Of a DNA stretch of 64,000 bases, positions 1 to 64,000 are shown piece after piece. The stretch covers positions 11,749,578 through 11,813,577 of the forward strand of contig NC_087073.1 in assembly GCF_026151205.1 (NCBI RefSeq), given 5' to 3'. The position numbers and the translations under genes are program-made. Below the pieces are notes generated by a model. The model ran no database searches. It saw nothing but the letters and a program-made list of their open reading frames with translations, and had not been told where the DNA came from. The stretch is from Bolinopsis microptera (Eukaryota; Ctenophora; Tentaculata; Lobata; Bolinopsidae). Numbering within the stretch: position 1 is the stretch's first letter; each line of letters opens with the position of its first letter.

Positions 1-1420
1 CTCTAATAACTGCGAGTCTCGAAGATTGCCCAGCCCATTTAACACCGTTGTAACCCAGACAAGGAAAAGCCCAGTCAAACGTCTCGACAGTGGGCGCTCA
101 ATTTTGCAAACATTTTCCTGCTCGTGACGTCACAAGTTGAGATGTGAACGTTACACTCTCATTTACACACTGGGCCACCACGCCCGATGCAGTGTGTGTA
201 TTTATATAACACGGTGTGAGCTATTTTTAGAACTTGTTAGCCTGATTTCTGACGTTGAGTATTGAGTTTGCGTGTAGGCCTGGAATGTACAGTGTAATGA
301 GATAATTATTATAACTGGATTGTGTAATTACGGCACTGAATGTGGAGTAATACGAGAATGCCCATATCACGCATATTTAGCCTCTTAAATCTTGATAAGA
401 CCGTCAACAAAAGAAACAAAAGATTTCAATATCTGATGAGACTAAAATGTACACGTGTATCTTGCTCCCTAACGACCTAACCCTCGTTTCACGTACGTGG
501 TACGGTTTAGGCCTGGTATGAAACGTTTACATAACAATACCTCCCAGTTATCTGTACAGAATGTAACATTTAGCTGATCACTAGTATAGTGGCATGTATC
601 TACAGTGGAATGTATCTCTGAGCTGGAATGTTTCTAGAGTGGTATGCAGTACACTGCCGCTGCACTGGAAGTGAGGAGCTCTCAACCTGCCCTGACATGA
701 TCCACAATTAGTACAAATATTAGTATGCAACATTCTAGAGCTTAGTACACCACTTTTTTACATGTAATAAATCATTACAATATCTCAGCGATCTTCTCTT
801 AAAGCGTGAGCACGTGAAAAATACTGATATTGAGATCACAAGTTAAGCAATCTCGTGATTGAAGAGATCAAGGAAGCTTTAATGTCACGTGTCACGAGGG
901 GGCCATTTCACACCACTTAGTTTTAAAGTCAGTGGTAAAAGTCAACAGTTACATCACATGAAGACAGCGGCGGATGTTGTCGTGTATGACAAGGTGTGTT
1001 TTAAAGTGACGTATCACTCTCTCGTGATATGACGGAAGTTACCGTTTGTAATGTGATACTTCAATTCTATCTTCTTTTACCAACACCTCTAATTCAGAGT
1101 CCTAAAAACCCCCCTTCTTATCATTTGATTGTTTAAAAGTTGAGTAATTTTATATCATATTAATCTCATTTTGCACAAAAAACTGCCCAGAGCAGGATAA
1201 ATTTAGCTCATCTTTATACCGAATCTAAGCTAGCACTGTAGGCTAGGATGAGGTATATATATAGATGTGATGTGCACAGTGCACTATATATAACAGTGCA
1301 GTATGACCTGTATATAACTACCCGTTTCCTGTCAGGTACCAGATACACAGAGAGAGAGAAAGAGCTATAATTACACACACTTGCAGCTAACTTGTATCTG
1401 CAGCCGTCTGCTATACACAG
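1..1420. other. Left-edge non-coding sequence
   Basis: I see no coding exon here. The stretch is AT-rich with short TATA-like and AG-rich runs near 1255-1360. A gene beginning or ending outside the window could have UTR here, but nothing in the sequence shows it. Confidence 0.5.
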
Positions 1421-1637
1421 GTGTAGGGTATTGTGTGTAAGTGTAGGGTATCGTGTGTAAGTGTAGGGTATTGTGTGTAAGTGTAGGGTATTGTGTGTAC
1501 TTGTGTAGGGATTTGTGAGTAAGTGTAGGGGTGTTGTGTGTAAGTGTAGGGGTGTTGTGTGTAAGTGTAGGGATTTGTGTGTAAGTGTAGGGGTGTTGTG
1601 TGTAAGTGTAGGGATTTGTGTGTAAGTGTGTAGGAAT
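1421..1637. repeat. 20-bp minisatellite (GTGTAGGG-rich)
   Basis: About eleven head-to-tail copies of a unit close to GTGTAGGGTATTGTGTGTAA, with variants GTGTAGGGATTTGTGTGTAA and GTGTAGGGGTGTTGTGTGTAA. The later copies drift from the first ones. The GTGTAGGG core is only loosely telomere-like and the array is internal, so I read it as an ordinary minisatellite. Confidence 0.9.
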
Positions 1638-4240
1638 GGCCTGGCTGGAAGGTATGTGACTAGTGACTCACGTGGAGAGAATAAGAGGTAAATTTAATAG
1701 TGGATATCACAGAAAGGAAATATGAGGAGGGGCAGGGAATTAGAAGTGGTCTGGTATGACGGGGAGAATGGAAAATATGTCATTGGTCGGTTCCTTTGTG
1801 TACATATAACGCGGGCTATCAGTGCCTTTACATCATCACACTCAGGGATAATGTAGCCCCGGCCACACAATATGACGCCATAATGAAAAGTGTTCATTAC
1901 GTAGTTGAGCACTAATCACGGAAGTTGGTATGTACGAGGTACTGTGTCTGCAGAAGTGTTGTCTAGCACCGGATTATCCAGTGTGTAAGCATTGTAAAAC
2001 TGGAACCATGCCAAGTAACGAGCGAGCCAGCTCACTGAAACCTTGTCTTAACTTTGGGTTATCATTATTGGTCATTTTCAGAAGATGTAGAACTTCAGAA
2101 GCCAAAATGTTTGGTAAGTTTAGTCACAAGTCGATGAACAAGATGTTTGTTTACCCCTTATGTAGGGGGGAGTCAGATGATTTAATTTCTCAATTGGTCA
2201 CGTGACAGTCAAGTCATTACATTAACAGTAAGCTCTCCCTCTCAGCAAGGCCGAGAATTCCCAGTACCCCAACACTCTGCTCTTCAAAGGACAAATTCCA
2301 ATTTTCAGAAACCTAATCGTGGTCTAAACTCTAAACAGAATTTGTTATCAAAGAACTTTCAGTCCGAACTAACTTTTACTTCATTCCATCCCTATTCTGT
2401 ATAGTATTACTTGAGAGATAAAACTTGACAAGATAATTCCGTGGAAATTTAACCCGCACATCCTGATATAGCCGAACCGTAATTGGATTGCGTAATTTTC
2501 AACCTCTTGAGTTCTATAAGAATGTTTTTGAACACCATGCACTCTGATCTACAGGAAAGTAACTAAGTTTCCGTCTTGACACCCGGCCAACACCATCATA
2601 AGGCACTGCATACAGAAACAAGCTTTCAACGTGTTATACGGCAGAACATGCGAGTAGTTCTAGATACCGCAGGTTAAAGTTAAACTTTAACAAATCGCCA
2701 TATTAAGATAACTTATTTGCAGGAACTTCCCGGATCATTTATATCGGAGTTTGGATTGAGGAAGAGATTATATTGGGGAATATCCGTCAACATTATTTTA
2801 TGTTTTTTTTTCCACACATATCTGTGATCTCAAAAGAATAACTTTTGTAAGGAGTACAATTAAAAATACGAACTTTATTTTAACGAATATTTTTACCATC
2901 TGAACAGAAAAATAAAGATAACAATAAAATCTAGCTTTTAAACCTTCTCTTTTAAGGTTAGGCAAGTTTCAAATCACAGCGATATCGTATATATGCGAAA
3001 TTTGGTTTATTTTTACTGGTAATATCCTTTTATAGATTAATAGGTTCTTTAGTTTAAGTCATGTAATGATGCAGATGGTCAACAATGTTAAATGTAAACA
3101 TAATACTTCTTCAAACTTCATACATAGTTCATACACAATCTAAATTCCTAGGAATACATTCATCTCTTTGCCAGTTCGTTATTGTATTTGTAAGAATAAT
3201 TTACCACTTTTAACCCTATCGAAATTAAGTAAAAATATCGGGTTGGAGTGATGTATAATCATGGAACATCCTTTTCCCTCAAACACGTCGACAATATTTG
3301 TTTGCCTGTAGACGAACCAAAAGCTATTTAGAAAGATCGTTTATTGCAAAAATTAAAAAGTGAAAATTGAGATACACATTGATATTTTCAGATCTTTAAG
3401 AGGATCGGAAAGCTTTTGGTTGGGCTTATGGCGCTGTTAAACCAGGAAAATAATTAGATTTGATGTTTTATATTTTAACGTTTCAGACAGACTTGTAATT
3501 CTACCGTTTAACCCGAATACCATTTCGATCTTAAGTGGCGCACTGCCCGGTCTCTTAATTAATCTACGTCATAATACTACATTTTTATAGCCTACTGGTG
3601 ACGAAAAGACAATAGACATAAATACAACTCTACCTCATATTTGGTCGCATCCCTTTAATTTGTAAGCCCCGGAGAATGTTGGGGCCTCCCCGGCCCCAGT
3701 CGATCTTTGTTCGTGTGGGGTCTCCAAATTTTCATGTTAAACAATCACCGTGTTTGCGATAAACTTATAGCAAAGATCGAACGAGTTTGAAAACTCGATA
3801 CATAACCATGCAAATATTGTTTTAAGTAATAATGAGAATCACTTACTTATATTCGTAAATCTACTGTATTTCAAATCAGTACAAAATAACAATGATGATT
3901 TGATCCGTGGCTCACGTAATAATAAGAAAATTGAAGTGGACGCATCGGATAAAAGATGGTACAAGTACAGACTGGGTGTGGTCTCCAAATTCTGCTCATC
4001 AGCATTAGGAAATTGGGTAAATCTTAAATCCAACCCACAACTGACACTCGCAAACAAACGACAGTAGTTTAAACGGAGTATGACTCGACTGTACAGTCCG
4101 ATGTACGCACTGATAGAATAGTCTAGAGTCCGCGTGCGAACGGTAAATCTCCAATCTCTGAGTGAGCCCAATTCAGTTCATATAACTACCCTTTATATTG
4201 TTTGTTAGTTTGGGAACACAGTTGGGGGAGCACGGCGCGG
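1638..4240. other. Non-coding spacer downstream of the zinc-finger gene
   Basis: Small reading frames at 1930-2205 (+) and 3839-4171 (-) have no recognisable domain, no splice context and no biased composition, so I do not call them genes. A GC-rich snap-back (GCCCCGG...CCGGCCCC) lies near 3666-3697. The stretch next to 4240 should hold the 3' UTR of the minus-strand A20/AN1 gene, but I could not place its polyadenylation site. Confidence 0.45.
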
Positions 4241-6901
4241 TTAGATCTTGCGGATTTTGGCTCCCACCACTTGAGGGTTCTCTTTCTCGAGCTTGGCGCG
4301 GCCGTCGCTTTTGTAGTCGAAGGAACACTGGTGCTGGTCCGAGTAGCGGTGCAGTCCGCAGAATAGGTTCTCGCATCTGCACTTGAAACCTGAACAGTGA
4401 ACGTGTTATACTCTGAGTGGGTTTAAAGTTAATTGACAGGTGAAGTGCTAATTAAGCTTGTTAAGATATTGTTAAATGAGGAATACACGTCTAATATAAC
4501 ACTTGAAACAACACCGACTTAAAGCAAGATCAGAGAACACTTATTATGTATTGTCTCTTGAATAATGAGATACAGAAGTACATTGTACACAACTTATTAG
4601 TAATTTCACTGGACAAAGAAAATAAATGATGTCTTGTGATCGGATCAATTAATTTTGCCGATGCTGTCATTCTTCGCTTCCCACCGCTTACACACAGCAG
4701 TTAATAACAGAACTGAAGCCGTTTATGGAAGTGTAATAGTGCAGAGCGGTGAGTGTACTACTCATAATGGCATGTAGTTATAAAGGAGAATACCGGGAGA
4801 GTGTTGCGTACTGTGTACAACATGTTTTAACACACAACCTCGCACTGTTTCTAAATTAAGACTCTCCCAGTTTTGTTTGATTTATTTGTAACTTTCAGCA
4901 TTCACCACTGTGAAAATCTAATTTGTTCCTTTACATTAGATCAATGTCGGAGTGCCGCCGCTAAAAGGAACAACACAATAGCACTTTTATAAAACAGCAG
5001 GTCTATTTTTAACACACACCGCGTGTTTTACAGCCGGACACACACACAACTCCTCCTGGGCACGAACAAGTCATCTTAAAACCGAACCCTGAGGCTCTAA
5101 ATACCACAGAGTAATTAATTAACGTGTAAGAATGACCTGCTCTCCGCTGTCCTGTCTAATAAGTCTGGAGCTTCCTTACTGAACCTATTTGTATCCGTTA
5201 CATCACACACTGACCAACACTTTTACCTATTACCACTTACTGAGACAAATACACACATTATATACTCGCTAATAACATAACAGAGATACACGCACACACA
5301 CGCACACACACACACACGCACACACACGCACAGAGACTACATTAGAGCGTTATGGTAAGTTCGTTAGTGATCACAACATGCTGGTGTCGTATGATATGCA
5401 CGGTTACGAGTGACTACTCTCTCTCTCTCAGCTGTACACACCGTGTGTAATGTGTACAGTAATTACAGCATGCTTTGTGTCTCTTTTGCCAATTCCACTA
5501 TACACTTACTTCTACCTGCATAATTTATGCGCATTTTGGCCTGTTATATTTACAAAGTGTTTTGTCGGATAGAAGACAGGTTGCCATGGCCCGCAGATAA
5601 ATTATCAGCTAGCTAATCAGTGAGTGTAACGAGTGTAGAATGTGAAGGGTGGTGATTGTGGGTGTTTGAAACGCTACACCACTAACCACCGCACTGTCAA
5701 CAACAGGGCCTCTCTTTAAACGGAGGTCACAAAAACATTGCGGTCTCTCTCTCGATCATGTGATAAGTTCTTGTCACTATTGTTCAGATCCTTCAGCACC
5801 ACCTATCTCTGTGTCAGTAGCAAATTATCTCACTTATCCCAAATATGGTCTTAATTAGATCTCACTTTTGTATCGGATCTGTGCTTGGAGTCTCATAATA
5901 TGACACGATAGTACACGTTTTATGAGAGGTCGCCACATAGCTCTCTAACATTTACCTTTACGTGTCTCTTTTCATGATAGAATTTCGATGTAAATGTCAT
6001 GCTTCAGTCTCAAGAGGTATTTAAATGTATTTCCATGAGCTACTGCTGATTGAAGCTAAAGTATGAGTAAAAGGCGGGGCACTAAAACACGGCATTTTAC
6101 AGAAAAATCATCGCTAGCTAAAGCACAACTTCCGGACCTACGTACTTTACAAATAAATACAGAATCAGAGTGCTGTATTTGAAAGAAAGTTTTAAAACTG
6201 ACCAGTAAGTCCCACTTTCTTGTTGCAGGTAAAGCATCTGTTTCGACCCTTGGAAGGGGATTTGCCCTTGTCTTCGGGGGGCGTGACGGAGAGTTGAGAG
6301 CTCGGTGAACTGGCTAATTCCTCAACTACGTTGTTCATCACTGGTATTGGTATATCGTCTGTAATAATAAACATTGTTAGATTTAAAATAGCTTCGGCAT
6401 TATTGTCAGGTTAGATTTTATTTTAAAACTTAAAAACAGTCGCATCGGGTAATTTTGGTAATTTGAGACAATTTCAGATGTGAGTAATTAAGGAATTTCT
6501 TACTCTTTAAAGGAGCGTTTGAGGGTTCTGAAGTGGTTGAAATTGCGGTTGAAACTGGAGTTACTACTGAGGGTCCGGAATTATGTTGGTCATTTTGTTG
6601 GGCGGCTTTCTTCTTAAGATTGTCTTTGAAGCATTTCGAGCACATTCCATCGAAACTAGCATTTCCAAAGAAGCCGCATCCCTGAAGATATATATCTGTT
6701 ATAATCACAGTATCTTGTTATGTAGTAATGAAGGTGTATATTGAGATTAAGGCTAAAAATTGCCCAAAAAACTTCGTTAAAATATTCAAGATAGGGTTTA
6801 TTATATATAACTAAAGGTTTTGTTCTAAATTTAGTATTCTGTTATTCAGGGTTAAATAAGCAACTAACCTGAGTGCACAGTGAGCTATCCAGCCTGTCCA
6901 T
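4241..6901 (-). CDS. A20/AN1 zinc-finger protein (ZFAND5/6-like), 4 exons
   Basis: Exons on the minus strand are 6901-6869, 6681-6504, 6358-6203 and 4389-4241. All have GT/AG borders and matching phases and give 171 residues (516 nt with stop). The A20 finger is at the N-terminus: Cys9, Cys13, Cys25 and Cys28 in a GCGFFGN...DGMCSKC context. A Ser/Thr/Pro-rich linker follows. The AN1 finger near the C-terminus has Cys112, Cys115, Cys126, Cys128, Cys133, His136, His142 and Cys144, with the family's HRYSD and FDYK blocks. The protein ends in the typical VVG.KI.KI tail. Known family members bind ubiquitin and act in stress and innate signalling or proteasome delivery. At 171 residues it is shorter than vertebrate ZFAND5/6 (about 210), mostly in the linker. 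An acceptor-like GCTGCAG lies 14 nt before the ATG, so a further 5' UTR exon is possible. Intron 3 is 1.8 kb. Confidence 0.93.
5283..5336. repeat. (CA)n microsatellite in intron 3 of the A20/AN1 gene
   Basis: Runs of CACACA broken by CGCACA steps. A simple dinucleotide repeat. Confidence 0.9.
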
Positions 6902-8066
6902 TGGTGTGGCTGCGCTGCAGCAACCGACACCTTACTTACTGTAGTTAAATAGAAACATGAGCTATTAAATAAATAATATAAATAAAGTCAAATATGAAGA
7001 ATATAAAACAGTTTGAAAGCAAGCACAATAATGTAAATAACACAATTTAAATATACAGGATTACATTTTAAATTATTTTATTAAATTATAATATGATCAT
7101 GGAAAACTGTTTCTGTGAACTTGCAAGATGTTGCAAGATCCAATTGATACAAAACTTGACCTGTAGCCACCTGGATCAAATACAACACCTATAAAATACC
7201 AAGAACTCCCTTGTATATATAGATGAAGAATTCATCAGACACATTTAAGATTTGTAGACATTAGTCTGTGGAAAAACTTAGACAAGTCGAATTCTAGTTC
7301 TAGTAGGAATAATTTTTCCAGAGATAAAATGGCAAAAGTCAAGATAGTGACAATGATCTGGAAGACAGTCAGAAGTCTACCAGCTGTTGTCCACAATGAA
7401 GCTGCTATCAAGGTGATCCAAGAATATTTTGCGGTATTTGTTTAGATACCCTTGCAGTTACATCAAGTGGTGAAATAAAGTACAGAATTATATCAGTGCA
7501 CTGCCAAAGTAAGTAAGCTATGTTGTGCACAGTGGTGTAACTTTGATAACCTGCTGACTAGGTTATTATTCTCATCGATATTTTAATAATATCAAGGTTC
7601 TTCCTAGTAAACTAATGAACTTGCAGTGACAGCTCAGAGACGATTCAAGTCAAACTAGTCAAACAAAAAAGGCTTAATTCCAAATGCAGCATGTAAATAA
7701 AATATTGCCATCTCTGTGACTGGCTCAATTGAATCTTAAATCAGAATCTTGAAGCTGCCTGCCATGGGCTGGGAAGAAAATTTTAAGATGTGCAGCTTAA
7801 GGCTCAACAGGGGCCTTGAGGGCCTACATCCAGTGAACAGATAATTGTGATAGAAGACTGAATATTGTTAGTTAATGTTAGAATAATAATAATAAATACT
7901 TAAGAGCAACATTCAGTCAGATCTTTCCCTATAAATAAAAACTGATGGTAAAATTTAGCTGGATTTTCTGCCTATATCACTCGTCATAATTTCAATTACG
8001 GAGACAGCAGAGATCAAAAATATTTCGTTTGACACTTACATACATCATGCACATTCAATGAGAATA

Positions 8067-8469
8067 AAATATAGTATAGTATAGTAATCTGTTTATAGTA
8101 CACTACAATGTAGATGTACTGAAGGGGTACCCCAAGAAGATTATTGATCTGTTGGCAGGGTCCCTGCTCATTAAAACACGATATTCCGATCATTCGGCTG
8201 AGTCAATCAACACACACATTCGAACCCTGGACTGAGTGGACCTTGAATTCTGTGCAGAAGGCCGACACTTTTCAAAATGGTATGCTCAGTGTATTGGTTG
8301 CAAGAATGATGGAGGAAAATATCGGACAAGCTATCACATAGAGAAGATCAAAAATGGTTCGTGTCTCGAAGAAAGTGTCCATTATAACAGTTCAAAATGA
8401 TCACAGACTGCACTATAATATTGTATAGTACTATGTTTACAGTACACTACAATGTAAATGTACTGAAGC
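8067..8469. repeat. Direct duplication of a ~60-bp AT-rich block
   Basis: The block around 8067-8126 (ATATAGTATAGTA...ACACTACAATGTAGATGTACTGAAG) recurs at about 8411-8469 with a few changes, 344 bp apart in the same orientation. The rest of 6902-9028 holds no gene I can support; the 65-codon frame at 8144-8341 lies between the two copies and has no known domain. Confidence 0.7.
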
Positions 8470-9028
8470 AGTATTATAAAAGATTCTTGATGGCTGAGTC
8501 ATAAAAAGACAAACAAGAATTTAAGAAAAGCACAAATTGGACCATTAGCCGTCCCAATTTATATCTAGATGTGGCTGCATGAATTTCAACATTATAAGCA
8601 CGAAGAAAACCCACAGCACACAGATAGCTCAATTAAATAGGAGAAATATTAATGACTTAAAATTTATCAATTCTGCCAACATTTAGTTCAACGCAGAAAG
8701 TTAAAACGAACTATACTAGATTTAATTGATTAATATAAAAATGTTTTCAAACAACTTATGTATACATTTAATTAAATCAAGTGATGCAATTGGCAGAGCA
8801 ACATAGACAGATAACGGGAATTGTCCACTGCTACTAATATTATATATGAAGCATTAACAATCAAATATATACACATCTACTCCATGAAAGGGGCAGGGAT
8901 GAGGTTGTAAGAAACTTCTGATAATATTTTTGTCCATTTTCTTGGCATTCGCGTTATTGTGTATTGATTAATAAAATAACTGTGAAATTTAACCGTGGAA
9001 ATTTAAATCAAACTTAGACCACAACTTT

Positions 9029-9242
9029 CTTGTCATACGTTGTATGACCCGCCGCGCACGAGTGCGCGGCTCCCCCTGTATCGTGGAAACTCTACTCTTT
9101 CACCATAGTGAAACGACCGTGGGGGTTACGATCGTGGTGACCCCCACGGTCGCTTCACTATATAGTGTATACAGTATAGAGTTTCGACGATACAGGGGGA
9201 GCCGCGCACTCGTGCGCGGCGGGTCATACAACGTATGACAAG
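9029..9242. mobile_element. 214-bp palindromic MITE (TTGTCATACG family)
   Basis: Almost the whole element folds back on itself. The left end reads CTTGTCATACGTTGTATGAC and the right end is its exact reverse complement. The arms continue through CCGCCGCGCACGAGTGCGCGG, CTGTATCGT and the CGACCGTGGGGGT blocks. Only the middle (about 9095-9180) loses pairing. It shares its ends with the longer element at 38138-39424. No clear target-site duplication is visible. It is GC-rich against AT-rich surroundings. The reading frame across it is a by-product of the palindrome. Confidence 0.93.
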
Positions 9243-11813
9243 CTGCCACTCCAATCCATATGCGCTCTTTTTCAGCTATTTTGTTTTTGCACTAAGCGAT
9301 CGAGAAAAGCAAACAAAAGAAGCTGAAGATGATGATTATTTACTCTACACTCGACTGTCAAGTGACTTTTTCAACCCGTTCTCTAGCTGGTCCTGAACGA
9401 CTATTTGAAACCCTGACCCTCTAATTTGATTCCAACCCTAACCCGGCCATATAACCCAATTTTTAACAAAGACACACGCTGAAACCCTAAACCTAACCAG
9501 AATTATAAAACTAAGTTCCTTATACTATATCATATATATTACGTGATCGAGTAATATTACGTGATCGAGACAGTTTTTTGCAAATGCACAATTGACAATA
9601 TCTCGTCAGGGGAGCATTTTAATACTTTGTTTTACTTGGGGACCCCCCGACCACAGGCTATTATGTTTCATAACAGCTCGCGATTTGGTGATTGTTGCGT
9701 CGGGTGCGATTATAAATTTTAATTTATCTGTTTATATTATTGCTTATACGTTTATTTCTGTAAATGGACCATAATTTTAGTGGTTAGGCGGGCTACTGAT
9801 CGCTATACTATTATAGCTTAGCTTTACTGGGCCGCGCTCAGCCTGTCATTCCGCCGGCTTTTACTAATTCGCTTGACGGATGTTACTCGTCTAAATTTCT
9901 TTGAAGTAGCGCGCGCCGGGCCAGACCATTAATAGGAGGTGCACGATAAAAATAAACTTGCTCGGATTTTAAAAATTTTTGTACCAGTGTTTTCTAGAGA
10001 CTGTGAGAATTTTCACAATACCAAATTTGTCATACCTTTTTGGAAAGATCAGTGAATTTCGCCTAAGTGCCATATTTGATGGTGCGCGGCTTTTGGAGCA
10101 AAAGTAGCTGTAAAAGTCGCGTAATTTGACCAAATTCGTCCAAATTTGACCATTTTTGTCGTATTATTCGGATTTATCTTCAGTTCCTTAAATGAGATCA
10201 TTCTGAAAAATTGGCGACGACCTTCCAATAGGGCTTTTACAACTGTCCGAAAAATTTGGTGGATATCGGAGTTGATATAGTGATCAAAATGGGGCAAAAT
10301 ACGCTGCTTTTAGCTGTAACATAATGTCTGTTAATTGGATATGCTTTAAATTTTCGGACACTTTCCTTGTAAGTCTATGAGTAAGCTTACCAATTTTTGT
10401 TGCAATTGGAGGTCGGGAAGGATACTCAATATTTATTTGTTTGAAGAAAATTGTGCTGGCCGAAATTAGCGCTAAAAAACCATCCTACAGTCGGCACGCG
10501 CGGCTCACTGTCGATGGCGCACTACCTACCATTAACAATGGTCAACTAATTCGCTCGCCCAAAAATTTCACGTGATTTTGGTTTTTATGGTTTTACAGCC
10601 GTACAAAACGGTTTTACATAAACCCTAATCCCAACCCTAACCCTAACCATAACCCCGAAGCTATCCATAACCCTTACCACAACCCTTACCACAACCTTAC
10701 TGGGCCGCGCTCAGCCTGTCATTCCGCCAAATCTTTATTTATTATTTATTTATGTTAATGAACATAATAGCCTGGGGTCCTCAGGTAACCACAACCCTAA
10801 CCCTAACCCGAGCCCTAAACAATCGAATTCATGTTTTACTAGCCTGTCACGTGACCAAAACGGTTTTTTGCCCATAACTCTCCAGGGAAGCATTTTTACC
10901 CTACGTCATGGGGGGTGATCGGAATCAGCGTCCAAAAGTAGAACGATTGAGATCAAATTCATACCCAAAGGGCCGTTTCACAAGAATTTTCTTAAAATTT
11001 GGCCGAGCGATTTAGTAGGAGCGCATGACATATGATCTGACGCGACGACTGACATAGCTATTGTGTATTATGTTAAAATTATACTGCACTAGCGTATTCA
11101 TTTTCAATTTGGAAACCCTTTGTAGCGAAGTGCGCTACTGGGCCTTGCCGAGCTACGAAGAATTGACATCGTCAATTAAGAATCAACCCCAGTACAGCTC
11201 CCCCTCGCATTTCTGTTTTTCGCATTTATAAACACTTTATTGTATTTGTATACTAAGTTATTGGGTGAAGACTGAAGTTATCGTGAAGTTATCGTTCATC
11301 ATACTTGGGCCTTTGATTGTTTTTGACTGATTTGAACCTTGTTAACATTTAAGCTGATTGGGTTTTGTAATAACAGATAACAATAGATTGTTGTTTTCTA
11401 CTCAGGTTATCACGTGTCACCACCTTCTTAATATTTTAAGTTTAACATTGTGACCCTGTTTACAGCAGCCCTAACAAAATATCGTGGCCTTAACACTTTA
11501 AACACATATTGTTTATTGTTGCTCGTCAACTGTGTAATCCTAGGATTAGTTTTCCTCTGTTTAAATTTTGAAACGCACCCTTTCAAATAGTTTCACTATT
11601 AGACTTTTATTTTTCCGGCTATTTTAGTTTAAATTAAAATATATACGCGTTTTGCTTTAAAAATTCAACAAGTACGAAGTATGTTCTCGTGATGTAATTG
11701 CGAAAGCCGATTAAACGGCACTCTTATCACCTAATTAGAAAATCGTTGCTTTTAATGTGATGAATTTCTTATTTGCAATTTCAATTTGACCATGAAGCTG
11801 AATTATTGAAGCT
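9243..11813. repeat. Repeat-rich spacer with scattered modules shared with 38.5-39.7 kb
   Basis: No gene supported. Several short modules recur: TTACTGGGCCGCGCTCAGCC at 9822 and 10699 (and a near copy in reverse at 39683-39709); GACGGATGTTACTCGTCTAA at 9876 and 38572; CATTAACAATGGTCAACTAA at 10530 and 38678; a GAATTGACATCGTCAATTAA block at 11161 and 39475; and a CCTGGGGTCC / TTATGTT(C)AT snap-back at 10750-10790 and 39620-39665. This suggests pieces of one or a few decayed repetitive elements. Confidence 0.6.
10616..10826. repeat. Degenerate interstitial CCCTAA repeats
   Basis: Clusters of CCCTAA at 10621-10660 and 10788-10820, with CCCTTACCA variants between them. A weaker set is at 9415-9450. 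Only a few perfect hexamers occur in each, so they look like a seed or relic and not like a chromosome end. Confidence 0.7.
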
Positions 11814-13321
11814 ATGTGTATCACTCCCCACTACCTGCTGATCAATCTTCTCCTGGTGACGTCATGTCTTGGCACTAATCAGGTACAATTTAGCATCCCC
11901 AGAATTATAAGTTGGTGATTTCTGTCATAGTGAAAAATCCACGCTTATCTTCTTCCAGCTCCATTTGATACTCAAAACATCTCCTGGCGACCAGCGGACA
12001 ATGTCCGCCGGACACATTTCAGTTTTAACCTTAATTTTATGACTCAAATCATCTCACAACTATGGCAATACTCTATTGCCATAGTTGTTCACCTCAGCCT
12101 ATCACTTAGTGCTTTCTTGATCTTCCAGTACTAAATATGAATACTTCAGGAACTGAACATAGACTATGTGGTTGTAACCGTAAGTGAGCTTACAAATCTC
12201 AAAGGAGAATTGGAACAGATGAAAATGTCACTGTCTCAGGAAATTGAGTTGGTGAAGAAAGAACGTCAGCAGATGAAACATTTATCAAATCTACAATTGG
12301 CAATAGTCAGGGGTGATGTTATGAAGAATCGGGCAAAGATTGAAGAAAGCAAGGAAAAGATTAACGTGATTCAAGAAAATGTTGGAGCTAACATGGAAAA
12401 GATTGACGTTATCCAAGAAAATGTTGAACATAACAAAGTAAAGATTGACGTTATCCAAGACAATGTTGAAGAAAGCAAGGAAAATATTGACGTTATCCAG
12501 GAAAATGTTGAAGAAAGCAAGGGAAATATTACCATTATCCAGGAAAATGTCGAAGAAAGCAAGGAAAAGATTAACGTGATTCAAGAAAATGTTGGAGCTA
12601 ACATGGAAAAGATTGATGTTATCCAGGAAAATATTAAAGAAAGCAAGGGAAATATTACCATTATCCAGGAAAATATTGAAGAAAGCAAGGAAAAGATTGA
12701 CGTTATCCAAGACAAAATTGAAGAAAGCAAGGGAAATATTACCATTATCCAGGAAAATGTTGAAGAAAGCAAGGAAAAGATTAACGTTATTCAAGAAAAT
12801 GTTGGAGCTAACATGGAAAAGATTGACGTTATCCAAGAAAATGTTGAAGATAACAAGGTAAAGATTGACGTTATCCAAGACAATATTGAAGAAAGCAAGG
12901 GAAATATTACCATTATCCAGGAAAATGTTGAAGAAAGCAAGAAAAAGATTGACGTTATCCAAGACAATGTTGAAGAAAGCAAGGAAAAGATTGACGTTAT
13001 CCAAGAAAATGTCGAAGAAAGCAAAAGAAATATAACCGTAATCCAGGAAAATGTTGTAAGTAACAAGGAAAATATTAAAGGTAACAAGGAAGAGATTGAG
13101 TCCCAAGCTAATCTGGTCAATATATACGAGAGGATGGTTTACCATGTAGATTGGGAGATGAAAAACATGGTGAAGTTCACAAAACAGCTGCAGGAGGATA
13201 TACAGTCGATGGAAAGTGGTGGCCTGTTAAAAAGAGACGACTTGCTCGAAGTGGAGATGGAGGTTAAGGGGGTGAAGCTGGAGATCGATCAAATAGAAAG
13301 TGATATCAGAGGACTACCAAG
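11814..13321 (+). CDS. Cassette A: signal peptide + 14-residue-repeat coiled coil
   Basis: Exon A1 (11814-11882, 23 codons) encodes a hydrophobic signal peptide with an LLINLLLVTSCLG core and ends CAG|GTACAA. Exon A2 (12150-13321) starts after CTTCAG in frame and encodes about 390 residues. After a Glu/Lys-rich lead-in come about 17 copies of a 14-residue unit (EESKEKIDVIQENV type, two heptads, 42 bp of DNA), then a shorter helical tail. The pattern predicts a long secreted coiled coil. The visible reading frame stops two codons after CCAAG, but CCAAG|GTAAGG is a good donor in phase 2, so I end the exon there. I found no C-terminal exon between 13322 and 14186. The phase fits the acceptor at 17162. 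With the two shared C-terminal exons the product would be 531 residues. Family and function are not recognised. Confidence 0.75.
12058..12087. repeat. Perfect short hairpin in intron of cassette A
   Basis: AACTATGGCAATA, a CTC loop, then TATTGCCATAGTT: 13-bp perfect arms, 62 bases before exon A2. Its position makes an effect on splicing conceivable, but a chance or relic hairpin cannot be excluded. Confidence 0.6.
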
Positions 13322-14186
13322 GTAAGGATGCAGATTTTCATTACTCTTTCAGAATGCAGAAGTACAGGGTGAAATTATGATTAAAGGGTGGTCCAAAAGT
13401 CAGTGCACAAATGTTTTGATAACTCATAACACCTAACAACTTGCAGGTGAGCCGTGAGAATTGAGATACTGTAAATTTTCATTCGAGGATTCGGTCGACA
13501 AAATAAAAATTCTTAATTCTAGTCGACACGTTTTCAACGGTTGAAATTCAACCGTCCTTGTAGTTTGTACACATTCTAAGAGCTGATTTTGTTCATCAAA
13601 ATCAAATCGATCGATGATGTGGACTATGGGTGATACTGTTATAAAACAGTAATCAAACAATTGATTTGACTTCAAGTTCAAGCATCGAACGGAAAATCGT
13701 CAAATCATATTAATATTAGTCTCTGAACCATGCTAATTGCAGTACATTTCTGTCCATTTTCAGAGAATTTTCAGTCAAGTCTTTAAAATTGAAAATGATA
13801 ACAACAAAAAATTTCTTCCACAGTCGTATTACGACTCGTAAAGTATATTAGGTGCTATTGCTGGTTGTAAAGGTTGTTGTCCCTCGCGCCATCATCAATC
13901 ACGTTACTGGTCACATCGTCCCTTTCACGTGACTTTGTTTATAGTTGACCGCACAGAATATTGTGCATTCTGCCATTTTGTTGCTTATTGACTGTTTAAC
14001 TATATGTCAGTTTCCATTTGTTTAGACTTCGATTTGTGCCTTTGTGCTTTCAAATGGTTTTCACTTTTCAGGCAGTAATTTTTCGAATAAATATGTCAAC
14101 GTACTTTAAGGGTTTCAGAAATGATCAACATTTTTTTAATTTATTGACACTTGACAGCCTCTAATCAAAATTGTATTAATTAAGGT

Positions 14187-16223
14187 ATGATTACGACTCC
14201 TCGCTTCCTACTAATTTCTATTCTACTGGTGACGTCATCTCTTTGCACTGATGAGGTTAAAAAATTACAAAGTTATACTTTTCCTATCCACGGTTCACTT
14301 CTTCCGTTCCATTTAATTTTAAAATCAAGACTTTTCCTGGCGAACAATGAACACTTTTTGGTTTTTATTTTAAGTTTCCTCTTAGTACAATCGAACCACT
14401 ATATACCGTACCTTTCTGTACCGGGTGCCTCGATATACCGTACCTCTATTTTCCCGCAAACTTTTAGTTAATTCATAATTAGCTCGTTTTGTGCAAGAGA
14501 TCTTATTTAATACAGCGCATATCGTGGTGCATGTCGAGCTGTATTCCATCACAAGCCCCTAATGAGGTATATGACTATGAGACGCTTGACAGATTATTTG
14601 AAAGGCTACAGATAGTGATACTGGGGTCTGGGATTATGAACCTCACTTTACCTGTTTTTTTAAATACTGTACACTTTGCACTTTTCGTTTCCCAAAAAAA
14701 GCCCGGTATATAGAGGTTGGACTGTAAAAGCATATTTAATTTGCGATATGAACAAGTCAATGACTTCACGTAGTAGCGTGTACAAGTATGATATTTGAAT
14801 CTCGACCCAGTCAATTAGTTAATGATTTCTGACGGATTTAATGAATGTTAATCCTTCAGGGACCGGACTCCGCCGAAGTTACTATGGGCGAGCTTAAAAG
14901 TCTTAAACTTGAAATGGAGCAGATGAAGTTGTCAATGGCCCATGAAATTAATATGGCGAAGAGGGCAATAGAAGAAAATAAACAGACAAAGTTATCGCTG
15001 TCCAATGAAATAGAGTTAGCGGTCAGGAATGAAGAGAAAAAGAAAAAGAAAAAAAAGAAAGTTAAGAAGGTGACACCGACTATACAGACAAACAGCAATG
15101 AAGTAATGGAACAAGATGAAATCCTGGAGAGACTCGCTGAAATGGAGTTGTCATTAACTGAACAGTTGGCAATGGTCAGGGATGATATGGAAAAGAAGAT
15201 AATTGACGTAATTCAAGAATATGTTGAAGATATCCAGGAAAATATTGAAGTCAACAAGGGAAATATTGGAGTCAACAAGGGAAGTATTGAAGTCAACAAG
15301 GGAAATATTGAAGTCAACAAGGGAAATATTGAAGTCAACAAAGACGATATTGGAGTCAACAAGGAAAGTATTGAAGTCAACAAGGGAAATATTGAAGTCA
15401 ACAAGGGAAATATTGAAGTCAACAAATACGATATTGGAGTCAACAAGGAAAGTATTGAAGTCAACAAGGGAAATATTGAAGTCAACAAGGGAAATATTGA
15501 AGTCAACAAAGACGATATTGGAGTCAACAAGGAAAGTATTGAAGTCAACAAGGACGATATTGAATTCAACAAAGACGATATTGGAGTCAACACGGAAAGT
15601 ATTGAAGTCAACAAGGACGATATTGGAGTCAACAAAGACGATATTGGAGTCAACACGGAAAGTATTGAAGTCAACAAGGACGATATTGGAGTCAACAAGG
15701 ACGATATTGGAGTCAACAAGGCAAATATCGAAGTCAACAAGGGAAGTATTGAACAGGTGATCAGTGATGTAACCTTACATAAGAATGATATGACGTCTAT
15801 GCAGGAAGACATAGCTTCGATGAACAACAGTGAGGAAGCTCAAACACTGGCGGAAGAGATGAAAGAAACAAACCTTAGCAACGTTGTTGCGAATCAAGAT
15901 GAAATCCTGAAGAAACTCGCTGATATGGAGTCGAAAACTAACTCGCTCTCCCAGTACCACTCCTCCTTTGAGTCGAGTGTTGGGAACTTAAACCGGCGAA
16001 TGGATCAGGTTCAGAGGAACGTTGGCTTTGCAAATGGGGAGGTGAGAGAAATGTCAGGTCTCGCTGAGCAACTAAAGTATGAGTTAGAGGCGTTGAAGAA
16101 AGAAGAAGCCAATAGAGTAACAAGAAACGAGCTGATTGCGGTGAAAACAGACGTTCTGAAGAATAAGGGTACTATGAGGGATAGTAGCTCAGCTATCAGA
16201 CGCGACATGAATAACAAACCAAG
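14187..16223 (+). CDS. Cassette B: signal peptide + heptad-repeat coiled coil
   Basis: Exon B1 (14187-14255, 23 codons) is clearly homologous to A1. It has the same length and phase, a hydrophobic LLISILLVTSSLC core, and the shared nucleotide run CTGGTGACGTCAT. Exon B2 (14860-16223) begins after CCTTCAG and encodes about 455 residues. These are a charged lead-in with a run of eight lysines, about 24 tandem heptads of the IEVNKGN / IGVNKDD type (21 bp each, about 15240-15745), then a non-repetitive helical segment. B2 ends AACCAAG|GTAAAA in phase 2, exactly as A2 does. Joined to the exons at 17162 and 37452 it gives a 595-residue predicted secreted protein: signal peptide, coiled coil, small Cys-containing domain. 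The lead-ins of A and B are alike (GEL..LK.E.EQMK.S), so the cassettes are tandem duplicates whose repeats diverged. Antisense open frames here come from the repeats. Confidence 0.8.
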
Positions 16224-17161
16224 GTAAAAATACTGTTTATCATTAGTCTTCCAGATACTTACTAGGACAACAAAAATGCAAACTACAGCTGTACTCCCCC
16301 TCTTTCACGCTCCCCTGTACATTGTACAACGCCGTTATTTTATGTTAAATTGACACTGCGCTATCAGTAACAGTAACAGTAAGTATCATTCTTCACGACA
16401 CCGAAATTCTACATTGGGAAACAGCTGTAATTTAGCTGCATAATACTGAAGGAGAGACCTGAATTTGAAATTGCACCGGTGAAAGATCCCGACTGTACGA
16501 ATCTAGGTAAAAGAATTCGTGAGTCGATTTGTCATATAACCGAATCCTTGCTTAACACAAACATCATGTTGGAAATCCCTGTCATCCCTCATATATGAAG
16601 TCTGGACAGCAAGAACTCCAAAAATATGCGTAACACTATTTCATATCACTAAGTATAATCCAAAATACGAATGGAACCATTAGAGACCGACTCGAGCTAT
16701 ACAATTTCAATATAAATAAGCCCCTATTTCAACTTATTCACTCATTGTTGCACTGACTTTTGGACCGTCCTATATATATATTCAATATATATATATATTC
16801 AACTCGAGAACGTGAAACTGAAGAGTATAGAATTTATTCTCAATATATGACACATGTAACTGCGACTACTTTTTTTGAGCAGTAAAATGTAAATATCTTA
16901 TTTATCGGCGGAAATATAGATTGAATTCGACATCTGGGGCTGATTGTCTCATACTGTTGGGAAATAGTAATTTAGCGGAGAGGTGGAACTGGAATTGTGC
17001 GAGTTTGTAAGCAGTAGGAACATTGAATGTGTTAGCGATTAACCAATCATCTGCCAATTAACCAGATTAAAACAGCCATGCATGATGCACCACCTCCCCA
17101 CTATTATCCAGGCAGCTGTAAGTGTAACTTTACGACTACAAATAACTCTTGATTTCCCCAG
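16224..17161. other. Intron between cassette B and the first C-terminal exon
   Basis: AT-rich, with a TATATATATATTCAATATATA snap-back near 16772-16800. No exon seen. The stretch just before 17162 ends in a pyrimidine-rich acceptor (CTTGATTTCCCCAG). Confidence 0.6.
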
Positions 17162-20100
17162 TCCGGTTATCATACTGAGCAGCGAAGAAAAGAAGCCTAA
17201 AGGAAATCCCAAATGTGCTAGAGTCTGTGCTGGAACTACAGGTAATTGTTTTACATTATTTATTATTAACATAGCTATTTTTATTCCGAGCATTATAACT
17301 ACAAGTACAAGAGCCACATTCCACTGTCCACGGCTTTACGATCAGTCGATTATTCTTGGCATGGTTATCTACAATTATAAATAATCATTCTCAACATCGA
17401 CTCTTAAAATGAGAAGATCATTTTCTTAATAATATAATAGGCAATAGTTGTAATACTGGCTACTATAATAATAATACTGCAAAACATCTAACATCCGCGA
17501 AGTTCCGCATCTAATGCGCGCGTTCTTTCTGTCAAGGTTTATAAAACACTTTCACCTTTTATTGTAAATTAAATTTAGCGTCATACATTTCACTTCAACT
17601 TAAAATGTGACTGAAAATACGGTTCCACCTGATCATCCTCAATAAATAAAAACAAGTTACTGTCCAAATATTGTGTGCATGATAATTGAAATGGCATCAT
17701 TCTTAAGTGCAGCTGGATGTGTAATACCAAAATGTTGATACCAAAATAGTTCTCAAATTCTCGGTGAACAAAACCCCCTTCTGAAACCCAAGGTGGAAAA
17801 GATCAATTGTATAGGAATATTCACTTGCACTGTAAAACCTTCAAACTTGATATGACCTCAAAAGAAAATTAGATGTATTTACTATTGTAAACTCTTTTAA
17901 ATTAGATCAGAAGGAAAGCTCTATCCTAACCTTAGTCCAGTACTTATGTAGTTTTCGCAAGTAAAAAGTGGCATCTGATTCCACAAAATATTTCATTTAA
18001 AATCGACGTTTTGATGGTAGTGTCACGAATATTTCACATCACAATTGAGTAGATAACTACGATGAGTGGTAGAAGGACTGAAGTGATGGTAGTAGCACTG
18101 TTCTCCTCGTTACAGCTGTCAGTGTCACACTCAACACAAGTGTTGTTAGCAGCATCAGTAGCACAGGGTCCACATCCATTGTGAGGGAAAGAGTAGTCTG
18201 CATCAGCTGCTTCTCCAGGTCTGAGGGACGTATATTTAATCACTAACAGTATTACCGATGGAATAAAATAAAATGAAGGAAGGTGTATCTTTACATGGCC
18301 ATTTGCATTGTAGGCCCCCTGTAGCTGTAGTAAAACCCCAGTTTACCGTGCAGCTGTTTACTTCCTCTAAATTGCACAGTAAATCGTTTCCCCTAAGACT
18401 ACTAATCATTAAACAAATTTAATTTTTACGATCTTCTACTTTAACTCAATTTGAATGATAAATAAAATGTGACTTTATCCTAATATCTATAATACTAATA
18501 ATCGATTGGGCGACATCTGTCTGAAAATAGTTTATTCAGACAATAGTTTATGTCGGATCCTACCGTGCGATTTTCTTGAAACTTTCCATAAAGTATGGTG
18601 GTTATAGGACGGATAATCTGTGTAAGTTTGAGCGAGTTTCTACGTGCCAAATTTGAGATATCACTTCAAACACAAGAAAATAGTTCTGTCGGACAGATGT
18701 CGCTGTCGGACAGATGTCGTGTTACCTGTTTGGACTGAGCGAGTTCATACTCCTCTAACTACATTAAATTAATTCCTTCTGTAACGTCCTCAATAAATGT
18801 AAAAGATTTGTAGTGTTGTAATTAATTACCTGTTGCATTTTATCAGAGTATCTACAAATCTGCCACATAAAGTGAACTCAGTTTGCTTTACCCAAGATGT
18901 CTCCGTGTTGTTCCACGCATAATTGTAACACTCGAAGTTTTCTCCAACCTCGAGAGGTGTGTTGCATCCATCAGTATCACAGGTAGAGCAAGTCGTACCT
19001 TTTTCGGCAAGCAAACAACCCCCACATTTGTATTCACCGCTGCTCATTCCAGTGTATTCATTGAACTTAGGCCTGGATAACAAAAAGTGTGATATACGAT
19101 TCACTCTCAGGAAGCACGTGAAAAACTTTGGTATTATAAAACATGGATAACTATAGCTTAGATGTCCCAACTCTGAATGACGTGCTACGGCATAATGGGA
19201 ATCGGATCTGTTGATCCATCAGCTCTTATCCCAATAAACTGTGAATAGTCGATATTCATTCTGCATACTAATTTCAAAGTCAAATTGTTTGTTTGCTGTC
19301 TTTTTCCTTAATATAAGGGACCAGGTTCCAACATGGTGGATCAATTGATGGTTACTGAAAGAGGGGAGTAAGACCAATAAGATTCATTTCAGTTTATGAT
19401 AAAAATATTAATCCTAGCCAAACTTATTGCAAATTGAAGGGTCAGCGCACATATGAATATTGCAAAGGGCGCATGATTTTCGGTCGCAAACATCTCCAAA
19501 TGGCAAATTTTGCAACTTAAATTTCCTACTCCTCCTAAATATTTTGAGCAATCAAAATTCAAACTTGATAGGCAAATTAACATAAATAAATGTCGATTTA
19601 ATTTAATACGACAAAGACCTTGCCAGTCAAAACATAGTTGCTGTACTTGAAAAATACGGTTTCGTACAGCTAGTATCCAGGCCCACCCGTATTACTGATC
19701 ATTATGCAAATCTAATTGATCACGTTTATACAAATGACGTGCTCAACACACTAAGCTGCAATGTATTAACTGTGGATATCTCTGACCATTTAGCGACCCT
19801 AACCACAATATCACTCGGAAATAATTTACAGAAGAATGGTAGAGTGAGTGCGAGTCGTGAATAGCCCGTTATAGCACGTGAGTTCAATGAAGCAAGTAAT
19901 CATGAATTCAAAAGTCTGATCATGAGTGAAAATTGGAGTGAAGTTCTCGAGCAAGTGAGTGCCGACGAGCAGTATAACAAATTTAGCGAGACGTATTCAA
20001 GGTCAAAAGCAAACTTTTGACCCTGGAGTTTTGGAAGAATTTCTCAGGGGTCTCTGTATCAACTCAATTTTTTTTTTGTGTATGGTGTAGTAAAAAGTGT

Positions 20101-23100
20101 AGTAAAAAAGGTACACTTTTAATAACACTTACGACCAGTCACACCAGAAGACGTCCATAGCATTATAAATACATTAAAGAACAAGGCCACCCTTGACAAG
20201 AAAATTGGGCATATGAAAATAGCTAATATACCGATGTTAACTTTACTGGCACAGTAATACCAGTGCACAAAGGAGGCCTGAAAACTGACGTTACGAACTA
20301 TAGGCCCATATCATTACTGAGCTCTTTCTCCAAGATCTACGAAAAACTTATGCAACTTAGTCAATATGGTTTTAGACCTGGAATGTCATGTGAACATGTC
20401 CTACTAAACGCCCAAAATACCATACTTCAATCACTTCACAGTAAACAAATCGCTGTGCTACTTCTACTAGATTATTCAAAAGCATTTAATGTTATTGAGC
20501 ATTCTATTCTGCTCAGAAAATTAGAACATTGTGGTATTTTAAAAATGGCTCGAATCTTATTTGAGCGACCGCCAACAGTTCGTCACTATCAATGGAGCTG
20601 ACTCGAGCCCTAAGCCTAGGGTACATTTCCCGAAAAACACCCTAGGGCGTTTAATTCGAACAATTGAAACAAATCAAATTGGCGGGCAAACGATCCGTTT
20701 CATGATATGTATAAAACAATACCAATCATCAGTGCCCGCTAATTTGATTTGTTTCAATTGTTCGAATTATGATGCTCCTGCTTAACTGCAGTCGAGCACT
20801 CTCTTTGGGAAACCAAACAACAACTTTTAGTTTGACGATAACATCGTTTATTTTGTAATGTTATTTAATGCTCCTAGCAACAGCTAGTAGAGCCCTTTTG
20901 CTAGAAGAGAAAACTAAAGCTGTATATATATATGGATTCCTCCAAAAAAACATTGCATCATATATATTATATATATATATATAATAAATAGTTGTTGCTT
21001 GGTTTCCCAAAGAGAGTGCTCGACTGCAGTTAAGCAGGAGCATTATAATTCGAACAATTGAAACAAATCAAATTGGCGGGCAAACGATCCGTTTCATGAT
21101 ATGTATAAAACAATACCAATCATCAGTGCTGAATGCTGATGATTGGTATTGTTAATTGTTTTATACATATCGTATCATGAAACGTCTCGTTTGCCCGCCA
21201 ATTTGATTTGTTTCAATTGTTCGAATTATATATATATATATTATGATTGGCTACTGGGACACGTCATACACACGGTTGGATTGTTAATTCGGTTGAAATA
21301 CCTTTAAATCCATTATCACCATAATCTGAACATGATTTATTAAAATTTTTTTAATTATATATATATATGTTATTAGTCAGCCACAACTATCAGTAAAACA
21401 ACGCCTTGACTTCAAATGTCGGTAAAATGTACCTTTACAGTCATCCTCAAATTATTTGTTATATAGTAGTGTTGAAAGTATTAAAACTTTAAAAGTATAT
21501 ATATATATACAAAATGAAACGACCGGTTGAGTCAGACAAATGTTTCAATCATGATACAAAACCTGAAATTTGTAACTCTCGGCTTGCCGATTGAGCACTG
21601 TCAGCATACGACACCACCCACAATTATATGTATACAGTTTTAATACTATCAACACTTCTATATAACAAATAATTTGAGAATTGATGTAAATAAATGATGC
21701 AAAGAATTACGAGGATCTAGTCAATACCGCTTTTTTATTGTGTAGAAGTTCAGCAATGAAATATATATATATATACTCAGTATGTTTTAGTTTTGTACCG
21801 TTTTAAGTCACATAGTTTTGTACGTCTTCCTAAGATTTGTTATCCTTTCCTAGTTTGTAAGTTATTTTAAAGATTTGTGTATATTCCAGTTGCTTTTAGA
21901 ACAATTTTATCTCAGATAACGATGTTTAATAAATGATGCAAAGAATTTCGAAGATCTAATCAACACCGACTTTTAATGTGTAGGAGTACAGCAACGAAAT
22001 ATATATATATATGTGTTTATCCGTACCATTTTACTGACACCACGGCATCAACTTTAACACGACTTTCCGCGAAAACCGTAAAAGATATACAACTGAAACT
22101 TTTTGACTGGGTCAAATACTTTAATGGCCTCCAAATTAGCATGAAAAAATAAAAATTTTGGCCAAGGAATAGGAATTTTAGAGCCCAAAATTTGGACCCC
22201 CAAGTGGTGTCAAAATGTACTTCTTATACTCTGACAGAAAGTTCCAGAGAGTTTTATTTGTCTGCACTTAAAATGTATCATCTTTGAAGTTACCAGCAAA
22301 AGAATAGGATTACTTGATCAATTCGATTGGGTTTTTGCATTGCATCGGCATTCGGCATGTATTTTCTATAATAGGTTAAAAGGAATCTAAGATAGTGACC
22401 TAAAATCTTATGTCAACCTCCCGGACTAATGTGGATTAGAAAAAAAAATTAGTCTATCATGATGGCTAAACACGTTGCACGATGTAATAAATTTATTTGG
22501 AGTCGTCAATTAATTTATAATTATCAGTATCACTGTACATTTTTGCTGAATTTTCATGATAAATTTACAAATTTTCTGACTGCTGGCTTAAAATTGATAT
22601 CTTATTCAAAAATATTAGAATCGATAAAACGTTTGATCTGATCAATCGATTTTGATACTTTGAATAGTAAAATTTGTAGAATTTCTTGAATTCTCATGTT
22701 GATTTATCTTGGAGACATCTATCGTAAAGATATTTGAAGTGTTTGTTGTCTCCTCCACGGCACATTTTTCTGTTGCTCATAAATCATACAAAAAACAATC
22801 ACAAAGAAAATACGCACTGACTGCACGTCTCAACGTTATCGGAACAAGTTACAAGACTAGCAGATCCGTCATCTCCAACAATACATTGCAGTGCCCCTGA
22901 AAAGAAAGAAATTGAAAGTACATATTTGGTTGTTGGTCTCTTACATTATTGCAGCTCCTATGCTATGGGAGGCTTTTTCTGTAATTGTCTACACAAATTC
23001 TGAATAATCTGTTTAAAGATCAACTTGGCCTGTTATAAAAAATTTTAACTCGGACCTAATTTTAGGAGCGCAGCAAATTCCCTTGTTATAAAAATTCGGG

Positions 23101-26100
23101 GGGCCGGGGGGGGGGGGGAGGGTTGTAACATGTCCGCCACGACTGTCGTGTGCGCCACACTTTTCACTTAAAACGATTACTGGTACAACAGCTACAACTA
23201 CATTGGCATTGTAAGGGAAATTGATCGTGCGTGGTGTAAGGCCCGTGTAACCGCAGCGAAATTCTTGTTACTTATGAAGCACAACATACCTGTCATATTG
23301 AAGAGTTGTAGTGTGGCAAAGAGTATAAGCTTCATCCGATTGATCTGTTCCATTTTCTTAGAAATAATAATAATAATAATTGGGTAGTACATAATATTGG
23401 GTAGTACATAATATTGGGTAATTTGAGTATTTAATAATAATAACAATAATAGCAGCCCAAGACCAAGCACTTAGGACTAATTATGTAAAGCACAGGATTG
23501 ACAAAAAACCTGGCTCTTCTCCACTCAGCAGACTCTGCAGAAATCATTATGAGACAATAGATCACATACTGAATGGGTGCCCACAACTTTCACATACAGA
23601 ATATAAGTGTCGGCATGAAAAAGTAGCTGCCGCATTGCACTGAAGTCTGTGCAAGGAATACGGCTTCCCACGCAGTAAAAAGTGGTACGAACACCGAGCA
23701 GAGAAGGTGCTGGAGAACGAAAAAGTCAAGCTATTGTGGGACTTTCACATCCAGTCAGACCACGTTATCGAGCACTGCAGACCGGATCTTCTTCTGGTAG
23801 AGTTCCGTGGCAGAGTTGCAGTCAGTAAACTGACTGGTTGGCAGTGATGCACGCCGGTTCATTTTTCGCCAACCGGCGGCGGCGTGCCCAAAATGGCCCG
23901 GCGTGGCGGCGTTCGCAGTTCGGCGGCGTGGAACATAATTTTGTCAAAATTTAGGTTTAAATTTCCAGGCCCACAAAAATTGTGGCGTACGTGCGTGCAT
24001 GAAATAATGATGTAATAAGTGTGGTTTTTACAATTATATTTGGTGGTTTTTACAATTATATTTAAGAAAAACCAAATTCTTAACATTGTCGTTGGACAAT
24101 TTGGATCTCCTAAAGTTCAAAATCAACCCCGACTGGCTTCATACTCTTTCTATTTCCTTTCACGCCACGCCGACTTGAGAGGTATCGGCGTGGCGGCGTG
24201 TGAAAATGTGCCGGCGCGGCGGCGTCCGGCGGCGGCGTGCATCACTGCTGGTTGGGGTCATTTATGCAGCAGATCTTCCTTGAAAATATTCATGTCTATA
24301 TCTGATATCTTTCTGCCCACCATATCTTCTTTGTGGCTTCCTTTGTGGTGAGGAAAGGCAATAGAGAAATTTACAAAGTAGTGATCTGATGTTGTAACTG
24401 TTTTGACTACGTTTATATATTTAATATTCAACTTTTAAATAACTTTTAACGAAGGCTCAGACTTGCAGGTCATGCTTACCGACATCCGGAGCTGACACTG
24501 AACAAACTGATCCTCTGGAAGCCGAGTCATGGGCATATTAACAGGGGGCGACCTCACTTAACACTACTAGATAACCTAATAGCAGATACTGGGCTGAAGT
24601 CAGTAGATGAGATAGCTAGAGTGAGTGACGGTCTAGCTGCTAGACTGATGGAAGACAGAAAGCTGCGGAGAACTGTTGTCAATCGATCTCGGGAATACTA
24701 CCCGCCTTAAGGCCAAAGGGGGGGGGGGGGGGGGGGGGTCCGAGGTCAATTTTGAGATATGTTGTAGGGCTCGATCTAAATTTTCAAATGCTTTTGTCCT
24801 TACCGAAAACAAAGTTTCCTATTTGAAGATATCGCGCGTTGAATTTTGAGATTTACCTGTAATTCTATTGTAAATGAAAACTTTAAATGAAATTGTGTTC
24901 GAAATCTATCTTCTTTTTCAGTTTATGGACACGTTCAAAAAAAGGTGGCACTAGAGATTGATTTTTTTAAATGCGTTTTAAAAATAATCATTGTTCTTTG
25001 TTGGTTGATATATCTATCTATACCTTTAGAAATTCGATTAAATTTCATGATCCTGAAATCACGGAGTCTCTAGTGCTTATATTACAGGAGTTATCGTTAT
25101 TTGTGTGCCAATGATTCAAATATCACACAATTAGAAATGCAAGATGAATCAACACTAGATAATCTGAAAAGTACTATTCACAAAGACGCCAAAATTGATA
25201 TCATGGTGACTATAATGCATGTAAGGAATGGAATGTCTTATCTGAAATTGTTATTGGTGCCAAAATGATTCAAAAATCACAACTTAAACGTTGGAAATGA
25301 GCCTATTTTGAGCAGTGATTATTGAATCATCTTACGTTTTTATTGGCTTTCTATCATTTTTAGGGTACAAAATAGTATTAAATAGTATTAAAACCAGTTA
25401 ATATGATTCAAAAATCACATTTTCGTTAAAGGTGCGCTATTAAGTCACACTATAGTAAGCCTTAAATTAAGTGCACGATATGACAATTTATATCCATTCT
25501 ATGATTCTTATTATGTGATTTTTGAATCCATGTCTAGCTTATACCATATTGAAGGCCTTTGAGCGATAATTTTTGATCTCGGTGCTTAAATGATTCAAAA
25601 ATCACACAAATCTGGCTACCAAATATGTAATTTCCTTTAAAGTGTGATAATTGAATCATACGTAATGTTCAAGTTGTAATGAAATTTTGAAAGTAAAGGT
25701 AATGAATCGATAATCACATTTCAAAAATCCGATTAAGTATTATATGTTACTGATATGATTCATTTGTCACATTATGGCGACAAAATTATCATGGCTTGAG
25801 CTGTAAAAGTACTAGTTTACTCAGTTTAAAATCAGTTTTTTGTGATTATTGATTCCACTATTACTCTAATAACGAACTTCTCCATGACCATAAACAAGTG
25901 TCACAACAAATTACTGCAGATTTACTATGAATACCAACCTGATATAGAGCCAAAAAGTGATACATTCCCCTGATACAGCATAATTTCAATACATGCTCAT
26001 TTATGTGATTTTTGACTCATTATGGCACTTTTAACCATCTAAATTATCTAAATATTAGTTAGCATGATATAATTGTGATTGATAGAGTTCATTGTTACAA

Positions 26101-29100
26101 TCGTTCCGTTGATATTCATATCACATTCATCATTCTAAAACACTTAGTCAGAATTAACCCTGTGTGTGATATTTGCATCGTAACTCCACATTTAACCGGT
26201 GATACTTTGCACTTTTAACACTCAACTATCTCAAAAAGGTTCAATAATCACATTGAGAAGCAGGACACACTCACAGAATGTAAATTCATCATTAGAGGTG
26301 CAAGAAATGAATATTTTGTGATTTCTGGCTCATATCTGCACAATTAACAGATATAAAGAGATGAATGACTTAATTATGTGATATTTGAATCTTTTTGGAC
26401 CACATATTAAAATTTGGTTAACTTTCATAGCATACTCCTTGAGATACAAGTATTTTAAAATGCTTCACACAATTTTGACAGTGAAAAATCAATCTCTAGT
26501 GCCACCTTTTTATGAACGTGTCCTTATGACTTAGAACCTTGTAACTTGGCAACAATGTTCTTCAAGGTATTTTGAGTTTTTTTTATGAAACGATTTATGA
26601 TATCTTGCTCCAAAGCTGAGATATGAGGTTAATCATGAGCGAGTGCGGGTTACAAAATTTACAAAATTAAAAATGGTTAACCTCATAAAAAGAGTTAGGA
26701 GCAAAATTACAACAATCGTTACATAACAAACTTTTAAATTTATGTCAGGAACATAAGTTCCAAATTTGAGGTGAAAAGGATAAAAGCTCTAGGAGAAGAT
26801 AGGTTTTTGAGGTGGTAAATAAATTGTTCAGGAGAGTCAAAAGACTGATTCTGAGAAAATATGTTAACCTCAATTTTCCAACAAATAAAGGACATATAAT
26901 AGTTCTGTTCACATTGGATGGCCAATTGATACCCATTGATAAGTTTAACTTGTGATGAGAGCATCAAAATGTTAAGAACTGGTTATTTGTGAAGTTGTGA
27001 GGTTAACTGATTAAAAAGGCAATAGTTAACCTCAATTTTACGACAAACTAGGCGGTCTGGGGGGCTAAGGGTGGTGTGCAAGCGCCAGTACGTGGGCTGC
27101 CAACTGGCAAAAAACGTTTTTTCGACCTCGGACCCCCCCCCCCCCCTGTGGACTTAAGAGAGAGAGAATAAGAGAGATATACAACATATCAGACGCATTG
27201 CTTCTAGTAAGAACAAGGTCCAAAATTCCACCCCCAATGTGTGTTGTACCGGAAATATGCTGGATGAGGCTATAGTTTGATATGAGACGGGAAAAGTTCA
27301 TTGTATCAGGATCAGTGAGGTCTTCGACATGGATATTGAAGACTCCAGCAATGATCAGTCTGCCGGGGAGGTGGGTTAAGGCCAGAGGGGGGGGGGGGGG
27401 GGGGGGGTAAGGGGTCAAAAACATCAACCAAAATATTATTTTCTAAATCAATATAATTTTTGATGACAAAAACATTGCTGCTATTCACATATTTGTAGCT
27501 GCTTAACTTTGTTTAATAATTGAGGTTAACCGATTTTCACAAAATTGACTATACGACATTGAGGTTAATAAAATTGAGGTTAATATTTTATTACACTCCA
27601 TAATTTTTTGTTATCCCGGTCTATGTCAGCAAATTTTAACTCTAAATTTTAGGTTCATAATTATCAGAAAAAGTAATTTCCAAACGTGATTAAATGAGGT
27701 TAACCTCTTTTTTTTAGATATAGCGAGAATAGATCAAATTTGATAGAGCTATTATTTTCATCGTTAGTTTACGGTATACAGATTTCTAAATAGGTGACGT
27801 GTTGATTGACTTTCTTTTATCTTGGGAAAATGAAAAAATGAGGTTAACCATCACATTTTGGTACCGTAGGGAATATACATACGATTCTTACTTATGTAAT
27901 GTACCACAATATCGCAGTGAGGTATCTATTGGTATCACAATACCTGCAACTATAATCACGTGACAAAGGTGATTTGAACTGACCATATTTTAATAGAAGA
28001 TTTTATCCGTAAATGGCTAAAAAATGAGGTTAACCTCTCATTTTTTGAATATCTGACCAGTCAAATACATGTTAACCTCAAAAACTTAATCGTTACATTG
28101 TGGAAATGTTTTACTACATATATAATAACATATTAATAAACCAATCCCAGTGTTACATGGTCTTAAGCGAGGTCAACAACCAATTTTTTACTACTTTTAA
28201 GCAGTAAGTGTTTACAGGAAGTCTTGGTTAACCTCATTTTTTACAATACAATTTTGAAAACACTAAATAGCATCTACCTCAAAACACATTTTGTGACCTT
28301 TCGATCCGATTCCTTAGTTGAGAAAACCGGCCACTCCCTGATCTTGAGGTTTGGTACAGTGGTTCCTTGGACAATTATTCTCATTTATTATGCAGCGATT
28401 TTTTTAAATTTGACTCGTTTCTCGAATTATGAGGTAAACAAGCTAAATTTTCCGAATTTTTGACATGGTTAACCTCATAATTCGAGAACCGAGTCAAATA
28501 AAAATCGCTGCATAATAAATGAGGATAATTGTCCAAGGAACCACTGTACCAAACCTCAAGATCAGGGAGTGGCCGGTTTTCTCAACTAAGGAATCGAAAG
28601 GTCAAAAAAGTTACAGCCGTTTAAAGATCCAGTTTAACATGTAATAACAGGTAAACCTCAAAATTTAGCGCGCGATATCTCAGGAACGCAAGGTCAGATT
28701 TTGATTAGGTTTTTTTCTTCTTGTTCGTCTCCAGCAGCTATTATCAAATATGTGAAAACTAGAAAAGTGCCATTTCCCCCCCCCCCCCGCCCCTCTGGCC
28801 TTAAACTGTCGAGATATTCATCAAATTCCCGTAAAAAGTCTGACATTTTGGACATTTTAGCTGTACAAGATCGATAAACACAGCATAAACGAAGAAGATC
28901 ATTAGAAGTTGACTTCATCACACACTCAACATGTTCAAATGATTTGTGGGTCTTGGTAGGTCGTTTATTGAAGGTAAGATCTTTCTTAAAGGCAATAGCG
29001 ACACCATCTCCTCTACCTGCTCTAGATTGATGAACAATATTATAGCCTAGGTCTTTTATTACCGCTATTTTTGATGTGTCTCCTTTACGTAGCCAAGTTT

Positions 29101-30262
29101 CTGTCAGAAAACATGCATTGATATTGGAGTCAGACAGTTGCTCAAATACTTGTGCCGTTTTATTACATAGTGACCTCGTGTTAAACAGTCCGACATTTAG
29201 GTTGAGAAGCGTAGTCTTTACATGTTTTTTGAGTACTCTGTTCTTTGTCGAAGACTCTCTTTCTCCAGCCTTATCATGGGACAGTTTTCAGCACCAGAGT
29301 GATGGGTGTTTCAAGATTCTCTGTATGATTCATAAGTGGAGTGTGAGCAATTGGTGCATCTGTGACTTCTTCTGACTTTCTGACCTCTTTGTAGGGACAA
29401 GCCCGGGTTATGTGTGATGCACTACAATACATACAAATAACATCAGCTTCCTTGCACTGAGATGAAATGTGTCCCAGTTTCTGACATCGGAAGCACTGCT
29501 TAAGATCAAATCTATCGACTACATTACATCTGGAATTTCCTATGTAAATGGACTGATTGTTTAACTGGAAATGCCTTATTTCAGGAGACACTTTAATCCC
29601 AACCGTAGTGTAGTCTCTTCCATAATTGACATACACAACTTTAAATGTTCTATCATGATTGGTCACCAAATCTTTAACATAATGATACTTTTCCAAAAGC
29701 TTCACTTCCATAAAGGTTTTAACCTTCTCTCGAAATTCAGGAACTGGTAGATTTTCAAAGACAATGTGGGAGATTAAGTTGTTTATATGTGACTTTCGGG
29801 AACATTTTCTTTGTATCATTAACAGTGATTTTGGACGAAGTTACAGCTGATGAGTTTGCAAGGGCTATTTTCCCATCCTCTCTATCTTTTTCTGAAGGGA
29901 AGGAGATAACAATTTTGCCTGTCTTTGGTTCAGGGGTCAAGAAGATCATGGGTATTGTACCAAGGGCATTGCTAGCTAGCTTCCCTGCTTCCTCAAGATT
30001 AATATTACTAGCTTCTATCTAGTGAAGGTGGTGTGGCAAAGCCTAAAAGACACAGTCAGATTGTTGTCAGCTCGCTGACTGTAAGGGAGGAGGTATATCC
30101 GTATTTCGCTGCTACTGATGCAGTCCTTGATCTGGCAATCAAGGCTTCTCTGTTTTTCGTCTAACTATGTACCGTTGGGCTTGTGGAACCCGTAAGGGGG
30201 ACAATGGACATACATAGGTTGGAATGGTTTTGTGCACCAAGAGAAGTGAGGGAATGAGGGGT

Positions 30263-30304
<42 letters not shown>

Positions 30305-33300
30305 TTAGAGAGTTGTTATGGTGGTTTGGATCAGTAGGTGGAGTGTTTGGTTGGAGCCTTCTGTTTTGCTGTATAGCATTTTAGTCACTCCGCAGTTTAT
30401 TAACTGTGTCTCAACTCTGTTTTGTTGAATACTGCTGGGATTGGCCAGCTACCATGGGGTAAGACGGGTGGCAGACAACTGAACCCAATTGAACCTAGTT
30501 CCCACGCAGTTAACAGGCACCCAATCAGCTTAATTCCCAATTTTTTACTGGATTAGAAACCAAACTATGGGAAGAGACTGAGAGGATGACTCCGTAAAGG
30601 CTGGATGGCCTGTGTTCTCGAGGATGCGGCTGACAGGTGTCGATAACATCAGCAGAGACGCAGTAAAACAGTTAGCTCTAAAACTAGTGGAACACCGTAG
30701 AAGAGATGCGTGTGATGCAGGCCACTCCAACGACTAGGAGGAGACCTCTTCAATCTTCATGTAGCATGTATGTATTGATATTTTACCGGGGTAAGCACAG
30801 GGCTCCAATGCTCTAAATTACAGTGGTCATGATCTATCCTATAGTGATAATGACCACAGTCATATCACTGAAAATCCGGTAAGACCCATATGATAAGATA
30901 GATAGTGTGCCTGGTTTTGGTCTTTAGGTTGAGTAGTGGTCGGAGCCTGCAGCGGATCTGCAATAGAGAAGTCAGACGGGGTCATAAAAGTGGCTGCCCG
31001 GGTTAACAATAAAGGCTTTGTAGACATCCCTCCACTTTCCTGTACTCCGGAAAAGGACAAATTTAGGTAGTCGAGAGTCCTCGACGGTTGAAGCAGGAGA
31101 GGGACAGAGTTGTATCTGTGTATGTGGACGTCGGTTTGACACAGTCAAAGGCAGGAATATCCATCGGGGTCGAATGAAGTGCATTTGGGAAGGGGAGTCG
31201 TCGGCTGGCAGTATGCCTGTAACTTCGACGGAGGTATCTAGCCAGGACAACAACCACAGTGCTAGAGATATCCGGGCTCTCCTTGACAAGATAATTTCAG
31301 TCGAACCACATGCTAGCAAAAGAGACAAGGTGAAGTGGCCGGCGTCCAATGATGGTCGATGGAGTAAGTTTGATGAGTGTGCGGTAGAAAAGTTTGCAGT
31401 GGTTCTCAAGCGGAAACCATTTCAAGAGAAGATGGTGAGTCATTGTGATGTAGTGTACGACGAGGGTGTCAAGTTGTTTGGTATTGTTGAAGTAGGTGCT
31501 GGTAGTGGAAAGAAGTCCATGAGCTTTAAGAACAGGCGAAAAGAGGAGATTGACAGCCTGATTGAAGAGAGGAAGCAGTTGAGGAGGAAGAAAAGGAAGG
31601 CAAGGAGTGAGATAGAGAAGAATGGTTATAAGGCATTATTGAGAGTGTTGGCTGGTCGGTTGATGAAGTTGAGAAGGGCTGAGAAAAGGAGACAGAAGCA
31701 GAGAGAGATAAGGAGAGTTAGAGGGGATTTTGGACGCGACCCTTTCAAAACAGTCAAGGAAGTGCTAAATCCAAGTCCAGGCGAGGAGCAAGAGTGCCCC
31801 GGGTAACTACGGGATCCCGTACACAGTGTACAAGAGATGTCCTGGTATTGCCAAGAATCTCTGGGACCTGTTAATAACTGGATATAAGTTAGAAGAATAT
31901 CCTGACAATTGTAGGTACTTTGAGGGTGTCTACATCCCAAAGGCGGATGGCGACTTCTCAACGAGTTCAGGACGGCCTATTTCCCTGGGTAACATTCAAG
32001 GGAAGATTTATTTGGCGATCCTGGCGAAGAGGTTGACCAGCTTTGTTGTGTCGAATGGATATGTAGACCTCTCTATACAGAAGGGTGGTGTACCAGGCGT
32101 CCGTGGTTGCACAGAGCATTTTGGTGCCATGTGGGAGGTATTGAAGGAGGCAAAGGTCAAGAAGAAGGATTTGAGTGTAGTATGGCTTGACCTGGCTAAC
32201 GCTTACGGAGCGGTACCCCATGTTCTGATTGCCAGGGCCCTCAGCTCCGTTTCTACAACGTCCCCGAGAAGGTTATCAACATTATCCTACGGTACTTCTC
32301 CGGGGTATTCGGAAGGTTCTCCTCAAGAACGGTGACATCAGACTGGCAGCAGTTTGAGATAGGAATCTTCATGGGGTGTGTGATATCAGTCATCTTGTTT
32401 GTCTTGTGCATGAACCTTGGACATGAACACCTAAAGTCTAAGGTTCCGAGAAGCATTGAGTACATCAAGGATATGATGACATACCGATACCAACTCTGAA
32501 GCTGTTTATGGACGATAGCTGTCTGACCACTGCACTGCACGTGCAGAGGACATGCAAACGTTATTCAATGTGTTTCAGAAGTACGTGGACTGGTCCAGAT
32601 TTAAGTTAAAGTCGGTGAGGTGATTCCGACTGTGTCAGAAAAGCCGATAAAGTTCCTTGGGAGATGGATAAGAGTGGAAGGAAATGACAAATCAGTCATC
32701 GACTGAACCAAGGTTGACCTGAACACTTTTCTTCGGAGACTCGATGAAAGTTCTCTTACTGGACTCCAGAAGGGCTGGGGATATCAGTACATGGTCCTTC
32801 CAAAGCTGAAGTGGCCTCTTGCCATCTATGATATTCCGATCACAACAGTTACCAGATGGGAACAGAATACTAATAGTTTCCTCAGAAAGTGGTTAGGGGT
32901 AGGGCACACTCTGAGTGGTCTTTGTCTGTTCAGTCAATCATCCAGTGTGGCCTTACCGGTGAGCAGCTTGACAGATACATGGAAGATAGAGACGTGTCGA
33001 CTGTTGCAGTCTTATCAGACATCTAAGGATGACCTGATTAAAGCAGTCCAGCCCCAAGTTCGTTCTGGTAGAGTTTGGAGGCCTGAGACAGAACTGGAAG
33101 AGGCCAGAAGAGATTTAGTCTGTGAATCAGTGCGAGGGATGGTGCAACCGCAAAAAATAGTTGGCATCGGTTTTGGTGATTGGAAAAACCTTGGGAGAGG
33201 ATGGATGAGCGGGAAAGAGAGAGAGGGAGGGTATGCTGAGAGTGAAGGAGAACATTGAAAGAGAGAGGGAGGTGCAAGTATGTTCTCTGGAGATGCAGAG

Positions 33301-36300
33301 CAGGTGGGGTGAGTGGAGAGAGCTCGTAATGAAGACTTCCATTGTGATCGCCGAGTGAACACTTATAAGAACAAGGCCGGCGATGGAAGACCGTTTATTG
33401 ATTTTGTTCCTGCTGGGAGGAGAAAAGCAGGTACAGACGACCGGAAGGAGAGCCGTGGTTTTGGGATCCTAGGTGGGTCTCGGGATTGGATAGTGCTGTC
33501 AGACATTGAGGGACAGCTTAAGTTTCCCATTATATTTGGAAAGCTTTCAGTCATTATGGCCTGCCATGTAAATACATTCTAATTATACAGGCATTCTTTA
33601 AGGGGGCCGGGGGGGGGGGGTCTTCATCAAAATTCTCTCGAAATTGACTTTTTAGTTGTTTCTGATAGAGGGGAGTGATATCTATCAGCTGCTTTAGATA
33701 CAGACTATGCAGATGACATGGCTGTACTGGATAACAGCAAGGAAGGTCTTCAAGAAACAACTGACCTTTTGTGTATGTATGGTGCCCAGGGAGGTCTCAG
33801 AAGCAAACTCTGGAGGGAGATGATACGTCACAAACGGGAGTTAATTGGTGCAGGCCACTCGAATGTGCAGCATAGGCAGAGGTGGAATGATTCCTAGATT
33901 TCTGGACGGAGTGGATCTCTCCACTCAGTTGCGAAAGTCTTGCTTTCAATGATGAAATCTCCACGGTAGGCATGCTGTAAGATACAGCACTTGAGATGGC
34001 ATCAGATACAGCTTGGATGTTTTTACTGTAGTCAACACTAGACTGGAGAGCTTCATCCAATCTAGCTGAGGTGCTGCTGTTTGGCTTGGAATGGATTGAC
34101 GTGAAGCACCATGGACATTCCCAGTACTGAAGGATGGCATCAAGATCAATCTGACCAATCTGGTTTGCTCCCTTAAGGTTACTGCAAGAGGCGTGCCAAT
34201 GCTGAGAGCACCCGCAACATTTGAGAAGCCATTCTTTGCCCTCAACTAAATTGAGGGTTAAATGAGGAGTGCCAGGGGTACCTGTTAAACGTTCAAGAAA
34301 CTTCCTAAGATACCCCTTCAGTGCATACTGTAAACATAGTACTATTAACTATTACTATTTATGTTCGAAATAATTCCTGTGATTCCACTGCTCCTGCAAT
34401 GTCACCACCGTGGCCAAAAAAGTGACAGATCTTGCTTATTTTTAATGGAACGTGTCCAAAAACATTTTTAAAGCAATTTATGATCGAATACTAGTGTTCA
34501 TTGATTGTTGAAAGAATCATATTAATAACTTAATCTATTGATAAGTTGATAGTAAATCGATTAAGTCATAATTAAGGAAAATTCGTGAAAAATAATTTGG
34601 GGAAAATAATGATGGTGACCTAAATTTTGGTAGTTCGAAAATGTGGTGTTTTTTGTTTGTTGAAAAACCACCGACTTTCGTGAGTTTCGTACCATTTAAA
34701 TATGTCCCGTAAGATAATTAAAACTTCTCTCAGTTTTACTATTATAATTTGAAACAGGAGGAACATCTAGGAGAAAATAGTCTTGTTCAGTTCGCAGTAC
34801 ACGTACAGGTTGACTCTTGATGTTTAAAATACATTTGGTGATATAGTCTGGACCTGTGTGGTCATTCAGAAATATAAGTTTATTATAATATTAAGTTCAA
34901 AATTAAGAGTATGATATAAATACGTTATACATAACGTATCAAATTTATTGTGATGTTACATATTGTGTCTTGTTAAGTTATCACTTCATGTCGGATCACA
35001 TCGCGCCATATTACAATTATTAGTGCTATGGTTTGCAGGGTAATGCAGGGTATGGTATCCTAGGAAGATTAGAGATACTAGCAGGAACCCGAATAAGTAT
35101 TTAACCCTAAAATGGTGTCAAGACTCAAGAGTCTAAAATAATTATTACCTATTTAATTTTGGGCTCTAAAATTTTGGGCTCTAAAATTCCTATTCCTTGG
35201 CCAATTTTTTATTTTTTCATGCTGATTTGGATGCCATTAAAGCATTTGACCCAGTCAACAAAAGTTTCAGTTATATATCCACCAGCGGGCTATATTTGCA
35301 CCAGCAGGCCTGCGCAGCCCGCTAGTTAGAAGACCTGATATATCCCGGCCCGCTATCACAGCCTGCTGATATAGCGGGAGCCCGCTATACCATCGGGCGA
35401 TATAATAATATAGCACGGAGATATATATATTTTATTTTTGTGTCCGGTAGGGCTGCTCATGCAGCTCGTGTGCCGATGACATGAAACTTAAAGTAGTATC
35501 TTAAACTGACGTTAAACACACCACAAACTATACGAACACAAAAAAACAACAAATTGAAATTCCCACACTGCTCAAATTTTGGGGGCTAATAAACTTTAAC
35601 TATTACAAGACACGTACACCATATTTATGTCACTGACACGTCTACATCTTAATGGTTCCCACGGCTCAAGGAATGCACTATATCACTTATCGGCCTCAGT
35701 CCCTATACCACGCAGCGCAATATGATTGGCTGACATTGAACACGTGACGTGTTACTATGGTTGCAAAAATTCGTGACGACATAAAGTCTAAGTTGGTGCT
35801 TATTGTTTATACAAGATCCAGTGTTTCTTTTAACTTTCTAACTGTTCGTTTCATTTCTGCAATAGCTCTCTTGAGTCTCTATTTCAGTTAATAAATATTG
35901 AAATTTTAGGCCGGAATTTTACGTGTAATTCTATTGTGTTCCCGAAAGAAATTTTGCCCTGTTTTTTGTTTTGAAACTACGTAAGCAAGTACTTCGTGAT
36001 CTCGAGCTATCTAATTGGTAACTGATGGTATTACAGTCAGTTTATAGTTATACAGTTGATAAAGTCATAGCGAGCACCCAATTGTTTGATCGGCCTTACA
36101 CAGTACACACGGTGCACTGATTAAGTTTAACTGTCATTGTACATCTGACGTGTTGTAATGGTAACAGAAATTCTTTGTTACTCGTAGCATGGATTAATGG
36201 AGAATTATGGAGTTTTTAATCTATGCTAATGCGATTAAGTGATTAACATCCCGTTGACTGTTCATCGATTCGGTTGATGTGTAATACCATTATAGTATGT

Positions 36301-37726
36301 CTTCTCCTTTTGATGGTGTAATTCTAAGCTGTGTAGTAAGCTGAATTTTGTTTTTTTATATTCAGGCCGGATTTGTACTTGTTAATATATAATTGTGTAC
36401 CGAATAGAAACTTGCCCTGTTTTGACACCGCCAGTTAAATGTTGTTTTTGCGAATTTGACGATCTGCTCTCACGTTTTCTCCGTCTCAAACTCTCCTGGT
36501 AAATTTAGTCATAGATGCTTACAGTTGACGAACTCACACTCATGGCGATGGCCTGCATTATAATCGTTTACAATTACTTGAAGCAATAAGCTGAAACTTT
36601 TTTTGATAACGGCCGGTTTCTCGTCGGTTCTCTATTCTTTTATTGTGTTCTATAATCTATATAATCAGTAATGTTGCCCTGTTCTGCATCTTAAACCAAA
36701 GGCTAAAGCATGATTTTCTATTAAATTTGCAGCTTTAGTTCGAAATCTTTTACTTCTATTTGCTATGATTGTTGAAAACTGTAAAGCGCCCGCTGGTGGA
36801 TATACTACATATCCTACTCGCCTCGCGGGCGGAATTCCGTATAGCACTCGGGCTATACGGGGATATGTCGTCCTCAGGCTGTGCGCCCTCGAGGACATAT
36901 ATTATATTGCCGCGTGGGCGCGGGCGATATAATTTTCCGCCCGCTAGGCTGCGTGGATATATATATATATATCTTTTAGGGTTTTTGCGGAAAGTCGTGT
37001 TAAAGTTGATGCTGTGGTGTCAGTAAAATGGCACATATTTGCATAAAAGTACTTTGCACCAGTACCACATCATTTGGGATTGATGGTACACGTGTTAACT
37101 TTAAGGGGGCAGGGGGGTCTTCATGGAAATTTTCTCAAAATCGACTTTTTAGTTGTTTCTGATAGAGGGGAGTAATATCTATCAGATGCTTTTGATCCGG
37201 TGAAAAAAATATCGCTCCTAGCCGAAATTATTGACGGTCATAGGTCTGCGTGTGTGTGTAATTGTATTGCGCGAGCGATTTTTGATTGCGTGCCTTGAAA
37301 ATCGAGTACAAAGCTTAGAGCTAGACGATTAGGGATTAGAGAAATTTAAACATAAGTGATTTTAAAGATTTCCTAGAACAAAGCTTTCGACAAGTAGGTT
37401 TCTAGTAATATAATGTTTATTGTATACCTGTTATGCTCATCTTTGTTTCAGGGAGGATCGCATCTGAGTGGATTAAAGGAGATTCGAACACGATTTTAAT
37501 TGCCGTAGACATCAGCGAGTGTGGTTTTAGCAAGATCCCAACCATCATTACCTCGATTGAAGGAAAAGCTTACCATAACCAAATATCTGGTCCTTCTTCT
37601 ATATATAACGCAAAAGCTAAAAGTTTCGGTGTACACATCTTCTACAAGGACTCAGATTTGAAAAAAGACCTTGCAGTGGACTACTTGTGGAACATAGAAT
37701 GGATTGCTGTTGGTTACATGTGCTAG
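17162..37726 (+). CDS. Shared C-terminal exon pair: secreted-domain end of the coiled-coil gene
   Basis: Exon 3 (17162-17241, 80 nt) follows TTTCCCCAG, accepts phase 2 from either cassette and encodes a linker ending in KCARVCAGTTG. It leaves with ACAG|GTAATT in phase 1. Exon 4 (37452-37726) follows TTGTTTCAG, needs exactly phase 1, and encodes 90 more residues starting RIASEWIKGDSN with ISECGF, then a stop. AATAAA lies at 37913-37918. Together they form a compact domain opening with C-x3-C-x-GTTG and having a later CGF. I recall similar uncharacterised domains in predicted secreted proteins of marine invertebrates, but cannot name the family. The intron between is about 20.2 kb, swollen by mobile elements, and contains the antisense LU gene. 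The join over that distance is inferred from phase and domain continuity; transcripts would settle it. Confidence 0.68.
18034..23353 (-). CDS. Two-domain LU (Ly6/uPAR-like) protein with GPI-type tail, 4 exons
   Basis: Exons are 23353-23290, 22896-22818, 19072-18830 and 18220-18034, all phase-consistent, giving 190 residues. Residues 1-22 form a signal peptide. Two LU-like domains follow with eight cysteines each: 26, 39, 46, 64, 67, 76, 79, 84 and 96, 117, 127, 145, 148, 157, 160, 165. The last five cysteines of each keep identical spacing (C-x2-C-x8-C-x2-C-x4-C) and both domains end in CDTD-x-CN, the LU signature. The C-terminus (SATTITSVLLPLIVVIYSIVM, split by a small-residue stretch) looks like a GPI-attachment signal. 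The donor of exon 2 (CA|GTGCGT) is non-obvious but is the one that keeps phase. LU proteins act as surface ligands or receptor modulators; no specific role can be read. The gene lies inside a 20-kb intron of the coiled-coil gene, on the other strand. Confidence 0.83.
18508..18720. mobile_element. Small TIR element (CGACATCTGTC ends)
   Basis: Left end CGACATCTGTCTGAAAATAG; the right end carries the reverse complement twice (CGGACAGATGTCG twice) next to CTATTTTC in reverse. About 210 bp, non-coding, in the last intron of the LU gene. The duplicated right end is odd. No target-site duplication was recognised. Confidence 0.6.
19620..20625 (+). mobile_element. Degenerate LINE: endonuclease tail and RT fragment
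   Basis: In forward frames, about 19650-19860 reads as the end of an apurinic-type endonuclease (RPTRITDHYANLIDH...DISDHLATL). About 20263-20540 reads as reverse transcriptase (TNYRPISLLSSFSKI, QYGFRPGMSCEH, LLLDYSKAFNVIEH), with the YADD box absent. Stops and frameshifts lie between, so it is dead. It sits in the 3.7-kb intron 2 of the LU gene, antisense to it. It belongs to the CR1/L2/Jockey side of non-LTR elements. Confidence 0.85.
20652..21230. mobile_element. Nest of palindromic MITEs (families A and B)
   Basis: Family A has ends TAATTCGAACAATTGAAAC and an inner GGCGGGCAAACG block. Copy 1 is at 20652-20769 with most of its right arm deleted. Copy 2 is at 21045-21230 as a nearly full fold-back. 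Family B (20772-21043) has ends ATGCTCCTGCTTAACTGCAG and CTGCAGTTAAGCAGGAGCAT plus a long AGAGAGTGCTCG arm, bracketed by TA on both sides. B sits between the two A copies, so the structure is either B inserted at a junction or tandem A copies with B between. Confidence 0.85.
21231..22019. repeat. (TA)n-punctuated repeat block
   Basis: Five or more TATATATATATA runs. A segment AAATGATGCAAAGAATT(A/T)CGA(G/A)GATCTA occurs at about 21692 and again at about 21931. No coding sequence. It looks like eroded inverted-repeat elements whose ends are TA-rich. Confidence 0.6.
22020..22215. repeat. Dispersed repeat, intact copy
   Basis: The sequence from CCATTTTACTGACACCACGG through GACTTTCCGC, GACTGGGTCAAA and CCAAGGAATAGGAATTTTAG recurs in reverse orientation at 35155-37031. 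There it is split by an insertion. This copy shows the uninterrupted junction. Confidence 0.85.
23455..23833 (+). mobile_element. LINE C-terminal region, zinc-finger and REL-endonuclease type
   Basis: One forward frame gives a CCHC-like cluster (CRLCRNHYETIDHILNGC) followed by WYEHRAEKVLENEKVK, LLWDFHIQSDHVIE and a CRPDLLLVE segment. This order of zinc cluster then RPD is what R2/NeSL-type restriction-like endonuclease LINEs have after the RT. A TGA replaces the expected Trp near 23640. The copy is cut by the hAT MITE at 23842. Confidence 0.75.
23842..24247. mobile_element. 406-bp hAT-type MITE with 8-bp target duplication
   Basis: Termini CAGTGATGCACGCCG and CGGCGTGCATCACTG are perfect inverted repeats. 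They are flanked by the direct duplication CTGGTTGG at 23834-23841 and 24248-24255. An 8-bp duplication with CAGTG ends is the hAT hallmark. The ends are very GC-rich (GGCGGCG runs). There is no transposase, so it is non-autonomous. It is inserted into the LINE fragment before it. Confidence 0.95.
24440..24707 (+). mobile_element. LINE C-terminal tail
   Basis: A forward frame reads RRLRLAGHAYRHPEL, ILWKPSHGHINRGRP, a short LLDNLIADTGL helix and a basic end near 24707. The G-H..R.PE...LLW.P..G...RGRP pattern is common at the C-terminus of CR1-like LINE ORF2. The upstream part is missing. Confidence 0.7.
24711..27153. mobile_element. Element X1: TTAA-flanked, G-run ends, motif-studded
   Basis: TTAA at 24707-24710 and 27154-27157 bracket ends GGCCAAAGGGGG... 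and, in reverse, GTCCACAGGGGG..., each followed inward by TCCGAGGTC. A TTAA target with short TIRs is the piggyBac pattern, but no transposase is present. The outer right body (26524-27060) has at least five copies of GAGGTTAAC or its reverse (26627, 26676, 26866, 26999, 27027). The centre is occupied by another TIR element (24927-26523). It shares G-run ends and the GAGGTTAACC motif with X2. Confidence 0.8.
24927..26523. mobile_element. 1.6-kb TIR element full of TGATTCAAAAATCACA motifs
   Basis: Ends GGACACGTTCAAAAAAAGG and CCTTTTTATGAACGTGTCC are inverted repeats of about 40 bp that continue through TGGCACTAGAGATTGATTTT. They are flanked by TTAT on both sides (24923-24926, 26524-26527), a likely 4-bp target duplication. 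It is non-coding. The body carries roughly 16 copies, in both orientations, of a motif close to TGATTCAAAAATCACA, at about 25111, 25264, 25317, 25404, 25514, 25590, 25640, 25705, 25755, 25838, 26003, 26164, 26239, 26318 and 26377. Sequence between the motifs is unrelated. It is inserted within X1. Confidence 0.85.
27380..28800. mobile_element. Element X2: 1421-bp TTAA insertion studded with GAGGTTAACC
   Basis: TTAA at 27376-27379 and 28801-28804; ends GGCCAGAGGGG and CCCCTCTGGCC are perfect 11-bp inverted repeats next to long G or C runs. Joining the flanks at a single TTAA restores the endonuclease frame (EYLDSL then THLPGRL), so it is a clean insertion. It is non-coding. About ten copies of GAGGTTAACC in both orientations lie at 27522, 27561, 27575, 27696, 27838, 28026, 28071, 28226, 28468 and 28650. 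Two of them extend to the perfect palindrome GAGGTTAACCTC (27696, 28026). A long fold-back occupies 28298-28602. Confidence 0.92.
28298..28602. repeat. Large inverted repeat inside X2
   Basis: Arms of about 140 bp (28298-28437 and 28464-28602). They include ACCTTTCGAT, AACCGGCCACTCCCTGATCT, CCAAACCTCAAG in reverse, and TCGAATTATGAGG. The arms are nearly identical, so it is recent or maintained. Motif copies sit at its tip. Confidence 0.9.
30265..30302. repeat. (GA)n microsatellite
   Basis: An uninterrupted GAGAGA run of about 36 bp. Confidence 0.95.
30540..30740 (+). mobile_element. LINE 3' end (GCAGGCCACTCCAACGAC family)
   Basis: The end of a reverse transcriptase ORF: a GTCGATAACATCA block and the tail CDAGHSND followed by TAG and GGAGGAGACC. 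The same tail occurs at 40966-41180 with a better preserved RGRPRINWL segment, and in part at 33830-33860. These are 5'-truncated copies of one family. Confidence 0.75.
31090..33480 (+). mobile_element. R2/NeSL-like LINE ORF2 remnant
   Basis: Forward frames in order: 31174-31806 is a basic helix-rich lead-in with an R-R-K-rich stretch. 31826-32240 is the RT fingers and palm (VYIPKADGDFSTSSGRPISL, NIQGKIYLAILAKRL, QKGGVPGVRGCTEH, VVWLDLANAYGAVPH). After a frameshift near 32250, MGCVISVILFVLCMN and then FMDDSC stand where Y/F-ADD is expected. 32791-33255 is the thumb and connection (LPKLKWPLAIYDI, NSFLRKWLGV). Further pieces run to about 33480. WLDLANAYGS.PH and QKGG.PGV.GC.EH are typical of the R2/NeSL branch. 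Several frameshifts and stops (e.g. 32704) mark it as dead. Confidence 0.82.
33598..33706. repeat. TTAAGGGGGC repeat, copy 1
   Basis: TTAAGGGGGCCGGGGG then TCTTCAT, CGAAATTGACTTTTTAGTTG and ATAGAGGGGAG. About 100 bp match 37101-37196. It starts at TTAA and a G run, as X1 and X2 do, so it may be one end of a related element. The opposite end was not found. Confidence 0.7.
33707..33860 (+). mobile_element. LINE reverse-transcriptase YADD fragment
   Basis: A forward frame reads DYADDMAVLDNSKEGLQET, the RT active-site block, and soon after the LWREMIRHKRELIGAGHSN tail. The region between palm and tail is missing, so it is an internally deleted copy. It follows directly on the TTAAGGGGGC repeat. 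Confidence 0.75.
33797..34260 (-). mobile_element. LINE ORF1 remnant with PHD-type finger
   Basis: On the minus strand, about 34250-34090 encodes a PHD-like zinc finger (CCGCSQHWHASCSNL ... WECPWC), followed by a Ser-rich helical region to about 33800. PHD fingers are known in ORF1 proteins of CR1-like LINEs. The segment before the finger is missing. A frameshift is needed to join the two readable parts. Confidence 0.65.
34261..35154. other. Non-coding AT-rich spacer
   Basis: No gene, clear repeat or RNA signal seen. A GGAACGTGTCCAAAAAC string at 34447 resembles the terminus of the 24927 element but is too short to call. Confidence 0.5.
35155..37031 (-). repeat. Second copy of the 22020 repeat, split in two
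   Basis: 35155-35274 and 36967-37031 are the reverse complement of 22080-22200 and 22030-22080. The join in the intact copy (AAAAGATATACAACTG) falls exactly where the 1.7-kb element sits here. A GGGCTCTAAAATT unit is duplicated at 35160. Confidence 0.85.
35275..36966. mobile_element. 1.7-kb insertion with TATATCCAC ends and GCGGGC blocks
   Basis: Begins TATATCCACCAGCGGGCTAT and ends GCCCGCTAGGCTGCGTGGATATATA, an inverted TATATCCAC with nearby AGCGGGC. An inner inverted copy (GCCCGCTGGTGGATAT) lies at 36788-36803. The ends are GC-rich palindrome-laden and the middle is AT-rich. No transposase frame was seen. It interrupts an older repeat at a TATA-rich site. Confidence 0.78.
37101..37196. repeat. 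TTAAGGGGGC repeat, copy 2
   Basis: Same sequence as 33598-33706 in the same orientation, with a shorter G run. It lies 250 bp before the last exon of the coiled-coil gene. Confidence 0.75.
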
Positions 37727-37854
37727 ATATTTGCATCAGTCCATTTTTATTCACAAACCATAGAAGCAGTGCAGCGGCAGTTTTTAGTCAACCTTTCTTC
37801 TTCATCAGAACATATATCATTAAAAAATGAAGAATGTCGTGCACATTATTATCC

Positions 37855-38967
37855 ACTCAATGAAACAAGAAATTCAATGAAACAAGAAATTTAATATTAG
37901 CACATTTTACAGAATAAAAAGATGTAAAACAATTCATAAAATATAATGCCCATTTGGTGTCATCAGTTACCTAATGTTGCCTGATGGCTTCACGCTAACT
38001 GACGAGATCGGTGCTTTGCTGTTTGCTTCGTGAAGCAACGACATGCATTGTCAATCAAGATCACTCAAAAAGAGCACCTCACATAAAAATAACAAATACT
38101 TGGTGGCCATAGCACTTGTTTCTGATCTGGTAATCAGTTGTCATACGCTGTATGACCCGCCGCGCACGAGCGCGGCTCCCCCTGTATCGTCAGGACGATA
38201 AGTTTCACCATAGTAAAACGACCGTGGGGGTCACGACGTGATACAAAAAAACGCTATTTAGTGAAACAACAATGGGGGGCATTGTAAATATTTCAAGAAA
38301 ATAAAGCGGCTTGCACTATTTCGTTTAAGGGTAATGCTCGTAAAATGTTTGTTCCAACTATATAATAAGCAATTATAACCATTGATAAAGAGGCCATAAT
38401 CTTTCGTCAGCACTCCAATATCCACCTTGAAGCTGCATTTTATATCCTTGTGGCTTGAATTACACAATATAAACTAAAGCATGTTTTAGTGTAGACTTTT
38501 TGCCACAACAAGACTTCAACCTAATAGTAACAACTATAAACAAAATCCCTAATGTCTGCTAACAATGTTGACGGATGTTACTCGTCTAAATTTCTTCGAA
38601 GTAGCGAGCGCCGCTTTCTTCTCGAAATGTTATGGCCCGATGGCAAGTGCTACGAAGTAGCGCACGCCGAGCCAGACCATTAACAATGGTCAACTAACAA
38701 GTAACAATGCAATTTTCTTTTAGTCCTAATGTGAGCCTTGTCTCTAAAAACTTAACTGAACTAGCGTTTCGGTGTGTGTAAAAGCTTCCAGGCACGCGCA
38801 TTCCTTGCCCCGTTAGTTATTTGTCCTTCCAAAACCAAACTAGCAGTCAAGGACAAAAAGTCATACACCAAATGGGCATTATATTTTATGAATTGTTTTA
38901 GATCTTTTTATTCTGTAAAATGTGCACAAAAATTAAATTTCTTGTTTCACCGAATTTATTGTTTCAA
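37855..38967. repeat. Inverted repeat pair, ~105-bp arms, 0.9 kb apart
   Basis: 37855-37972 (AACAAGAAATTTAATATTAG, TAAAACAATTCATAAAATAT, GCCCATTTGGTG) returns in reverse at 38862-38967. It overlaps, and is not nested with, the 38138-39424 element, so the two structures arose separately. The left arm includes the likely polyadenylation signal of the coiled-coil gene. Confidence 0.8.
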
Positions 38968-39424
38968 TTAGACCGTCGAAAAGTCCAACTAGGCGCGCGT
39001 CTTAGTAGGTTATAAACTTACTTTATCCAGATAAGAGCCGTTGCGCTTAAAGTGGCGCGCGCCCGCCTAATTGTGAAGGCGCACGTTTCACATAGCCATC
39101 ATGTGTCTACGCGTACTGCGTGACGCGCTACTGTAAGCGAGAGGGCTCTGGTTAGAGCAAGGTGCACGTTATACCTCCACCAAAAGCACATCCAATTATA
39201 TTGGAGGAATTCGACGCGCCGCGCGAACTAGCATTCTTGCTTCGCATCGCCGATCGTTGCTCTGCGAAGTTGTAGCGCGATGCGTTACTGTGCCGCGCCG
39301 CGCACTCAATAAGGCTTCTCACAGCTTGTATCACGTTGCGACCCCCACGGTCGTTTCACTATGTTCTGACGATACAGGGGGAGCCGCGCACTTCGTGCGC
39401 GGCGGGTCATACGACGTATGACAA
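38138..39424. mobile_element. 1.29-kb TTGTCATACG-family element
   Basis: The left end (TTGTCATACG...TGTATGACCCGCCGC, CTGTATCGT, CGACCGTGGGGGTC, to about 38235) matches, in reverse, the right end at 39330-39424. The same ends make up the 214-bp MITE at 9029-9242, which looks like an internally deleted relative. The interior is non-coding, with GC-rich CGCGC blocks at 38970-39300 and CGAAGTAGCG modules shared with 9.9 kb. Confidence 0.88.
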
Positions 39425-40965
39425 CTCACAGCTAGATCGGCGAGATGCGCTACTGTGCCGCGCCGAGCTGTCATGAATTGACATCGTCAATTAAGGCCGT
39501 CCTCTAAATTCAACGAGAGAAATGTATAACTAGAACTTATTCTCAATCATCAATAGTAATACATATGTATTCCGATTACTCCAACTACTTTTCCTGGGCA
39601 TTAAATATGTTATTTATTCATGTTACCTGGGGACCCCAGGCTATTATGTTCATGAACAGAATAGAATAGAGATTCGGCGGAATGACTGACTGAGCGCCGC
39701 CCAGTAAATACAAATTTATTGTAGGGTTTTTTAAGAACCAGCGTTTTTTAAAGACGAATTTTCGTTTTTTTTTTCGAAAAAAACGTTTTGAAAATGCCAG
39801 AAATCAACATGAACAAATTTCTGAACATCACGCAACCAGCGGTAGTTAAACATTTGTAAATTTCAACTACATTTAAAATTTCATCGCCAAAGATTTGAAC
39901 TGTGGATTAGTAAATTAGTAAATCATGAATATCTGTCATAACATCCGGATGCATCCAAGCGAACATTCTAGAAGACTTCTATAAATAGTAAATATACAGT
40001 AGAGTGTACACGTCTAGCTCAATGCTGTTAAAAATAGTATTAAATACGTAGCGTTTTATAAAAGCGTTTGCTTAAAAATAAGCAAACGTATGCATACGCA
40101 AACGTATTTGTCGCCGGAAATTCGCATATTTCGATTTCCACTGTGGAGTAAAAACGATTTTTTACAATAAATTTTGATCAGCGCGCGTATTTTGGACAAA
40201 TTTTAGACGTATTCCGGACAAAATTTAACAGGGTCTAAATTTAATTTTTTCGGGCTTATTGATTGAAAACTTCACAGTTCACGTATTCTTACGTATTTCT
40301 CTCGAACATTGAATAGGCCGTATTTTGAGCTGATTTTTTGACGTATTTAACAACGATTGTCTAGCTGTTTTATATTTGGCTAGATATCAATTCATTATTA
40401 TATTTATATCATAATCAAGTTACCACACGCGCCAGACTACCGAGAACCGAGGCAGAAACTCAATTTTTACTTGTAACTGTTTCACTTTATTTTACTGTTA
40501 CATATTACACAGTACTATTAGTATTACTCAATCAAGTGCTCACTCAATACTGACAACTGACAATTCTTCTAAGTACCAAAATGCAAAATTTCAAGTTCAT
40601 ACGGCAAAGTATCAACGTTATCACGATTTCAAAACGTGTTAATAATCATTTACTTAAGTTGGTAATTAATGCTTCTCTTTTAGAAAGTATAATGGCTTTA
40701 CGGAACTACACACATTTTCCCTCGAAAGATGCAACAAAACAAGCTTATATCCTTACTATTTGTGTTATATGTAAAATGACTTGAGAAGCAAGTGTTATCT
40801 GCGAACGCGATATGTATTATGCATGGCTGGTCATACAATTATCTAAATTCTCATGTGAGTAGGTTTGATTCGATTTCGGGTACGATAACGTTTTTTTAAG
40901 AAAATGGAAAAAGTTGCGTTTTTTAAAGATTCCATTTGCGTTTTTCCCAACCCTGATTTATTCTT
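39425..40965. other. Non-coding, eroded repeats
   Basis: Repeat modules continue to about 39720 (see 9243-11813). Then AT-rich sequence with a snap-back near 40068-40105 (AAGCGTTTGCTTA...AAACG). No exon was found. Confidence 0.5.
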
Positions 40966-41180
40966 TTATTGGTGGTCAAGAGGCAGACCTCGGATAAACT
41001 GGTTGTCATGTGTCCATGAGGATGCAGCTATCTTCACAGGTGTCGATAACATCACAATAGAAGATGCAGAACAACAAGCAACAAACAGGGTACATTGGAA
41101 AGGTCTATATTTTTTAATAATACACCGGAAAAAGGAGTTACTGTGTAGTGCAGGCCACTCCAACGACTAGGAGGAGACCT
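40966..41180 (+). mobile_element. LINE 3' end, second copy
   Basis: A forward frame reads RGRPRINWLSCVHEDAAIF, then GVDNITIEDAEQQATN and SAGHSND-stop, with GGAGGAGACC after it. Same family as 30540-30740. Confidence 0.78.
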
Positions 41181-42957
41181 TTTCAAGTACAAGTAAGTAA
41201 TTTATTGGTGGAAAATAAAGATTCTGTTGATTTTGACATCTGCAGCTGATTGCTTCATACTGTTGGTAATGCAGAGAGGTGGCAATAGAATTGAGTCAGT
41301 TTGTGATGACACCAATTTGGCTAAGATTTTGGCTAAGATTTAAATCAGCTGTGACAAACTGGTAAAAAATAGTATCGCCGAAAGGACCAACTCTCTAGCG
41401 TACGTGTAACACGTGTTTATATTGCAATAATAAGCTGTCATGTGGCCTCGTGACGTCACGAAGTCCTTCAGCGCGCGCTTGCATAGCGTAATACATTTCA
41501 AACGTTTATCATCGTCAATAAAACACGTGTAACTCACTCAAATTTTAGAATTATGACTATTTCCCTAGTTCTCCAAAATCCTTATAGTTTTGGCTATCAT
41601 CCTAACTAAAGGAATAGCTGATTGGATGTACAGTGCTCACGTCATGATTTTAAACAGTGATATAGGTTCTTGAACAGTGGCGGGTGAATGTACGGTTAGA
41701 AAGTTTCTGCTATTACAACTTATGTCACATGTAATAATTTTGGATTGTTTTCATTGCGTAATTACACAAGCAGGGCGACTGTACCGATTATTTTTCCCCA
41801 GTCCATGAAACTCTAACGAATTTAGAAAGGATCTAGATAAGTAGGAGTTTGTTCTATTCCGAGAGCAATTATATTTATAGCATAGCGAAATTTCTAACTT
41901 TAATCCGCATGTGTCAGCCAGTACAGGAGACAAGAAGTCTGGCTACTTTACGGCCGTTCCTCTGGGACCATTTGTAGAAGTAGCTTCAGAACAGTGCCGT
42001 AGGAACAGATTTCCCGCCAAAATACCCGGTCTACCAAATAGTAATACTGATTGGATTTGGAGTGTACGGTGTGCGGTGTGTTTTGAATTAGACTTACGGC
42101 TTACCTAGTTGTTATCCTAATTGCATTATCATCGGTACATAACATAAATAAACTACTGGTAAGTTTAAATACCAAGTGCAAACGTGTTCAGTTAATCGAC
42201 CCACTGAACAACTATAGAATTTCTAAGACCCTATTATTCTTTTGCCATTATATATTACGGCACGATCGATTGTTAGATGGCTAAACGACCAACGTTAATC
42301 TAGATACAATTCTAAAACTATGAGCTAGCACTTTAATCTAAAAATACACTTTTTATATTACTCCTGATTTTTACATTTCACGTAAAACATTGTCACCACA
42401 GGCTGATCATGGACACTAACAGCTTAATTTGAGATAAATGACTTATAAGTTTCTCTAAAGTTAACTCTAGAGTTGTGTAGTCCAGTCATTTATGGACATT
42501 TATGGAAATGAACCTGCAAATGTTCAGATACTCACGAAACTTTGCACAGACCTTCCCGAAGGTATGAATAAACGATTTTCGTTTGGAGACATTTTTTTGA
42601 CCGTGGAGAAAACCCAGGAGGGCCACGCCCATATTGACCCAATAACGTAACCGACCCCTTGCTTCTGAAGGTCGTAGAGACTTCAAAATAGGCTTAAACG
42701 AAGCCGCATATGCATGTTTATATAGGAGTTATTGAGCAACACATGGCCTAAAATCCTTACTTTTCGAGAAATTCGCCAAAAACCATTTTGGGCGTGGTGC
42801 TGAGCCCATTTTCGATAGGATCGTGATAGAATCTTTAAACAGGGTGCAAAAGAAACTGACTTACGAACAAACATATGCCTTAAAGTGCTTACTTTTTCAG
42901 TTATTGGCGAAAAACTGATTTTCGGTTCCAGAAATTATGCAAAACTATGGGTATTGG
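41181..42957. repeat. Non-coding with a self-similar repeat at its right end
   Basis: No gene supported in 41181-42479. From 42480 a block repeats on itself: CTTACTTTTCGAGAAATTCG at 42758, CTTACTTTTTCAGTTATTGG at 42886, and a related CTTATTTTTCGAGTTATTCG at 46105, beyond the LINE. This implies one repeat later split by insertions. Confidence 0.55.
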
Positions 42958-45900
42958 GTCGTTCACATATTACGTAATCAGCTGAGGGGGGGGGGGGGGG
43001 GGGTTCCGAATGATTACGCTAGTGTAATTTTGACACAATTTTTTTTATTGAAATCTTTCAAATCAGTCAATTACATACAAGTTTACACAATGAATTAGTT
43101 AAATATAATATTGTCCTCTAAGCATGGATTGTCAAAGTTGAAATTGTCTCGGACAAAATGTATGTAACCAAAGGACCTGAGGGTCACCAAAACACAGATA
43201 TTGAGTGCAAATGCAGCTCCTGCACAAGCATGGGCCCTTATAAAATTGTAATAAGTTACTTTAAACAAAATCACACACCCATTCAATCAATTCATAAAAT
43301 ATTGTGCTGTGAGATGAAATTGAGAAATATGTGAATGCAGACAGCAAGAATAGATAATCTTGAATAAACTATTTTACGGATTTGTTTCTATTGAATAGTC
43401 AAGTTCAGAGTCCGAATCCACCGGGATAATTTTCCCCCACATGTAAGTGGAAAGTTTACTTTTAAAATCAGTGATACTCTCTATCTCACGGATATCTAGA
43501 GGAATGTGATTCCACTTAGTGTGGGTCCTATAGAAGAAATTCTTGGCAAAAGCGTTGGAGCTTGCTCGAGGTGAGATAGAGCTTACAAAACATAGAGAGT
43601 CCATGTGACTATTTCTGAGCCTTGAGTGGCCTTGAAATGGTTGCAAATATGAGGGTAAAGTGACAGGTATATGTTGCTTCACAATTTTAAAGAAGAAGAT
43701 GAGATCCAAGAAGTCAAAGCGGTCTTCAATCGGCATAATCTTCAGCTGTCTGCATTTTTGAATGTATGTGGATGGTGGATAACTCATATACTCCTCGTGA
43801 AGAATCCACTTAATAGCACGCTTTTGGAGGCCCTCCAGCTTGCTTGTCTGGGATTTTGTGACTGGTCTCCATATAACCGAGCAATGCTCAAATAGGCTCC
43901 TCACTAAAGTGAGATACAGTACTCTACGACGATTTACGTCTTGGACAAAATAACAATTTCTTCTCGCCATGCCTAATTTTTGGTTTGCCTTAGAAAGGAC
44001 TTTGGAGCACTGATCTTTCCAATCGAGATTTGATGTCACAATTACACCCAGATCCTTTTCATGATCAACATAGTCAAGTGTGATTCTTCCCATGGAGTAT
44101 ACAAAGTTAAAGAGTGGTAGGACACTAAGGAGGGAAACTGTTTCGGATATCCTTCCTGCGACGGTGAGGACCTTACATTTGTCGGGATGAAATCTCATTT
44201 TATTAGAAAGTGACCAGTCATGGAGATAATCAATGTCCTTCTGCAGTCGCAGGATATCAGACTCCGAAACAATCTTACGCCAAATTTTAGTATCATCGGC
44301 ATACAGTGACAGTTGTGTGCCTGGTGAAATCCCCACTGATATATCATCAATGAACATAATGAACAGCAATGGTCCCAAAATTGACCCTTGAGGTACACCA
44401 GACTGGGCGTTTCTCATAGAAGAAAACTTGCCACTTATCAAGACCTGTTGTTGCCTGTCTCTTAGATAATCAGTGATGAATTTCAGTAGCCTCCCATCAA
44501 TACCAAATTTGCTCTTTAGCTTAAATAATATAAGATCATGGTTAACCGAGTCAAATGCTTTGGCAAAATCAAAGTAGACTACATCTGTTCTCATATTTTC
44601 ATTCAGTGAGAGCGCTAGGCTGTCGCACAGTCCTACAAGATTAGTTGCACAAGATCTCTCAGCTCGGAAACCATGCTGTTTGTCATTGATCATGCCATTA
44701 GTAAGTGCCAATAACTCATCTCTTATTATGCGTTCAAGAACTTTTGTGATTAAGCATGTAAGAGAAATTGGCCTATAATTTGAAACCTCATGTTTATCCC
44801 CTTTCTTGAATATTGGTACAATGTGCCCCAGTTTCCACTCCCTTGGTAGTGTCCCAATGTTGTAGCATGAATGAAAAAGTATTGATATAGGGTATGCGAG
44901 CCCAACCGCACAGTTTTTCAAAAGTTTCCCATGGATACCATCAGGTCCATAAGCTTTATTAGCATTAATATTGGAAAGGATTTTGCGAACCCTTCTGTGG
45001 TCAAATTCAATATCAAAGCGCCAATCATTAGAGTAATCTATATCTATGTCATAAGTTGATGCCTCAGAGAACTGCTCGAAGAAAAAGTCATTAAATAGGT
45101 TGGCCTGGTCTTCAGGGCAGTTGCGGACAGTGCCTTTGTGGCTTACAAACTCAGGGATCCGCTGACTAGCTGTCTTCGATTTGACATAGGACCAAAATTT
45201 TTTTGTTATTAAAGAGTTAAAGCACTATCATCAGATTCATTTAATGTTTCCCTCATTTTTTGAGCAACCACATTTTTGAAATTTTTCCTAGCAAGGGAGA
45301 ATGCAATTTCAGCTCTATCACTTTTATGCCTTTCTTTATGTAATCTCACTTTCTTACGCCATGCATCATAACACTCCGAGTCAAACCATGGATCTTGGCC
45401 ATCAGTCTTGACAGAGCATTTTTTAACAAATTTATCTGTGACATTAAAAAGTTTGTCCTTAAATTTTTTCCATCCAATTTCAGGTTCTGTGCCATTGAGC
45501 AATGCATCCCAATTCGTGTGTCGGAGTTCATGGTTTAGCCTCTCCCAGTTCACAGTCTTAAAGTTATAGCACATACGCCTGACTGGCTTCTTCCTACCAA
45601 CTTTAACGTTGATCTTAAAATTGATGGGGAAGTGGTCAGACTTGCAAGCACTATCTCTCTCACCTACCATTAGGTCATTAATATTTGACACAGAGTTTGT
45701 GAGCAATAGGTCAAGTGTTTTGCCTTTGCAGTGGGTAGGTGTTAACACACATTGTTGAAGGCCTAGATCAACAAAAGATTCAACAAAAGATTGCTCAATA
45801 GGACAGGAGCTGGCCAGGGTAGACCAGGAAACTCCGGTCAGGTTAAAATCTCCTAGTATGAAGACTTTACTCAGTCCTCTTCTTCTGAGAAGAGTTTTCA

Positions 45901-45989
45901 AAGACTCAACAATTTTTTCATGAATAGCTGGGGGGGGGGGGGGTTACAAATGTTCCAAAAAATGATTTCGTAATATGTGAACGACCCCT
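42957..45989. mobile_element. Short TIR element carrying a LINE insertion
   Basis: The left end GGGTCGTTCACATATTACG (42957) and right end CGTAATATGTGAACGACCCC (about 45971-45990) are inverted repeats. Remove the LINE at 43004-45925 and one copy of its target, and a host of roughly 90 bp with a G-run core remains. Related ends occur near 47370 and 47855. Confidence 0.7.
43004..45925 (-). mobile_element. 5'-truncated, nearly intact LINE ORF2 (CR1/Jockey-like)
   Basis: The minus strand encodes the later half of the endonuclease (45901-45209: FILGDFNLTGVSWS, KTLDLLLTNS, KSDHFPINF), then RT (about 45190-43374). Only one frameshift, near 45195-45215, separates them. RT motifs are complete: YGPDGIHGKLLK, VSNYRPISLTCL, QHGFRAERSC, YFDFAKAFDSVNHD, SGVPQGSILGPLLF and LYADDTK, followed by a thumb and C-terminal domain ending at 43374. 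About 370 nt of 3' UTR follow. AGCTG(A)-plus-G-run at 42980-43003 and AGCTG-plus-G-run at 45926-45944 look like the target duplication. It is the youngest-looking LINE in the window. Confidence 0.93.
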
Positions 45990-46594
45990 ATCTGGTAAAT
46001 TGGGCTATGAAGGCCCTAAAGGTTTTTTAATGTGTGCAAATTGTGCAGAATGGCCATGTTTATATACAACTTATGAAGCAACAATCAACATGTACCCTAA
46101 ATTACTTATTTTTCGAGTTATTCGGGGAAAAACATTGTATTATGTCCATTTTCTACCTGTAAAATACAGTCTCACGAGCTCCTCTGCGCGCGCAAGGGAC
46201 TTCGTGACGTCATCGCCAAAATAATACAAACGCTATTTACACGCGTTAGAGAGCAGTTAGAAATTTAGGAATTTCGACTCGTTGCTCAGTTTGCTATTTG
46301 TCACAATCTGTCAAAATATGAGGAGAACTTTTTTAGAGTTAACTGGTCCTTTAACGACTTGTGCTGTGTTATAAATGTGTTTAGTTGATTCCGGCTAAAA
46401 TTGTGGCAGATTAGTAAACCATGTGCTAAAATGACATTTTAGTAAAATGTGTACCGGATAGCGCTCAAACGGGGTTCAAAACGATGACACTATACTACTG
46501 GTATTCCAGTTATGATGGACATGGCAGTTCGAGAGTATAAATTCTCCTGTAAGGCTACAAAACATCTAAAAGAAGCCATTCTCAAGCAGGTAGA

Positions 46595-47065
46595 CAACTA
46601 CACATGACAGAGGATTGGAAACACAGCAAAGGAGTGAAAACCGAAATAACGACCGAACGGAATCTCTTCTATCTACAAAAACAAGCAGAAATAGACGCAA
46701 TAGCACTCAGATATAACCTAAACTTAAAGTTAAAGGATAGCCCTAAGAGTAAGACATGTACGTGTGGCCAGAAATACTCGGCAAACCATGCGCTCATCAG
46801 AAAATGAGGAGAAAAGGTGTTACAATGCAAGGGTTCTGGAAGTAGAGAAAGGAAGCTTCACCCCGTTAGTTTTATCAACATCTGGTGGAATGGGTGGTGA
46901 AGCTGAAAGACTAGTAAAGAAGCTTGCTAGCAAGATGGAATACCACACAGGGCAACCGCAAAGGTATTAAGATGCTGTTGGATACATAAGGAAGCGCCTT
47001 CGTTTCGAAATCCTAAGAACAACAGTGATTTCTCTACGGGGGGACAGAGGTGCAGCAATAAGAAC
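46595..47065 (+). mobile_element. LINE C-terminal remnant (GGMG..E type)
   Basis: Forward frames read CTCGQKYSANHAL, then VLEVEKGSFTPLVLSTSGGM, EAERLVKKLASKM and a YIRKRLRFEILR.TVIS.RG tail, with a frameshift near 46790. I recall this block after the RT in LINE-like ORFs of marine invertebrates. It is decayed. Confidence 0.65.
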
Positions 47066-47102
47066 TTTGTTGATATAAATAGTTTAGATTTGAATTTGGA
47101 GC

Positions 47103-47868
47103 CACAAGGCTCCAAATTTCGGTCGTTGATTACGTAATCAAAATTTTCTTTTTTACCCTCTAGAACAATAACAATTTGACAATATTTTAATTCAAATTAC
47201 ACTCAATTTCACTCTGATAGTGATCAAATTTAGAAATTGATCGAACATCCGGCTATAATACTAATAGTAAGTAGTTTAGAAGGTGCTTGGCCGGATATCA
47301 TAACAATGATTTCGGCTCATCATGATAGCATGATCAGGGTAGCATGAAAGTTGAAACGTAGATAAAAGTGTTTTCTGTGAACGACCCCATATAACTGGCG
47401 TCGCGCACGCAAAATAGACTCCTTCACAATCACATATTACCAATTACGCAATCAATATTTTAGCAATTTTACCCCCCTTTCCCCCCTTCGTAATCAAGAC
47501 CCGACCCCCTCCCTCCTGACAGCAATATTACGTAATCATGGCCAGACCCCCCCTCCCCTTGACCTTTTTCCCTAGAAAACACTTTCATCTACGTTTCATT
47601 GTTCATGCTACCCTGATCATGCTATCATGATATTGATGAGCCGAAATCATTTGTCATTGTTATGATATCTGGCCGAGTACCTTCTATACTAAACTACTTA
47701 CTATTACATATTTAATAGCCGGATATTCGATCAATTTCTAAACTGTATCACTATAAGAGTGAAATCGAGTGGAATTTGAATAAAAATATTGTCAAATTGT
47801 AATTATTCTAGAGGGTAAAACCCCCTCCTCCTCAGCCGAATACGTTATATATGTGAACGACCCCTAAT
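47103..47868. mobile_element. Fold-back element with ~260-bp arms
   Basis: The left arm (about 47115-47375: TTTTACCCTCTAGAA, ATTGATCGAACATCCGGCTA, GGCTCATCATGATAGCATGA, AACGTAGATAAAAGTG) returns in reverse at about 47565-47820. Outer flanks carry TCGTT...TACGTAAT and TATGTGAACGACCCC, the ends of the 42957 family. The centre (47376-47560) has TACGTAAT and C-run strings. Confidence 0.85.
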
Positions 47869-48057
47869 TTAAGGCTGCGAAGATAACATTTCAACTCTGA
47901 ACGATCCTTATAAATATAATATAACTATATCCTACCAATAAGATGTGAACAAGAAAAATGCAAATTTTAAGCGTAATGAATTTTATACAAAAAACCAATG
48001 CTCATTAATTTACACAAATAGAGGTGATATGGATAAATATAAAAGTAGTCTTTCAGA

Positions 48058-48461
48058 TCACTTAGCAGCAACAGCCTGCTGCATAGCCTGTACTTTCTGC
48101 TGGTATTGCTGCTGCATCTTCATCAGTGCTTCTCTAGAGTTGCTCTGTTTCTCTTCAGAAGCTGAGATATTCTTATCGCATCTCTCCAACTCTCCCTTGA
48201 TAAAGGTTATCCTCTTTTTACAGTGCTGATAGCCTCTGTTACTTCCTGTTTCACTAACACTGGTCCCACGAGTTTGAAAACCTCTGCGCTAGATTTGAGT
48301 CTGTTGAACTCACTGAGAACCAGTTCGTTCTCGTTCAACTGTGCGTCGAATTGTTGACGTGTTGAGACACATTTTTGGAATTCTTTGGTGAGGACCTGGA
48401 GTTTCTCTCGTTCGCTCTGGAGCTTCTTGACGAACTCTTGCTGTTCTTTTACTTGAGCCAT
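48058..48461 (-). CDS. PFDN6: Prefoldin subunit 6, with one apparent frameshift
   Basis: Single exon. Residues 1-81 read from 48461 and match prefoldin 6: N-terminal helix, then RQQFDAQLNENELV and VFKLVGPVLVKQEV, the family's most conserved stretch. The frame then hits TAA at 48207, but shifting by one base in the five-A run (48215-48219 on the plus strand) continues at once into KRITFIKGELERCDKNI and a C-terminal helix ending at TGA 48058. The sum is 134 residues, against about 129 in human. Prefoldin is the hexameric chaperone that hands actin and tubulin to CCT. A lone indel in a homopolymer with everything else conserved suggests a sequence error or very recent lesion. An acceptor-like CATTCAG lies 8 nt before the ATG. 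Confidence 0.9.
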
Positions 48462-48924
48462 ATCACCTCCTGAATGGATATTTGGTTAAAATTGAATATG
48501 AAATGAATTAATTCGAAATATTATTTATTTCTTCAAGGATGAAATAGAAGCAAATCTAAGCAATAAATTTTAGCATCTGTCAATGACCCTGGAAGTATCG
48601 ATCATTATTATCATCCGTAAAGAAAACGTGAATATAATAAAAATAGAAATTAAAAACTTTAGATAAACAACAATGAATGCATTTCAATGACTATAATTTA
48701 ACAAGACCTCATCAACTTTTAAATACAAAGGCTCTGACAATGATTACGGACTGTCTTATCATTCTATCACATAATCTGTTGCTATCGGTTTCAGGGTCGA
48801 AGTATTTCAGGGTCACGACTCTCAACAAATGAAATGGCAACAACGATCAAAAACCCTTATATTCTCTAATTTCAATTTCTGCTACAACGCAGTCAGTCTT
48901 TAAATCAAAGCAGTTAGATTCCTG

Positions 48925-50531
48925 CTACAACTTCCTAATGACAGGAGTAGCGAAAGGTTTGAGATCTTCAGGAATGTCTCCTAATTCCTCCACATCATGC
49001 CACGTGTACAACTTCTCTGGTTTGATTGGTCTGAACTCTCCCAGTAGCGGGAAATCAAACCCGTCACCAAACACGCATAGCTCCACAAACTCCTCCTGTA
49101 ATAATGATATCTGATAACAATTAACAGGTAACTCGGAGATCAGTTAAACAGAACGGCAATTTAAAAAACAAGTACAATTCAAATGACGAGATGAAGTATT
49201 TGTGAGGGAATATTCAAGTTATAAACGATTTCTACGCCTATTTATGAAGCAGGAAAGATAAAGTGATACATGACAACTGACAAGCAAGTGCAACTTGTGT
49301 ACTGTGTACATAATATATTATGTACTGTGTACACTGTGAAGTATGCGTACGTTAGTATAAGAGTTGAGCAGGTCAATGGTTTCCAGTAACCACTCTGTTA
49401 CTTCCAGTATTTGTTGCATTGTACACTCCCCTCCATCTCTAGTACTGTATACTATCCTTGCTACGGCTCCTGCTAACTCCTGAGTTATGTGCGGTGATCA
49501 GTTGGCTAGTCTGGCATTAAAAAATAGAGTTTTTATCATTGTTAATAATAGTTACCAATAGCTCTGAATTGACTCTTGAAAGTTGGGAAAATAGTTGACA
49601 ACATGTAAGTTTTAAGTGTAAATATAATCTCCAACCTTGCCACTAAGAGATGTGAGCCCCTCGTCCAACCTAACATACATTGTCTGCTGAACATCAAGTG
49701 TTTTATTTAGAGCTCGTCTTCTTGTCTTTAGGTCTACTTTGTTTGAGCGCTGTCTTATTTTCAGATCTTCAAAGAATTTGGTTACCAGAACTTTCTTTCT
49801 TAAATGTCTTACCTGAAGATAACAAACAAATAATGATACAAGAAAAGTGAGGCGACACTAATAGAGTGAAAGATTTTTGAAAAGAAGTTGTCACAATAAG
49901 ATGTGATTCCTTATGCAGATTTTAAGCCAATCCAAGATCAAGCCTTCCAACATACCAGTCAATTTCAAGCACGAATTCGGGTAAAAGGTGTGTGTACTAA
50001 ATGTTGAGTGGAAGTCTTAATATTGATGGGCTACAACGTTGCTCAGGATGTCCTAAATAAAGTTGGGAGATCTACAGAACCTACCTCATCAGTAGGTAAT
50101 TGTTGAAGTCTGAGTAATATGGGATATAAGTGAAGAGTAGCTAAAATAACATAGGATCCGAACGTATCGTCCATATGTAGCGACCTGACATAGTCAGTTC
50201 GTAACATTGAGTTAACAATAGAGTTCAGTAGCGACTCCCCCATAGTATTCCGAGCCATCTGTTGTCGCAGCATCAACCTGTCCTCTATCTCTGAGGGTAA
50301 CTTGTTGTTCTTTGCCATGTAAATCTGCAGGAAAAACGAGGTCGAGCAACTGGTTTTAAGAGTTGGCTGCTTGGAATGAAATGAAAAGTATTGCACCGAG
50401 GAAAAGAAGTTAACCGCGTTTAAATAAGGGTGGTCCTAAGTTTAGTGAACCGTATTTTAAAGTTTAAAACTAACTGCTGGTAAGAGAGAGTTGCTGAATT
50501 TCTCTTTGATAGTTGGACGAAGTAGAGACAT
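48925..50531 (-). CDS. Unrecognised 257-residue protein, 5 exons
   Basis: Exons are 50531-50475, 50324-50085, 49812-49636, 49479-49351 and 49095-48925. All are phase 0 with GT/AG borders, giving 257 residues from MSLLRPTIKEKF to a TAG. The protein is mostly helical and soluble: no signal peptide, no membrane segment, and a basic stretch KTRRRALNK near residue 125. The last exon is less helical, with FGDGFDFPLLGEFRP and a KLYTWHDVEELGDIPEDL tail that looks conserved. I do not recognise the family. The stop is 464 bp before the prefoldin start on the same strand. The ATG choice is fair: an alternative ATG lies 18 nt upstream in another frame. The first donor (GCA|GTTAGT) and the third acceptor rest on phase. 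Confidence 0.72.
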
Positions 50532-51366
50532 CTTTCTGTTGCTATGGTTACCATATTCGTTTCCATGACGACTGAATATACTGGAACATCGCCGGAGATT
50601 CCGCAAACAATACATGCTTTAGCTGGGACAATAATGTTAGAAATTATAAGGCAGAAAATATATTGTAAAATTCTTGATTATTTGCATTTCTACTCAAGCT
50701 GAATTCTGGTTCATTATGTCGCACTTTCATTGCATAAGATGATAGAAAGATCTATTTTTATTTCAAATTTATCTGAGAACCTTGTGCCAAAGCATTGACA
50801 AACAATCAAAATAGAGGGTAAATTATAATGAAATGAAAATCTTTAAATTAAATGATTTCAGATCGTTCCAACTATCCCTTATAAAATTGATTAAAACTGA
50901 TCTAATTTTGTCGTAAAAAGACTGAAAATCATGTTTGTGTGAGCTCCAATAAGTTAATACCTTAGTGCACTAATTGCACAATAAAAACCAAGAGAGACGA
51001 TAGTCGACTTGGCCGAAAACGCCAAAAATCAAGCCTAATCATATAATAATAAGCTCCTGGCAAATGGCAGTCAAAGCTAAAATTGCTGTTACAATAATAA
51101 AAACAACTGAGTGTCTTTTGATGTTCTAAAAGATATTAAAAATATGGTTTTCACACGGTAATGTCCACACGTCAGTAGTTGGAATCAGCTCCGTCCCAGG
51201 CACTTTTCTCGGCAGTTAGGCTGAACAAGCCGCGATGGAATTCTGCCAAAGAAAGAGAGAATCATAACAAACTAATGGCCTATTATTATCCAGTTGTCAC
51301 CTTCCATTAGGTAAATTTCTCACAGAAGATCCACAGCCGCTAAGTCAGGGCTGTGAGAGAGTTTTG
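50532..51366. other. Spacer downstream of SMG7 with one exon-like stretch
   Basis: At 51242-51172 (minus), CTTTCTTTGGCAG precedes an open 23-codon stretch, FHRGLFSLTAEKSAWDGADS-NY then stop. It looks like a terminal exon, but I could not find a donor in SMG7 of matching phase and good quality. The remainder is AT-rich. Confidence 0.4.
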
Positions 51367-53658
51367 TTACTTCTTGCCGTTGAGGAGCTGCTGCAGACTG
51401 GTGATCTCGTGCTCCTCTTGTTCCCCGGTCAGAGACCAGATGTCTTGCAGTTCTCTTCTAGACGGATCAGAAGTAATGGGGGCCCATGGAGTGGTTCCCA
51501 GGGAGAAGGGAGAGGAAACACTGGAGGAGACGAACGCGTTGGCGAAGTCATCCTCTTTAGAGAGCTGCTTGGACATTCCATTCTGTAGAGACATGGGGAC
51601 ATGGTTAGTGTTGTTCATCATACTCAGGACACTGTTGATAGGGAACTGGGAGTTGTTGTTGGGAGGGAACTGCATGTTGTTGTTGACAGGGAACTGGGTG
51701 TTAGTAGCCCCGTTGTTGGGGCGCTGCATGAAGGGGCCTGTGAACATGGGACTAGGACGGTACATGCTCCTCTGGTCTACTTGAGGCTGCACGTGGGCAG
51801 ATTGGGGTGGAATGTGGGGCATCAGAGGGGGTCCGTTAGCACGCAGACTCTGGAGCTTATCCTCAATGCTGACTTGTTGCAGGAACTTGCTGTTGACGTT
51901 ATTGTTAGGCATGAACTTGTTGGAGTGGATGAAGGACTGGACACCCTGAACTTGACCATGAGGAGGAGGGGGAGGCATGAAGTTCTGGGGACTGAAATCT
52001 CTCTGCTCCGTCTTCCTGGTGTCATGTACTCCTGGGAGACTCATACCCATATCATGGTACATAACAGAGGGGTACTGAGCCTGGAGGAAGGAGGGTCGTT
52101 GAGGTTCAGGTGGTGGCATGAAGGGTGGGTCAGGGTTAACGGGGAAGGGAGCTCGGTGTTGCTCAGGAGCGTTCATCGGGTATGGTAGTGGAGCACTGGG
52201 CATCATCGGATATGGCACAAACATAGGAGATATAGGGACTGAGTTGTACTGGGTGTTGTTAACTTTCTCTTCTCCGAAACTAAGGGTCTTGTGGTTCAGG
52301 ATAGCCTCCTGCTCAAACGCTGTCATCTTGTTGATGGAAGCCCAGTGGAGTAGATTCCTCAACCTCATCACTCTGATAACATCTAGATTTACTCCTTTAT
52401 CACAAGCTCCCAGAACTTTCAGAACATCTTGCAGTGGCTCAAAGGCTCTCAATTCCTCTTCTTCCAGAGTAGCCTTAGCTACATTCTTATCATCAGGGAG
52501 ATCAGCTTGTTTCTTGACAAATGAGTTGAGATCAGCCCACAGACTAGCTGGAACCAAATCATCTTTCTCTCGAGTATAATTATTCTGGAACCAGTGAGCC
52601 AGGATCACCAGAGTGGGTAGGATCTCTCTGGTAGAGTCCAACCTACCACTTTCCTCCGCTTCAGAGGCCAACACAGACATGAACTCTACAATCAGACCAT
52701 AGACTGGTGTCTGGTACTCTTCTCCTTTTGAGAGACTCTGCTTATGGAGGTAGATCAGAATAGCACTCAGTTTCACAAACAAGTCCCCAAACGGACGGTT
52801 TGCTAGCTTCATCCTACTTTTAGCTTCCTCTAGAAAGTCCCGGCACAGTTCATTCAGTGTCATAGGTTCTCTTTCATAGAGCACTCTGAAGACCAGGAAG
52901 TTGAAATTAGCATACAACTTGTCAGAGGTTTTAACATCAGAAACACACTTCAGCAGCCAGTTGTCAAGGTTAGCTTGTCCGGCTGGGAAAGGGAAACTAG
53001 CAGCAATACTCCTAACATGAAGGTAGAGAGTCTCGATATCATCTTTGTTATGGGTAGCACTGAGGCAGGCCAACTGGTTGTACGGCTGACCGTTCAGAGG
53101 TTTCACTTGTAGAGCCTGGTGGTAGAACGCTTTAGCTCCGTTAGAGTCGTTGTTGTATCTTGCAATATCACCCAACTTCACAAGACAGAAGTGGCAGATG
53201 TACTTGAAGTGCTCCTCAACCATGCGGTGATCAACCTTCTCCTGGATCACACCCAGATAGCGAGCAGAGGGCATGGCTTTTATCTTCTTTCTATAGGTTT
53301 CACATAGCTCCTGCAGCAACTGGGAGAAGAAGCCAGTAGAAGCGTGCAGGAATATCTTGTGGAGTCCAGCAATGCTCTTGTACTGTGTCATGTGCTGGTG
53401 CATCTTGGATATGAAGTTGTAACACGTGTATCTCCACAAGTCCATCTCGATCCCGTTCTTGATGCTCATCTCCAGGTTGGTCAGCAGTAGAGCCCGGTAC
53501 TTGTCCTGAAGTTCCTGTCTCACTTCCCATTTTGTACTGCCAATGTTAACGTCAGCTATTGACTGGATAACACAGCTCTTCTTGAGGAGCTCAGTCTCCG
53601 CAAACAGACTTTCAAAGTCCTGGGGAGGATTCGCTGGGCACAGGTCTGCATCGCCCAT
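51367..53658 (-). CDS. SMG7: SMG7 nonsense-mediated decay factor
   Basis: A single 2.3-kb exon encodes 763 residues. The N-terminal half is the EST1/SMG 14-3-3-like TPR fold: LQDKYRALLLTNLE, a LLQELC helix near residue 116, LVKLGDIARYNN near 165, and NGQPYNQLACLS near 195. An alpha-helical EST1-type domain follows to about residue 440. The C-terminal 300 residues are Pro/Asn/Met-rich and disordered, ending in WSLTGEQEEHEI and SLQQLLNGKK. No PIN domain is present, which favours SMG7 over SMG5 or SMG6. The role in the family is binding phosphorylated UPF1 and recruiting decapping and deadenylation enzymes. Human SMG7 is longer, about 1,100 residues. An in-frame stop lies upstream, and CTATTACTAG ends 4 nt before the ATG, so a 5' UTR intron or trans-splice acceptor is possible. 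Confidence 0.92.
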   Translation of the reverse strand: MGDADLCPANPPQDFESLFAETELLKKSCVIQSIADVNIGSTKWEVRQELQDKYRALLLTNLEMSIKNGIEMDLWRYTCYNFISKMHQHMTQYKSIAGLHKIFLHASTGFFSQLLQELCETYRKKIKAMPSARYLGVIQEKVDHRMVEEHFKYICHFCLVKLGDIARYNNDSNGAKAFYHQALQVKPLNGQPYNQLACLSATHNKDDIETLYLHVRSIAASFPFPAGQANLDNWLLKCVSDVKTSDKLYANFNFLVFRVLYEREPMTLNELCRDFLEEAKSRMKLANRPFGDLFVKLSAILIYLHKQSLSKGEEYQTPVYGLIVEFMSVLASEAEESGRLDSTREILPTLVILAHWFQNNYTREKDDLVPASLWADLNSFVKKQADLPDDKNVAKATLEEEELRAFEPLQDVLKVLGACDKGVNLDVIRVMRLRNLLHWASINKMTAFEQEAILNHKTLSFGEEKVNNTQYNSVPISPMFVPYPMMPSAPLPYPMNAPEQHRAPFPVNPDPPFMPPPEPQRPSFLQAQYPSVMYHDMGMSLPGVHDTRKTEQRDFSPQNFMPPPPPHGQVQGVQSFIHSNKFMPNNNVNSKFLQQVSIEDKLQSLRANGPPLMPHIPPQSAHVQPQVDQRSMYRPSPMFTGPFMQRPNNGATNTQFPVNNNMQFPPNNNSQFPINSVLSMMNNTNHVPMSLQNGMSKQLSKEDDFANAFVSSSVSSPFSLGTTPWAPITSDPSRRELQDIWSLTGEQEEHEITSLQQLLNGKK

Positions 53659-53665
53659 CAACCTA

Positions 53666-53786
53666 GTAATAGTAGCAGGGTTAGATATAGTGACGTATTT
53701 AGTAATAGTAATAGACTAGTAATATTAGCAGATATAGTGACGTATTTACCTAGTAATATTAGCAGATATAGTGACGTATTTGCTGT
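53666..53786. repeat. Short tandem repeat just upstream of SMG7
   Basis: About three copies of AGTAATATTAGCAGATATAG-TGACGTATTT, units of about 39-48 bp. It covers the likely 5' UTR or promoter-proximal region of SMG7. The rest of the spacer to 54421 is AT-rich with no gene seen. Confidence 0.85.
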
Positions 53787-54421
53787 TCATCGTATAAGGA
53801 ATTCACAAATAATTCAATACAAAAATTAAATCACGAGCATTTTTGAGGTATTGTAATGTAGGCAAGTGATGGACAAGGAGTAGAAGATGGATAAATTTCT
53901 AATAACAATTTAACATAACAACAAATCTGAATAAATTACATAAACTCGTTAAACAATGTTAGGCACCATTCCATTATGACTAAAGACGAGTTACGAGTCA
54001 CGGCAAATAGATTACTAAAACTATCAAACAACAGTCACATACTCAGTACTCCAGGATTCAATTTGTTAAATAGGTCGACTCTGGGTTTATGGCACTATCC
54101 AAGAAGCTCGACCAGTGGAAATAAACGCGAATATCTCGGAGTCGAATATGGTTAGGGTTTGGTAGGGTTATGGTTAGGTTATGGTTCACGCGGAATTCTG
54201 CTGATTGGGCTGCTTGGATACTGCCGGTTTATGAGGGTACAAGGGTCATCGCTCGGCTAATATTAACGTAATGTACGTTAACACATATCAATTAATAAAA
54301 TCTACAAAACTAAACAAGATAACAGCTCGGATGCAGGTCACGACGAAACAAATCATTAACATCAGTATAAATTAAACCTAAATTATAGTAAAAACAAACA
54401 AATATTTATAAAAATATACCT

Positions 54422-57400
54422 TCATTTAAACTTTTCTCTCAAATGCCAATACCCGACATCATGTTTTCTTTTAAAGGTACAAAGTTCCATTAATAAAGAT
54501 TTAAAGATAGCGTTATCTGGAACACTAACTTTACTCTGAAACTCGCTTATCACCTGAGCTGTGGTCACCATCCCTTCCTTAGAGCTGATAAAGACTCTCA
54601 GCTGGGCTATCAGACTATAGTTCTTATTCTTTACATCGTTAGTTACAGGCTCGTCAAGACCATTTCTTTCTCGAATCTTCTTCAGAATAACTGAGGATCC
54701 GCTTCCATTACTGTTTGAACCGTTGCTCTTGTTTCCGAATTTAGGACGTTTTGGAGCAGATGAATCGCTTGTAGTTATAGCGGATTTTTTCTTTCTGATT
54801 TCATTTCTCGATTTAATGAGAGCTTTAGCAGCTTGAGTAGCGACCCGAGTAGCTTCTTCTTCCACTAGAGTGATGTCTTGATGCGTCTCCCCAACAATAG
54901 TGTCATGCTGCAGGGCACTGTGCACATTTGCTGAGTTGAATATTTTAGCAAGAGTAAACGTGTCATCCTGGTCAGCAGTGTTAGGGTTGTTTTCAGCAAG
55001 GTCAGTTGTTTCATATGATGACACACCCACAACAGAGTCAATATCCTCCCCATCAACCTTCACTTTACAGGACCTCCTCTTCTTTCCTTTCTTCCCTTTC
55101 TTCTTAGAGTGACCTTCACTATCCCCACTAGTATTTTCTTCAATGATGGCTTGTTTCATCAGTTTAGCTCGTTCTTTGACGTCTCTCTTAGTAATCTCAA
55201 CATTCCTAGAAGCGAATATAGATCCTGTCTCAGTAGTATTCTTGTGCCCAGGAGTGTACGTAAAGAGATCCAGCAGCTGATTAGATTTGAAGAAACGGGA
55301 TTGTTTAGGATCCTTTAAAATCTTGTTGGTAAGATAAGTTTTAAAGATTTGACGTTGGTACATCTTCTCTTCGATTGTCCCAGAAGTGAGAAGCCGATAA
55401 ACGGTCACGTTTTTAGTCTGACCAATCCTCCAAGCCCGCTCCCGAGCCTGAATATCTGTACTAGGATTCCAATCAGGATCGTAAATGATAACTCTGTTAG
55501 CGCCAGTAAGGTTGATACCAAGACCTCCAACTTTAGTTGTCAGCAGGAACACAAAAATAGATTCGTCCTGGTTAAACCGTGCTATCAGACCCTGACGGCT
55601 AGAGATAGCGGTTCCTCCATCCATCTTCATGTAAGTGTAGCCGTGATTCTGAACAAACTTCTCAAATATAAACATCATTTTCCTGCTCTGAGTAAATAAG
55701 AGTGTCCTATGGCCTTGTTTCCTCCAAACTTTTAGCAACTCAGAAACAACTTTCAACTTTCCAGACCGTCTCACATGCCCATATTCCTCAGAAGTATCTT
55801 TCATAATGTCCAAGTTCCCCTGCATCGCGAGTAATGCAGACGGGTCCCCCGTGTAAATATCTGGGTGGTTGCAGATTTTCTTCAGAAAAGTCAACCCAGC
55901 GAAAGAGTTGAGAGTGTGAGTTAAGATCTTACCTACATGCTCTGATCTGAGAAAATTAGTGTACAGCTCCTCCTGGATGGGGGTCAGCTTACAAAATAGC
56001 ACCTGCTCGTTCTTGGTGGGCAAGTTGATCTTAACATCAGACTTGAGTCGGCGCAGCAGATAAGGACCGATTGTCTCTCGTAAAACACATGCACATTTAT
56101 AGGCAGTCTGAACTTGGATTTTGGATGCGTTAGTGTAACCTCCCTGAGTAATTGGAACTGAGAATTGTTCCAAGAACACCGGAAGAGCCCCGAGTTTCCC
56201 GGGGTAGATGAAATCAAACAAAGACCAGAGTTCTTGCAAGTTGTTCTGAATAGGACTCCCAGACAGTATTATTTTGTGACATGTAGTGTATTCTTTACAC
56301 AGCCGAGTGATCTCTGATTGAGGATTCCTAATCTTGTGGCCCTCGTCCAATATAACGTAATCCCACGAGTATAGAGTCAGGGATTCTCGGTATATCCTAA
56401 TACCGGAGTATGAAGTTACTAAAACACCGCCGTTTGCATTAGCAATAGCGTGAATGAGTTTAGATTTCTTAGACCCTGTGTAGGAGCCCGAGCCATGGAG
56501 AACAGCGACTCTGAATGTGGGAGCCCAGTTGTGGAATTCCCTAACCCACTGGTGCATAACAGTCGTCGGACAGACTATAAGAACCGGACCCAGCTTCCTT
56601 CGATTGTGACATCTGATCGGCACGTTTGACTCCTGGATGAATGAGACAAAGGATCAGAAAAACGGTTATTATAAAACATTATAATCAAGAAAATCACGAT
56701 CATTACGCAACTATGTTCTACCTATCAAAAATGCTATTTAGGGCACACTTTTTTTAAATGATAAATTTTTCGCTTCTACTAAATAATCAGTTACTGAGGA
56801 AAAATAAACCATGGATAGGTGGTTATAACTTACAACGAGAGCGTTTAGAAATGTAACCATCTGAATAGTTTTCCCCAGACCCATTTCGTCACCTGAAAAC
56901 AGTTTACCTTTACTTGCCGACAAAGAAGAACAACCACGAGGTTTAGAATTAAACGAGTCGGAACAGTCAGGATAAAGCGCCAGAAAGTAACAAAAGAAAC
57001 AAAGTCCATAAATTCAACGACCAACTTGTATTATAAAATCAAACTAACCTAAAATACCGCCGCACTGTTGCTGGTGAAGCTCCCACAACCATTTGACTCC
57101 AGTTTGCTGGTATTTATACAACTTCTTCCAAGTTAAACGGTCCATTCTCAGTTTTCCTGGAATCAATCATTGCCCGTAAACACAGATATTTTAAGGGCGA
57201 TCATGAAAGTCTTATAACATTTATGATATGATTTCAAAACCTTAGGAGAATAAGACGTCAATGACCTTAACAAACATATCTAATATTACCTTTGATACAC
57301 TTAGTTTCGGAGTTGGTTGGTTCGATCAGGGCAACTCTCATCTGATAAACTTGAGGGTCTCCATCATCCTTGGCGACAGTGTCTATTTTTCTCCGTTTGT

Positions 57401-59440
57401 TTGACTTAAGTATTGGTTCCTTAACGTCATTATTAGACAAAGGCAGGGTCGGTTTCACGCCATTTTCACCGTCAGAATCGGAGTCTTCAATTTTGGGTTT
57501 GTTTTTAACATGGTCCTCTATCAGATCCATGTCAGGTTCCTCAAAATCAGTATCAGATCCATGATCGGGGTCGTGGTACTGAAGCAACTCATCATGGCCA
57601 TCATCATGCAGCTCGGACTTTATTTTCTGGTCGTGTCCATTTTCCTCAATCTGCGTCTTCAAATATCTCTCGTATCTAACTTCAAACGGGTTTTTAAGTC
57701 CTGTTCTGATGAGCCTGTCTGCTTTAGACTCTTTGGGTGCCGAGAGAGAATTCAAGAACCCGTCATCCTCTCTGAAAGGACGGAGATCAGTTGCTGGCAG
57801 TCAGCTCCATCATAGTCATGGTTAATAACTACTAATTTAGTGCTATGCAAGTCACCCACTAATCACTATGCCACTAACCACTATGCCACTATTTAAGTAT
57901 CGTATGATTCTACTTTCCAGGTATGCTGTTAAAAGGCCGAGTGGCATTGTAATTTAATAGACATTGACATATCTTGATATTGAAGACATAAATGGATAAG
58001 AGCGTCAAATAGAACTAACATTTCTAAAGCCTAATATTGTCAACTGGGATACAGAAATGCAGATTATATCCTGCTGAAGTTTATTATATGCATTTAACTT
58101 TGTCTAACGTCGGTCTTCAGTTTCCTTTAGTCCGGTAGACTATTTGCATGTGAAATCAACCGTCGAACGATAACGCTACTGCGCGGCTCAAAATAACTAC
58201 GTTCGCGCGAAAACACGCGTCTTCTCCGCAAGTTTAAAACTTCGCCGCTTACAAAAACGAAATAATTTTATAACGAATTGCCACTGTTTTTTTGTTTAGT
58301 CATCGATTGATAGTAAATACGTTAACACAAAATAAGGTCCTTACTTTATAATTCGGGGAGGCGATGGAGGTCTAGGTGGCTTTTGAGGTTTGATGATTGT
58401 ACCTCTTGGGGTATTAACGACTACTCTTCTTCTTGCAACAGGAGGAGGTTGGGGCGTGGTTACGACCCCTCCCTCAAGCCTAACCAGGGTTTCCTCTAGC
58501 ATTCTCCTCTGCTTTATCACTACAGGGAGCTTGTCTTGCAGTGCTTTCTTCTCTTTACTAGTTTCTACAATGAAAGATTATCTTGAGTTACGGATGATAA
58601 TACTAATTGATTAGTGAAAATGCTAACGAAAAACAAGTAAATTTTAAGAGGGCAAATTAAAGACTAGCACTAAAATTGGAAGCTGTCCAAAATTCATGAA
58701 TCATTTAGGATAAAGAGTGCATCATTAAATACCTTCAAAGTATATATTGCGAGTTCCATAACCTTTGTAACTCTCCAGCTTGTAGTTCAATGCAGATATT
58801 TTTTCTTTTATTATAGTAAATTCTTTTCGCACTTTGGCTATGTCTTCTTTGACAAAGCGAACTTTTTGGAAATGTTCCATCTTTGCAATGGCTGCGTCTG
58901 CCTGAAATTACAAAGCAAAATAAAATTCTGCGCATTTTAAGGTATAAATGATGCAAGCGTCGCTTTCTTTCACTATAATAATGTTCACCAGAAATTGAAA
59001 ACACGTGAAATTGTCTAAACAAATGTGATTGGCCGCAGATTTAACATTTCTTTCACCGATTTTGCAACTTTTATGAATAACCTGTTGAGAAACAGCCTGC
59101 TCCAAATCACTCTGATTGTAAACATCAACATCCAGATTGTGTAGATCATTTGATGAGCTCTGAGCAACTTTCTCCCGTTCAAACACCAATTCTGAGGGTT
59201 TTAAACATGTCAAAACGTTAGGAATTTAGATCCAAGAAATATCCTGATTTTGATGTCACGAAAGAAAGAGAAAACACGAAAGAAAGAGCTTTCGTTTTTA
59301 AAGATTCTGATGTTTGTTGCGTAATATCAACATTCATACACAATTTATGCTCTTTAGATCTAAGGTGACAAGTATATGAAATTACCCGGCTGTTCTGGAT
59401 TTCGAGAAGAGGTAGGTCTGTCATCTAGATACGTTGCCAT
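54422..59440 (-). CDS. ERCC6: CSB/ERCC6 transcription-coupled repair ATPase, 8 exons
   Basis: Exons are 59440-59386, 59191-59082, 58901-58733, 58564-58345, 57771-57290, 57156-57049, 56892-56834 and 56632-54422, all phase-consistent, giving 1,137 residues. The N-terminus has the leucine-latch-like [18 protein letters not shown] block and a coiled coil. An acidic region precedes the SWI2/SNF2 motor: [18 protein letters not shown], Walker [12 protein letters not shown] at about 382-392, [17 protein letters not shown] at 497-500, [18 protein letters not shown], and motif [13 protein letters not shown] at about 796-806. A lysine-rich stretch and a C-terminal winged-helix-like end (WHLREKFK) follow. 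It remodels stalled RNA polymerase II to start repair. Human CSB is about 1,490 residues; the difference is in linkers. The gene appears intact. Confidence 0.96.
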
Positions 59441-60230
59441 GGTGATCTTCTGTCCTTTATAACCAGCATCCACCCTCACATTCCTTCCTAACATATTGAG
59501 TGTAACATAACTTAAATATCTTAACGGTTACAAGGTTTAGAATGTCAAAGCGTTTAAATAGGTATTGGTATTTAGGTATTTCATTGCATTTTGGAAACAT
59601 GATGCTACATTTTAAGTAGAGTAAAATGTATTCTTTTTAAACGACTCTGATACGATAAGTACAGACTGCATTTGCTCCTAGTCAGTAACGAGGTAACAGT
59701 TTAACAAGTTACAATTTCAAGAACATTATTAATTTAATAACTGGCAGAGTTATTTGATTTGACATTCTAACAATATTGAATTAGTGGGAACTGCAACGTG
59801 ACATATTTTATAGGGTACAAGTACGTACTTGAAATATCATGATAATCTTTTATATAGTTTAGTAAAGCAAGATCTTACCTCTATCTTTAATTGGAGACAC
59901 AATTAAAGCACGCAAGTTCTTCCACAATAATATGAATTCACTACACAACTAAACATTATACAAATTACAATATAAATAAGTTAAATAGTCTAAACATTAC
60001 ATCAAAATTCGAAAATCAAATAAATTGAGTAAAAGATAGGGGTCCATGCACAACATTTGAACCTAATTGAACATAGTGGAACAAGAAAGAATTAGAAAAT
60101 CTAATTTAAGAAATATAACCGAAAAGAATAATCTCCGTCTCCCATCTATTAAATAAAATTTATTTTTTTCGCAATGAATTCAACATGAATAAAGGTGTCA
60201 CAAGGTTGATATATAATAAAATCCTAACGG
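59441..60230. other. Spacer between FLCN and CSB
   Basis: AT-rich. The FLCN 3' UTR must lie in its right part and the CSB 5' end in its left part. No exon or repeat recognised. Confidence 0.5.
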
Positions 60231-62188
60231 TCACTGGACCTCATTTAACAACTTATTCTTCTCATGATGAGTTAGAGCACCCTTGAAAAACTTCAGCACA
60301 AAAACATCGTTTTCCCCAGCCTGCAATATGCTTAATAACTTAGCTTCAGATGACGCAGCATCAATCATTGTCTTTACAGCAAGGAAATAGCTGATGGATC
60401 TGGAGGACCAATTCTGGATAACAGCCTTGAGAGCCGTGGAGTAAGTTTCAGTTTCATGTGACTTAGACAATGTTATCAGCTCAGTTATCTCTTCTACAAT
60501 TCTAGGTGGCGGAACCATCAACTTATGGAGTTCTGGAATTTTCTTAACCTCAAACCTAAAACATTTCAACTCTCGTGGACGCTCCACCGCTGTCATGACG
60601 TCTATAACAAGGATCTGACCTGATGTAGGAACGTGAACATTGAGTGGGAGCCCTAGAAACCGACACGCGTAACAAGGTTCGTAGTGGTGAAGATACCCGA
60701 AGTTGAGGACACAGTTAGGAGGGAGGAACGAAGTGAGGACGGTGAGGATAGACTCTACAGTGGTGGGGTGCTGCCCTCTTACTACTATTTGGTTACCTAC
60801 CACAATATTCTGGATTATCAGCTTTAGATCTCCCATTATCAACATCTCGTTTATCTGGAATTATTAGATTACATCAACTAAACCATAATAATAAATGAAC
60901 AAGTAATTGAGTTAAGTTGAGGAGATGAATTTACGAGTTTAAAAAATTCAACCAAATAATACCTCTGTAATGTTTGTGAATTTAGGAGCAGGAGGTTCAA
61001 CAAGAGTCTCAGCACGATCCCTAGAATACAGTTCGGAAGCCTCAGAGTCTGGTGGCTGGCAGAAGCATGCTTCTGGTTCCTCTCTGCTCATCTCGTCTAC
61101 TTTACCAGGTGGTACTATTGTCAGAGGAAGCTCCTTAGTTTCTAAACCGTGCAAGATCTTCGTAAACCTGGACAAATGGAGATGGTGAGATCTGATAGGA
61201 GATCATAGCAAAATAGAGGAGCTCCTAGATTATCTCAACATGTAGAGTTAGCAAGAAAATATTTGGAATGACCAAAAGATCAGACGTGCCTACACTTTAT
61301 ATAGAATATAGCTCTTAGCAATAACTTACTTTTGATGAAGGAAAGTGTGCAAGTCACTGAATTTTAACAAAGTTCCCAAAGAACGAAGAGGTCTCAAACC
61401 GTCCGCCTGTCTAACTGTCTGTGATTCTGAGTCGTATATTGCTTTCGATTTATCGCACAGGATTCTGATAATTTCTCCAAACATAGGTTGAAGATATGAT
61501 ATGTATTCCAGAGCAGCAAATCTGTCTGATAAAATCATCATTAAAATAGCTCTCCTGGTCTCACCCCTAGCCTCTCGGTCCTTGATCTGAAATCGTCTGA
61601 ATATCACACTTGCTTTGACCTGGTGACGGTTACTTGATAGAAACACAATATTGTTAGCCTCAGCAGACTCGTAATCAGCCCGATAAAGAGAGTCCTTGAT
61701 TGTTGAGTAGTCTTTTTGTGGCGGAGTCGGGGTGCTAACATAGGTTCTGTGATTCTTCGTTTCGTGTGAGACTATGTGAGCTACAGAAAGAGGAAATATC
61801 TGGTCTGCTGGACAGAATTCAGGCTCTGACTGCCTCCGATCAGTATACTGGACGCTGAAAGTCAGAGTATATTAACATTTAGAAAACAAAACTGTAATAT
61901 TGTGTGGTTATTAAATCTATGATTCACATTGTTGATGACTCACAACGGAATAAGTGGGGTAATAAATAAGATACCACAAATTTAATTGCATAATAAGTTA
62001 ACAATACTCGTAACTCACCTGAAAGGAGGAGAAAATGAGTCGTCTATTCTGAAACCATCTTCATGTCGATGCTCGGTGGCAGGTTTGGGCAGGGACTGGG
62101 TGGTGAAGGAAATGGAGTGACCGCATTTGAACTCACAAAATTGACACAAGGTTAGCGTAGCAGGTACAAAGTGAGTGCTATCGGCCAT
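60231..62188 (-). CDS. FLCN: Folliculin, 4 exons
   Basis: Exons are 62188-62019, 61854-61330, 61167-60963 and 60854-60231, phase-consistent, 507 residues. The start has LTLCQFCEFKCGHSISF, matching the LCHFCE..GPRTLF start of folliculin. Exon 2 holds the longin-like part (VKASVIFRRFQIKDREARGE, MILSDRFAALEYISYLQPMF). The C-terminal DENN part has NIVVGNQIVVRGQ, ACRFLGLPLNVHVP and KLLSILQAGENDVFVLKFF, close to the end of folliculin. Folliculin with FNIP is the GTPase-activating partner for RagC/D at the lysosome and controls TORC1 and TFEB output. Human FLCN is 579 residues. AAATTCAG ends 6 nt before the ATG, so a 5' UTR acceptor is possible. AATAAA on the minus strand lies near 60158-60165. Confidence 0.92.
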
Positions 62189-63357
62189 ACAATCCTGAAT
62201 TTTAACTGGTTACAATCTTAAAAACAGGTATAATATGTATTATGTAGTATGTACTGGGGTCATGTTTTTGGGACAGTAAAGAAATAAGGCCACTTTGGAT
62301 CTACAAGCAACAGAAAGTGTAGAATAAGAATTAAATTCATTTTACTCTTTCAATTTTTGGTCAGAATATTCTCTTTTAAGTGTAGTGCACATTATGCAAT
62401 GCTCATACACACAATATATAGAATTGTTTGTGAGATTGAATTGGATTAAAAAATTTCAAAGATTCAAAGAAAATGATAATCTACTTTAAACAAGATAATA
62501 TGGTTATTTGAAATGCAAGCTATTTAAATCACAGTAAGATGATAACAATTTAAACGATTTTCATGTTTAATTGAAATAAGCACACTCTGTACCGTAATCT
62601 GCAACACTACTAAGTTTGTGAATCACAAACTTATCACAAATTGTGATAAGGAGTGCCAAACTGCTGAGTGCAGCTGTTTGTAGCAGCTGTGTGTAGCAGC
62701 TGTGTGTAGTGAGTACTAGCTTTCATACATTGTATGATACGAGTATTCAAGAGTATGAAACTATTTAATAGTCAAATGTTTATCAAATGTTGTTATAAAG
62801 TTAGAGAAAGAAACAGCATAACGATATTTGTGAAGAGAATCAGGGAATTTTGTCTGCAGTATGACCAAGTAGTGTCCCTTAGAGATACACTTTAGTAGGC
62901 CATTCAATTTTAGTTCTCAAGGGCAATAAACTAGTGACCACAACAGCTGGACTAACTTATTCCATTATTGTATAAAAAGTATTAAAACAATATACATATT
63001 GTAATAGCAACAATGCAGTGACATGACCCTAAAAGAAATTAAACCGTCAACTAGGGGTAAACCCTTGAAAATCCAAAAAATTCCCTATCTACATCACACA
63101 ATATGGCCTTGGGAATTTAAATTTAGGTATTAACTCCCTATTTCAGCAAAATTCTTTTTGAACCTCTGTCTCATTGTAAAAAATTACTGTAACTTATTCC
63201 ATTGACTATTACCCATTAACAGATCAGTATTACAATTGTTAATTATAATGACTTCCTAATCCGGTTTCCTAATATGGCTTCCTCAACAACTCCTTTCAAA
63301 ACTCTTCCCTCCTCTTTGAGGTATGGCCTTTGACGCCACATCAGAACACAAAAATCT
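62189..63357. other. AT-rich spacer right of FLCN
   Basis: Contains a fold-back AAGTTTGTGAATCACAAACTT near 62613 and a TGTGTGTAGCAGC short tandem repeat at about 62668-62708. No gene seen. Any FLCN promoter would lie in the part next to 62188. Confidence 0.5.
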
Positions 63358-64000
63358 TTGTCAAATAAACCTCAAGTCCCAGTAGTAGACACAAATCATT
63401 CAATAAAAGTAGTAGACACATATCATTCAGTGAAAGTAGAAACTCCTAATATTCATAGCCCTGTTGAGGCACCAACCAGAAATGGAATTGAAAATGATGT
63501 TATTTCCTCTCCTGTTGTGTATCCATGTGATAAATGCTCTCAAGATGCCTTGAGTGCGTTAAGTGCGATGGTCCCTGTGTTAAATGGTATCATACCAATT
63601 AGTGTTGTATGCACAAAAAAACGTTTGAAAAACTTGGGCAACACTCAGAAGTAATGTGGTTATATAAGAATTGTAAGGCCTTGGAGAAGAAACCGGTTAA
63701 GCTTGTTAAAGTTATCAAATGAGGTAATCATGCTTCTTTAAGTGAGATCTCTAATGCTGCTGATTTTGCCTACAGTAAAATTATGAAATGGACCAAGAAC
63801 ATGTTCCTAGTGCCACGGGGTAAAGTGGGCAATGCCTTCATCTATGAATTAAGCATATTATTCAGCCTGTTTAATGACAAGACTGAAGACAGAATGGGAG
63901 AGTGTGGCGTTAAGACTAGTATGTTTGCCCACCGCTTGCTAAATACTTTGAGAACACCTTCAGGGAACCAACAGACCTCTATGGAGGTCTGTTGGTGGAT
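63358..64000 (+). mobile_element. Retroelement coding remnant running off the window
   Basis: Forward frames: 63358-63654 (Val/Ser-rich, with a YPCDKCSQDALSAL segment), then after a break NAADFAYSKIMKWTKNMFLV, PRGKVGNAFIYELSILFSLF and further residues to the end. I recall similar N-terminal or ORF1 segments in invertebrate LINE-like elements. At least one stop lies between (TGA near 63720). Low certainty on class. Confidence 0.45.
63967..63998. repeat. Palindrome at the right edge
   Basis: CCAACAGACCTC, a short TATG spacer, then GAGGTCTGTTGG: perfect 12-bp arms. It may be part of the retroelement or a TIR cut by the window edge. Confidence 0.6.

Follow-up and report, generated by a model that had tools for sequence, protein, structure and literature searches.

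The question raised by this locus of Bolinopsis microptera is whether two tandem coiled-coil modules, each headed by a signal-peptide exon of its own, are served by one and the same C-terminal end piece. The stretch of DNA analysed, referred to here as the window, is 64,000 nucleotides long, and its coordinates below count from its first base. The modules, A and B, and the two exons that together encode a C-terminal domain, C1 and C2', are placed as follows:

11814-11882, + strand: signal-peptide exon of module A, 69 nt, phase 0, MCITPHYLLINLLLVTSCLGTNQ, donor CAG|GTACAA; homologous to the signal exon of B
12150-13321, + strand: coiled-coil exon of module A, 1172 nt, phase 0 in and 2 out, donor AAG|GTAAGG
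14187-14255, + strand: signal-peptide exon of module B, 69 nt, phase 0, MITTPRFLLISILLVTSSLCTDE; its frame is open in both paralogues, C5 and C6
14860-16223, + strand: coiled-coil exon of module B, 1364 nt, phase 0 in and 2 out; conserved in the C5 and C6 paralogues
17162-17241, + strand: exon C1, first part of the C-terminal domain, PVIILSSEEKKPKGNPKCARVCAGTTG, phase 2 in and 1 out; present at C5, C6 and C11
37452-37726, + strand: exon C2', which codes for the second part of the C-terminal domain; its acceptor is TTTGTTTCAG|G and its stop codon TAG

This map of a two-module locus is confirmed. The 69-nt phase-0 signal exons that an earlier note had described for A and B are both in place, and the large repeat exons end in CCAAG|GT and leave in phase 2, as it had said. 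Its observation that no C-terminal exon lies between the modules also held, since neither a family HMM run over that interval (13322-14186) nor a motif scan found one there. The acceptor of the A coil exon at 12150 was picked by open frame and homology to B, with 12189 and 12219 also in frame. Searched in six frames, the whole window gave clear family-HMM scores only at C1 and C2' (next matches at E of at least 10). The motif CxxxCxG[ST] occurred on the + strand only at C1 in the scanned intervals 11000-37450 and 37700-64000, and neither HMM nor motif scan detected a second C1 within 20 kb upstream of C2'. By the crude measure of pyrimidine counts the C2' acceptor was the best of four (13/17), against 12/17 for C1 and 9/17 for the B coil exon. 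Given the homology of A and B, the same exon plan in paralogous genes, and tandem arrays that Tandem Repeats Finder reports with 0% indels in both modules (42-nt units in A, 21-nt in B), the layout is more than chance.

Conceptual splicing predicts a protein of 531 residues for A-C1-C2' and of 595 residues for B-C1-C2', neither of them interrupted by a stop. Joining the A coil to the B coil, by the same procedure, is out of frame and runs into a stop after 22 codons. As each coil exon is entered in phase 0 and left in phase 2, serial joining shifts the frame, and the two coils would be mutually exclusive in productive mRNA.

Two paralogous loci bear on how B is joined downstream:

C5, 5598001-5638000, - strand: paralogous locus with a B-type gene consisting of a signal exon, a coil exon whose ends match those in the window, C1 and C2
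C6, 2326001-2356000, - strand: paralogous locus with a B-type gene of the same four parts, its coil exon again with the same ends

C5 and C6 are 94-99.6% identical to one another over most common stretches, and either is about 80-84% identical to the window. The C1 exon of C5 ends in A instead of G, with the GT donor retained. The gene structure of these paralogues supports the predicted joining of B to C1. Between the window and the paralogues the N-terminal part of B has a dN/dS of 0.31 (C5) and 0.40 (C6) over 93 codons, and the C-terminal part 0.26 over 42 codons. C1 differs from its C6 counterpart at 8 of 80 bases, and its flanks differ by 18%. Substitution in the B exons between the window and C6 (9-16%) is not below the 7.6% of the B introns and the flank 5' of them, where the alignment has many gaps. 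The frame is kept all the same, and this may reflect rapid protein change or an alignment effect. A region upstream of B is alike at C5 and C6.

The C-terminal domain belongs to an expanded family. A search of the genome (264.65 Mb, 232 contigs) with the C2' exon gave 32 matches at E<=0.01, of which 31 were to other sites than the query itself and the last few were weak; 30 were fetched as loci. The consensus is EV.I..GEE...CAKVCAGTTG|R..T.W...I...VDIS.CGF..IP.ITTS.EG...HW...G...VY....F......W.WNVEWIAVGYTC, and several copies carry coiled coil and domain in one open frame, some with a signal-peptide-like start. From motif positions, the break between C1 and C2 appears to fall at the same place (G|R) in six further copies (L007, L008, L014, L016, L019 and L028), which supports the C1-C2 split as such. 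Alignment A1 comprised 15 of the 30 loci, and a tree of 28 rows was built without L033 (no clean motif) and L035 (truncated). In L019 (C2:18108905-18112144) signal-peptide/C1 exons stand at 613 and 1218 before one C2, and the first has an in-frame stop, so that this locus would be a second example in which N-terminal modules are duplicated and one of them is dead.

Sequence searches gave no significant Pfam or PDB match for the domain. Over 15 members Pfam returned single weak matches, the best (E 0.0082) in one member, and the PHROGs search gave scattered weak matches and no significant family. The H-type lectin domain (PF09458) was considered and rejected: 1 of the 15 members matched at E=0.028, and a genome search with the model gave 13 weak matches, none above the cut-off and none at the listed domain copies. 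Pattern searches of viral and prokaryote contigs found 45 and 26 matching stretches, respectively, none encoding a relative. The predicted structure of the C2' exon alone had a pLDDT of 37 and was unusable. Literature searches naming ctenophores found no paper on this domain family among the matches listed, which is weak evidence of novelty; as far as the searched libraries show, the family appears uncharacterised.

The second half of the domain is where the window departs from its paralogues. At C5 and C6 an exon C2 directly follows C1, ahead of sequence from a neighbour gene on the opposite strand. The corresponding part of the window contains the following:

17469-17748, + strand: 280-bp stretch in place of the C2 of C5 and C6; without domain sequence, and common to C11
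18034-18211, - strand: probable last exon of the opposite-strand gene, in a block conserved at all four loci; open in the window
18826-19218, - strand: open reading frame without a Pfam match, probably another exon of that opposite-strand gene

Past C1 the alignment of the window with its paralogues runs to 17376 (C6) and 17468 (C5), and it resumes at about 17749-18211 (C6) and in three pieces to 18164 (C5). The fourth locus, C11:6197546-6197956, matches the 280-bp region at 85% identity over the full 421-base query. C1 and the exon of the neighbour are present there too, and no C2 exon was found in the 10 kb read. Site patterns group the window with C11 against C5 with C6 at 33 sites, against 2 and 0 for the alternative groupings; as the comparison is unrooted, it fits a loss in one pair as well as a gain in the other. 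We take the neighbour to be a Ly6/three-finger-like gene, by its CxxCxxDxCN pattern and not by search. Its exon is apparently frame-broken at C6 (about 22000-22185 of the reverse complement), and at L067 (C11:6192001-6202000, - strand) the neighbour-exon stretch occurs as four tandem copies, spaced about 800 bp from one another (at about 4404, 5210, 6016 and 6815 of the reverse complement).

C2' itself is separated from C1 by a gap of 20.2 kb. Since the conserved block between the two holds the probable opposite-strand exon, C2' lies beyond a neighbour gene, among LINE pieces: LINE-like endonuclease and reverse-transcriptase matches in the interval fall just below the curated cut-offs and a zinc knuckle above. 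C2' is 41-44% identical to the C2 exons of C5 and C6, which are 88% identical to each other, and it forms the longest branch (1.65) of the 28-row tree. A clade of C2' with those two exons is neither supported nor rejected (p-AU 0.289). Between the window and C5, dS is 1.36 over the C1 and C2 exons and 0.25 over the N-terminal part of B. About 130 bp after the C2' stop begins a repeat of about 104 bp, found at 37857-37960 (with an AATAAA at 37913) and again, inverted and some 1 kb away, at 38865-38966, the two being 92% identical; at least 40 further copies occur in the genome, nearly all 96-99% identical. Elsewhere in the window lie a short minisatellite (1430-1640, with GTGTAGGG(T)ATTGTGTGTAA-like units) and, on the - strand between 51367 and 61871, open reading frames with EST1, SNF2/helicase-C and folliculin domains, the first of them presumably SMG5/7-like.

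The divergence of C2', its place past the neighbour gene, and the 280-bp stretch that the window and C11 have where C5 and C6 have a near C2 are what could be expected if the A/B gene had no C-terminal half-domain at all. C2' would then be a stranded exon of some other family member, and the proteins would end by read-through of C1 or of a coil exon. Reading through C1 adds about 46 residues before a stop, and an AATAAA follows at 17641. Against this, C2' is open, has a phase-compatible acceptor and retains 21 of the 23 columns in which at least 85% of the remaining 27 rows agree; no other C1 was found in the 20 kb upstream, and six other family members appear to have their exon break at this same place. 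The openness of C2' taken by itself is not significant as frame conservation, with 1.7 frameshifts expected and P(0)=0.18. We regard a gene lacking the half-domain as unlikely, if a serious contender. C1 and C2' are two orphan halves of one domain, phase-matched and on the same strand, and most simply belong together; the last exon of the end piece looks to have been exchanged for a distant copy. As worded in the earlier note, the single set of C-terminal exons is not supported: the searches of the window found only these half-domains and C1 accepts phase 2, but the two need not be one set, as the paralogues carry a different C2 directly after C1.

Whether A is still a working module is the other half of the question. 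At both C5 and C6 the region of the A signal exon is recognisable upstream over about 230 bp, but two insertions of 5 bp each disrupt it and a stop follows after ten codons; a search for the A coil exon did not find it at either locus. With a frameshifted signal exon and a missing coil exon, A is dead in the two paralogues. The presence of this counterpart makes at least A's signal exon older than the split of the window from C5 and C6. The N-terminal parts of A and B, aligned over 58 codons, have a dS of about 1.3 (dN/dS about 0.38), which makes the duplication old. The unique 3' part of A matched nothing else in the genome significantly, the next hit having an E of 0.88, so no A-type gene was found elsewhere. 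A dispersed repeat at 9943-10532 shares 91-95% identity with its copies at C6, and in both paralogous loci a piece related to it lies directly against the dead A signal exon.

The state of A at C5 and C6 invites the view that it is a dying relic in the window as well, with all protein made from B and the apparent sharing a leftover of the layout. L019, with its stop-bearing C1 copy before a live one, would be a parallel, and the acceptor closest to A is unproductive for it. In the window, however, the signal exon of A is open, its coil runs for about 390 codons up to a consensus donor, and its repeat array is without indels. Non-coding DNA aligned between the window and C6 contains 30 indels in 1751 bases, 22 of them frame-shifting. 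Placing half of the indels on the window branch, and presuming uniform rates and no homogenising of repeats, 7.8 frameshifts would be expected in the 1241 coding bases of A since the C6 split and none is seen (P(0)=0.0004); for the 491 bases of its unique parts the expectation is 3.1, again with none seen (P(0)=0.046). Under neutral decay A would be expected to be broken by now, and its openness counts as support for A as a module. A relic in the window therefore seems to us quite improbable.

A could instead be a separate short gene, its coil exon left unspliced, its message ending in the A-B interval and its product a secreted coil devoid of the domain. An in-frame TAA directly after the A donor (...GLPR*) and AATAAA signals at 13502 and 14086 would suit such a message. 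Yet the consensus donor is kept at that very point, and B has the same in-frame stop after its donor while its paralogues continue to C1; we give this possibility little credence. Least probable is that the A signal exon serves mainly as an alternative first exon for the B coil (11882 to 14860), with the A coil optional, for although both exons are phase 0, the join is open, and at C5 and C6 the signal exon has outlasted the A coil exon, it is frameshifted there and serves nothing.

The two coils differ in their cores. Between 12340 and 13076 the A coil exon repeats a 42-nt unit 17.5 times, and in this coil Ile alternates with Ser or Asn at d. The B coil has 24 consecutive IxxN heptads (15244-15747), with Ile at a and Asn at d, to our knowledge an unusually long run for an animal secreted protein. 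The heptad pattern of an Asn-at-d trimeric coil, a hydrophobic residue at a and Asn at d in repetition, is thus found in B. In bacterial trimeric autotransporters, Asn-at-d coiled coils form trimers, as reportedly set out by Hartmann in 2009. The B heptads resemble these coils in having Ile at a and Asn at d. They differ in being mostly IxxNKxx, against the IxxNTxx that we associate with the bacterial proteins, and in belonging to an animal secreted protein known from its sequence. In a search of PDB sequences the B repeat had no match below 0.01, the first being low-complexity matches at 0.01-0.03, and the sole trimeric autotransporter to appear was UspA1 (E=1.5). Should Asn at d indicate a trimer in this protein as well, the modules would set the properties of a stalk while the domain stays fixed.

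The variable-constant layout of the window, two 5' modules before one C1 and one C2' (the latter not close to the C2 of the paralogues), may be compared with the variable-first-exon arrays of the UGT1 and clustered protocadherin loci (PMC3325998, PMC1885805), where tandem variable N-terminal modules precede one constant set of downstream exons. It is unlike them in having just two modules of two exons each and in that the A donor meets an internal acceptor of B first, so that exclusivity would rest on frame; the product here would be a secreted coil protein, and the locus is known from genomic sequence. In a search for mutually exclusive exons, Pillmann et al. 2011 point out that tandem gene duplicates and alternative starts can look alike, and that in tandem gene duplicates every exon is often repeated (PMC3228551). 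Unlike such duplicates, this locus has C1 and C2 unrepeated. By the sequence features named in the same paper (PMC3228551), the A and B coil exons are a candidate pair of mutually exclusive exons: homologous, adjacent, equal in phase, similar in length at 1172 and 1364 nt, and breaking the frame when used together. They are unlike such exons in that a separate signal exon precedes each of the coils, and the choice may therefore be made by promoter.

We tentatively favour, at somewhat less than even odds, the reading that A is an alternative N-terminal module of the B gene, old but still open, its coil kept apart from that of B by frame and joined to C1 and probably to C2'. The locus would then be one transcription unit of an expanded secreted family with signal peptide, coiled coil and cysteine-bearing C-terminal domain. 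A, with its signal and coil exons, would have arisen long ago by tandem duplication of B's N-terminal half and would possess no C-terminal exons itself. Transcription begun at A would give a message that passes from the A coil to C1, skipping the B coil, and a message begun at B would use the B coil. C1 would be spliced to C2' over a 20.2-kb LINE-rich intron containing the opposite-strand gene, with C2' in the role of the near, different C2 of the paralogues. The separate promoters, the A-to-C1 and C1-to-C2' splicing and any function are what we infer from this arrangement. The weak point of the model is that the first acceptor after A's donor is that of the B coil exon, which is unproductive, so that A needs a skip. 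The substitution level of the B exons, no lower than that of the B introns, also counts against it.

The idea in the earlier note that A and B are exclusive modules of one gene is borne out as far as their homology, their interchangeable phases, the B-to-C1 joining supported by two paralogous genes and the open state of A are concerned; against it stands the death of A in both paralogous loci. That A and B share one C-terminal end piece is plausible. The likely product would be a stalk, multimeric and perhaps a trimer, that presents the domain.

The fullest version of this picture, in which an Asn-core coil and a coil without such a core are swapped onto one C-terminal domain under exclusivity set by frame, and the last exon was captured from a distant family member across an antisense gene, is possible but on balance doubtful. 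If it is true, a secreted multimer could vary its stalk and leave its head unchanged, and a gene may swap its last exon with that of a distant relative and keep the frame. The four related loci, in the window and at C5, C6 and C11, form a small natural experiment on the birth and death of modules.
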